From contig CALFBF010000024.1 in the NCBI GenBank assembly GCA_937949965.1, positions 1 through 40,817 of the forward strand: 40,817 nucleotides of DNA, given 5' to 3'. This DNA is from an uncultured Roseibacillus sp. GTDB lineage: Bacteria; Verrucomicrobiota; Verrucomicrobiia; Verrucomicrobiales; Akkermansiaceae. Below, one piece after another: positions 1 to 40,817 of the stretch. Positions within the stretch are counted from its first letter, which is position 1, and each line of letters begins with the position of its first letter. The position numbers and the translations under genes were made by a program. The notes beneath the pieces were generated by a model that searched no databases, was not told the DNA's origin, and was given only the letters and a program-made list of their open reading frames with translations.

Positions 1-86
1 CTGTGGAGCGACTGAGCGAATTTAAACACCCCTGTGGAGCTACTGTGCGAATCTAAATGCCCCTGTGGAGCTGCTGAATAAAGCTA
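1..86. repeat. 31-bp direct tandem repeat, about 2.7 copies, running off the left edge
   Basis: Copies begin at 1, 32 and 63. Each starts CTGTGGAGC and, in the first two, continues through a GCGAAT core to an A-rich stretch ending in CCC. Copies 1 and 2 differ at about five of 31 positions; copy 3 decays after roughly 15 bases. No reading frame runs through the unit. The array lies downstream of the plsC stop and may continue beyond the window. Bases 87-166 hold only a weak inverted repeat (TTATCG near 104, CGATAA near 131), which I do not call a terminator. Confidence 0.7.
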
Positions 87-166
87 GACTCTTCATCGAA
101 ATCTTATCGTCGTTACTGGGTTGGTAAGTTCGATAACGGTAATTATTTTAACAAAGGTTCTCATCC

Positions 167-805
167 TTAGCGACGCTCGGGAAGTTCGAGTGCGCCAATC
201 TCGGTCATCACTCGATCCGCAATCGCTTGGTAAGTTTCGCGCCCCTTACCCTTCAGTTCTTTATCGCTGAACTCAATCGGTTCTCCGACCACTAAAGTCA
301 CTTGCCGCCTTTTCCAGAAAGAACCTCCCCGAGGAAGGGCCTCATGTGCGCCAAAGAGGCGACACGGTAGCACTGGCACTTTGGACTTGGAGACAATTAA
401 TCCCACTCCAGCCTTAGCTTCTAACAGCTTCCCGTCCCAAGAGCGTTCTCCCTCGGGAAACATGATCACTCGTTCGCCAGACTTGAGGAGTTTAATCACA
501 TTTTTAAGACTACTCATATCTGGATTATCCTGATCTATTGGAATCGAATTCCAGCGCGGATAGAGCCAAGCGCAGAATCCTTTGAAGAGCGTTTTACGAG
601 CTAAATAGTAGACCCCGTTGTCGTGTGCGATCCCGACTAAGGGAGGATCAAGAAAGCTAACGTGATTGCAGACCACCAGGGCACCGCTCTCTTCAATCAA
701 ACGATCCTTACCCACGACTTCGTAGTTAAAAGAAGCCTTCGCCACTCCCCGGAACCAGCTCCAGCCAGCCCAGTAGACCCAATTCATGTTTTGCAATAAT
801 TTCAT
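167..805 (-). CDS. plsC: 1-acyl-sn-glycerol-3-phosphate acyltransferase (PlsC family)
   Basis: This is a lysophosphatidate acyltransferase-type enzyme that would acylate the sn-2 position in phospholipid synthesis at the inner membrane. The family signature NHVSFLDP (HX4D catalytic motif) and the acceptor-binding motif FPEGERS are both clear. At about 212 residues it has normal length for a compact PlsC. I chose the ATG at 805 because it overlaps the cmk stop as ATGA, which suggests translational coupling; a TTG three codons upstream (814) is the alternative. It is the last gene of an aroA-cmk-plsC operon. Substrate specificity cannot be read from sequence, so another acyl-phosphate or lipid acceptor is possible. 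Confidence 0.88.
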   Translation of the reverse strand: MKLLQNMNWVYWAGWSWFRGVAKASFNYEVVGKDRLIEESGALVVCNHVSFLDPPLVGIAHDNGVYYLARKTLFKGFCAWLYPRWNSIPIDQDNPDMSSLKNVIKLLKSGERVIMFPEGERSWDGKLLEAKAGVGLIVSKSKVPVLPCRLFGAHEALPRGGSFWKRRQVTLVVGEPIEFSDKELKGKGRETYQAIADRVMTEIGALELPERR

Positions 806-1452
806 GCCTGCCAACCTAGTTTTATTAATTCCTCTTTGACCTGAGCGACCACATCTTCGATCGCAAGCGTCGAGCTGTCCACGATCACGGCTCCTTCGGC
901 CACACGTAGCGGAGAAGTCTTGCGTTCAGAATCTCGTCGATCGCGTTCTTCCACCGCATCATCCGCGCCTTCGGCAGCTCGGCGCTGCCGTCTGACTTCT
1001 TCACTCGCAGTCACGAAAACCTTAAAAGGAGTATCTGGAAAAACAACGGTCCCGATGTCACGCCCCTCCATAACCAAAGGTCCTAAAGTGAGAAAATCGC
1101 GTTGCTTACTCACTAACAGGGCACGCACCTCGGGAATCGCCGCAATGATGGAGACGGCGGCATTGATGGCATCACTCTTCAGCTCGGACATGCTCGGCTC
1201 TGACGCATCTACCGTCATCACAGTTTGTCCATCACGCACCTGACAACCCCATGAGACTTGTGGTAAGAGAGCGACGACTACGTTGGTATCTTCAGGATCC
1301 AGCCCACGTCGTAACACCTCCCAAGTAACGGCACGATACATCGCCCCGGAGTTCACCATTGTGAGTTGCCAATCCTGTGCGAGGCGGCGCGCGACAGTGC
1401 TCTTGCCGGAAGCAGCCGGCCCGTCAATTGCAATTGCTGGATGCTGGCTCAT
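802..1452 (-). CDS. cmk: Cytidylate kinase
   Basis: This enzyme phosphorylates CMP and dCMP with ATP in pyrimidine nucleotide salvage. The N-terminal P-loop GPAASGKST follows IAID, as is typical of Cmk. The family segments VNSGAMYRAVTW and VMEGRDIGTVVFP, and the region RRQRRAAEG, are all present. Its 216 residues are slightly shorter than the E. coli enzyme and complete. The ATG at 1452 overlaps the aroA TGA in an ATGA tetranucleotide, and its own TGA overlaps the plsC ATG in the same way, so three genes are stop-start coupled. Identification is secure. Confidence 0.95.
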   Translation of the reverse strand: MSQHPAIAIDGPAASGKSTVARRLAQDWQLTMVNSGAMYRAVTWEVLRRGLDPEDTNVVVALLPQVSWGCQVRDGQTVMTVDASEPSMSELKSDAINAAVSIIAAIPEVRALLVSKQRDFLTLGPLVMEGRDIGTVVFPDTPFKVFVTASEEVRRQRRAAEGADDAVEERDRRDSERKTSPLRVAEGAVIVDSSTLAIEDVVAQVKEELIKLGWQA

Positions 1453-2768
1453 AGAGTGACTTCTCCTCCCTGACTTAAAGTATCTAATGCTTCGGTAAAA
1501 CCGGGGTAAGAAGTCGCGATACAGGCGGACCCAGGAATGATCATCTCCCCTTCACTAAGGAAGAGACCCGCAATGGCAAAGGCCATCGCGATACGATGAT
1601 CGCCGTAGCTCTCAATCTCTGCTCCACGCAGCTTAGCGCCACCTTGAATCTCCATTCCGTCCGGAAACTCTTCTACTTCGACGCCAATTTTTCTTAGATT
1701 CTCCACCACTGCGGAGATGCGATCGGTTTCCTTTACTCGAAGTTCTTCCGCATTGCGAATCACAGTCTTACCTTCAGCCAAGGCTCCCGCGATCGCCAAA
1801 ATGGGAACTTCATCAATGAGGTTTGGAACCTCTTCTTCCAAAATCGTGGTTCCTTTTAATCCTCTTCCTTCCACTAAAAGGTTGCCGATGGGTTCACCTC
1901 CTTGCTCATCTAACAATTCTTCGGTAATGTGAGCACCCATGCGTAGTAGCACTTTCATGAGAGCGGTCCGAGTCGGGTTCAACCCCACCTTCTGGACGCG
2001 CAAGGCACTTCCCTGATCGGCAGCGGCAGCTACTAACCAAAAGGCGGCACTGGAGAAATCACCTGGCACTTGCAGACTGGTAGCCTGTGGAGTTTGCCCT
2101 CCAGTCACCGAAATTACATTGCCTTCTACGCGGCAGTTGATGCCGAAGTCCGCAAACATGCGCTCCGTATGGTCACGAGTTGTTGCGGGCTGAGTGACCG
2201 TCGTTTCCCCCTTTGCGAAAAGGCCAGCTAACAGAATCGAACTTTTCACTTGGGCACTCGCGACGGGCATCTCATAACGAATGGCCTGGAGGTCACCACC
2301 ACTGATTCGCAAGGGAGCGCAACCAGCCTTTTCGCCCTCGCTAACGAACCTAGCACCCATCGACTCCAGAGGAACGGTAACCCTTCCCATTGGTCGTGAT
2401 TGCAAAGAATCATCACCCACTAAGCGTGACTCGAAATCTTGTGCCGCGAGAACTCCCGCAAGCAGACGCATCCCCGTGCCCGAGTTCCCACAGTCCAAAT
2501 CACCTGTGGGAGGAGAGAGCTTCATCGCGGTTCCGGTGATTTTCATCTCCACTGGCCCAGACGGTCCACTACGCTGAACTTCGATCGACACCCCTAGCTG
2601 TTCCATGGCCTTCAGAGTGCATAGGCAATCCTCGCTGGGTAAAAATCCGCTCACCTCGGTCACTCCCTGAGCTAAGCCGGCTAAGATAGCTGCTCGATGA
2701 GAACAACTCTTGTCACCTGGCACCTCAATTACGGTTCCCAGTTTTTGCCTCGTGCGCACCTTCAACAT
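1449..2768 (-). CDS. aroA: 3-phosphoshikimate 1-carboxyvinyltransferase (EPSP synthase)
   Basis: AroA transfers enolpyruvyl from PEP to shikimate-3-phosphate, the sixth step of the shikimate pathway, in the cytoplasm. Diagnostic segments are VPGDKSCSHRA, GNSGTGMRLLAG, the acidic LIDEVPILAIAG, ELRVKETDRI and YGDHRIAMA. The glycine in NSGTGMR is the residue whose change to alanine gives glyphosate tolerance in other enzymes; here it is unchanged. Two starts are plausible: ATG 2768 (439 residues, AAGGTG about nine bases upstream) and GTG 2780 (443 residues, AAGGG close by). I prefer the ATG. It heads the aroA-cmk-plsC operon, and bases 2769-2917 form the divergent promoter region shared with the oxidoreductase gene. 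Confidence 0.95.
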   Translation of the reverse strand: MLKVRTRQKLGTVIEVPGDKSCSHRAAILAGLAQGVTEVSGFLPSEDCLCTLKAMEQLGVSIEVQRSGPSGPVEMKITGTAMKLSPPTGDLDCGNSGTGMRLLAGVLAAQDFESRLVGDDSLQSRPMGRVTVPLESMGARFVSEGEKAGCAPLRISGGDLQAIRYEMPVASAQVKSSILLAGLFAKGETTVTQPATTRDHTERMFADFGINCRVEGNVISVTGGQTPQATSLQVPGDFSSAAFWLVAAAADQGSALRVQKVGLNPTRTALMKVLLRMGAHITEELLDEQGGEPIGNLLVEGRGLKGTTILEEEVPNLIDEVPILAIAGALAEGKTVIRNAEELRVKETDRISAVVENLRKIGVEVEEFPDGMEIQGGAKLRGAEIESYGDHRIAMAFAIAGLFLSEGEMIIPGSACIATSYPGFTEALDTLSQGGEVTL

Positions 2769-2917
2769 AATCGAGAGCACCTTGCCCTTACCTTTCCAAA
2801 AAAATCAACTCCAACCCCTATTTACAGACTGGTTTTTGCAAACAATGCTCTTTCAAAGACGTTCTCTTCCCACTTGGCGAGAACGAGCTTTTCTCGTTAC
2901 ACTCCCCATTCCACTCA

Positions 2918-5251
2918 ATGAGTCAGCCCACCAAAAACCTACCCGACGCCGAACCACCACGCGAACTTGGTAACCTGAAGCGAAGCGAACCCAAGGCTCA
3001 TGCAGTCGGATCTGCTGCTGTCATCTCCTCTCTCACTCAAATCCACTCTCACACCAACGCCGCCCGTGGCACGCAGGCCCTTGCGCGTTTGAACCAAAAG
3101 GGAGGCTTCGACTGCCCGAGCTGTGCGTGGCCTGATCCCGACGGCAAGCGCGCCCCTGCCGAGTTCTGCGAAAACGGAGCCAAAGCTATTGCCACTGAGA
3201 TCACGGATCGACGAGTGGATCAGGAATTTTTCAAAACCCATTCCCTCCACGAACTTGGCGAAAAAAGTGATTTCTGGCTCAACGACGCCGGTCGCATCAC
3301 GGAGCCTTTCTATCTCGCCGAAGGAGCCACTCATTACCAAGCGATCTCTTGGGAAGAGACCTTCGAGATCCTTGCGGAAGAATTGAAAGCCTGCGCGACC
3401 CCTGACGAAGCGATCTTCTACACCTCCGGACGCGCGAGCAACGAAGCGGCCTTTCTTTACCAGCTCTTTGCACGCCAATTCGGCACCAATAATTTACCCG
3501 ATTGCTCGAACATGTGTCACGAATCGTCGGGAGCGGCCCTCAACCAAACGATTGGAATCGGAAAAGGCACCGTAACCCTCGAAGATCTGGAGACTACTGA
3601 CTGTGTTCTCGTAGTCGGTCAGAACCCGGGCACGAATCACCCCCGGATGCTGACCTCACTGGAGATGACGGTCAAAAACGGCGGTCAGATCATCTCGGTA
3701 AATCCGCTGCGCGAAACTGGGCTCCGAGCCTTTGCCCATCCTCAGAAAATCAGCGGAATGCTCGGTAAAGCGACCCCGCTGTCCTCGCAACATCTGCCTA
3801 TCAAAATCAATGGCGACATCGCCTTCTTCAAAGGACTAATCAAAGTCGTCTTCGAAGAGAATGCCGTTGATGAAGACTTCATCAAGGAGCACACCTCAGG
3901 TTATCAAGACTTCAAAGCGGAAGCCCAGAAAACGAATTGGAAAGAGTTAGAAGAACACTCTGGGCTCAGTGAGGCCGACATCCGCCAAGCGGCAATGACC
4001 TTTATCAATGCCAAGGACGCCATCACCTGCTGGGCAATGGGGCTAACGCAACATCACAACTCGGTGGAGATCATTCGCGAGGTCGTGAACCTCCACCTTC
4101 TCACCGGAAAAATCGGACGTCCCAAAAGCGGGCTCTGCCCCGTCCGTGGCCACAGCAATGTGCAAGGAGATCGCACTATGGGCATTTGGGAAAAACCACC
4201 TGCGGCCTTCCTCGACAGTCTTGATAAAGAATTCGAATTCACCTCCCCCCGTGCTCACGGCTACGACACCGTAGAAGCGATACGCGCAATGAAGGCGAAC
4301 AAAGCGCGCGTCTTCCTCGCTCTCGGTGGCAACTTCCTCTCTGCCGCACCCGATACACACTACACGGCTGAGGCCCTGCGCAACTGTTCACTCACCGCCC
4401 ACATCTGCACCAAGCTCAATCGCAGCCACCTCGTCACGGGGCGCCGCGCGCTCATCCTCCCTTGCCTTGGACGATCCGAAAAAGACGAACAAGCTTCTGG
4501 TCGCCAAATGCTCTCCGTGGAGAACTCCATGGGAGTCGTTCACAGCTCGCAGGGTGCTCTTGCCCCAGCCTCAGAAGCCTTACTCAGCGAACCCGCCATC
4601 ATCTGTCGCTTAGCGAAAGCGGTCTTCGGAGAAAAAACGAAAACCCGTTGGACTGACTACGAGATGAACTACGATCACATTCGTAGTTCCATCGAACGAG
4701 TCATTCCAGGCTTCGATTACTACAACGAACGCCTCCGCCAACCCGGTGGATTCTATCTCCCTAACGGAGTCAAAAAGCGCATCTTTAAGACCGCCACAGG
4801 CAAGGCGAACTTCACCTACAACCCCCTCCGCTCCCTCAAGCTGCAAAAGGATCAACTCCTCTTACAAACCTTCCGCAGTCATGACCAGTTCAACACCACT
4901 ATCTATGGGATGGATGATCGCTACCGAGGAATTAAGAACGAACGCCGGGTCATCTTCCTCAACCCCGAGGATATGAAAGAACGTGGCATCGAGGCTGAAG
5001 AACCCGTCGATATCACCAGCTACTTCGAGGGCGAAACCCGCACGGCAGAACTCTTTCTCGCCATCCCTTACGAGACCCCCAAAGGCAGCGCTGCCGCCTA
5101 CTATCCGGAGGCTAATGTGCTCGTCCCGATTAACTCCACTGCCGAGACGAGTCAGACCCCGACTTCCAAGTCCGTGATCATCACCCTCGCAAAACGCAAT
5201 CAGTCTGCCGAGGCTAAGTCCTCTTTGGTGAAAAGCCCCTTCCCTGCATAA
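2918..5251 (+). CDS. YdeP/FdhF-like molybdopterin oxidoreductase, alpha subunit
   Basis: This 777-residue protein resembles the formate-dehydrogenase-like molybdopterin oxidoreductases typified by E. coli YdeP. The N-terminus has GFDCPSCAWPDP (Cys66, Cys69), and a third cysteine lies at about 84, so the usual four-cysteine Fe-S motif is altered. Cys200, in SNMCHESSG, sits where the molybdenum-ligand Cys or selenocysteine lies in formate dehydrogenases. Pterin-binding stretches such as LVVGQNPGTNHPRM and CPVRGHSNVQGDR are clear, and a C-terminal molydopterin-dinucleotide domain starts near LLLQTFRSHDQFNT. No Tat signal is visible, so it is probably cytoplasmic. No partner subunit or fdhD lies beside it. 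The substrate is unknown; E. coli YdeP is linked to acid resistance, which does not establish the role here. Confidence 0.85.
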   Translation: MSQPTKNLPDAEPPRELGNLKRSEPKAHAVGSAAVISSLTQIHSHTNAARGTQALARLNQKGGFDCPSCAWPDPDGKRAPAEFCENGAKAIATEITDRRVDQEFFKTHSLHELGEKSDFWLNDAGRITEPFYLAEGATHYQAISWEETFEILAEELKACATPDEAIFYTSGRASNEAAFLYQLFARQFGTNNLPDCSNMCHESSGAALNQTIGIGKGTVTLEDLETTDCVLVVGQNPGTNHPRMLTSLEMTVKNGGQIISVNPLRETGLRAFAHPQKISGMLGKATPLSSQHLPIKINGDIAFFKGLIKVVFEENAVDEDFIKEHTSGYQDFKAEAQKTNWKELEEHSGLSEADIRQAAMTFINAKDAITCWAMGLTQHHNSVEIIREVVNLHLLTGKIGRPKSGLCPVRGHSNVQGDRTMGIWEKPPAAFLDSLDKEFEFTSPRAHGYDTVEAIRAMKANKARVFLALGGNFLSAAPDTHYTAEALRNCSLTAHICTKLNRSHLVTGRRALILPCLGRSEKDEQASGRQMLSVENSMGVVHSSQGALAPASEALLSEPAIICRLAKAVFGEKTKTRWTDYEMNYDHIRSSIERVIPGFDYYNERLRQPGGFYLPNGVKKRIFKTATGKANFTYNPLRSLKLQKDQLLLQTFRSHDQFNTTIYGMDDRYRGIKNERRVIFLNPEDMKERGIEAEEPVDITSYFEGETRTAELFLAIPYETPKGSAAAYYPEANVLVPINSTAETSQTPTSKSVIITLAKRNQSAEAKSSLVKSPFPA

Positions 5252-5311
5252 CAGACAGATTTTTCCTCCTTCACCCTTCTTTCCTTTCCGAAATCAGACA
5301 CACTTCCGTCC

Positions 5312-6313
5312 GTGGCTCTTCTTGACGTCTCCAATCTCACCACTCGTTTTCATACCCGTAACGGAATCGTCCACGCGGTCGAAGATGTCTCCTTCAAAGT
5401 GGAGAAAGGGCAGACTCTCGGCATTGTAGGCGAGTCAGGTTCCGGGAAATCAGTCACCTGTTACTCCCTACTTGGGCTCATCCCCAAGCCCCCGGGACGT
5501 ATCCATAGCGGAAAAGCCATCTTTGACGGCGAAGATCTTCTCACCCTTAAAGAAAGAAAACTCCGGCAAATTCGAGGAAAGCGTATCGCCATGATCTTCC
5601 AAGATCCGATGACCTCGCTCAATCCCTACCTCAAGATTAGCGAACAACTCACCGAACCTCTCACTCTGCACCAGGGAATTAAGGGAAAAGAAGCCCGTGA
5701 AATCGCGATACAATCCCTCGCTGAAGTAGGCATCCCTGAACCGGAGAGTCGGATTGATAGCTACCCTCATCAATTCTCCGGTGGGATGAGACAACGAGTC
5801 ATGATCGCCATGGCTCTGATCAATCGTCCCGAGCTCCTCATCGCCGACGAACCTACCACTGCCCTAGACGTCACCGTCCAAAAGCAAGTCCTCGACCTTA
5901 TCAAGAAACGGCGTAACCGACTCAACTCAGCGGTTATTCTCATCACCCATGACCTTGCCGTCGTCTCGGAAACCTGTGATCATGTCAACGTCATGTATGC
6001 GGGACGTATCGTTGAGAGCGCCCCAGTAGCCAGCCTTTTCGCCAACCCTCGCCACGCTTACACTCGTGCCCTGCTCCGCAGTATCCCTGCCAATCAGTCC
6101 AAGGGGCAAGAACTCTACACCATTCAAGGTCTCCCTCCCGTTCTGACCGAACCACCCACCGGTTGCTCCTTCCGGCCTCGAAACACCTTGGGAGACCCTA
6201 GCCAATGCCTAACCACTTCTCCTCCACCCTTGCTTGAAGTCGCTCCCGAGCACTTCGTCCAAAATTGCCCCGGTTGCCTCGCCACCATATCAGCTCCCGC
6301 GACTACCGCTTAA
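5312..6313 (+). CDS. Oligopeptide/dipeptide ABC transporter ATP-binding protein (OppD/DppD type)
   Basis: This is an ATPase subunit of a peptide-type ABC importer. Walker A is GESGSGKS, the signature is [15 protein letters not shown], Walker B is [12 protein letters not shown] and the H-loop is [10 protein letters not shown]. The C-terminal extension has the OppD/DppD features: [13 protein letters not shown], then a peptide-transporter tail with GCSFRPRN and NCPGC cysteines. At 333 residues it is full length. The start is GTG at 5312, with no clear ribosome site in the 60 bases after the upstream stop. No permease, second ATPase or binding protein is adjacent, so it is an orphan that presumably works with components encoded elsewhere. 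Nickel or other small-molecule import by the same family cannot be excluded. Confidence 0.9.
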
Positions 6314-6429
6314 AAGGCCAAACGAAGCCAACATTCCTTAGTTTCACAACTTGGAAGCGAAAAATATCCCCTATCCAAACTAGAAAAAACTAGGTGACTC
6401 ATTTCCTGCAAATTCGTATTAGTTTTCTC

Positions 6430-6457
6430 TTGCGAGCCGTCGGGGTTTTTGTATCTT
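6430..6457 (+). promoter_or_regulatory. Candidate sigma-70-like promoter for tRNA-Gly
   Basis: TTGCGA (6430-6435), a 16-base spacer and TATCTT (6452-6457) lie 20 bases before the mature tRNA 5' end. The match to TTGACA/TATAAT is moderate. The rest of 6314-6429 shows nothing beyond a small CTAG-CTAG inverted repeat near 6383. Confidence 0.4.
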
Positions 6458-6477
6458 CCGCCTCCCCAAGAAAAAGA

Positions 6478-6552
6478 GCGGGTGTAGCTCAGTGGTAGAG
6501 CGCAACCTTGCCAAGGTTGATGTCGTGAGTTCGAATCTCATCACCCGCTCCA
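6478..6552 (+). tRNA. tRNA-Gly (anticodon GCC)
   Basis: The 7-bp acceptor stem pairs GCGGGTG (6478-6484) with CACCCGC (6542-6548). The D-arm reads TAGCTCAGTGGTAGAGC, the anticodon arm is CAACC-TTGCCAA-GGTTG with anticodon GCC, and the T-arm includes GTTCGAATC. The discriminator is T at 6549, and CCA is genomically encoded at 6550-6552. It decodes GGC and GGU glycine codons. It stands alone between the OppD-type gene and tamB with its own terminator, so it is probably a monocistronic unit. Confidence 0.97.
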
Positions 6553-6562
6553 AAAAAATTTC

Positions 6563-6596
6563 AAGGCCTTACGAGAAATCGTAAGGCCTTAATTTT
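6563..6596 (+). terminator. Rho-independent terminator after tRNA-Gly
   Basis: A perfect 12-bp stem, AAGGCCTTACGA (6563-6574) with TCGTAAGGCCTT (6579-6590), closes a GAAA tetraloop and is followed by AATTTT. It begins ten bases after the tRNA CCA, so it would end that transcript and insulate tamB. Confidence 0.9.
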
Positions 6597-6753
6597 CGCC
6601 TTATTTTTAGGTCAGGCCAATCCTAGGTGACGACTTGCTCTCAGAAGGTTCACTCTTCAGCACATCCAACTTGATGCCTTATGAGCCAAGTGAGTTCTCT
6701 AGCTACGTAGTCTCCAATCTTGACGGGCATCCTGCTTTGCGTCGGGGGTAAAT

Positions 6754-6760
6754 GAGGTGA
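6754..6760 (+). promoter_or_regulatory. Shine-Dalgarno site deciding the tamB start
   Basis: GAGGTGA matches the anti-SD well and its GAGG core lies five bases before ATG 6763. This favours that ATG over the GTG at 6757, which falls inside the site. It is one of few convincing ribosome sites in the window. Bases 6597-6753 hold no other element I can support. Confidence 0.6.
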
Positions 6761-6762
6761 TA

Positions 6763-9700
6763 ATGAGGGTCTTGCCTGACGCCCCCCCAACCGAGGAAGA
6801 AGAGAATACTCCCCCCCAGAAAAAGAAGGGATGTCGGGGATGTTTGGCTCTCTTGGGTATTTGTGGAGTCATTCTGTTGGCGTTGCTATTAGGTGGATTG
6901 GCTTGGTTGAATGGTCCGGGGTTCCGCTATCTTGCGCAGAAATACGGTCCTGATTTTCTAGCAGAACAGGGATTTACAGCTGAGTTCGAACTCTCGGGCA
7001 CGCTGCTGAAGGGACCTCACATTGATTCCATTCACCTCACCAGCGAGACTTCTCCCCTCAAGACTCTCAAAGCGACCAATCTGCAACTTCGTTATCATCC
7101 ACTGGCACTTAAGGAACTGAAAATTGATTCTCTAACAGCGGATTCACTGACAGTTGACCTAGACCTCAGCCAGTCTTCGCCAAAACCAGAAGACGAGGAA
7201 AAAAAGAAGTCAGACGAAACTCTCCGCGAAGTCCTCGCCAAGTTCCGGCCTGCGGCGACCCATCCCGAGATTGCCATTAGTGATCTCAATCTCCACGTTC
7301 ACAAAGGAGAGCAAAATTTCTATCTGATTCAAAATGGAGCGCTCAAACATAGTGCTAGGTCTGATACCTTTGAGCTCAACACAGGCACCGTTACCGACTT
7401 CGAAAACGAGACCTTCCAGCCGCCGGTTGCTCATATTCAGTGGGGCGATGACGAATTCACGATCACGCAACTTCCGCTCGCGCGTGAGTTCTCGGTGCCT
7501 GATCTCATTTTTGAAGTGGAACCTCTTTTCATCGAGGGGACGATCTTGGCTTACGGTAGCACCGTTGACATTACTACCGATCTCAAGTCAGTGGTGACCG
7601 CTGAACTCGGTCCAGAAGCGCTCGACTTGCACCGCTTTCTCGAACTCGCTCCTGCCACTCAAGAGGTAACAGCTCACTTAAGTCAACTTCATCTAACAGC
7701 CTCTCAACTCGACCAGGAATTTTCCAAATGGGCTTTTGAACTTTCGCTGACTCTCGATCAGCTGACTTCTCGACAACGGGACCTTCCTCCCACGCGCTTA
7801 AACTTTCTGAAAGAAGAACTCGAACTCGATACTCGCTTAAGCTTCGAGCTCCCAGAGAGTTCGCAAGAGATTACCCTCATCACCGACTTCGCCCCTGAGA
7901 CGGCTCAAGACCCAACCACAGCATGGAAGAACAGCTCTTCTCAACTGACCGCAGAGCTCCTTTCGCTTTCCGCATTCTTCACTGGAATCACTCCTACCCT
8001 CAATCTACCTGTTCCTCCCGACGGATGGCCAGAAGGACGAGCACTACTGCTCGCTACTATTAACTTGGTAGAAGGCGAACCCGCAGCTTCACAAGTTTCT
8101 CTCTCCTTCAACGGACTCGATTGGGCAGAAGCACATCTTGAGAAAGGAGAAATCGTCGTCGACTACCTCGATGCGGACTCGGACATTGCTGCAAGTCTCA
8201 CTATTGAGCAAAGCGCAACGGCCACCCTCTCCTCCAAAGCGAGCTTTCATCCTAAAAGCCAAGCTTACCAAGCCGACTTTGTGGTGAAGGACTTTGAGGC
8301 TGATGCGCTACAGCCATTTATCCGGCTCTCGGTGGGAGACCTCCCTCTCGCGGGTAAACTCTCGCTTAATTGGGAAGGTCACGGTTCCTTACCTGATAGA
8401 GAAAGCCATTACGGAGACCTCTCCTTGAGTCAGACACGCCTCACTCTACAAGATCAAGAACCGATTGAGATCAGCCTCCAGGCGAGCTATCGAGGACTCT
8501 CTCAAATTCAGCTCTCACAACTACAGGTTGAACAAGGAGACCAAGCCTTCACTGCGGAAGCCTCGTGGAATGGACAGCAAATCGAAATCCCTTCCCTCTC
8601 TCTCATCAAGGCCGAGCGACAGCTAGCAACAGGGAAGCTCTCACTCCCCTTCACCCTAGAGACCGATCCGAAGAATTACTTTACGGTCACTGACAACTGG
8701 AGCGTGACCTTAGATGCAGAGGAGCTAGATATCCCTGAAACTGCTCAACTTTTCTCCATCACGCTCCCAGAAGGCCTGCAAGGGCAGCTTTCCACCAAAA
8801 TCGATATTGCAGGAAGCCCAGCAGAACCTTCGCTCGCTGGTCGCGTGAACTTAGACCGATTTGCCCTCGAAAAACTGACCCAACTTCCCACTACTGATGT
8901 AGCCTTGGCTTGGAACACCACAGGGAAGACGTTGGCTCTTAACGGAACTGTGCAGCCAGATGGCCGTAACGCCATTATCGTCACCGGAAGCACTGCCTTC
9001 GAACCTCAGAAGTGGGCAACCGAGCCTAACAGCATTATGGATGAGTCTTTCGACTTACGAATCGATGCACCTAATCTTCGGTTAGAGCCCTTTGCTGATC
9101 TTTCTCCTGTCGTGAAACGCTTGGAAGGAAACATCGTTGCTCAAGTGCAAGCCAACGGCACCTTTCGAACGCCTAATCTAACAGGAACGATAAATCTTGA
9201 TCTTCCCAAGGCCCGTTTCGACATCGATCGGCTCCGAAAAGTGCGACAAACCAAATTACAGGCTACCTTCGCAGATAATAAAATTCAGATTACCCCTTTT
9301 AGCACCTCTATTGATGGTGGACTCTTCGACCTCTCAGGGACCGTCGACATCGCCGACACAAGTAACCCCGCCTTCGACCTTCGCCTAGACGTTGAAAGAG
9401 CCCTCGTCTGGCGTGATGATAATATCAACGCTCGCACTGACGCTGTAATCTTCCTGAAAGGCACGCTCGAACAAGCTCGCTTAAGTGGCGAACTCGGTCT
9501 TGCTGAGTCTCTCTTTTATAAAGACATCGAACTGCTCCCACTCGATGTCCCGGTATCGATTCCCAAAGCACCTAAACTTCCCTCGGTCGCCAAACGACCG
9601 ACTTCTCAGAAAAATAAGGATGGCAACGCGCTCCCGATCCCTGAACCCTATGCAAACTGGACACTGGATATCCGCGCCTACACCGCAGACCCCTTTTTGA

Positions 9701-10323
9701 TACGAGGAAACCTCACAAAAGGAGAAGTAGTCGGGGAACTCACCGCAACTGGACGCCTCGCGGATCCAAAGCTCAATGGCGAACTCGAAATCAAAGACCT
9801 CGATGCAAGTCTGCCCTTCTCTTCCCTCTCTCTTGATGGGGGCAAGGTGGTTTTCACTCCCAAAGGAGGCTTCATCCCCAAGCTCAATATTCGCGCACAA
9901 TCACGCATTCCTCCTTACGAGGTCGACATCTTCGTCGCAGGAGCAGCGACCTCGCCGGAAGTCTCTTTTGTCTCCAATCCGCCGCTACCCGAAAGCGAAG
10001 TGATCACCCTCCTCGCTACTGGGTCTACTCCGGCGGGCTTAGAAGATGGCGACGCGGCTAAAAACAAAGCCTTCCAGCTCCTTATTGAACAAATCCGAAA
10101 AGCACCACCTGGATCCCCTCTCCATCCCTTAGCCCGGTTTGCAGAACCACTCAAGGATGTCGAAATTCAAGTCGGAGGGGCAGACCCATTCACGGGCAAG
10201 CCGCGCAACTCCGTCACCCTTCCTCTCCCCCTTCCTAACAGCGAACGTTGGTTCATCACTGCCTCGGTGGATGCCGAGAGTAATACGCGCGGCCTCGTGC
10301 TCTACCTTTTGAAGTTCAACTAG
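6763..10323 (+). CDS. tamB: TamB-like translocation and assembly module / AsmA-type bridge protein
   Basis: This 1186-residue protein is anchored in the inner membrane by one N-terminal helix (about residues 26-48, GVILLALLLGGLAWL) after a Lys/Cys-rich cytoplasmic stretch. It then forms a long periplasmic beta-rich body with the alternating hydrophobic pattern of AsmA/TamB proteins. The C-terminal TamB (DUF490) domain is recognisable: GTLEQARLSGELG, then FVSNPPLPESEVITLLATG and the final amphipathic strands. TamB proteins span the periplasm and, with an Omp85 partner, assist outer-membrane protein insertion or lipid transport. The next gene is exactly such an Omp85 protein and starts immediately after the tamB stop. 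Family membership is firm; which cargo it handles is unknown. Confidence 0.88.
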   Translation: MRVLPDAPPTEEEENTPPQKKKGCRGCLALLGICGVILLALLLGGLAWLNGPGFRYLAQKYGPDFLAEQGFTAEFELSGTLLKGPHIDSIHLTSETSPLKTLKATNLQLRYHPLALKELKIDSLTADSLTVDLDLSQSSPKPEDEEKKKSDETLREVLAKFRPAATHPEIAISDLNLHVHKGEQNFYLIQNGALKHSARSDTFELNTGTVTDFENETFQPPVAHIQWGDDEFTITQLPLAREFSVPDLIFEVEPLFIEGTILAYGSTVDITTDLKSVVTAELGPEALDLHRFLELAPATQEVTAHLSQLHLTASQLDQEFSKWAFELSLTLDQLTSRQRDLPPTRLNFLKEELELDTRLSFELPESSQEITLITDFAPETAQDPTTAWKNSSSQLTAELLSLSAFFTGITPTLNLPVPPDGWPEGRALLLATINLVEGEPAASQVSLSFNGLDWAEAHLEKGEIVVDYLDADSDIAASLTIEQSATATLSSKASFHPKSQAYQADFVVKDFEADALQPFIRLSVGDLPLAGKLSLNWEGHGSLPDRESHYGDLSLSQTRLTLQDQEPIEISLQASYRGLSQIQLSQLQVEQGDQAFTAEASWNGQQIEIPSLSLIKAERQLATGKLSLPFTLETDPKNYFTVTDNWSVTLDAEELDIPETAQLFSITLPEGLQGQLSTKIDIAGSPAEPSLAGRVNLDRFALEKLTQLPTTDVALAWNTTGKTLALNGTVQPDGRNAIIVTGSTAFEPQKWATEPNSIMDESFDLRIDAPNLRLEPFADLSPVVKRLEGNIVAQVQANGTFRTPNLTGTINLDLPKARFDIDRLRKVRQTKLQATFADNKIQITPFSTSIDGGLFDLSGTVDIADTSNPAFDLRLDVERALVWRDDNINARTDAVIFLKGTLEQARLSGELGLAESLFYKDIELLPLDVPVSIPKAPKLPSVAKRPTSQKNKDGNALPIPEPYANWTLDIRAYTADPFLIRGNLTKGEVVGELTATGRLADPKLNGELEIKDLDASLPFSSLSLDGGKVVFTPKGGFIPKLNIRAQSRIPPYEVDIFVAGAATSPEVSFVSNPPLPESEVITLLATGSTPAGLEDGDAAKNKAFQLLIEQIRKAPPGSPLHPLARFAEPLKDVEIQVGGADPFTGKPRNSVTLPLPLPNSERWFITASVDAESNTRGLVLYLLKFN

Positions 10324-12363
10324 ATGCCAGCTCACCCTTACATAGAGAATCATCTCCGATCCTTCATCAGGGTTATTGGACTACTCCTATTAGGATCTTT
10401 GACTTGTTCGGCTCAAGATCAAGAAATAACAAATCGAACAACCGTTCGTATCGAGGGACTAACGGGACTCACCGAAAAAGAAGTTCTCACCCGCCTTGGA
10501 GGCCGCCTAGACTTTATCACTTCGCGTCCCCCATCGCGTTCGCGAGCAGATGATGCTGACTTTTTGGTCAGCAGTATTCTCGAAAAAGAAGGTTACTCGG
10601 ACGTCAACATCTCTTGGAAAATACCGGCCGATCGGCGATCCATTATCCTCCGAGTGAAGAGTGGTCTCCGGCTAACCCTTGACGATATTCGGATAGAAGG
10701 AGTGGCCGAAGAAGAGGGCAAGGTTATGAGGCAATTTTTCACTGGAAAAAGTCTTTTGGGAGGAAAGGCCAAAGTTCCCTACCTGGCCGACAAAACCAAT
10801 ACCGCGGCTGAAAACGCCATCGTCTACCTCAAAGCCCAAGGTTATTGGAATGCGAAAGGAGAACTTCAACCTCCGGTGATTCAGGAAGAAAACCAAAAAG
10901 TGAATCTCACCCTAAAGGTGCAACCAGGCTCTGTTCACACTATCTCCTCGCTGAAGGTCAAAGGCTCTATCCCGGAAGATTTGGCGACTCTTCCTGAACG
11001 GTTGCAACAATACCTTGGGGAAAAATCGACCGCAACTGTGCTACGGGATATCCGTGAAGGAGCAGCAGCAGAACTTCGCAACCTCGGCTACCAATTCTCG
11101 AATACTTTTCTCGAAGCCAAACACAAAGATAGCCTAACCGAACTCACCCTCACCCTCGTTCCTGGCGAACGCTACCGCTTCCGCGAACTCACTATTATCG
11201 GGGAAGAAGGTACTGATATCACGCGGGTGCAAAAGTTCTTTAATCGCTTTTCGGGCGACCCCTTTGAGGAGAAAACAGTCACTAAGTTGCGTAACGGACT
11301 CCTCTCTACTGGTGCCTTCGACAGCATTGATCGCGAGCAAAACATTGATAGCGGGGACAGAGCGATTGATGTGACCCTTCACCTCAAAGAAGGGAAACCA
11401 AAAGGAGTCTCCTACTATGCAGGAGTAGGCTCCACGGAAGGTCTCATCATTGGAGCCTCCTACTATAACCGTAATTTCCTGAATAAACTCTATAATCTGA
11501 ATATTGCGGCTGAGTACTCCCTCATCGGGGTCTTGGGCGAAATCTCGGTCACGGACCCCTATCTGCTGGGTTACGATCTCAGAGCAACTCCGAGAGCCTT
11601 CGCGCTCACCCGCACCTTTGATGAATACTTCAAATTCGAAACCGGATTCGGACTCACCATCTCTCGTAAGATTGGTTCGCGACAGACCTTACAGTTTGAC
11701 AGTCAACTGTCTTTCGCAACCGTAAGTGGAGAAGACCTGCCAACCTCTGAACTCGGGGCCACTGACTACCTCCTAACAACCGCCGGTATTAGCTGGCTCT
11801 ACGATGGGCGAGACTCCAAGACCTCTCCTGCAGATGGCTTCTTCTCCCGGATCAGCGCTGAAGTAGGTGCCGTAGCAGCGCAAGAACCTAATGCCTTTCT
11901 GCGCTTCGAAGCACAAGCTTCTTACCATCACACCCTCGATGAGAAGAACCGCCTCTCCTTCAACCTGCGAACCGGAGTCCTCGCTCCTACGAATGAAGAA
12001 GATCTCCCCGTAGATCTTCGTTTTTTCATCGGAGGGGCTGACTCGGTGCGCTCCTTTCCCTTCCGAGAACTGGGACCGAACGTGGATGGGGTCTCTCGAG
12101 GTGGGCAATCTTTCTGGTACGCTAACATCGAGTATATTCGCAAACTTGCAGGACCACTCTCGGGAGTCATTTTTCTCGATGCAGGTTCGTTAGACGAAGA
12201 AGCGACTTCCTTTCCTTCCTTTGATCCAAGAGTCGCCTTGGGAGTGGGTTTGCGGCTAGACCTTCCCATTGGTCCGGTTCGCTTCGAATACGGACAGGCG
12301 CTCAACCCCGCCTCGGAAGACCCTAGTGGGGCCTTCCACTTCTCGATCGGAGCCTCTTTCTAA
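10324..12363 (+). CDS. tamA: Omp85-family outer-membrane protein (TamA/BamA-like) with POTRA domains
   Basis: The 679-residue protein has a signal peptide (IRVIGLLLLGSLTCSAQ, cleavage near residue 30). Several POTRA-like modules follow (for example VRIEGLTGLTEKEVLTRLGG, LTLDDIRIEGVAEEEGKVMRQ and YRFRELTIIGEEG). The C-terminal half is a 16-strand-type barrel, ending GAFHFSIGASF with the terminal Phe typical of BAM substrates. The barrel contains DGRDSKTSPADGFF and RFFIGGADSVRSFPF, the latter corresponding to the conserved VRGF/lid-lock region. Its ATG directly abuts the tamB TAG (TAGATG), so the pair is coupled. I prefer TamA over BamA because of the tamB neighbour; an essential BamA elsewhere would be needed to settle this. 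Confidence 0.87.
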   Translation: MPAHPYIENHLRSFIRVIGLLLLGSLTCSAQDQEITNRTTVRIEGLTGLTEKEVLTRLGGRLDFITSRPPSRSRADDADFLVSSILEKEGYSDVNISWKIPADRRSIILRVKSGLRLTLDDIRIEGVAEEEGKVMRQFFTGKSLLGGKAKVPYLADKTNTAAENAIVYLKAQGYWNAKGELQPPVIQEENQKVNLTLKVQPGSVHTISSLKVKGSIPEDLATLPERLQQYLGEKSTATVLRDIREGAAAELRNLGYQFSNTFLEAKHKDSLTELTLTLVPGERYRFRELTIIGEEGTDITRVQKFFNRFSGDPFEEKTVTKLRNGLLSTGAFDSIDREQNIDSGDRAIDVTLHLKEGKPKGVSYYAGVGSTEGLIIGASYYNRNFLNKLYNLNIAAEYSLIGVLGEISVTDPYLLGYDLRATPRAFALTRTFDEYFKFETGFGLTISRKIGSRQTLQFDSQLSFATVSGEDLPTSELGATDYLLTTAGISWLYDGRDSKTSPADGFFSRISAEVGAVAAQEPNAFLRFEAQASYHHTLDEKNRLSFNLRTGVLAPTNEEDLPVDLRFFIGGADSVRSFPFRELGPNVDGVSRGGQSFWYANIEYIRKLAGPLSGVIFLDAGSLDEEATSFPSFDPRVALGVGLRLDLPIGPVRFEYGQALNPASEDPSGAFHFSIGASF

Positions 12364-12369
12364 CAGCCC

Positions 12370-13491
12370 TTAACGAATGAGTTGTGCAAGATACCAAGTC
12401 CAGATCTGCCAACCACCGAAAGCCCAAGTCAATCCGGCGAGCGCTAGGAAAGGTCCATAAGGAAGCGGTTTCCCAAAACCTACTCGGAGAAGAAGAGCAG
12501 CAAGGAGAGCGTAAAGAGAGGAAGCAAAGAGAGAAAAGATCACCGCCGGCCAACCGAGAAAGGCTCCGATCATTGCCAAAAGCGGCGGGTCGCCGGAACC
12601 CATTGCCTCACGAGGTCTAACGACCTCAGATGCTTTTCCAGAGAGAGAACTGATCTCCTCAATCATGAAAGTTTGATCCCCGATCTCGGCCCGATCACCA
12701 TACATCACGAGGTTCTCGCCGGGGATCTCTTTGCCATCTACGAGGAAAGCGCTTCCTTGCATGAGAAGCTTATCCGTCTTGCGATAAAACATGTCTCCCC
12801 ACTCATAATCCTCCCCATCTAACACCAGACAAAGTTGACCCAGTGGGTCCTCGTCCTCCGGTTCGCGTAACTCCCATGCGGCTTCCTTTTCGAAAGAAAA
12901 TTTTTGCTTACCAAAAGCCAACTTACCGCCCCAAACGACAAGCTGTAAGACGGCATAACCAGCCGCAAAACCTAAGAGCGCTTCTTGCCACCCTTGGGGC
13001 CAGAGCTGGGAGCGTTTCGCAAGGGTCACGAGTTCGGGGAACCAAATCGCCCCCACCACAGCGAAGGCGGCGCCCCACCAAGTCATCAAGACGGGGATGA
13101 TGTAATGCTCGGCATCGATGAAAGAGATACTCACTAACAGGGTCAGCAAAATCATGAGAAGGAAGGCCTCCCCGGGCTGTCCTTTGGTGCCATACATCCA
13201 CCACGCAACCGCCCAAAGCACAGTGGTGAGAACTTCCACCAGAACGTAACGAACGGGAATCTTCATCTTGCACTCAGCGCACCGTCCTCGCTGCCAAAGC
13301 CAAGTCACGATCGGTAGATTGCGATACCAAGGAATATCCTTCTTGCAGCCTGGGCAGAAGGAACGCTTGGGCTCATTGACTGACATCGAGAGCGGGACTC
13401 GATAAATAACCACATTCAAAAAGGAGCCTACACAAGATCCTACAAAGAGGACGACAAACCACCAAAACGGGTGCTCCCAACCAATAATCAT
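12370..13491 (-). CDS. pilD: Prepilin peptidase (A24 family) with a large inserted soluble domain
   Basis: This polytopic aspartic protease cleaves, and often N-methylates, type IV prepilins and type II secretion pseudopilins. The N-terminal domain has [15 protein letters not shown] and the zinc-type pairs CPGC (46-49) and CAEC (71-74). The first catalytic Asp is D126 in [11 protein letters not shown]; the second is D301 in [17 protein letters not shown]. Between them, about residues 195-295 form a non-membrane insert rich in Asp, Glu and Gly that usual PilD proteins lack. The family's GDxK lysine is replaced by proline. It ends six bases from the tamA stop in convergent orientation. No pil or gsp genes are nearby. 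Confidence 0.88.
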
Positions 13492-13596
13492 GCCGTGAGT
13501 CTAACCGAGATCGTTCCGCAAACCCTAGCCCCAACTCTGTCCGCTCGGATTGCCATTGCAGCGCTCCTCAAGCCGTTCCATATTCATCATTATTCC

Positions 13597-15273
13597 ATGA
13601 ATTCTCCTTCTTCTAATCTCTTTCGGGCGGCCTTCATTGCTGATTCTCTCTCACTCGGATCGCACTGGATTTACAATCAGGACAAAATCGCACGCCTTTA
13701 CCCTGACGGGGTGACCAGTCTCGACAAGCCACATTCGAAATATCACCCCGAGCGAAAGAAAGGACAGTTTACCCACTTCGGAGACCAGATGGTGATTCTC
13801 GCTAAAGCAGTGGTTGCTTCTCCGCAATGGTCGGTAGGAGTCTTTCAATCTCTCTGGCAGGGTGAGATGAGAACCTTTAATGGCTACCGTGATGGTGCCA
13901 CGACCACAACGCTAGAAAATCTTCTTGCCGGAAAAGAAGAGCCCGCTTCGGACTCCGACGATCTCGCCGGGGCTTCCCGATTCGTCCCAGTGTTCTTTCT
14001 GCGAGACGCATCTCTGGAAGACACCGTGAAAGCGGCTCGCGAACAAACCGCTCTCACCCATGGGGCTGGCACGGTCATTGACGCTGCTGAATTCTTCGTG
14101 CGCGCTATCGACGCTCTCAACCAAGGACTCGCCCTCCCTGCGGCATTTGCACAAGCAGCGAGCGCTTCTTACTCTTCCCTCGCGGCCCAAGATTTCCTCC
14201 AACAAGCAGAAGGCGCATTAAATCACGAGAATCATCTCCAAGTCGGTGCCGACTTTGGTCTCACCTGCCATCTCAAGGAGGCCTTCCCCCTCACTCTCTA
14301 CTATGCTCTTCGTTGGTATCAAGCCGGTGGCGATCTCTCGGAACAAGGATTCCTAACAGCCCTCTCGGACAATGCCTTGGCAGGAGGCGACAATGCCGCT
14401 CGTGCCATTCCCCTGGCAGCACTGTTAGCAGCAGCAGGATGTGTGATCCCGACCGCCCTTTGGGACGAACTCGATGCTTCCGAACACCTCTCCGCGCTCG
14501 AAAAATTACTCATCACGAGCCGAATTCGTTCTGAGAAAATCACCTTCACGGGAGCTAATGGAGACTCCTTGGATGCTCGTTTGGAGCTGCCCTCTAACCA
14601 GCCACGCGGCTATGCCCTCTTCGCCCACTGCTTCACTTGTGGAAAGGCTTCGCGTGCGGCAACGGCGATTAGTCGCGCGCTAGCCGAGCAAGGGATCGCG
14701 ACGCTGCGGTTTGACTTCACGGGCTTAGGAACTTCCGATGGAGATTTTGCGAATACTTCCTTCATCTCTAATGTACAGGACTTAGTCGCAGCCGCCGATC
14801 ATTTGCGTGAACACTTTGCCGCTCCCCAACTGATTATCGGTCACTCTCTGGGTGGAGCAGCCGTCCTTGCCGCTGCAGGCGAAATCGCGGAGACCTCTCA
14901 CGTGGCCACTATCGGAGCCCCCTACGATCCGGGACACGTGACTCACCTCTTTGCGGATGATGTCCCCAAAATTCTCGCTGACGGGAAGGCTCAAGTAACT
15001 CTCGCGGGACGACCCTTCGAAATCGGAGAACGTTTCTTAAGCGATCTCACCGGCCACAATCAAAAAGAACGGATTGCGAAGCTCGGCAGAAAACTGCTCA
15101 TCATGCACTCCCCCACCGACACCATCGTCCCGTTAGAGAACGCAGGTCAGATCTACTCTGCCGCTCATCACCCCAAGTCCTTCCTTTCCCTCGATGAAGC
15201 AGACCATCTTCTAACAGATGCTTCTCAGGCGCGTTATGCGGCGGAGCTGATCTCCACTTGGGTATCTCTATAA
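13597..15273 (+). CDS. Fusion: ADP-ribosylglycohydrolase-like domain plus alpha/beta hydrolase
   Basis: The frame is open from 13471, but I use ATG 13597 because protein similarity begins there and a longer form would overlap the divergent pilD start. Residues about 5-310 look like a divergent ADP-ribosylglycohydrolase fold: [30 protein letters not shown] and [19 protein letters not shown]. In the last, GGDNAAR stands where canonical enzymes have GGDxDT metal ligands. Residues about 313-558 are an alpha/beta hydrolase of the type usually fused to Osm[27 protein letters not shown], nucleophile S417 in GHSLGG, D508 in SPTD and H537 in DEADH. No OsmC domain follows. The join near [10 protein letters not shown] is in one frame. 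Activity of the first half is uncertain because of the changed ligands. Confidence 0.8.
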
Positions 15274-15279
15274 AAATTA

Positions 15280-16323
15280 TTAGAGCCCGAATTCGAGTTG
15301 TGTCTTCTCTTCTTGGGCGGCGAACTTCACCCCCAGCCCGAGAAGGCGCACTCCTCGTCCCTGACCTCGCTGCCACCCCTCGGCGAGGAGTTCAACAAAG
15401 ACTTGCTTATCAAGCTCGGAACCCGCGCGTTCGGCGGTAGTGGTCTCGAAGTCGGCAAACTTGAGTTTCACCACCAGCGACTTGATTCTACGTTCGCCTA
15501 GTCTGCCGGATAAGGATTCGCGCAGACCCTCAAAGAGAGGGCGGTAGGCCGCGTCGAGAGCTTCGAGCGAAGTGAGGTTTTCGCGGAAAGTGGTCTCTTT
15601 GCTCACCGACTTCCGCTCGCGATGGCTTTGGACTAGACGCTCATCTTTGCCACGACAAAGATCGTAGAGCTCGCTCCCCCACTTCCCAAAACGGCGAGCG
15701 AGGTCGAAGCGCTCGAATTGCTGTAAGTCACCACAAGTGACCACCCCGAGCGGAGAGAGTTTTTCGAGCATCTTACGACCCACTCCAGGGATTTTTTTTA
15801 CGGGAAGAGTTTTTACGAAATCGGATATGTCCTCGGGAGCGATCGCGAACTGGCCATTCGGTTTTTCCCAATCACTGGCAATCTTGGCCAACATCTTGTT
15901 AGGAGCGATGCCAGCGGAAGCAGTGAGTTGGGTCTCCTCCTCAATCTGATGGCGAATCTCGCGCGCAATGACACGCCCATCAGTGCGCAACGCCGAGACA
16001 TCCAGAAAAGCTTCGTCGAGGCTGAGAGGCTCAATCAAGTCCGTGAAACGAGCAAAGATAGCTCGAATCCTACGCGAATCCTCATGGTAGACATCAAAGC
16101 GAACGGGAACGAGAACGAGGTGGGGGCACTTTTCTACCGCTTTGAAGACTGGCATCGCAGAATGGCAGCCAAACTTGCGAGCCTCATAATTGGCGGTGGT
16201 GAGAACACCTCGCAGAGAACGCCCGCCTACGCCGACCGGCTTTCCCCGTAGACTGGGATCATCTCGCTCCTCAATGGCTGCGTAAAAGCAGTCCATATCG
16301 ATGTGGAGAATCGTCCGAGGCAC
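15280..16323 (-). CDS. dinB: DNA polymerase IV (Y-family translesion polymerase)
   Basis: This is an error-prone polymerase that bypasses damaged template bases. The catalytic carboxylates are present in HIDMDCFYAAIE (D9, D11) and SLDEAFLDVS (D103, E104). The helix-hairpin-helix KIPGVGRKMLEKLSPLG follows, then the little-finger domain. The C-terminus, TQLEFGL, resembles a beta-clamp binding motif. I start at GTG 16323, giving MPRTILHIDMD, because AAGG lies about six bases upstream and this avoids running back through aat; the frame is open to 16470. The resulting 347 residues are normal for DinB. It lies 31 bases downstream of aat and ends seven bases from the convergent fusion gene. Confidence 0.95.
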   Translation of the reverse strand: MPRTILHIDMDCFYAAIEERDDPSLRGKPVGVGGRSLRGVLTTANYEARKFGCHSAMPVFKAVEKCPHLVLVPVRFDVYHEDSRRIRAIFARFTDLIEPLSLDEAFLDVSALRTDGRVIAREIRHQIEEETQLTASAGIAPNKMLAKIASDWEKPNGQFAIAPEDISDFVKTLPVKKIPGVGRKMLEKLSPLGVVTCGDLQQFERFDLARRFGKWGSELYDLCRGKDERLVQSHRERKSVSKETTFRENLTSLEALDAAYRPLFEGLRESLSGRLGERRIKSLVVKLKFADFETTTAERAGSELDKQVFVELLAEGWQRGQGRGVRLLGLGVKFAAQEEKTQLEFGL

Positions 16324-16354
16324 GGGAAACCTTACTCTGTTTTCCCCACCCTCG

Positions 16355-16930
16355 CTACGAAATCTCGCAGACCGGAGTAATCGCCTCTGCCAAAAGATCG
16401 AGGTAAACCCCGCGCGGGAGTTCCACTCCGCCAAACTGCTTGAGGTGCTCCGTGAGCCATTGGGTATCAAGCAGAGTCATCCCCTCCTCACGCATCCATT
16501 CCACGAGATGCACGAGGGCAATTTTACTGGCATCCACTTTGCGGCTGAACATAGATTCGCCGAAAAAAGCATTCCCCAGCCGCACCCCGTAAAGTCCCCC
16601 TTGCAGCCCCTCCTCGTCCCAACACTCGAAGCTATGGGCGTGTCCTAAGTCGAAAAGAGCGCAGTAACTATCGAGAATGGCCTCATCGATCCAAGTCTCG
16701 GCCCGCTCGGCACAGCCTAGCATGACCTCGCGAAAGACCGTGTCTTGGCGAATTTCATAAGGTTCTTTGCGCAAAGCCTTACGGAGACCACGGGAAATGT
16801 GGAAACGGTCATCTACTGGGATCACGCCCCTTTTTTCAGGAGAAAACCAATAAATAGAGCCCTCCTCCGCCATGGGAAAAACTCCTTGGGCGTAGGCTCC
16901 GAGCAAAATATCCGGTGCAATGGTCTTCAA
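16355..16930 (-). CDS. aat: Leucyl/phenylalanyl-tRNA-protein transferase
   Basis: Aat transfers Leu or Phe from aminoacyl-tRNA to N-terminal Arg or Lys of proteins, creating an N-degron for ClpS/ClpAP. Family segments are LLGAYAQGVFPMAEEGSIYWFSPEKRGVIP, seen here as adjoining motifs, then FHISRGLRKALRK, GGLYGVRLGNAFFGESMFSR and LLDTQWLTEHLKQFGG. The only upstream initiator in frame is TTG at 16930; an in-frame stop at 16961-16963 excludes a longer form. At 191 residues it is slightly short for the family. Its start region overlaps the putative promoter of divergent yceD. It probably shares a transcript with dinB. Confidence 0.93.
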   Translation of the reverse strand: MKTIAPDILLGAYAQGVFPMAEEGSIYWFSPEKRGVIPVDDRFHISRGLRKALRKEPYEIRQDTVFREVMLGCAERAETWIDEAILDSYCALFDLGHAHSFECWDEEGLQGGLYGVRLGNAFFGESMFSRKVDASKIALVHLVEWMREEGMTLLDTQWLTEHLKQFGGVELPRGVYLDLLAEAITPVCEIS

Positions 16931-16979
16931 GACGTCATTTCCATACCCAAAGCAGCACTTTCAATCTACACTCTTCTCC

Positions 16980-17474
16980 ATGAAGAAGCTGATTATTGAT
17001 TTGGGAAACCTGCCCGAAGAGGGAAAACAGGCGCAGGGAGAGCTCGATGCCGCCGTCTTTGATCTCGGTCCCGAGGAGCCGCGACCGACCGCACCGCTTG
17101 CTTACGACCTCCATGTGCAGCGCTTCGAGAGTGAAGTGCTTCTCCAAGGGTCTCTGTCATGCCCCTTCGAGTTTGAGTGCGTTCGCACCCTTCACCCCTT
17201 TGTAAAAACCATCGCCCTGCCGGCAGCAGCGATCGCAATTGAGGTTGGAAACTTCGGAGAAATTGATGCTACCGAGGCTCTACGAGAGGAGCTCTTATTG
17301 GAAGTCCCCAACCATCCTACTTGCGAGATTGCGGATACTCCACAAAACTGTGAACTCGATCCTCGTTATTTAGCAGTGGACAAACCACACTCGGATGAGG
17401 TAGACCCTGCGCCCCGCGAGGAACAAGACAACCGCTGGTCGGCTCTTGATTCTTTTCAGACGGACGAATCTTAA
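16980..17474 (+). CDS. yceD: YceD/DUF177 family protein (upstream partner of rpmF)
   Basis: This 164-residue protein resembles the DUF177/YceD family, whose genes sit immediately before rpmF across bacteria and have been linked to 23S rRNA accumulation. Support comes from position (14 bases before rpmF), the mid-protein segment LSCPFEFECVRTLHPF, which resembles the family's cysteine-bearing core, and an acidic C-terminus. ATG 16980 gives MKKLIIDLGNLPEEG; the frame stays open upstream to 16920 but would overlap aat. The match is to family layout rather than to a strict motif, so the call is good but not certain. Confidence 0.8.
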   Translation: MKKLIIDLGNLPEEGKQAQGELDAAVFDLGPEEPRPTAPLAYDLHVQRFESEVLLQGSLSCPFEFECVRTLHPFVKTIALPAAAIAIEVGNFGEIDATEALREELLLEVPNHPTCEIADTPQNCELDPRYLAVDKPHSDEVDPAPREEQDNRWSALDSFQTDES

Positions 17475-17488
17475 TACTTTTTTGACTT

Positions 17489-17671
17489 ATGGCATCTCCT
17501 AAACGCAGAACCTCCAAGATGAAGCAGAAGATGCGCCGTGGTGCGAACCGTTGGCGTAAACCACTGCTCAAAGAATGTCCCGAATGTGGGAGCCGGGTGC
17601 CCGGGCACATCGCTTGCCCTTCTTGCGGAACCTACCGTGAACGCCAGGTTCTCGACGTGGATGTCTACTAA
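17489..17671 (+). CDS. rpmF: 50S ribosomal protein L32
   Basis: L32 is a small zinc-ribbon protein of the large ribosomal subunit. The 60 residues start MASPKRRTSKMKQKMRRGAN, typical of L32. The zinc site is CPECG...CPSCG with both cysteine pairs intact, so this is the zinc-binding (C+) form. It follows yceD and precedes plsX, the conserved bacterial order. No Shine-Dalgarno is evident before the ATG. Confidence 0.97.
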   Translation: MASPKRRTSKMKQKMRRGANRWRKPLLKECPECGSRVPGHIACPSCGTYRERQVLDVDVY

Positions 17672-17706
17672 GACTACATTCGCTCACTCAGCAGCCTAAA
17701 ACTTTC

Positions 17707-17741
17707 ACGGCGACGGACCTCCTCCGTCGCCGTTTCTATTT
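17707..17741 (+). terminator. Terminator or attenuator between rpmF and plsX
   Basis: A perfect 11-bp stem, ACGGCGACGGA (17707-17717) with TCCGTCGCCGT (17723-17733), has a CCTCC loop and is followed by TTCTATTT. It lies 35 bases after the rpmF stop and about ten before the plsX ATG. It could therefore act as a partial terminator that lets rpmF be made in excess of plsX. Confidence 0.75.
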
Positions 17742-17751
17742 ACTCCATAAG

Positions 17752-18801
17752 ATGATTATCGCACTAGATGCCATGGGGGGTGACAAAGCCCCTGACGTCA
17801 ATGTAATCGGGGCTCGCGACGCCTTGCGCCTCTATCCCGAAATTGATGAAATCATTCTAGTAGGTGACGAGACCGTCCTCGCAGAGAGCTGCGCCCGCAA
17901 TGGCCTCGATACGAACTCGAAAGCACGGATCCAGCACGCTAGCGAGGTGGTCGAAATGCATGAATCCGGTGCCAAGGCCGTTCGTCGCAAGCGTAATAGC
18001 TCAATCTCAGTGGCGACTGATCTCGTCAAGCAAGGCCAAGCACAGGCAGTCGTCTCGGCAGGTAATACGGGGGCAGCGGTCGCGAGTGCTACCATCAAGC
18101 TCAGGCTTCTCAAAGGGGTTGACCGAGCTGGAATTGCCTCTCCGCTCCCTAACGAATTTGGCACCTGTAACATCCTCGATGCTGGGGCTAATCCTGAGGC
18201 GAAACCCAAGCACCTCGCGACCTACGCAGTCATGGGAGCAGTTTACTCGCACAAAGTCCTCTCGGTCGAAAAACCCATGGTCGGCATCATGTCCAATGGC
18301 GAAGAGGAAGAGAAAGGAACGACGCTAACCAAAGAGACGCTCATCCTCCTCAAACACATGGTAGAGTCTGGACACGCGAATTTTGACTTCCGTGGTAATG
18401 TCGAAGGCCACGACCTATTTGAGACCAAGCTCGATGTCTGTCTCTGCGATGGTTTCACTGGTAACGTGGTCCTCAAAAGCTGCGAAGCGACGGCCAAGGC
18501 GATGTCCAAGTGGTTGAAAAAGGAATTCAAACGCAACCCTTTCCGCGTCCTGGGAGCACTCCTTTCCAAAGGAGCTTTTGGCAATGTCAAAGAACGCACC
18601 AATTACGAAACCTATGGTGGCTCTCCCCTACTGGGCGTGCGTGGCACGGTGATTATTTCTCATGGTTCCTCCACCTCTTTAGCCATTCGTAATGCATTGC
18701 ACATGGCCGCAAAGGCAGTTCAAAATGAAGTAAATCCCGAGATTGAGTCAGCGCTCCATGCCCTGACCTTGCCCAAAATTGATTCCGCAGCCGAACAGTA
18801 G
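17752..18801 (+). CDS. plsX: Phosphate acyltransferase PlsX
   Basis: PlsX converts acyl-ACP and phosphate to acyl-phosphate, feeding glycerolipid synthesis at the membrane surface. Signature segments are IIALDAMGGDKAPD, VSAGNTGAAVASA, the DAGANPEAKPKHLATYA block and CDGFTGNVVLKSCE. At 349 residues the length is normal. The start is ATG 17752, directly behind the terminator hairpin. Usually fabH follows; here hisI does, seven bases after the stop. Together with the separate plsC at 167-805, the window holds two steps of phospholipid synthesis. Confidence 0.96.
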   Translation: MIIALDAMGGDKAPDVNVIGARDALRLYPEIDEIILVGDETVLAESCARNGLDTNSKARIQHASEVVEMHESGAKAVRRKRNSSISVATDLVKQGQAQAVVSAGNTGAAVASATIKLRLLKGVDRAGIASPLPNEFGTCNILDAGANPEAKPKHLATYAVMGAVYSHKVLSVEKPMVGIMSNGEEEEKGTTLTKETLILLKHMVESGHANFDFRGNVEGHDLFETKLDVCLCDGFTGNVVLKSCEATAKAMSKWLKKEFKRNPFRVLGALLSKGAFGNVKERTNYETYGGSPLLGVRGTVIISHGSSTSLAIRNALHMAAKAVQNEVNPEIESALHALTLPKIDSAAEQ

Positions 18802-18808
18802 AAATCTG

Positions 18809-19204
18809 ATGTCAAACTTCCCTCCACAAACTGATAAAGACGCCATTGAGAATGGGCTCACTTTCATGCCCAAGTTCGACGAGAACGGACTCATTCCTGC
18901 GATGGCGATTGATGCCAAAAGCAAAGAACCGTTGATGCTGGCCTACATGAACGAGCAATCATTAAAACTCACTCTCGAAAAGCAGGAAGCGGTTTACTAC
19001 TCCCGTAGTCGGCAGACCCTCTGGCACAAAGGAGCAACTTCTGGTGAATTTCAAAAAATCATCACCATTCGCACTGATTGCGATCAGGACGCGCTCATTC
19101 TGGAAGTGGAGCAACTTGGCGGAGGCTGCTGTCATACCAAGCGTTCCTCCTGCTTCTATCGCAATGTGACTGCAGACCATACGCTATCGTTTCGAGACGA
19201 GTAA
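18809..19204 (+). CDS. hisI: Phosphoribosyl-AMP cyclohydrolase
   Basis: HisI opens the purine ring of phosphoribosyl-AMP in the third step of histidine synthesis. The metal-binding motifs are visible: DCDQDALILEVEQLGGGC, then CHTKRSSCFYR; WHKGATSGEFQ is the substrate loop. I use ATG 18809 (131 residues), seven bases after the plsX stop; the frame is open upstream inside plsX. No HisE domain is fused. No other his gene is nearby, so it is transcribed with plsX rather than in a his operon. Confidence 0.93.
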   Translation: MSNFPPQTDKDAIENGLTFMPKFDENGLIPAMAIDAKSKEPLMLAYMNEQSLKLTLEKQEAVYYSRSRQTLWHKGATSGEFQKIITIRTDCDQDALILEVEQLGGGCCHTKRSSCFYRNVTADHTLSFRDE

Positions 19205-19228
19205 AAGATTGCTTAAAAAGGCTCTGAA

Positions 19229-19251
19229 CCTCTTCTAATTCGAAGGAGAGG
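19229..19251 (+). terminator. Weak hairpin after hisI
   Basis: CCTCTTC (19229-19235) pairs with GAAG-AGAGG (19242-19251, one bulged base). It is followed by CATTTCTAG rather than a clean U-tract, so termination is only possible. The remaining bases to 19400 show no recognisable element. Confidence 0.3.
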
Positions 19252-19400
19252 CATTTCTAGGTGCAGTTGAATCGCGTCCTGCTCACTTCCATTACAACAG
19301 TTTAGAATTCCTACATGAAGGGAACACATTGATGGGTTGACCGAACAATATCTACCGAGAGACTCCTAGTGTTCCTCACAACCGCTTCCCCTCTCCGGCA

Positions 19401-21194
19401 ATGAATCCAGATAAAATACGCTTCAACTGTCCCTCCTGTGGAATCCAGCTTGATGTCCCCGCCTCACTAGCCGGAGTTACTGGACCTTGTCCCAACTGTC
19501 AGAATTCGATCACTGCTCCCCACCCGAGTTTACCTGAACTAGTTCAGCCACAACCACTTTCACCTCCTCAACCGCAACCGGTCGCCACTCCTCAACCGCA
19601 ACCGGTCGCCACTCCTCAGCCACAACCGGTCGCCACTCCTCAGCCACAACCGGTCGCCACTCCTCAGCCACAACCGGTCGCTACTCCTCAGCCTCAACCG
19701 GTCGCCACTCCTCAGCCTCAAACCACAGTCCTCCCCGAACAGTCTTACCACTACCCTTCGGGAACGATTCCAGAACCAATTCCAGTTACTGAGGATTACG
19801 CCGAACATCAACATCACTACTCTCCGCCACAGGCACAAACGTATCCCCCCGAACCTGTTCAAGCACAGGCCCTCCCTCCCGAGCCCACTCCTCAGTTTCC
19901 CCCTGAAGCCGATTTTATTGAGTATCCTGAAAGTCATCTTATTGAGTCTTCTCCCCAAGAAATCCACTATCAGGAGACCAACTACACAAGTCCTCCTTCC
20001 CAAGTTCATGCTACTCCAGCAGAACCTCCTTTCCCCATTGAACCCGAACCTATTCTCCCAACGAGTATAGAACCTCCCTTAGAACCATCGGAGGGTTATA
20101 ATTATGCAGTCGAACCCCAAGGCGAATCTAGGCACAACGAAGCACTCCCATCCAAACCTAACAGCCGTATCCCCAGCATCCTCTTCCTGCTGTTTTTTCT
20201 CCTATCAGCAGCGGTTCTAGTAATTGGACTGCTGAACATTACCGGGATAGTGGGATTGAATAGTCTAAAAGATCTCTTGAGGTCGAGTGAAAAGCCGTCC
20301 ACTTCACAAACTGTTCCACCAACACAAATCTCATCTATTGAGCCGATCACTGAGCGAAAAGAATCTATTATTGAAGAGATTCCTGAACCCTCGAATGAAG
20401 TTCCCCCAATAGAGGAAACTTTATCTCCGGCAACCTCCTCTAATCCATCTTCAATAACACCTAAAATTCCAGAAGGAGAAGACTATCGAGAAGGTCAGAC
20501 TCCTCTTCCCGCAGGTCTGGGTTCAGAAAGTGGAAACCCAGAAGAAGTGCAAGAAATCCTAGCAAACTTTTTCCGAGCAAAAACGCTCGCAGAGCGCGAA
20601 AATTTTCTCTCACCACGCAGTCTGAACGATCCTAACATCGCAGATTCTATCCTTGCTCGTCCTATTCCAGAACCAACGGTTATTCTTTTCCGAAATCACC
20701 TCCGGGATACCGAAGAACAACGCTCAGACTTTTTCTACGTTGCAAGTTGGGAAGGACAATCGGATGCTCCGGCTGACTTCATTACAGTCGAGCTTCATAA
20801 GTGGCCAGGAAACGAGCCTTATCGTGTTAACTCCGAAGCTTTCCTTGAGTTTACCGAAAAGAAACTGCGGCGCTATGCTTCTGTTCCCTTAGATCGCCCA
20901 GCTCGTTTCTTTGCCCTAGCAACCCTCAGTCCAGTTTGCTTTGAGAAAGAAGCGGTCCCAGACCACCTTAGTAAGGCTACCCTTACACTAGGCACCTCTC
21001 CTAGAGACGAAAACTCAATCAAAGTCTACCTAAATAAAAACAGTGAGATGTATGAAGAGCTTTCGAAACACCGAAACGGATTAATCTTTCGAAAAGAAAT
21101 CCCCCTCACCCTCACTCTCGCATGGTCCAAGCCTATCGAGAATAAACGTTACCTTGAGGTTCACATCATCGACTCTTTCGACTGGCATCCCTAG
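19401..21194 (+). CDS. Zinc-ribbon, Pro/Gln-repeat, single-pass membrane protein of unknown function
   Basis: I do not recognise this 597-residue protein. The N-terminus is a zinc ribbon, FNCPSCGIQLDVP...GPCPNC (Cys10, 13, 30, 33), a type common in planctomycete and verrucomicrobial membrane proteins. Residues 56-103 are six PQPQPVAT units plus a partial seventh. A long Pro/Glu/Gln-rich linker follows to about 250, then one transmembrane helix at about 257-284 (LFLLFFLLSAAVLVIGLL), another acidic Ser/Pro linker, and a folded region from about 385 to the end (for example QEILANFFRAKTLAERENFL). A cytoplasmic ribbon and an external C-terminal domain are the likely topology, suggesting a sensory or scaffold role, which is inference. 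It appears monocistronic. Confidence 0.75.
   Translation: MNPDKIRFNCPSCGIQLDVPASLAGVTGPCPNCQNSITAPHPSLPELVQPQPLSPPQPQPVATPQPQPVATPQPQPVATPQPQPVATPQPQPVATPQPQPVATPQPQTTVLPEQSYHYPSGTIPEPIPVTEDYAEHQHHYSPPQAQTYPPEPVQAQALPPEPTPQFPPEADFIEYPESHLIESSPQEIHYQETNYTSPPSQVHATPAEPPFPIEPEPILPTSIEPPLEPSEGYNYAVEPQGESRHNEALPSKPNSRIPSILFLLFFLLSAAVLVIGLLNITGIVGLNSLKDLLRSSEKPSTSQTVPPTQISSIEPITERKESIIEEIPEPSNEVPPIEETLSPATSSNPSSITPKIPEGEDYREGQTPLPAGLGSESGNPEEVQEILANFFRAKTLAERENFLSPRSLNDPNIADSILARPIPEPTVILFRNHLRDTEEQRSDFFYVASWEGQSDAPADFITVELHKWPGNEPYRVNSEAFLEFTEKKLRRYASVPLDRPARFFALATLSPVCFEKEAVPDHLSKATLTLGTSPRDENSIKVYLNKNSEMYEELSKHRNGLIFRKEIPLTLTLAWSKPIENKRYLEVHIIDSFDWHP
19566..19721 (+). repeat. 24-bp in-frame tandem repeat (PQPQPVAT x6 plus partial)
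   Basis: Six 24-base units run from 19566 to 19709, each encoding PQPQPVAT, with a partial unit to about 19721. Units differ only at synonymous third positions (CCG/CCT/CCA, CAA/CAG, GCC/GCT). The near identity suggests recent expansion or ongoing homogenisation, and copy number may vary between strains. Confidence 0.9.
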
Positions 21195-21483
21195 AGTGAT
21201 TCCTGGAATTCCCCTCCAATATAGCCCCTCTAACAGACTGCTCAATCCGGAAAGAAGTAACTGGGAGTCGAATCCTCAAGGAACAGGCCTCTAGCATATT
21301 CGTTTTCCGAGATGCCAAAAGAAGTGTGTCAACTTCGTAAATGGGTCACTGGAGGCACCCTTAAGGTTATCGAGGAACATCTTTTGAAATGAGACTATCT
21401 GAGGCGATCTTAAGAAAGAAACTACACACTCTCTCCAATAAGGATTCGACAGGAGAACGCATTCACGCAAGCTAGCGCTCTGA

Positions 21484-22629
21484 ATGTCGGAACCAATTGA
21501 CGAGTTGGGAACACTCCAGAGCCAAGGGCTTCTCCGAAGGCTCACTCCCCGTACGACCGATACACTGCCCTTTGTATCCGATAGTAAAGGGCAGCGGTTG
21601 ATCAACTTTTCCTCCAACGATTACCTCGGCTTATCTCAACATCCCACCGTGATTCAGGCAGCCATCACGGCAGTGGAGCGCTACGGAGTGGGAGCAACCG
21701 CCTCACGGCTCGTTTGCGGCAGCTTCGACTATCATCATGAATTGGAAACCCAAATTGCCTCTCTCAAGGAAACCTCTGCTGCGCGAATTTTTGCAAATGG
21801 ATATGCGACGGCTCTGGGTACAATCCCTGCAGTGGTTGGTAAGAATGATACCGTAATCCTTGATAAATTAGCCCACGCTAGTCTTATTGACGGAGCCAAA
21901 CTTTCGCAAGCACGTTTACGAACCTTTCCTCACAACAAGCTCTCCCGGCTAGAAGAACTCCTTCGTGAAAGCAGAGAACGTGCTCCCCATGCCAAGATAT
22001 TAATCGTCACCGAGTCTGTTTTCTCCATGGACGGTGACTGCTGCCCACTGCGAGAGATGGTAGAACTGAAAGACAAGTATGAAGCTCTTCTGCTACTCGA
22101 TGAAGCTCATGCTCTCGGAGTGCTAGGCCCACGAGGCTTAGGCTTAGCAGAAGCACTCGGTCTGCAACCACGAATTGACTTCCAAATGGGCACCTTGGGC
22201 AAGGCGGCAGGTTCAGCGGGAGGCTATCTCGCCGCAAAGGCACCTTGGATTGATTTACTAACTAACCGAGCTCGATCCTTTATATATTCTACTGCACCAC
22301 CACCTGCGCAGATCGCGGCTGCGATGGCTGCGCTGACCCTCATTACTTCGGAAGAAGGTCAAAAACTGAGAGAGCAATTACAACAAAACATCACTCTCAT
22401 CTCACCAAATCTAGAACGAGAGCATCATACCGCGATCATTCCACTGATTCTAGGTAGCAATGAGAATGCTCTCGCCGCATCGGAGAATCTCCGTAAGCAA
22501 GGAATCCTCGTCCCTGCCATTCGCTACCCAACCGTTCCTAGAGACACGGCGAGATTACGCATCACCGTTTCTGCGAAACATCAACCTTCGCAGCTAGCCC
22601 AACTCAGGAGTACTTTGTTAACGAGTTAA
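21484..22629 (+). CDS. bioF: 8-amino-7-oxononanoate synthase (alpha-oxoamine synthase family)
   Basis: This PLP enzyme of the alpha-oxoamine synthase family most likely condenses pimeloyl-ACP or -CoA with alanine in biotin synthesis. Segments include INFSSNDYLGLSQHP, GVGATASRLVCGSFDYHHELE, ILVTESVFSMDGDCCPL (as ILIVTESVFSMDGD), LLLDEAHALGVLGPRG and the PLP-lysine loop MGTLGKAAGSAGGY. Its 381 residues are typical. Glycine C-acetyltransferase is the main alternative; the length and HNKLSRLEELL style favour BioF. No other bio gene is adjacent. The 289 bases upstream (21195-21483) hold no gene or structure I can support. Its TAA lies within TTAA shared with the convergent PDZ gene. Confidence 0.88.
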   Translation: MSEPIDELGTLQSQGLLRRLTPRTTDTLPFVSDSKGQRLINFSSNDYLGLSQHPTVIQAAITAVERYGVGATASRLVCGSFDYHHELETQIASLKETSAARIFANGYATALGTIPAVVGKNDTVILDKLAHASLIDGAKLSQARLRTFPHNKLSRLEELLRESRERAPHAKILIVTESVFSMDGDCCPLREMVELKDKYEALLLLDEAHALGVLGPRGLGLAEALGLQPRIDFQMGTLGKAAGSAGGYLAAKAPWIDLLTNRARSFIYSTAPPPAQIAAAMAALTLITSEEGQKLREQLQQNITLISPNLEREHHTAIIPLILGSNENALAASENLRKQGILVPAIRYPTVPRDTARLRITVSAKHQPSQLAQLRSTLLTS

Positions 22630-23624
22630 CGGCCTTCTCCAGGTAAGCCTTCCATGAAGAACTTCAGCTTATTCCCGCTCTGCTGCACTCCCATATTCTC
22701 AATCCGATCGCGAACCGAAGGATCAACAGCGGACTTATCTGCTGTCGTTTCCCAAGGACCATTATAAACGATTTCTCCGTTATTATCTCTCACGGTCACT
22801 TCGGTGCGTCCATTTTTCATACGCATTGTAATCGTGCCTTGGGCATCAGACCAAGTGACGGAGCTTTCGGCATTCATGTCGAAGTCAATCTGACCATTGC
22901 TATTCGGAACATTCCCATCCAACATCCCATTTAATTTGAGACCAAGGCCAACGTCATTGAACTCTCTATCGAGAAGATTACGAAGCTGCTCCATTTGTTC
23001 CCGAACGTCGCGTGGCGTCTGACCGCCACCTGGCCAAAGTTGTTGAATTCCACCAATCCCACCAACTCCACGCTTCTGAGGCACTGTTCCGGGAAGACCG
23101 GTAGGACGTTGCTCAAGCTGAACAATTTCTTCTTGCTTCTGCCCACTGCGCAGAAATTCAACTAAAACTTCGTCACCGACTTTACAATCGCGTACGGCGT
23201 CGCGCAGATCGAGAGGCGAACTGATGGCACGTCCGTCAAAATTCAACAGAATATCATTTTTCTTAAGCCCAGCCTTCGCCGCACCGCTCCCCTCATGCAC
23301 TTTCTGAATCGTGACACCGTGTTCGAGACCGAGGTGATCGAGAAGAAGGTCATCAAGAGGCATACTTCCCACCCCTAGATAAGGAATAACCACCGGCTCT
23401 GCCAATTGAGGCGAAGGAACAGCTTCAATAACAGGAACCTTCTCTTCCGCGAGAGCTTTCACTTCTTCTTCAGTAAGAGGTTCAATCGAAGCCCCTTTCA
23501 GGTGAGGAACTTGTTCATCAAGCTCGCCTGGACGCTCTACTGCCCAAGTATGAGAAACAACCGTAAGCCCTAGCAAAATGAGAGTCAGACCTCGTTTTCT
23601 ACCACCTGTTTGATATGTCTTCAT
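22626..23624 (-). CDS. Secreted PDZ-domain protein
   Basis: The 332-residue protein begins with a signal peptide (LTLILLGLTVVSHTWA, cleavage near residue 28). A PDZ domain spans about residues 90-185: YLGVGSMPLDDLLLDHLGLEHGVTIQKV, read here in parts, then GSGAAKAGLKKNDILLNFDGRAI and DEVLVEFLRSGQ. A C-terminal region includes a predicted beta segment (SVTWSDAQGTITMRMKNG). No trypsin-like or other protease domain is present, so it is an adaptor-type periplasmic PDZ protein rather than a DegP. It lies 66 bases downstream of the putative anti-sigma gene on the same strand, suggesting one transcript and a possible role in envelope signalling, which is inference. Confidence 0.8.
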   Translation of the reverse strand: MKTYQTGGRKRGLTLILLGLTVVSHTWAVERPGELDEQVPHLKGASIEPLTEEEVKALAEEKVPVIEAVPSPQLAEPVVIPYLGVGSMPLDDLLLDHLGLEHGVTIQKVHEGSGAAKAGLKKNDILLNFDGRAISSPLDLRDAVRDCKVGDEVLVEFLRSGQKQEEIVQLEQRPTGLPGTVPQKRGVGGIGGIQQLWPGGGQTPRDVREQMEQLRNLLDREFNDVGLGLKLNGMLDGNVPNSNGQIDFDMNAESSVTWSDAQGTITMRMKNGRTEVTVRDNNGEIVYNGPWETTADKSAVDPSVRDRIENMGVQQSGNKLKFFMEGLPGEGR

Positions 23625-23690
23625 TGTAAAAAGCGGAGCGTCCGGAAAAACAATTTTTGTTTAAGAAACACCCATTACCAGAATCAAGTT

Positions 23691-24209
23691 TTAGTAAGAA
23701 ACAGGAACAAGGTAGTTGTCCACCTTAGGACGTGTAATCTTGAGCCCCACGTTGTCATCTCCACGAAAATCTGCCTCTTCTCGACGAATTACTTGGATAA
23801 CTTGGTATTCTAAGCCGTCTTTGTCAGCAACTTGTCCTGTGTTCACTGAACTAATCTTCCGCTGGACATTGACCGGAACCAAAGAGGCTTGCCTCAAAAC
23901 AGGAACTGCCTCGACACTGGAAGCAGTAACGACATTTTCGCTTAATTTTGGAGGAACTAAAAACCCGAGGCTAGCCCCAAGGATCGCCACTGCGGCTGCA
24001 GCACCCCACATGGGTTTCCAGCTCGAACGTGATTTCTTTTCACTTGGAAAGTCAACGATCTTACCGATTTCGGCAGCTTCATCAACTCCGTCCGCATTCT
24101 CCTCCCAACGCTCCATGGCACGCACCATACGTGACAAAACTTCCCCCGACATGGGGCTAGGTGCGAATTCTCGCAATTCGTTTTCTAGTTCTTGTAAGTC
24201 CGAATCCAT
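23691..24209 (-). CDS. Putative anti-sigma factor (membrane-anchored)
   Basis: This 172-residue protein has an acidic N-terminal cytoplasmic part (DSDLQELENELREFAPSP), one transmembrane helix (about residues 68-87, MWGAAAAVAILGASLGFLV) and a C-terminal periplasmic segment. It starts 15 bases after the stop of an ECF sigma gene, and that arrangement, with the topology, is the basis for the anti-sigma call. No zinc-binding HxxxCxxC motif is present, so it would be a non-ZAS type. Sequence similarity to a named family is not visible to me. Confidence 0.6.
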   Translation of the reverse strand: MDSDLQELENELREFAPSPMSGEVLSRMVRAMERWEENADGVDEAAEIGKIVDFPSEKKSRSSWKPMWGAAAAVAILGASLGFLVPPKLSENVVTASSVEAVPVLRQASLVPVNVQRKISSVNTGQVADKDGLEYQVIQVIRREEADFRGDDNVGLKITRPKVDNYLVPVSY

Positions 24210-24224
24210 CTTTTGTGTAAGCTA

Positions 24225-24818
24225 CTAAATATCCCCCCGAATGCGGGCCGCTGCAAGTTTCTTTCTGAGAGCCTCTAAACCATAGCGATAACGTGAGGCC
24301 GCAGTATGGAGAGAAATGTCCAAACTCTTCCCGATATCATCAAAAGTCCGCTCTCCCCATATCTTCATGACAATGACTTCTGCAAATTTTGCAGGAAGCT
24401 CCTTCAGAGCCTCTTCAACAAGCTTTGTTTGTTCCCCGCTGGCATTACTGTCGAGAAACCAAGTATCCCCCTCCACGGTGGTCAGCCCTTTGGCATCGTC
24501 CACCACCTTTTCTTCACGCTTCCTCCGTCGATCATCTTTTCTGCCACGATCAATAGCCTCTCTCCGAATCTGGGTATAGAGGAATGGCATCCAGGCTTCT
24601 TGACCACCGACAAAGGTGTTCTCAGCTACTTTCTTCGCCAGCTTAACAAGGGCATCTTGCAAGACATCCTCAGCGTCTGAGCCATTCCGAGTCTGTTGCC
24701 GAGCAAAAAGAAGTAGGCGCGAGCCATTGACCCGTAGCCATCCCTGCCAATCAAGGCTCAAAGCCCCAGTATTTGATGCTTCTGCAGTTATCACCTGTTC
24801 CAACTCGTCATCATCCAC
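24225..24818 (-). CDS. ECF-type RNA polymerase sigma factor
   Basis: The 197-residue protein has sigma region 2 (LFARQQTRNGSDAEDVLQDALVKL, then AWMPFLYTQIRREAIDRGRK). After a variable linker comes sigma region 4 (LPAKFAEVIVMKIWGERTFDDIGKSL, then SLHTAASRYRYGLEALRKKL). It would direct RNA polymerase to a small regulon. The start is GTG 24818. It heads a sigma/anti-sigma/PDZ operon; 24819-24963 separates it from a divergent coiled-coil gene and should contain its promoter, often autoregulated in such systems. The inducing signal is unknown. Confidence 0.88.
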   Translation of the reverse strand: MDDDELEQVITAEASNTGALSLDWQGWLRVNGSRLLLFARQQTRNGSDAEDVLQDALVKLAKKVAENTFVGGQEAWMPFLYTQIRREAIDRGRKDDRRRKREEKVVDDAKGLTTVEGDTWFLDSNASGEQTKLVEEALKELPAKFAEVIVMKIWGERTFDDIGKSLDISLHTAASRYRYGLEALRKKLAAARIRGDI

Positions 24819-24963
24819 AGCGGTGTGAGCACTATCATCTTGTCTAAAAAAAGAACAGAGCTGACTAGGGAAGATTTTCTCTGACCCTTCAAAAAGTTAA
24901 TTATTATTAATATTCTAGTGGTCAAAAGTTTATCGTTTGACTATCCTTTGCTCGATCCTTGCC

Positions 24964-25548
24964 ATGTCGACTACCCGCAAACAACACCTGATGGTTGGAG
25001 CTGGCTCCAAAGCTGGAGCAAGCGATGAATACAATCGCCAACTCGAACAAGCTGAAACCCAGCTCCAGAAGCTCCAACTCCAGCGCGAAGAAATCGAACG
25101 GAAAAGAATTGCGGAGGAAGAGATCACACAGAATAAACAGGATTTTATTGATGGTCAAATTGAGCTTATCGAGCGGCTTGACCAGTCCGTGCAGGCCGTT
25201 GATCGCGAAATTTTTGATTCGCGCCAAGAACTCAAAGAATTAGAAGAAGCCCGCAAGACTTTTGCCTCTCACCTTCAGACCTTACAAGGAATCGACCCTC
25301 GCAAGTGGAAGAAAACAAAGATCTCCGAAGAAGTCCACAACGCGCTCGAAACTCTCGAAACATGCGAGAACGACTTCGAAGAACTCGCTGCTCACATCAG
25401 CGAAGGTCGTCGACGGGGTTTTCTCAGTAAATCCAAGCACACAAGCACACAGGATCCTTTTCTCGACAGTTTACGACAAGGATTTGCTTTTAATCTTCCC
25501 CTCATCGTCCTTTCTATTATCGCTCTGCTCATCTTCGCTAATCGGTAA
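24964..25548 (+). CDS. Coiled-coil, C-terminally anchored membrane protein
   Basis: I do not recognise a family. The 194 residues are mostly heptad-like coiled coil (about 20-115, QLEQAETQLQKLQLQREEIERKR onward). A middle helical region follows, and a single C-terminal transmembrane helix (about 173-191, FNLPLIVLSIIALLIFA), so the bulk should face the cytoplasm as a tail-anchored protein. ATG 24964 gives MSTTRKQHL; the open frame extends to 24937 without a better start. The next gene, 14 bases on, encodes a shorter protein of the same design, suggesting the two may form a heteromeric membrane coiled-coil assembly. Confidence 0.75.
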   Translation: MSTTRKQHLMVGAGSKAGASDEYNRQLEQAETQLQKLQLQREEIERKRIAEEEITQNKQDFIDGQIELIERLDQSVQAVDREIFDSRQELKELEEARKTFASHLQTLQGIDPRKWKKTKISEEVHNALETLETCENDFEELAAHISEGRRRGFLSKSKHTSTQDPFLDSLRQGFAFNLPLIVLSIIALLIFANR

Positions 25549-25562
25549 GATCATTCCGTCCC

Positions 25563-25913
25563 ATGCCTTTGCTCCGCAAACAGAAAAAAGAATCGACCAT
25601 CGTAGCCTCTGAACTCTCGGCCCTTGCCGAGCAGGAGCGTGCGGTTGCGGAGCAGATTGCCAAAATGGAGGAGATGATCTCATCTGCTCCAGACCGGATT
25701 CGGCGTGAATATGAGGAAAGTCGCACCCTCATGCCCCCTCCCGATGATTGGGAAGACCGACAACGGGCCAAGCGCTTCAACGCTCACCTCTCCAAAGGAG
25801 AAATCAGAAATGAGCACCGTTATCAGGCTCGCTCTACCCTCCTGCTCGTGCTCCTTCTTTTAGCAATTACTTCTCTTTTGATGTGGATCACCTCTTTCGT
25901 AAAAGATCTCTAA
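25563..25913 (+). CDS. Small coiled-coil protein with C-terminal transmembrane helix
   Basis: This 116-residue hypothetical protein has a basic N-terminus (MPLLRKQKKES) and a coiled-coil stretch (ELSALAEQERAVAEQIAKMEEM). A DDWEDRQRAKRF region comes next, and a C-terminal transmembrane helix (LLLVLLLLAITSLLMWI) near residues 93-110. The layout repeats that of the preceding gene. Its TAA stop lies inside a TCTAACAG motif copy. No function can be assigned. Confidence 0.7.
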   Translation: MPLLRKQKKESTIVASELSALAEQERAVAEQIAKMEEMISSAPDRIRREYEESRTLMPPPDDWEDRQRAKRFNAHLSKGEIRNEHRYQARSTLLLVLLLLAITSLLMWITSFVKDL

Positions 25914-26012
25914 CAGATTCTCGAAGAGTAAACTCCTACTCAGGATCAACAATCTCTTCGTTAACGCAAAGAAAGTCTTTTGCTCGCTCAGGCATCAGGT
26001 CACTGTCGGGGC

Positions 26013-26468
26013 ATGGCTACTCTTTCTGATACCGTTACCGAAGACATTAAGAATGCAATGCGAGCTAAGGATAGCCTCGCACTCAATACGCTTCGTGCTT
26101 TAAAATCTGCTCTCAAAAACACGGCCATCGACAAAGGAGGTGCAGATGTCGTTCTCGACGATAGCGAAGTCATCGCCGTCGTCCGGAAGCAGGTCAAACA
26201 ACGACAAGACTCCATTACGCAGTTTGAACAAGCAGGTCGAACCGAACTCTCGGATCAAGAAAAGGCGGAAATCACCGTCCTCGAAAAGTATCTCCCTTCG
26301 GCCCTCTCTCCAGAAGAACTCAACCAAGCGGTCGCTGAAGCCATCGCAGAAACAGGTGCCACCAGCCGAGCTGATATGGGTAAAGTGATGAAAGTCCTTC
26401 AAGAAAAAACAGCCGGACGAGCCGATGGCAAAACGCTCTCACAAGCAGTACAAAGCAAGCTCGCTTAA
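26013..26468 (+). CDS. yqeY: YqeY/GatB-C-terminal-like domain protein
   Basis: This 151-residue protein is a stand-alone version of the C-terminal tRNA-binding domain of GatB. Family segments are LSDTVTEDIKNAMRAKDSLALNTLRALKSALKN, present as consecutive motifs, then VVRKQVKQRQDSITQFEQAGR, EITVLEKYLPSALSPEEL and GKVMKVLQEKTAGRADGKTL. ATG 26013 is the family-like start; the frame is open to 25980. The precise cellular role of YqeY proteins is not settled, though tRNA interaction is suspected. It precedes ispD by about 27 bases and is probably cotranscribed with it. Confidence 0.9.
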   Translation: MATLSDTVTEDIKNAMRAKDSLALNTLRALKSALKNTAIDKGGADVVLDDSEVIAVVRKQVKQRQDSITQFEQAGRTELSDQEKAEITVLEKYLPSALSPEELNQAVAEAIAETGATSRADMGKVMKVLQEKTAGRADGKTLSQAVQSKLA

Positions 26469-26495
26469 GCTCACTTCTCATTAACACGCCGACCT

Positions 26496-27197
26496 GTGAC
26501 CTCCGCCATCATCGTTGCTTCGGGTTCCTCACGCCGGATGGGCTTCGACAAGCTCATGGCTCCGGTAGCGGGAAAATCCGTCCTCGAACACTCTCTAACA
26601 GCCTTTGCGGCCTGCCCAGAAATCGCGGAAATCATTCTCGTCACTGACCTAAAACGCTTTCGATCTCTCGACTTATTAGGATTGGAAGAAAAAGTGATTC
26701 GCGTTGACGGCGGAACCGAACGCCAGCACTCGGTTGCGAATGGTCTCGCAGCGCTCTCACCCGATTGTCGTCTCGTGGCCATCCATGATGGTGCTCGCCC
26801 CCTCATCACTACAACGGCCATTTCTCTCGCTCTCGATGCCGCCGCAGTACATGGAGCAGCAACGCTAGCACGTCCCATCACCGAAACTCTCAAACGAGCT
26901 GACTGCGACGACTTCGTGAAGGGCTCCGCCGCTAGCGTAGCACGCGAGCACCTCTGGGCGATGGAAACTCCACAATGCTTTCGAATGCGCCTACTGGAAT
27001 CCGCCTACAAGCAAATCGCCGAGGATGAAATCACGGTCACCGATGAAGTTTCTGCGCTGCAGCACCTCGGTCACGCGGTAAAACTCGTTCCCAATCCAGC
27101 TCCCAACCCTAAGGTGACCTACCCCAGTGATCTCACCCAAATTGAACAAATTCTCGTGCAATCATCTAACAACGATTCCTCTCCCGATACCGTTTAA
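26496..27197 (+). CDS. ispD: 2-C-methyl-D-erythritol 4-phosphate cytidylyltransferase
   Basis: IspD couples CTP to methylerythritol phosphate in the MEP isoprenoid pathway. Motifs are SAIIVASGSSRRMGFDK (nucleotide-binding loop), VDGGTERQHSVANGL, VAIHDGARPL, METPQCFRMRLLESAYK and VTDEVSAL...VPNPAPNPKVTYPSDL. The loop reads FDKLMAP, where many IspD proteins have PKQ. The start is GTG 26496. At 233 residues it is full length, with a short polar tail. ispF, a common neighbour, is absent. No terminator separates it clearly from convergent sucB (27198-27282). Confidence 0.93.
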   Translation: MTSAIIVASGSSRRMGFDKLMAPVAGKSVLEHSLTAFAACPEIAEIILVTDLKRFRSLDLLGLEEKVIRVDGGTERQHSVANGLAALSPDCRLVAIHDGARPLITTTAISLALDAAAVHGAATLARPITETLKRADCDDFVKGSAASVAREHLWAMETPQCFRMRLLESAYKQIAEDEITVTDEVSALQHLGHAVKLVPNPAPNPKVTYPSDLTQIEQILVQSSNNDSSPDTV

Positions 27198-27282
27198 CCT
27201 CCACATTTCAGTAGAACTCAAGCCTCCCTTAAAGGCCTAGTTTGACCACAGGTTCAATCTCAGCTAGCCCAAGCTACCAAGC

Positions 27283-28731
27283 TTAACACTCAAGAAGAAG
27301 CCGCGCGGGATTTTCGAGGCTTTCTTTGATGTGAATGAGGAAGGTTACCGCTTCTTTGCCGTCTACGATACGGTGATCGTAGCTGAGGGCGAGATACATC
27401 ATGGGCCGAATCTCAACCTGACCATTCACCGCGACAGGGCGTTGTTGGATGGTATGCATACCGAGAATACCACTCTGCGGTGGATTGAGAATAGGGGTGC
27501 TCAGGAGTGAACCATAGACGCCCCCGTTGGAGATCGTGAAGACACCACCCTGAAGATCCTCGATCTGCATGGTGCCATCTTTCGCTTTTGCTGCAGCTTG
27601 CCCGATGGCTTGCTCAATCTCAGCAAAACTCTTCTCATCACAGTCACGGATGACGGGAACTACTAGACCTTTCTCTGTTCCAACCGCGACTCCAATGTCG
27701 TAAAAGTCATTTTCCACGATTTCATTACCTTCAATAAAGGAACGAATACCAGGATTCTCCTTGAGAGCACTTACTACCGCTTTCGTAAATAAGGACATGA
27801 AGCCGAGCTTCACTCCGTGCTTAGCTACGAATTCTTCCTGAACCTCTTTACGGAGCTTCATGATGGCGGTCATATCCACTTCGTTGAAAGTCGATAGAAT
27901 GGCCGCTGTTTGCTGAGCATTAACGAGATGCTGCGCAATCTTGCGACGCAGCATGCTCATTTTTTTCCGTGTCGAGCGACCGTCCGAAACCGGTGCCACT
28001 GAGGAAGAATCTGCCGGAGCAGGAGTCGATGTTGCAGTAGTGAGATTAGGCTTCAAGCGAGAGGCTTCGGCAGCAGCTGTGGCGAGAGCAGTTTGCGCTT
28101 TCGCAGGAACCGGCGTTGAGCTAGCTGGCGCTGGTGTCGATTTTTGTGGAGGAGTGGGAGGAGTCGGAGCCGCGCTGCTCTCTCCTTCGGTGAGGCGGGC
28201 AATGGTAGTTCCGATTTCAACCTCTTCCCCTTCTTCGACTAATATTTCAATCGTTCCAGAGTAATCTGCGGTGAGTTCTTGCGAGACTTTATCACTTTCT
28301 AACGTGATGAGCGTCTGTCCTTTAGTCACGGTGCTACCGGATTGAACTTCCCAAGCTGCTAGGCTGGCTGTGTTGATCGAATCTCCAAAGGAAGGAATCT
28401 TGATCTCATGTACCTCCCCTACTGTGGGTGAGGATTTGGCATCATCAGTCTCACTCGCAGAAGGTTGGGCTGGGGCTTCTCCGGCCGCTCCGCCAGCAGC
28501 GGTGTCGATTTCTGCAATCAATGCCCCGACTTCGACTTCCTGATCTTCTGCGACCAAAATTTTGAGAATTCCATTATAGTCGGCTTCCAATTCTTGCGAA
28601 ACCTTGTCGGTTTCCAAAGTTACGAGAACATCCCCTTTTTTGACCGCATCGCCGTCCGACTTGTGCCATCGAGAAACATTCGCGGTGGTAATCGATTCCC
28701 CAAACGGTGGTATTTTCACTTCCTCTGCCAT
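27283..28731 (-). CDS. sucB: 2-oxoglutarate dehydrogenase E2, dihydrolipoyl succinyltransferase
   Basis: This is the E2 core of the 2-oxoglutarate dehydrogenase complex, making succinyl-CoA in the TCA cycle. It has two lipoyl domains, with lipoyl lysines K43 ([10 protein letters not shown]) and K148 ([10 protein letters not shown]), separated by an Ala/Pro-rich linker. A second Pro/Ala/Ser linker spans about residues 183-255. The acyltransferase domain follows, ending with the catalytic H453 and D457 in [10 protein letters not shown] cannot find a peripheral-subunit-binding domain in the second linker, which runs straight into [18 protein letters not shown]. Starting 12 bases after the sucA stop, it shares its operon. 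No lpd gene is in the window. Confidence 0.93.
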
Positions 28732-28743
28732 CTTATTAATTCT

Positions 28744-31554
28744 TTAAACTTCGAATGCTTCCTCCACTAGCATCGCCTGCTCCCTCTTGTGCATAGCCTT
28801 CGAGCCCGCTGCGGGACTGGAGGCACGGCTTCTTCCTGAGTAACGGATACGACTGTCGAATGTGTCCTCCAAGCGCGGCCCGACGAAGGTCCAAGCACCC
28901 ATGTTGAGAGGTTCTTCCTGACACCAAATCCACTTCGTGTTGTTGGTATAAGGCTTGGTCGCTGCCAAAATGGATTCCTCATCATAAGGATAGACCTGCT
29001 CGACTCGCACAATAGCGGCATTATTGATTCCGTGTTCTTTCCGGTAATCAACGAGATCATAGTAAACCTTACCAGAGCAGAAAATCACGCGTTCCACTTC
29101 GGATGGTTTTTGTTCCATCTCGGCATCGCCAATCACTTCTTGGAAGGAGGTCTCTCCGGACAGCTCGTCTAAGGTCGAAACCGCTTCGGGCTTAGTAAGC
29201 AGACTTTTGGGCGTCATTAGGATGAGAGGCTTGCGGAAGCTACGGAGCTTTTGACGACGTAGGGCATGGAAATACTGTGCCGGAGTGGTGAAGTTCCCCA
29301 CGATCATATTCTTCTCCGCGCAGAGCTGGAGGAAACGCTCCATGCGCGCGCTCGAGTGTTCGGGGCCCATGCCCTCATAACCATGAGGCAAGAGCATCAC
29401 AAGATCGGTCGGGGTTTGCCACTTCGACTCTGCGGAGGCGATGAACTGATCGATGATCACTTGCGCTCCATTCCCGAAGTCACCAAACTGAGCCTCCCAC
29501 ATGATCAACATGTTAGAACAGCCGAGCGAATATCCGTAGTCGAAGCCCAACACAGCGGCCTCGGAGAGGAGACTGTTATAGACGCAAAACTTGGCCTGCT
29601 CTTCCCCGAGGTTTTTCAAGGGAGTGTAACGCTCACGAGTATTGTGATCGTAGAAAACAGCGTGCCGTTGGCTAAAGGTTCCGCGTCGGCAATCCTGTCC
29701 CGACAACCTTACGGGGTAACCTTCTAACAAAAGAGAGCCCCATGCTAAAGACTCAGCCAAAGCCCAGTCTACTCCTTTTCCTTCCGCAATCGCTTGTGCA
29801 CGACGAGGGACGAAGCGCTTCTTCAAAGTGGGATGAAGATTAAAGTCGGCGGGAATATTCGTCAGGACATCACCCACGCGAGCGAGAACGTCTTTGGAAA
29901 CTCCAGAAATAACGGTGTCGTGCTTATAGGCTTCCTGCTCCACCGCAGTGGACCCACTGAAGACAGTGCGTGCGCCCTCTTCTTCGAGACGACGCATCTC
30001 TTCGTAACCTTCTTCGAGACGATCCCAAATCTTCTGATGGAGTTCATCGGCACGGGCTGGGGGCACCGCTCCCGAGGTGGCCAGTTCATCACGATACAAC
30101 TGCCCAGCGGTCTTACGATCTCCGAGTTTGCGATAGATGTGGGGCTGGGTGAAGGCCGCTTGGTCGGTTTCATTATGGCCTTGGCGGCGATAACAATACA
30201 TGTCGATCACAATGTCACGGCCCCAGCGTTGACGGAATTCGAGCGCGAACTGCGCCGCCCACCAGAGTTCTTCTGGTTGTTCCCCATTCACATGGAGAAT
30301 GGGAGCCTCGATCATCTTCGCCACATCAGTCGCATAGCTCGACGAACGAGCATCGGCAGGCATGGTGGTGAAGCCGATTTGATTATTAATAATGAGATGG
30401 ATCGTTCCTCCGGTGCGGTAACCTGGTAGCTGAGAAAGATTGAGAACCTCTGCCACTGAACCCTGCCCAGCGAAGGCGGCATCTCCGTGTAGTAAGAGGG
30501 GAAGCACCTGCTTGCGATCTGTCTGCGCACCGTCATCACCGATGAGACGCTGACGGGCACGCGCCTTTCCTTCCACCACTGCATTGACGGCCTCGAGGTG
30601 GCTGGGGTTGGCGGCTAAGTTGACACGCACTCTGCCATCCGTGACTTCGCGAACGCTCTCGTATCCGAGGTGATACTTCACGTCGCCATCGCCCGCGACA
30701 AGATCCGGGACGTAGTTCGGAGTGAACTCATAAAGGAGGGTGCGCACCTTTTTGCGGAGAAAGTTTGCGAGAACATTAAGGCGTCCGCGGTGGGCCATTC
30801 CCATCTCAATTTCCTTGACCTCATGGGAAGGACAAAGTTGCAAAATACGGTTTAGGAGAACCATAACTCCTTCTCCACCCTCGAGAGAAAACCGTTTTTC
30901 TCCGAGAAACCTTTTCCCGACAAATTGCTCGAAAATTTCAGCTTCAAAGAGCCAGCGTAGAGCTTGTGACTGTTGCTCATCTGTCATGCGAGTGCGCTCA
31001 TTGCGGTGCTCAATGCGTTCCCGAATCCAGTTCCGCACCTCCGTATTATGAATGTGCATGAACTCGAATCCGATGGCACCGGAGTATGTCTCTTGCAATG
31101 CACCCACCATTTCTCGCAAAGTCATCTCCTCACCCTTGCGGAAGAATTGAGTGGTCGCCTTGCGGTCGAGATCAGACTCGCTAATACCAAAGCGACTCAG
31201 TTCCAAACGAGGATTGGCCGGAGCCTCTGCTTCTAGAGGATTAATGTGAGCTTGGGTGTGGCCGAGAGTCCGGTAATTATAAATGAGACTAACGACCCGA
31301 CCGAGGAAGTTGAGATTGTGATCACCGGCTAGGTCCGCCCCAACTGTCCCAGCCCCTGAGGAGGTAGCGACCTTTGCAGTGCTACGAGTACTAACCCCGT
31401 CTTGAGGTTGTTCTTCCGCTTGGACAACACCGAGCTCGAACCCTTCAAAAAAGGCAGCCCAAGTCGCGTCTACGGAGCGAGGATTGGCAAGCCAACGCTC
31501 ATAATTTTCATCTAACAAATTAGCGTTCAAACGGGCCGAAACTGCAGAGCTCAT
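28744..31554 (-). CDS. sucA: 2-oxoglutarate dehydrogenase E1 component
   Basis: This thiamine-diphosphate enzyme decarboxylates 2-oxoglutarate and passes succinyl to the E2 lipoyl arm. Its 936 residues match the family. Recognisable parts are the N-terminal E2-interaction segment (ENYERWLANPRSVDATWAAFF), MGMAHRGRLNVLANF, the ThDP motif region HGDAAFAGQGSVAEVLNLS with HLIINNQIGFTT, YRRQGHNETDQAAFTQP and the C-terminal LPHGYEGMGPEHSSARMERFLQ. Bases 31555-31763 are its leader and promoter region, containing a hairpin but no clear Shine-Dalgarno before the ATG. Confidence 0.96.
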   Translation of the reverse strand: MSSAVSARLNANLLDENYERWLANPRSVDATWAAFFEGFELGVVQAEEQPQDGVSTRSTAKVATSSGAGTVGADLAGDHNLNFLGRVVSLIYNYRTLGHTQAHINPLEAEAPANPRLELSRFGISESDLDRKATTQFFRKGEEMTLREMVGALQETYSGAIGFEFMHIHNTEVRNWIRERIEHRNERTRMTDEQQSQALRWLFEAEIFEQFVGKRFLGEKRFSLEGGEGVMVLLNRILQLCPSHEVKEIEMGMAHRGRLNVLANFLRKKVRTLLYEFTPNYVPDLVAGDGDVKYHLGYESVREVTDGRVRVNLAANPSHLEAVNAVVEGKARARQRLIGDDGAQTDRKQVLPLLLHGDAAFAGQGSVAEVLNLSQLPGYRTGGTIHLIINNQIGFTTMPADARSSSYATDVAKMIEAPILHVNGEQPEELWWAAQFALEFRQRWGRDIVIDMYCYRRQGHNETDQAAFTQPHIYRKLGDRKTAGQLYRDELATSGAVPPARADELHQKIWDRLEEGYEEMRRLEEEGARTVFSGSTAVEQEAYKHDTVISGVSKDVLARVGDVLTNIPADFNLHPTLKKRFVPRRAQAIAEGKGVDWALAESLAWGSLLLEGYPVRLSGQDCRRGTFSQRHAVFYDHNTRERYTPLKNLGEEQAKFCVYNSLLSEAAVLGFDYGYSLGCSNMLIMWEAQFGDFGNGAQVIIDQFIASAESKWQTPTDLVMLLPHGYEGMGPEHSSARMERFLQLCAEKNMIVGNFTTPAQYFHALRRQKLRSFRKPLILMTPKSLLTKPEAVSTLDELSGETSFQEVIGDAEMEQKPSEVERVIFCSGKVYYDLVDYRKEHGINNAAIVRVEQVYPYDEESILAATKPYTNNTKWIWCQEEPLNMGAWTFVGPRLEDTFDSRIRYSGRSRASSPAAGSKAMHKREQAMLVEEAFEV

Positions 31555-31578
31555 ATATGGGTGAAAAAAGGATAGCTC

Positions 31579-31604
31579 TTCCGGAAGCAGGTTGCTTGCC
31601 GGAA
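31579..31604 (-). promoter_or_regulatory. Hairpin in the sucA leader
   Basis: TTCCGG (31579-31584) pairs with CCGGAA (31599-31604), and inside it AGCA pairs with TGCT around a GGT loop. The structure lies 25-50 bases upstream of the sucA ATG. It could be a 5'-UTR element or an operator; no U-tract adjoins it on the sucA strand, so a terminator is unlikely. Confidence 0.35.
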
Positions 31605-31763
31605 CGCGTTAAGAGGTAGATGCTAAAGATTGTTTAGTCAATCACCCTCCCCGACTTCTCACCGTGATTTCATCAATCCTCAGTATGCAGCGTCGTCATA
31701 GTTCCCCGTCTGAATGATGATCGACACTCATTCTAGAGCTCGAACCCATTCTTGCGGGGATAA

Positions 31764-32057
31764 TTACAGTCGATAACGACCGTCTTCATCCTCGCCATCC
31801 CAGCCGAGCTTACGAAAGGCCCCGATAATACGACCTACCAACTCATCTTCCCCTTCCGCCACTTCAATAACAGCAGAACGAGAAAGCCCTCGCACGCTCT
31901 CAATCGAAATTACGGTCTGGTAGTTCTCAAAAATAATCCAATCGCCCCAATTTTGACGATCGTGCTGCACCTTTAATTTTTGCTCTTTAAGAGCCAATAC
32001 CACCTCTTTAATCGCCACTGGCGGCTCGTCTTCGGCCACCATCACTCGGGTCTCCAT
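31764..32057 (-). CDS. Hypothetical small acidic protein
   Basis: I start at ATG 32057 (97 residues) because AAGGA lies about eight bases upstream; the open frame reaches back to a TTG at 32135. The protein starts METRVMVAEDEPPVAIKEVV and has an alternating helix/strand pattern (LKVQHDRQNWGDWIIFENYQTVISIE). It ends in an acidic tail, LGWDGEDEDGRYRL. It has no signal peptide or membrane segment. No family is recognised. It is divergent from msrA and separated from sucA by about 200 bases. Confidence 0.65.
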   Translation of the reverse strand: METRVMVAEDEPPVAIKEVVLALKEQKLKVQHDRQNWGDWIIFENYQTVISIESVRGLSRSAVIEVAEGEDELVGRIIGAFRKLGWDGEDEDGRYRL

Positions 32058-32156
32058 TCCCTTTTCCTTGGCTAAAGGTTCATTTTTCCGCAAGAAGATT
32101 TCGAAAAAACGCGTCCTTGCGGGAATTTTATACAATTCTGTTCCGTCTTAAGATTC

Positions 32157-32807
32157 ATGAAGAACTTCTTCTCTCTCCTTTTCATATCCCTCGGTTTACT
32201 CACCGTGGCCTCTTGTGAGCCTAGTGGTGAATCTGGTCCACCCCCTGAAAACGTAGTTTTGAAAGCTGATTTAGACGATAAAGAAGGAGTGCCTGCAGGT
32301 TATAAGACCATCACTCTCGGGGGTGGTTGCTACTGGTGTGTCGAAGCGGTCTTTCAGCAATTAGACGGAGTCCATTCCGTGGTCTCAGGCTTCACGGGAG
32401 GCCATATTCCCGACCCCACCTATGCCGAAGTCTGTAGCAAGCAGTCTGGTCACGTCGAGGTTATCAAGGTCGTTTACGATCCGAAGCGACTTTCGCTCGG
32501 TGATGCCTTAGCTTGGTTCTGGGCCTCCCACGACCCGACGACTAAAGACCGCCAAGGCAACGACGTCGGGCCACAGTATGCTTCTGCTATTTTCTACCAC
32601 GAAGACGCCGACAAGTCCGTCATCGATGCCTCTATCAAAAACGCGCAAGGTGAGTTCTCAAAACCAATCGTCACTGAAGTGCGCAAGGCTGAAAAATTCT
32701 ACCGTGCTCCAGAAGAGCATCAGGACTATTACTTCCAGAATAAAAACCAAGGCTACTGCCAATACGTCATCAAGCCCAAGCTAGAAAAGCTCAAGCTTCG
32801 GAAGTAA
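32157..32807 (+). CDS. msrA: Peptide methionine-S-sulfoxide reductase, predicted lipoprotein
   Basis: MsrA reduces the S-epimer of methionine sulfoxide in oxidised proteins. The catalytic motif is GGGCYWC (Cys58 nucleophile, Cys61), a variant of the usual GCFWC. GFTGGHIPDPTYAEVCSKQSGHVEV, seen here as two adjoining motifs, FWASHDPTTKDRQGNDVGPQY and the C-terminal NQGYCQYV cysteine are all present. Residues 1-20 are a lipoprotein signal ending in VASC, so the enzyme should be exported and lipid-anchored at Cys20. Most MsrA proteins are cytoplasmic, so this one probably repairs envelope proteins. A strong terminator follows. Confidence 0.94.
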   Translation: MKNFFSLLFISLGLLTVASCEPSGESGPPPENVVLKADLDDKEGVPAGYKTITLGGGCYWCVEAVFQQLDGVHSVVSGFTGGHIPDPTYAEVCSKQSGHVEVIKVVYDPKRLSLGDALAWFWASHDPTTKDRQGNDVGPQYASAIFYHEDADKSVIDASIKNAQGEFSKPIVTEVRKAEKFYRAPEEHQDYYFQNKNQGYCQYVIKPKLEKLKLRK

Positions 32808-32834
32808 GCTTACTGACAATCCAACCTTATCGGG

Positions 32835-32867
32835 CCTTCGCTTAGTTCTTAAGCGAAGGTTTTTTTC
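32835..32867 (+). terminator. Rho-independent terminator after msrA
   Basis: A 10-bp perfect stem, CCTTCGCTTA (32835-32844) with TAAGCGAAGG (32850-32859), has a GTTCT loop and is followed by seven T residues. It sits 28 bases after the msrA stop. Confidence 0.92.
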
Positions 32868-32878
32868 TTATCAGACCG

Positions 32879-34279
32879 CTAGAATTCGACCGTCTTGCCC
32901 AGCTCTCCGACTTCGACTTCACCGTCATGAATTTCACGAAGAGCATCGCAGAGCGCATCTGAGCGAGAAGGCTCTCCATGCACTAACCACGTCTTGGCCT
33001 TAAGTCCAGTGGTAGCTTGGAAGTAATCTAACAATTCAGAGTGGTCGGCATGGCCTGAAAAAGAATCCACCCGATCAATGTGCGCCTTGACCTGATACTC
33101 GTCTCCAAAGATCTTCACCTTGTCCCAACCTTCACGCAGCTTCCAGCCAAGGGTCTGCTCCGCACAGTAGCCGACGAAAAAGACAGTGTTGTTAGGATTG
33201 CTGATGCCGTTCTTGAGGTGATGGAGAATCCGTCCCGCCTCACACATCCCGGAAGCCGAGATGATGATACATTGATCATCACGTTCATTGAGAGCCTTGG
33301 ACTTATCAACCGAACGGATGAGGGTGAGTCCATTGAAGCCAAAGGGATCACGTTTGTCGTGTAGAAATTCGTAGACCTCATCATTGAAACACTCGGGATG
33401 GAGCCGGAAGATTTCGGTCGCATTGGTGGCCAATGGGCTATCCACATAAACGGGAACCTTGGGAATCTTTTGCTCTTCGAAGAGTTGGTGAAGAACGTAG
33501 AGAATCTGCTGTGTCCGCTCCACCGCAAAACATGGGATAATGACCTTACCACCTCGCTTCAAAGCGGTGCGCAGCACTTCGGCCACCTCTTCGTCGGCAC
33601 CCGTTCCCAGTTCGTGCTCGCGACCACCGTAAGTACTCTCCATGAGCATGAAGTCGACATCCGTCGCGGGGACCGGGTCACGGAGAATATCGTTATCCCC
33701 CCGTCCCACATCTCCAGAGAAGAGAAAACGCTTCGTCTTGCCATCCTCCTCGTCCTCGACTTCTAACAAGATCTGAGCACTGCCCAAAATGTGTCCCGCA
33801 TCGAGGAAAGTGAGCTTAACCCCATTGGCAATCACCATCGGACGGTTGTAGCCAAGGTTCACAAACTGGCGGAGACATTTCTCAGCATCGATCTCGCTGT
33901 AGAGCGGTTCGATGAGTGGGAGATTCTTGCGTTTACGATGCTTGTTCAGCCACTTGGCATCACTGGTCTGAATCCGCGCGGAATCGGGAAGCATCACCGC
34001 GCACAAATCACGGGTCGCAAAAGTGGCAAAGATATTCCCCTCAAACCCTTTCTTGGAAAGATTGGGTAAGTTCCCCGCATGATCGATATGTGCGTGCGAA
34101 AGAACAACCGAGTCAATACTCGCGGGATCAAAGTGAGGAAAACAGCAGTTCACCTCATGAGCATCCTTTCTCCGTCCTTGATATAGCCCACAATCTAACA
34201 AGATTCGCTGCCCATTCACCTCTAACAAATGCTGAGAGCCCGTCGTTGTCCCAGCCGCACCACAAAAAGTTAACTTCAT
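32879..34279 (-). CDS. Metallo-beta-lactamase/beta-CASP RNA-processing nuclease
   Basis: This 466-residue protein resembles the bacterial Ysh1/CPSF-like MBL-fold beta-CASP hydrolases. The metal motif SHAHIDHAGNLP gives H62, H64, D66 and H67. Further ligands are in FLDAGHILGSAQ and FSGDVGRGDN. The beta-CASP part has KVIIPCFAVERTQQILY and IIISASGMCEAGRILHHL, and the final motifs are VDSFSGHADHSELLDY and LVHGEPSRSDAL. It likely cleaves RNA in the cytoplasm as an endonuclease or exonuclease. I start at ATG 34279 (MKLTFCGAAG), the family-like start; the frame is open to 34372. Confidence 0.9.
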   Translation of the reverse strand: MKLTFCGAAGTTTGSQHLLEVNGQRILLDCGLYQGRRKDAHEVNCCFPHFDPASIDSVVLSHAHIDHAGNLPNLSKKGFEGNIFATFATRDLCAVMLPDSARIQTSDAKWLNKHRKRKNLPLIEPLYSEIDAEKCLRQFVNLGYNRPMVIANGVKLTFLDAGHILGSAQILLEVEDEEDGKTKRFLFSGDVGRGDNDILRDPVPATDVDFMLMESTYGGREHELGTGADEEVAEVLRTALKRGGKVIIPCFAVERTQQILYVLHQLFEEQKIPKVPVYVDSPLATNATEIFRLHPECFNDEVYEFLHDKRDPFGFNGLTLIRSVDKSKALNERDDQCIIISASGMCEAGRILHHLKNGISNPNNTVFFVGYCAEQTLGWKLREGWDKVKIFGDEYQVKAHIDRVDSFSGHADHSELLDYFQATTGLKAKTWLVHGEPSRSDALCDALREIHDGEVEVGELGKTVEF

Positions 34280-34446
34280 TATCAGCAGGTTATCACTCTC
34301 CCCTATTGCTCCAAGAGGAAAATAGGCGAAACAAGTCTGCGAAAGTTGAGAGTAGCTTGAAGCCAAGCCCACAAGTTTATTTTCTTGTTAGAATCGCCGT
34401 CTCTCTAATTCCTCTGGAAAGAACGCTCGTTTCCTGTCTTTGTCAT

Positions 34447-35103
34447 GTGCTCGTGCATCTTCCCAACCGGCCTTTTTCCTATCGCGAAACTCCCGAAGAC
34501 CTCGCCTCTCTGCGGAGTTTGTTAGAAGTGCATGCCCAGCCTTTTATGAGCACTCAGCTCCCTCCTGATCGTCACATTCTTAATCTCGCTTGTGGGCGTT
34601 CGGACGAGACTGGGTTGTTAGCAGACCTCTTTTCTCACCCTCTGGGAGAAACCCAATTCACTGGCATCGATATTCGCGCGGCAGAATTGGACGAAGCAAG
34701 CGCCCGCTGGTCAGCCCAACACCAAAACTCTCCCAAACTGAGAGCTCGCTTCCTCAATCTCGACGGCTCGAAGCTCCCTCTTCTCAAAGAAATCCCGAGC
34801 CCGACTCATCTCGTCTTCTTCCGACATCAGAATTTCTGGAATGGGCCTCAACTCTGGACTTCCCTTTTCGACCACGCGCTACATCAGCTTCACTCCGACG
34901 GTCTCCTCATCATCACCTCCTACTTTGATAAGGAACATCTTCTCGCGCTCTCTGCGTTGGAATCGCTCGGGGCACATCTGCTGACCACAGTGCGTAACCC
35001 ACGCTCACGACCAGTGGTGCAGACCGAGGGGAAATCAGTCGATCGACACCTCGCTGTCTTTGCGCTTCAGCCCCAGGAGGAAGCTTCCCTACTCGTGCTT
35101 TAA
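34447..35103 (+). CDS. Class I SAM-dependent methyltransferase-like protein
   Basis: The frame is open from 33916, but that part is antisense to the nuclease gene, so the real start is probably GTG 34447 or GTG 34453; an ATG at 34445 is out of frame. The protein has a glycine-rich SAM-site-like motif, ILNLACGRSDETGLLADLF, then FTGIDIRAAELDEAS as the ribose-contacting acidic strand. Next come RARFLNLDGSKLPLL and a late HSDGLLIITSYFDKEHL strand. These match a Rossmann methyltransferase order. The substrate is unknown. It ends 15 bases inside the convergent rhodanese gene. An N-terminal start further upstream is possible. Confidence 0.65.
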   Translation: MLVHLPNRPFSYRETPEDLASLRSLLEVHAQPFMSTQLPPDRHILNLACGRSDETGLLADLFSHPLGETQFTGIDIRAAELDEASARWSAQHQNSPKLRARFLNLDGSKLPLLKEIPSPTHLVFFRHQNFWNGPQLWTSLFDHALHQLHSDGLLIITSYFDKEHLLALSALESLGAHLLTTVRNPRSRPVVQTEGKSVDRHLAVFALQPQEEASLLVL

Positions 35104-35535
35104 GGCCTTCCAACCACCTGCGAGAACGAAGATATTCTCCTCTGGAATCAGCTCTAACTCGCGGATCTTTTGTGACACCGGCTCACTGGACCCACAACCT
35201 TCGGTAGCGCAATAGACAACTACGACTTCTGCCGTAGCAAGCGCTTCAAAAGCCTCTGCCATCAGACTCGGAAAATCTTCTGAAGGATGATCGGTGAGAA
35301 GCACTGAGTCGGGGTAACCATTCTGCTCCCACAACTCGCGCGTGCGGGCATCTACCCAGACTACTGAAGGAAGCTTCTCCGCATCGGCAAAGCAGATATA
35401 TCCGGGCTTAATTTTATCGGGATCACAAGCAACCTCTCGACTCGGTCCACCCGTCCACATCCAAGTCCCCACCGCCACTCCTGCCGAGAGAACCAGAAGC
35501 ACTAACGCTTCCAAAATGGGACGAATCGCAATCAC
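35089..35535 (-). CDS. Membrane-anchored rhodanese-like protein
   Basis: This 148-residue protein has an N-terminal transmembrane anchor (about 8-27, EALVLLVLSAGVAVGTWMW) and a rhodanese domain. The domain shows VVWVDARTRELWEQNGYPDSV (as two motifs), then VVVVYCATEGCGSSEPVSQ with candidate active-site C109 and a second Cys at 114, and FVLAGGWKAL. The domain would face the periplasm and handle persulfide or thiol chemistry. The start is GTG 35535, overlapping the upstream TGA as GTGA. It is the last gene of a sigma-factor operon. Confidence 0.83.
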   Translation of the reverse strand: MIAIRPILEALVLLVLSAGVAVGTWMWTGGPSREVACDPDKIKPGYICFADAEKLPSVVWVDARTRELWEQNGYPDSVLLTDHPSEDFPSLMAEAFEALATAEVVVVYCATEGCGSSEPVSQKIRELELIPEENIFVLAGGWKALKHE

Positions 35536-36251
35536 TTGCCTGCTTTTTTTTCAGAGGCACCAGCTGCGGTCTTTTCATAGGCACCAGCCTTGCTAACGAC
35601 CACATAAGCTTGGTAGCTCTGATGCTTTTTATATTCACTATCAGTCTTGATCCGCAACAGCCCAAAACCACGGGAATCAGTGGCCGTAGGAGTCACGTGG
35701 AGACGGTATTTCTTACCCTCTTCCACCGTCTCTAACTCGTAGGGAAACTTCTTAGCGTTCGTGGCCGTGATTCCCAAAATCGAGAGCGAGTGTTCGGAGT
35801 CCAATGTGATTTCAAAAGTCTTTTTATCAGCCTCTCCGTTCTCTTCCCACTTGAGCGTCTTAGGCTCAATCTTGAGCAGCTCAGGCATTGTCATTCTGAC
35901 TGTGAGGGTATGGCTCTTCCCGTTCTTCATGAGGATAGAAATGTTCTTATCAACCGTTCCCCGAAAGTTGCCAACTTTGAAAAGCCCTTTAACAGTCCCG
36001 CTCTCGCCAGGTTGCCAACCCAACTTTCCGCCTCCGCTAATCTGCGCTTCGAGACAAGAACAAGGGGCATCGTAACGATCAATTTTGGCGAGTTCTTCCC
36101 CGGTGTTTTTAAAGATAAAATCCGCAGTCACCAAATCATCATCAGGCGCGGCTAGGACCTCAATCACCGTTTCTTCAAAAACTAAATCAGCCTGACTGAT
36201 CAGAGTAGACGCGCCCCAAATCAGGAGCGCAGAAATAAAAGGAAGCTTCAT
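35532..36251 (-). CDS. Secreted DUF1573-type protein
   Basis: This 239-residue protein starts at ATG 36251, which overlaps the upstream TGA as TGATG. A signal peptide is clear (LPFISALLIWGASTLISQA). The DUF1573-like region contains FIFKNTGEELAKIDRYDAPCSC, with its PCxC cysteine pair, and a strand-rich section (WQPGESGTVKGLFKVGNFRG) typical of these Ig-like periplasmic domains. The C-terminal half continues as beta-rich sequence ending in a Lys/Ala tail. DUF1573 proteins are abundant in Verrucomicrobiota, Planctomycetota and Bacteroidota, without a fixed function. Confidence 0.82.
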   Translation of the reverse strand: MKLPFISALLIWGASTLISQADLVFEETVIEVLAAPDDDLVTADFIFKNTGEELAKIDRYDAPCSCLEAQISGGGKLGWQPGESGTVKGLFKVGNFRGTVDKNISILMKNGKSHTLTVRMTMPELLKIEPKTLKWEENGEADKKTFEITLDSEHSLSILGITATNAKKFPYELETVEEGKKYRLHVTPTATDSRGFGLLRIKTDSEYKKHQSYQAYVVVSKAGAYEKTAAGASEKKAGK

Positions 36252-36739
36252 CAATGGGACAAAGGTAGCAGCTCGATGCCAACAATCAACCTCCCGCCTC
36301 GCCACTCGGGGCCAGCGATGTAGAGCCAATTGTTGTTCTTGAGAGGTTGCGTCGTCTTCATGACTTTGCGCTTCCCCTGCCAAAGCTCGAGGTCGAGCTT
36401 AACACCATCAGCCTCGGTCTCACTATTGGGCTCGAAACTAAGCATGATCTCGTCAGAGCCCTTCATCGGAGCAGCCCAGTTGGTGTAACTGCGCCAGATC
36501 GGCTTGGTCTCGCTACCGAGAAGACCATAGTTGGTGAAATTCAGATTCTTAATCAGCTGCATCCGCTTGGCATGACCCTCCTCTGCTGGTTCGGCCTCGG
36601 GGACCACTTTCGCAAGCTCGTGATGGCTACCAAAAAGAAGAACCGTCCGGAGCTGGGCCACCGATTCTTTGCCGGGATCATCCGCCAAAACTTGCCCCAA
36701 AAAAAGAAGCCAAACAGAAACAATGCCGAGGATTTTCAT
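36251..36739 (-). CDS. Secreted hypothetical protein
   Basis: The 162 residues begin with a signal peptide (KILGIVSVWLLFLGQVLA). The mature part has no cysteine and no recognisable family; it contains RTVLLFGSHHELAKVVPEAEP and a beta-looking C-terminal half (VKLDLELWQGKRKVMKTTQ). The ATG at 36739 overlaps the anti-sigma TAA as TAATG, and its own TGA overlaps the DUF1573 ATG, so expression is coupled both ways. A periplasmic role in the same response is inferred from context only. Confidence 0.75.
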   Translation of the reverse strand: MKILGIVSVWLLFLGQVLADDPGKESVAQLRTVLLFGSHHELAKVVPEAEPAEEGHAKRMQLIKNLNFTNYGLLGSETKPIWRSYTNWAAPMKGSDEIMLSFEPNSETEADGVKLDLELWQGKRKVMKTTQPLKNNNWLYIAGPEWRGGRLIVGIELLPLSH

Positions 36740-37341
36740 TAAAAGATCTGCGACGAGCTTATTCTTGAGAGCAGCTTCACTGTAGCTGCACGATCGCTTG
36801 ATGACTTTCTCTCGGCCATAAGGTCGTAGGAGTCTGGGATGGGTTGCAACCCCTCCAACACAATCACGCTTGTGCCCGCAGCATCCGCATTGACGATGGT
36901 CGAGGTCACTCCTCCTTCGGGAGTGTAAACTAGAGGACGAATTTGCGCCTCAGCCACTACGAGACGTTCCTCAACGGGAGCCGTTCCCACGCGAGTGCCT
37001 GCCAAGAAAGCAATGGCCATCGCACCGACAGTCACCGGGGCAACCCACCAACGCAAAGTGTCCCTCCAATTAAAAGAAGCCTTGGATGCCTCTGCGAATT
37101 CTAATTCAGAATCGCGAATCGCTTGTTCCAGCTTAGTCTGGAAAAAATCACCGTATGGGAGGTCTCGAGGCTGCCCGTATACCGACTGCAACTCTTCGCG
37201 CATAGAGTGATGTCCATTTCGCAGAGTCTTAAGCTCGGGTTCGGCGGCCAAGATGGCTTCTAGTTGCTGGTTCTCTTCTGCCGACAATTGTTCGGCATCC
37301 ATCCAACGAACAATGAGTTCTTCTTTACGCTCCTGATTCAT
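36739..37341 (-). CDS. Putative anti-sigma factor
   Basis: This 200-residue protein has an N-terminal anti-sigma-like region (KEELIVRWMDAEQLSAEENQQLEAIL, as two motifs), a region binding-like for sigma, and one transmembrane helix (about residues 99-116, WVAPVTVGAMAIAFLAG). A periplasmic tail follows, ending in VKLLSRISSSQIF. The N-terminus, with its zinc-free acidic helix and position directly after an ECF sigma gene (17-base overlap), is the reason for the call. No HxxxCxxC zinc motif is present. Confidence 0.72.
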   Translation of the reverse strand: MNQERKEELIVRWMDAEQLSAEENQQLEAILAAEPELKTLRNGHHSMREELQSVYGQPRDLPYGDFFQTKLEQAIRDSELEFAEASKASFNWRDTLRWWVAPVTVGAMAIAFLAGTRVGTAPVEERLVVAEAQIRPLVYTPEGGVTSTIVNADAAGTSVIVLEGLQPIPDSYDLMAERKSSSDRAATVKLLSRISSSQIF

Positions 37342-37948
37342 TACTTAGCAGTCCTTGTAGTTTTTTACGTGCATAAAACAAACGGCTCATCACCGTTCCC
37401 ATCGAAATTTCCATCACTTCAGCAATCTCCTTGTAGTCGAGTCCTTGTATCTCCCGCAACATGACCACCTCACGATGACCGGGAGAAAGCTTCGCCATCG
37501 CCGCTTCAATATCGGTCCGCAGTTCCTCGTTCCGCAGCGCCTCATCGGGCCGTGCGTTTTGATTCGGTGTAGTACGCGAACCGGCCGCCACTTGCCCTTC
37601 CTTCATGAGTTCATCATCAAATTCGCCTGCGCTTTCGAGTTTTCGCTTTCTCATCCAATCGTAAACCACATTGTGGACGATGCGATAAAGCCAGGTCGAA
37701 AACTTGGCGCGGGCCTCAAACTTGGGGAGGGCCTTCCACACCTTGACGAAGACTTCCTGAGACAAATCCCAGGAGTCGGCATCATTTTTGACCATATTTT
37801 GAATCATTGCATATACTCGTCCACGATGGCGAACGACAAGGTCTTCGAAAGCTCGGGAGTCTCCTCCTTGGCTTCGGGTGACAAGGTCGAGATCGATCTT
37901 GGCCTCATCGCCGCCTCCTCCAGCACTGCTGCCAGAGTCCGCCGCCAT
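37325..37948 (-). CDS. ECF-type RNA polymerase sigma factor
   Basis: The protein (207 residues from ATG 37948) has region 2 motifs FEDLVVRHRGRVYAMIQNMV, DSWDLSQEVFVKVWKALP and FSTWLYRIVHNVVYDWMRKR. Region 4 follows: LSPGHREVVMLREIQGLDYKEI and MSRLFYARKKLQGLL. This is close to the classical RpoE-like ECF design. AAGGA lies four to five bases before ATG 37948, so I prefer it to ATG 37984, which has no ribosome site. It leads a five-gene operon with the anti-sigma, secreted, DUF1573 and rhodanese genes. Confidence 0.92.
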   Translation of the reverse strand: MAADSGSSAGGGGDEAKIDLDLVTRSQGGDSRAFEDLVVRHRGRVYAMIQNMVKNDADSWDLSQEVFVKVWKALPKFEARAKFSTWLYRIVHNVVYDWMRKRKLESAGEFDDELMKEGQVAAGSRTTPNQNARPDEALRNEELRTDIEAAMAKLSPGHREVVMLREIQGLDYKEIAEVMEISMGTVMSRLFYARKKLQGLLSNESGA

Positions 37949-38106
37949 TATTCCTTTCGACGCTGACCAACAGAATAAATTCATCAAAATTTAAGGAAAC
38001 CGGAGAATGCCTAAACTCCTACCAAAAGGCAAGACGCGGCTAAGAGTAAAAACAAAGAGAATTTTTTATAACTTTCGGTGAACGAATCTTCAAGTGGTGA
38101 GTCTAC

Positions 38107-38234
38107 CCCTTTATGTAATGAGCAACTTGCTTGTTGCAGTCTTCATATAAAGGGTGAACACCGCAGGGGATCTGAACAACCCTCTGCAAATTCAAGCTGG
38201 GGGAGTCTTTCGAGACTTCCCCAGTTTGGGTTTT
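38107..38234 (+). ncRNA. Candidate structured small RNA ending in a UUCG terminator-like hairpin
   Basis: Three hairpins follow one another in the 404-base gap between the sigma gene and rplQ. The first pairs CCCTTTAT (38107-38114) with ATAAAGGG (38147-38154), enclosing ATGA/TCAT and GCAAC/GTTGC. The second pairs GCAG-GGG near 38163 with CCC-CTGC near 38180. The third is a 12-bp stem (38197-38208 with 38213-38224) around TTCG, followed by TTTGGGTTTT. In that stem G38203 faces U38218, a wobble only if the plus strand is transcribed. No promoter or family match is certain. A 5'-UTR of the sigma gene is the main alternative. Confidence 0.35.
38197..38234 (+). terminator. Terminator-like hairpin with UUCG loop, plus strand
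   Basis: A 12-bp stem with one G-U wobble closes a UUCG loop and is followed by TTTGGGTTTT. No plus-strand protein gene lies upstream within 3 kb, so it would end an uncharacterised RNA. Confidence 0.55.
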
Positions 38235-38289
38235 AGAAATACGCGATTGAATGCTTTCAAAGTCTCCACAAAGGTATTCCCATACTACG

Positions 38290-38326
38290 CAAAAAAAATG
38301 CTGAACCCCTTTCGTGGTCCAGCATT
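38290..38326 (-). terminator. Rho-independent terminator of rpoA-rplQ
   Basis: Read on the minus strand, AATGCTG pairs with CAGCATT (38320-38326 with 38297-38303) and continues, after one mismatch, with GGT/ACC around the loop. A run of at least seven U residues follows (the A-run at 38291-38298). It lies 27 bases after the rplQ stop. Confidence 0.88.
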
Positions 38327-38352
38327 ACAAAATTAAACTTCGAAGTTAGTTT

Positions 38353-38763
38353 TTACTCATCTTCGTCACCTTCGTCTGCATCACCAACGGTGATTTCGAG
38401 GTCTACGAATTCGATGTAAGCCATAGGCGCAGCATCGCTAGCACGAGTGCCGAGCTTGGTGATGCGACAGTAGCCTCCGGGACGGTCTTTGCAGGCTTCG
38501 GCAATTTCGCCGAAAAGCTTAGACACGACTTCTTTGCCACTCTTGGACTGTGGCAAGAAGGCAATCGCCTGACGGCGGGAATGGAGGTCGCCTTTTTTAC
38601 CAAGGGTCACGAGCTTCTCAACCACAGGTCGCAAGGCCTTGGCCTTGGCAACAGTGGTGCGAATCCGTCCATGAGTAATTAGGGCAGCGGCTTGATTAGA
38701 CAACAGGGCCTTACGTTGGGCCGCGTTGCGTTTCAGTTTGGGAGTCTTTCTACGGTGTTTCAT
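38353..38763 (-). CDS. rplQ: 50S ribosomal protein L17
   Basis: L17 is a large-subunit ribosomal protein near the peptide exit tunnel. The N-terminus MKHRRKTPKLKRNAAQRKAL, then ALITHGRIRTTVAKAKALRPVVEKLV (as two motifs), and PGGYCRITKLGTRASDAAPMAYIEFVD are diagnostic. The 136 residues include a short acidic C-terminal tail (GDADEGDEDE). It follows rpoA by 14 bases, the conserved order, and ends before a clear terminator. Confidence 0.97.
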   Translation of the reverse strand: MKHRRKTPKLKRNAAQRKALLSNQAAALITHGRIRTTVAKAKALRPVVEKLVTLGKKGDLHSRRQAIAFLPQSKSGKEVVSKLFGEIAEACKDRPGGYCRITKLGTRASDAAPMAYIEFVDLEITVGDADEGDEDE

Positions 38764-38777
38764 GAACTCGTTCTAAA

Positions 38778-39899
38778 TCAGTCGTCAATGTTCTGGGCAA
38801 TGAGGTCAGCAAGTCCGACCGGGGCTTCATCTTCAGTTCCCAGACGTGGGGCCTGAAGTTGAGTAACAGGGCCGGAAAGAAGCGCGGGATCGATGCTCAT
38901 TCCGAGACCAAGACCAAGCTCTACCAACTTATCCTTAATTTCGTTCAAGGACTTCTTACCAAAGTTACGATACTTAAGCATCTCCGCCTCACTCTTCATC
39001 GCAAGCTGACCCACGGTGGTGATGTTAGCATTGTTCAGGCAGTTCGCAGCCCGGACAGAGAGTTCAATCTCGTTCACGCTCATGTTGAGCAACTTCTTGA
39101 GAGCGGCATTCTCTTCGCTCTGCTCTGCAGGTGCTTCTTCGAACTCTACGGCATCATCATCGTAATTGACGAAAACATCGAGGTGATGGCGAAGAATACC
39201 AGAAGCTTGTAAGAGAGCGTCGTGAGGCTCGACTCGTCCATCAGTATGGATGTCGAGGATGACTTTGTCGTAATCCGTGATTTGACCAACTCGAGTATTC
39301 TCAACCGAATACTTAACGCGGGTCACGGGGCTGAAGATGGAGTCAATCGCGATGACACCGATGGGAGCGTCAGGGCGCTTGTTGTCATCGGCGATGCGGA
39401 AACCACGACCCACAGAGATTTCGAATTCGCACTCGAACTTCACCTTGCGATCGAGGTGACAGATGACGTGCTTCTTGTTGATGACAGAATACATATTGTC
39501 ATCTTCGATATCACCAGCGGTGACAGCACCTTCTTTGTTCACGTTGATGGAAAGCACGCGGGACTCTTTGCCGTGATGCTTGAAGCGAACCTTCTTGAGA
39601 TTGAGGATGATGTCAGTGACGTCTTCGACAACTCCGGCCAGAGTCGAGAATTCGTGCTGAACACCAGAAATGCGAACGGAAGTAATGGCCGCACCTTCTA
39701 GAGAGGAAAGGAGAACTCGACGGAGGGAGTTTCCAACAGTGTGGCCAAAGCCACGTTCGAAGGGTTCTGCTACGAACTGAGCATAGGTGTCAGTGGCAGT
39801 ATCTTCGTCTTTGATCAAACGGTTCGGAACTTCGAACCGGTCCAACTTCACGGGACCGTCCTTTTCTTCTTGGACGTCCTCTACGATTTCTTCAGACAT
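38778..39899 (-). CDS. rpoA: DNA-directed RNA polymerase subunit alpha
   Basis: RpoA dimerises to nucleate RNA polymerase; its C-terminal domain contacts UP elements and activators. The N-terminal domain shows EPFERGFGHTVGNSLRRVLL, then SSLEGAAITSVRI and VGRGFRIADDNKRPD. The C-terminal domain shows LLNMSVNEIELSVRAANCL and YRNFGKKSLNEIKDKLVELG. At 373 residues it is longer than the usual 310-340 because of an extended acidic N-terminus and a 39-residue tail after GLGLGM (starting SIDPALLSG). Upstream (39900-40119) is a divergent gene rather than rpsD, so rpoA-rplQ must have its own promoter. Confidence 0.97.
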   Translation of the reverse strand: MSEEIVEDVQEEKDGPVKLDRFEVPNRLIKDEDTATDTYAQFVAEPFERGFGHTVGNSLRRVLLSSLEGAAITSVRISGVQHEFSTLAGVVEDVTDIILNLKKVRFKHHGKESRVLSINVNKEGAVTAGDIEDDNMYSVINKKHVICHLDRKVKFECEFEISVGRGFRIADDNKRPDAPIGVIAIDSIFSPVTRVKYSVENTRVGQITDYDKVILDIHTDGRVEPHDALLQASGILRHHLDVFVNYDDDAVEFEEAPAEQSEENAALKKLLNMSVNEIELSVRAANCLNNANITTVGQLAMKSEAEMLKYRNFGKKSLNEIKDKLVELGLGLGMSIDPALLSGPVTQLQAPRLGTEDEAPVGLADLIAQNIDD

Positions 39900-40077
39900 A
39901 GTTTTCTATAGTGAGCCGGGTTTCCCTTCAGCGAGTCTCACTTGCACTAACAAGTGACGAAGGACCTACGGCGATTACAAGGACTCGCGGGCGGCGAAGC
40001 AAACGTAGTTCAGGATGCTTTGCAATATTTTTCATGCACTTTTATGAGCTTCCTGCTTTTCACCCCGTCAATTTTAT

Positions 40078-40096
40078 CCTAAGCTAACAGCTTAGG
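40078..40096. promoter_or_regulatory. Perfect 8-3-8 palindrome, candidate operator
   Basis: CCTAAGCT (40078-40085) is the exact reverse complement of AGCTTAGG (40089-40096), with AAC between. It lies 23 bases before the ATG of the AP2-like gene and about 180 bases upstream of rpoA. No U-tract adjoins it, so an operator or RNA hairpin in the plus-strand leader fits better than a terminator. It also contains one CTAACAG copy. Confidence 0.5.
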
Positions 40097-40119
40097 CTTA
40101 AAAACCTGTCTCTTTTGTC

Positions 40120-40380
40120 ATGAAATCAAAACCGAACCTTACACGCTTCACTTACGATACCGCAGCCTTCGAAGGATGGCGCCTTTGCATCAGCCGAGGA
40201 GGCAAAACTTTCACCAAATATTATTCCGACAAACGTTACGGAGGACCACGCAAAGCACTCAAACAAGCAGAAGCCAGTCTCGACTCCTTAAAGGAACTTT
40301 TGGACAGCTCTCGCAAGGTAAACGGAAAATTAAGTCAAACGACGGTAAAAAAGGCTGAAAAACTGCTGAAAGAGGCTTGA
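40120..40380 (+). CDS. Small AP2-like DNA-binding protein (tentative)
   Basis: The 86-residue basic protein has GWRLCISRGGKTFTKYYSDK followed by YGGPRKALKQAEASL. This arrangement, a three-stranded sheet (W-x-V/C-x-I, G-K, Y-F/Y) and then a helix starting at GG-KAL, is that of bacterial AP2/ERF-like and integrase Arm-type DNA-binding modules. It has no catalytic domain, so it may bind DNA as a regulator or architectural protein. It stops seven bases before the photolyase ATG and is probably in one operon with it. The family assignment rests on pattern only. Confidence 0.6.
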   Translation: MKSKPNLTRFTYDTAAFEGWRLCISRGGKTFTKYYSDKRYGGPRKALKQAEASLDSLKELLDSSRKVNGKLSQTTVKKAEKLLKEA

Positions 40381-40387
40381 TTGGGCC

Positions 40388-40817
40388 ATGCCCGATATAC
40401 AGCCCGCTGTCCTCCATTGGTTTCGACGTGATCTCCGCGTTTCGGATAATACTGCTTTACTAGCAGCCTCTCAGTCGGGACAAGTCGTTATCCCCCTCTA
40501 TATCCTCAGCGACTGGAGGAAAGAGCATTCGTGGACAGGCCCCGGGCGTCAGCAATTCCTCTGCGAATGTCTAGAGTCCCTCTCTAAAAACCTGCAAGAA
40601 CTCGGCAGTTCGCTCATTATCCGCCAAGGGGATCCCCTCAAAGTGCTCGACGAGTTGATCACTCTAGAAAAGATCTCTGCGATTCACTTTAACCGCGACC
40701 CTGATCCTCATGGGAAACAAGTGGAACGGCACCTGGAGAAGCTCTGCCAAAAACACGGAGTCCTGTGCCAAGGACACGATGACGTTAGTCTGCACACCTT
40801 TGCGCAGACGACCAAGG
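40388..40817 (+). CDS. phr: Deoxyribodipyrimidine photolyase, N-terminal part (cut by the window end)
   Basis: The frame from ATG 40388 is open to the last base, giving about 143 codons without a stop. Translation starts MPDIQPAVLHWFRRDLRVSD, followed by NTALLAASQSGQVVIPLYIL. WFRRDLRxxDN is the hallmark of the photolyase/cryptochrome N-terminal antenna domain, and IHFNRDPDPHGKQVE is a further family-like stretch. The enzyme would repair UV-induced pyrimidine dimers using light. The FAD-binding half lies beyond the window, so CPD versus (6-4) type cannot be decided. It follows the AP2-like gene by seven bases. Confidence 0.92.
   Translation, partial: MPDIQPAVLHWFRRDLRVSDNTALLAASQSGQVVIPLYILSDWRKEHSWTGPGRQQFLCECLESLSKNLQELGSSLIIRQGDPLKVLDELITLEKISAIHFNRDPDPHGKQVERHLEKLCQKHGVLCQGHDDVSLHTFAQTTK

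Follow-up and report, generated by a model that had tools for sequence, protein, structure and literature searches.

The stretch of DNA analysed here, hereafter the window, comprises 40,817 nucleotides of contig CALFBF010000024.1 from an uncultured Roseibacillus sp. of the Akkermansiaceae and carries, among others, genes for an EPSP synthase, a tamB-like protein, a prepilin peptidase and the E1 component of 2-oxoglutarate dehydrogenase. Scattered across it is the heptamer TCTAACA, of which an exact scan located 18 copies on the plus strand and three on the minus strand, where they read TGTTAGA. The copies lie as follows:

420-426, plus strand: antisense in gene 167-814
1909-1915, plus strand: antisense in the EPSP synthase gene 1449-2780
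7131-7137, plus strand: sense in the tamB-like gene 6757-10323
7692-7698, plus strand: sense in the tamB-like gene 6757-10323
9177-9183, plus strand: sense in the tamB-like gene 6757-10323
12359-12365, plus strand: gives the TAA stop of gene 10324-12363 (named tamA in the sequence-only reading)
12818-12824, plus strand: antisense in the prepilin peptidase gene 12370-13491
15210-15216, plus strand: sense in gene 13471-15273
21229-21235, plus strand: outside called genes
25909-25915, plus strand: gives the TAA stop of the 116-residue ORF 25563-25913
26594-26600, plus strand: sense in gene 26496-27197
27165-27171, plus strand: sense in gene 26496-27197
29511-29517, minus strand: sense in the 2-oxoglutarate dehydrogenase E1 gene 28744-31554
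29723-29729, plus strand: antisense in the same E1 gene
31511-31517, plus strand: antisense in the same E1 gene
33027-33033, plus strand: antisense in gene 32879-34372
33762-33768, plus strand: antisense in gene 32879-34372
34194-34200, plus strand: antisense in gene 32879-34372
34221-34227, plus strand: antisense in gene 32879-34372
34386-34392, minus strand: outside called genes
34520-34526, minus strand: outside called genes

The sequence-only reading, a first inspection of the window by eye, had reported the same two counts, the spread of copies over plus genes, minus genes and DNA outside called genes, and the two overlaps with stop codons, all of which are borne out once the 21 sites are placed. 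Its positions are likewise correct except for two, given as 27166 and 34385, that lie one base away at 27165 and 34386; for the core CTAACA its eight complements stand and its 29 plus-strand occurrences become 30. It had also assumed a random expectation of about 2.5 copies per strand, for which an order-2 Markov model substitutes 1.69 on the plus and 0.70 on the minus strand; since this amounts to 2.3 for both strands summed, the over-representation it described holds, at about ninefold. The strand ratio of 6:1 carries much less weight than this excess of copies: TCTAACA ranks ninth in strand skew among the 7-mers of the window, and finding at least 18 of 21 copies on one strand has a probability of 0.097 under the 1.69:0.70 expectation, or of 0.03-0.05 under a sample background of 64.5-67%.

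The excess extends to the entire source genome (G000, a 2.73 Mb draft in 166 contigs), where the genome-wide count called for by the sequence-only reading returned 1,150 copies (596 forward and 554 reverse), that is, one per 2.4 kb and 7.1-fold over the order-2 model; the reversed word occurs 359 times (187 and 172). In a 339 kb sample of this genome, from which two loci consisting of N (L010 and L018) were dropped before counting, TCTAACA is the top over-represented 7-mer, with 185 copies against 20 expected. Its footprint covers about 9 bp, roughly HTCTAACAR, and the flanks are alike in sense, antisense and intergenic copies, with A or G following and G seldom preceding. No clear trend was seen along genes (11-20 copies in each decile), nor across quartiles of codon typicality (0.51-0.61 copies per kb). 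Inverted pairs of YCTAACAR closer than 20 bp are rare in the spacing table, with one in 38 plus/minus pairs and none in 35 of the other arrangement, too few for terminators of the DUS style; the same rarity of short-range partners leaves little room for pairing like that of integron attC, whose core sites TCTAACA/GTTAGR presumably resembles.

In coding DNA, words containing CTA or TAG behave irregularly, and Markov z-scores of 6-11 are reached by ordinary words of these genomes, which speaks for an artefact of composition or, as the sequence-only reading had allowed, of codon-pair use. Against synonymous-codon shuffles that preserve the protein, the four reading frames hold 105, 27, 21 and 7 copies where the shuffle means are 10.1, 1.3, 5.6 and 1.5, and intergenic DNA holds 20 where 4.9 are expected; the conditional odds ratios are 1.9-20 at synonymous positions of these four contexts and, in intergenic DNA, 2.6-6.6. 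Leucine between an NTG codon and GA is encoded by TTA in 105 of 150 cases, as against 10.7% overall, an effect that is missing in E. coli and in the word-poor relatives G002, G011 and G029. Among permissive peptides, the word spells 79 of 174 LL[DE], 12 of 22 ML[DE] and 14 of 73 VL[DE] sites, while serine-asparagine (21 of 215) and leucine-threonine sites (27 of 654) are far less filled. Because the enrichment spans the four usable reading contexts, both orientations and intergenic DNA, codon use is not the explanation, and an artefact of this kind is highly improbable; TCTAACA, or H-TCTAACA-R at about 9 bp, is a lineage-specific iterated word whose excess, as first proposed, lies in the DNA itself and not in one reading direction.

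The sequence-only reading had opened with the suggestion that this is a replication-polarised word, like KOPS, that would be read by an FtsK-type translocase, a suggestion that drew on the 18:3 ratio within the window. KOPS are defined by a polarity well beyond base composition that switches at the origin and at dif. The strand bias of any word in skewed DNA calls for comparison with its anagrams, and we therefore oriented blocks of up to 10 kb by GC skew, dropping those under 4 kb and keeping 181 of the 185 sampled copies. On the C-rich strand TCTAACA then counts 122:59 (67%) and its 209 anagrams 4007:2210 (64.5%; p=0.44), whereas the positive control, E. coli KOPS, reaches 28:2 in the same test against 70% for its own anagrams. 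In G021, a relative with a single 6.4 Mb contig, TCTAACAG counts 18 plus to 37 minus at 0-1.5 Mb (p=0.014) and, over 0-3.59 Mb, which takes in the 100 of 182 places listed, 40 plus to 60 minus versus 47 plus to 35 minus in the rest; this early bias is weak, local and opposite to the GC skew sampled at 0-1.5 Mb, and it is gone at 1.5-3.59 Mb (22:23, from the same listed places). In the drafts G024 and G012, where CTAACA is unevenly oriented (1832:1087 and 1039:1529), the reversed-word control is uneven too (759:448 and 630:991). The strand bias of TCTAACA is thus ordinary base composition, a replication polarity of its own is not supported, and since it does not exceed that of the anagrams, a KOPS-like role is very unlikely indeed.

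Related genomes, which the sequence-only reading had also proposed to count, give a patchy picture: 14 of 58, including the source genome, are rich in TCTAACA. The fold over the order-2 model is 7-16 in G000, G001, G009, G014, G015, G021, G027, G034 and G050, and 6.8 in G025; the word ranks first among 7-mers in G000, G001, G025 and G034 and second in G009, G014 and G050. In samples, the first sets from G002 and G027 (L026-L030 and L046-L050, all N) were dropped, the same filter removed L149 together with a stretch of the second set from G027, and the word was looked for in 16 of the 80 named loci. The favoured spelling shifts by one base between related genomes, with CTATCAG in G015, TTAACAGG in G021, an additional CTAACG in G034 and CTGACA in G050, while in G016 GCTAACA replaces TCTAACA. 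Abundance differs among members of the genus, and spelling among members of the family; in the one gene examined for this, sucA, the copies are not common to the members of the genus.

Three kinds of role remain to be weighed, two of which, the Chi-like and the uptake-type, the sequence-only reading had also named. As a Chi-like hotspot, YTGTTAGA would be read single-stranded by AddAB during resection, where it would halt degradation and load RecA, and selection for repair would keep the word frequent. Contig C161 of the source genome indeed carries adjacent AddA-like (2.6e-58) and AddB-like (3.5e-21) frames, both below the curated cut-offs and both with PDDEXK_1; a length of 7-8 lies in the range of Chi, copies are about equally dense in genes and between genes, and 67% of the TGTTAGA copies are on the G-rich strand, a share that equals that of the anagrams and is close to the 68% of E. 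coli Chi on the leading strand, itself set against 60% in the 300 kb control. The density is of the order of the one Chi per 5 kb given for E. coli in the available part of PMC8022716. On the other side, two RecC genomes, G050 and G016, lack a strong AddB-type match yet retain the CTAACA core, which weakens a Chi read by AddB; AddAB-type matches are also present in G011, G029 and G002, where TCTAACA stands at 1.0-, 1.8- and 2.5-fold; and enrichment in the word-rich genomes is 2-5 times that of E. coli Chi (3.1-fold by the same measure). With abundance differing inside the genus and spelling inside the family as well, we consider this role unlikely. RecC itself is out as a cause of richness, being found in two of the 58 genomes, one rich in TCTAACA and one poor.

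The word could instead be the site of another DNA protein, such as a nucleoid organiser, an orphan methyltransferase or a mismatch-repair mark, and so a non-palindromic counterpart of HIP1 whose frequency follows a cognate enzyme. Patchiness and replacement by related spellings recall HIP1 and its alternates, as far as these are described in the available text of PMC4390886, and the strict core and the lack of polarity beyond composition fit as well; HIP words, in turn, are palindromic, a property that TCTAACA, with TGTTAGA as its reverse complement, does not have. We regard this role as somewhat unlikely.

The best reading, which we hold tentatively, is a self-DNA signal of the uptake-sequence kind. 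A receptor linked to the type IV pilus would bind the word on incoming DNA, and DNA so tagged would be preferentially taken up and recombined; biased uptake would spread the word where protein sequence permits, mostly at synonymous positions, changes in the receptor would shift the spelling into 'dialects', and copies would decay once specificity was lost. Consistent with this are the flank preference common to all contexts, an orientation as composition predicts, the unshared copies in sucA and the core kept in the two RecC genomes. DUS and USS are not known to have an intrinsic strand preference, and by the anagram control none beyond composition is seen for TCTAACA in the source genome; they are also the most or nearly the most over-represented oligomers, as TCTAACA is here. 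Scarce inverted pairs and the poorly filled serine-asparagine and leucine-threonine sites count against an uptake signal, as does the absence of a near-match excess: the 18 one-mismatch neighbours of CTAACA have a median fold of 1.00 in G000 (1.3 in G050), a test of limited power because the neighbours of so short a word are frequent to begin with. Singly mismatched forms of uptake sequences are in excess according to the accessible portion of PMC1939737. Every one of the 14 genomes rich in the word has ComEC and PilT, and 13 of them have DprA, but these genes do not discriminate, because nearly all word-poor relatives have them too (among the 58, ComEC in 54, PilT in 57 at E 1e-60 and DprA in 54; the source genome has all three). 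The ComP_DUS family (PF16732) gave no match over the cut-off in the 58 genomes, with one sub-threshold stretch in G008, and likewise none in the control genomes.

Short words with a known influence on the make-up of an entire bacterial genome fall into a small number of kinds: Chi, uptake sequences, KOPS and HIP1. At a little under an even chance, members of the Akkermansia family, together with one or more genomes from a different family of the same order, would be a lineage, besides Neisseriaceae and Pasteurellaceae, with an uptake-type self-DNA word, a putative receptor and evolving dialects (TCTAACAR, GCTAACAA, TTAACAGG, CTATCAG), or else would hold an iterated signal of some other class, distinct from Chi, uptake sequences and HIP. 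In Verrucomicrobiota, a word this strong and lineage-specific, with dozens of relatives that differ in abundance and dialect, makes the origin and spread of such words testable in another phylum; a true uptake signal would mean selective genetic exchange among the relatives of Akkermansia, and a true Chi would reveal the recombination code of a group that has received little study.

Set beside the known systems, TCTAACA resembles KOPS as a short, iterated, asymmetric word with a local strand excess in the window, and differs from it in lacking polarity beyond base composition in the source genome. With Chi it shares length, order of density, a modest preference for one strand, no greater in TCTAACA than in its anagrams, and the presence of an AddAB-like pair; it departs from Chi in a core retained in two RecC genomes, in abundances near or at expectation in some AddAB-type genomes and in a higher over-representation. 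Like HIP1 of cyanobacteria it is an iterated, patchy word of about octamer size that related words replace in some relatives, but HIP1 is palindromic, with methyltransferase sites, and TCTAACA is asymmetric. From the DUS of Neisseriaceae and the USS of Pasteurellaceae it is set apart by its phylum, by the missing ComP_DUS match, by few inverted pairs and near matches at expectation in the source genome, and by its shorter length (7-9 bp, against 12 for DUS and 9 for USS in the available text of PMC3630211). It has in common with them a highly iterated, non-palindromic form, dialects in relatives and the presence of competence genes.

An exact scan of the window found 18 copies of TCTAACA on the plus strand and three of its complement, TGTTAGA, the numbers reported by the sequence-only reading, and two of the copies indeed form TAA stops; two of its coordinates, one on each strand, were off by one (27166 should read 27165, and 34385 should read 34386), and the core CTAACA occurs 30, not 29, times on the plus strand. 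As an order-2 model with the window's strand composition predicts only 1.69 and 0.70 copies on the two strands, the excess is large. In the 2.73 Mb draft genome, of whose 166 contigs the window is one, TCTAACA occurs 596 + 554 times and the reversed word 187 + 172 times, and in a sample of 19 stretches from it (339,024 bases, two all-N stretches left out) TCTAACA is the top 7-mer by z-score (185 against 20.0 expected) and CTAACA the top 6-mer (329 against 67.6). The called genes of this sample with the highest numbers of copies are two long ones, at 13896-20000 of stretch L008 (nine) and at 9657-13190 of L017 (seven). In the window itself, a single ORF at 13471-15273 fuses an ADP-ribosylglycohydrolase domain to an alpha/beta hydrolase domain.

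The word is followed by A or G, G is scarce at -1, and little preference is seen further out; the 112 antisense, 48 sense and 25 intergenic or edge copies share this flank preference. One-base changes within the core are about at expectation, which holds far less for changes of the initial T. Codon use is ruled out as the cause of the excess by protein-preserving shuffles together with the intergenic excess: with genes called by a simple ORF method, synonymous-codon shuffling gave means of 10.1, 1.3, 5.6 and 1.5 copies in the four usable frames, against 105, 27, 21 and 7 observed, and 20 copies lie between called genes against 4.9 expected. Given a match at the other six bases of the word, synonymous third positions favour the base that completes it (odds ratios 1.9 to 20); in intergenic DNA the five inner positions are each matched 20 times, out of 29, 33, 35, 41 and 48 cases, over backgrounds of 0.15-0.29.

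Taking as word-rich any genome with a ratio of TCTAACA to the reversed word of at least 1.4, we find 14 among 58 Verrucomicrobiales genomes, its own included: 13 come from the window's family (36 genomes) and one, G050, from the order's other families (22 genomes). Six genomes in a phylum-wide draw of 288 reach this ratio, all in the window's family as judged by eye. Whole-genome counts, set against order-2 expectations from 60-339 kb samples and with relatives' genome sizes rounded, correspond to 15.6-fold in G027, 12.1 in G009, 11.2 in G015, 10.3 in G034, 9.6 in G001 and G050, 7.8 in G021, 7.5 in G014, 7.1 in the window's own genome (G000), 6.8 in G025, 4.3 in G003, 3.8 in G012, 2.5-2.6 in G002, G024 and G026, 1.8 in G029, 1.0 in G011 and 0.4 in G016. 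Sixteen of 80 named loci, each of about 22 kb, were scanned for TCTAACA:

L068, Akkermansiaceae MAG: 14 copies, 2.2 expected
L071, uncultured Rubritalea: 10 copies, 3.1 expected
L092, Puniceicoccaceae MAG: 4 copies, 0.8 expected
The other 13, two Roseibacillus MAGs included: 0-2 copies each

Leucine between NTG and GA is encoded by TTA in 105 of 150 cases in G000, where TTA makes up 10.7% of all leucine codons. With genes called by the same kind of simple ORF method, this context effect is clear in G014 (20/54 against 5.4% overall), G024, G034 and G050 (47/114 against 5.0%). It is weaker in G001, G009 and G025, not seen in E. coli, G002, G011 and G029, and reversed in G016 (1/46); it is not clear in G015 (2/27) and G021 (1/48), though both are word-rich genome-wide.

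G016 carries CTAACA 3,554 times but TCTAACA only 137 times, and in 100 kb of it (L221-L225) GCTAACA occurs 64 times against 13.4 expected, with TCTAACA depleted (1 against 7.9); its list of over-represented words may be inflated by interspersed repeats. Further dialects, some called from small counts, are CTATCAG in G015 (21 against 2.7) and TTAACAGG in G021 (8 against 0.2), with TCTAACGA additional in G034 (10 against 0.8) and CTGACA in G050 (158 against 64.6). L221-L225 are further rich in words around CCAGCTAGAAA and AGAAACCCCAG, perhaps an interspersed repeat, and overlapping words around CAAAACTGAGGCG and TGATTCCAAAACTG, with about 16-19 copies in 98 kb of G002 (L236-L240), are probably another. 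In one gene, sucA, aligned across 30 genomes, the three G000 copies occupy synonymous bases or variable residues; none is shared with the three same-genus genomes, and two have counterparts at the identical site in other genera where the protein permits. Among the named matches listed, the closest to the window's 2-oxoglutarate dehydrogenase E1 come from a MAG of Roseibacillus (71%) and from further Akkermansiaceae MAGs, which suggests an Akkermansiaceae-like verrucomicrobium as the host.

The strand ratio of about 6:1 in the window is unexceptional taken alone: its p is about 0.1 from the order-2 ratio and 0.03-0.05 from the sample background, and eight other 7-mers there are more strand-skewed. 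In G000 blocks of up to 10 kb oriented by GC skew (those under 4 kb left out), TCTAACA lies 122:59 on the C-rich strand, the same as 209 pooled anagrams (4007:2210, or 64.5%; p=0.44 for the difference; median of 47 frequent anagrams, 67%). Applied to 300 kb of E. coli, oriented by replichore, this test gave 28:2 for KOPS against 70% for anagrams and 53:25 for Chi against 60%; it is therefore sensitive to a KOPS-type signal but hardly to one of the Chi type. In the contig-uneven drafts G024 and G012, CTAACA (1832:1087 and 1039:1529) is uneven to the same degree as the reversed word (759:448 and 630:991). G021 is one 6.41 Mb contig, for which 100 of 182 TCTAACAG places are listed (0-3.59 Mb): 18+:37- in 0-1.5 Mb (p=0.014), a region in which two sampled stretches have a C-rich plus strand, then 22+:23- in 1.5-3.59 Mb, with 47+:35- for the remaining places. 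A weak bias is present, inverse in relation to skew, so polarity is not conserved. The density of TCTAACAG over the listed 3.59 Mb is uneven, peaking in the first 0.3 Mb (18) and at 0.9-1.2 Mb and falling to 2-5 per 0.3 Mb at 1.5-2.7 Mb.

The lack of polarity, the orientation-free maintenance at the DNA level, the heavy use of permissive peptides and the one-base dialects are together best fitted by an uptake-type word, a reading we favour tentatively; its receptor and each step of uptake are ones we infer. Almost all of the 58 genomes have ComEC (54), PilT (57) and DprA (54). The relatives may thus be competent, yet these genes do not separate rich from poor genomes, and no match to ComP_DUS, the Neisseria receptor family, exceeded the cut-off among the genomes searched. 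Some other DNA-binding or modification site is a less likely but serious alternative, and a Chi-type word slightly less likely again. The nuclease domain PF12705 is found in 56 of the 58 genomes, many with two long neighbouring frames carrying it (in G000 AddA-like and AddB-like, below curated cut-offs), and RecC in two, G016 and G050, in the latter above cut-off. As the CTAACA core persists where RecC replaces the AddAB-type pair, and G011, with the pair, has TCTAACA at expectation, the case for a Chi word recognised by AddB is weakened, although two RecC genomes are insufficient to settle this. In both of these, matches to the AddA/AddB/RecB nuclease domain are weak, unlike in most other relatives. 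KOPS or an artefact takes the small remaining probability.

The openly available journal literature yielded no paper on TCTAACA, no report of Chi sites and their over-representation in Verrucomicrobia, no dedicated report on uptake sequences there (the nearest being a review of gene transfer in metagenomes) and, by title, no paper on Akkermansia transformation among those listed; of the ten of 17 papers listed by a broader search, none carries a Verrucomicrobi term. Novelty is not thereby proven. The introduction of PMC4390886 divides such words into Chi, uptake sequences and HIP1, and Chi criteria were taken from an excerpt of PMC8022716. Set against uptake words, TCTAACA is short and lacks an excess of near matches (compare the extract of PMC1939737), which counts against the uptake reading; the one-base dialects of Neisseriaceae uptake words, as described in PMC3630211, are shared by the TCTAACA family.
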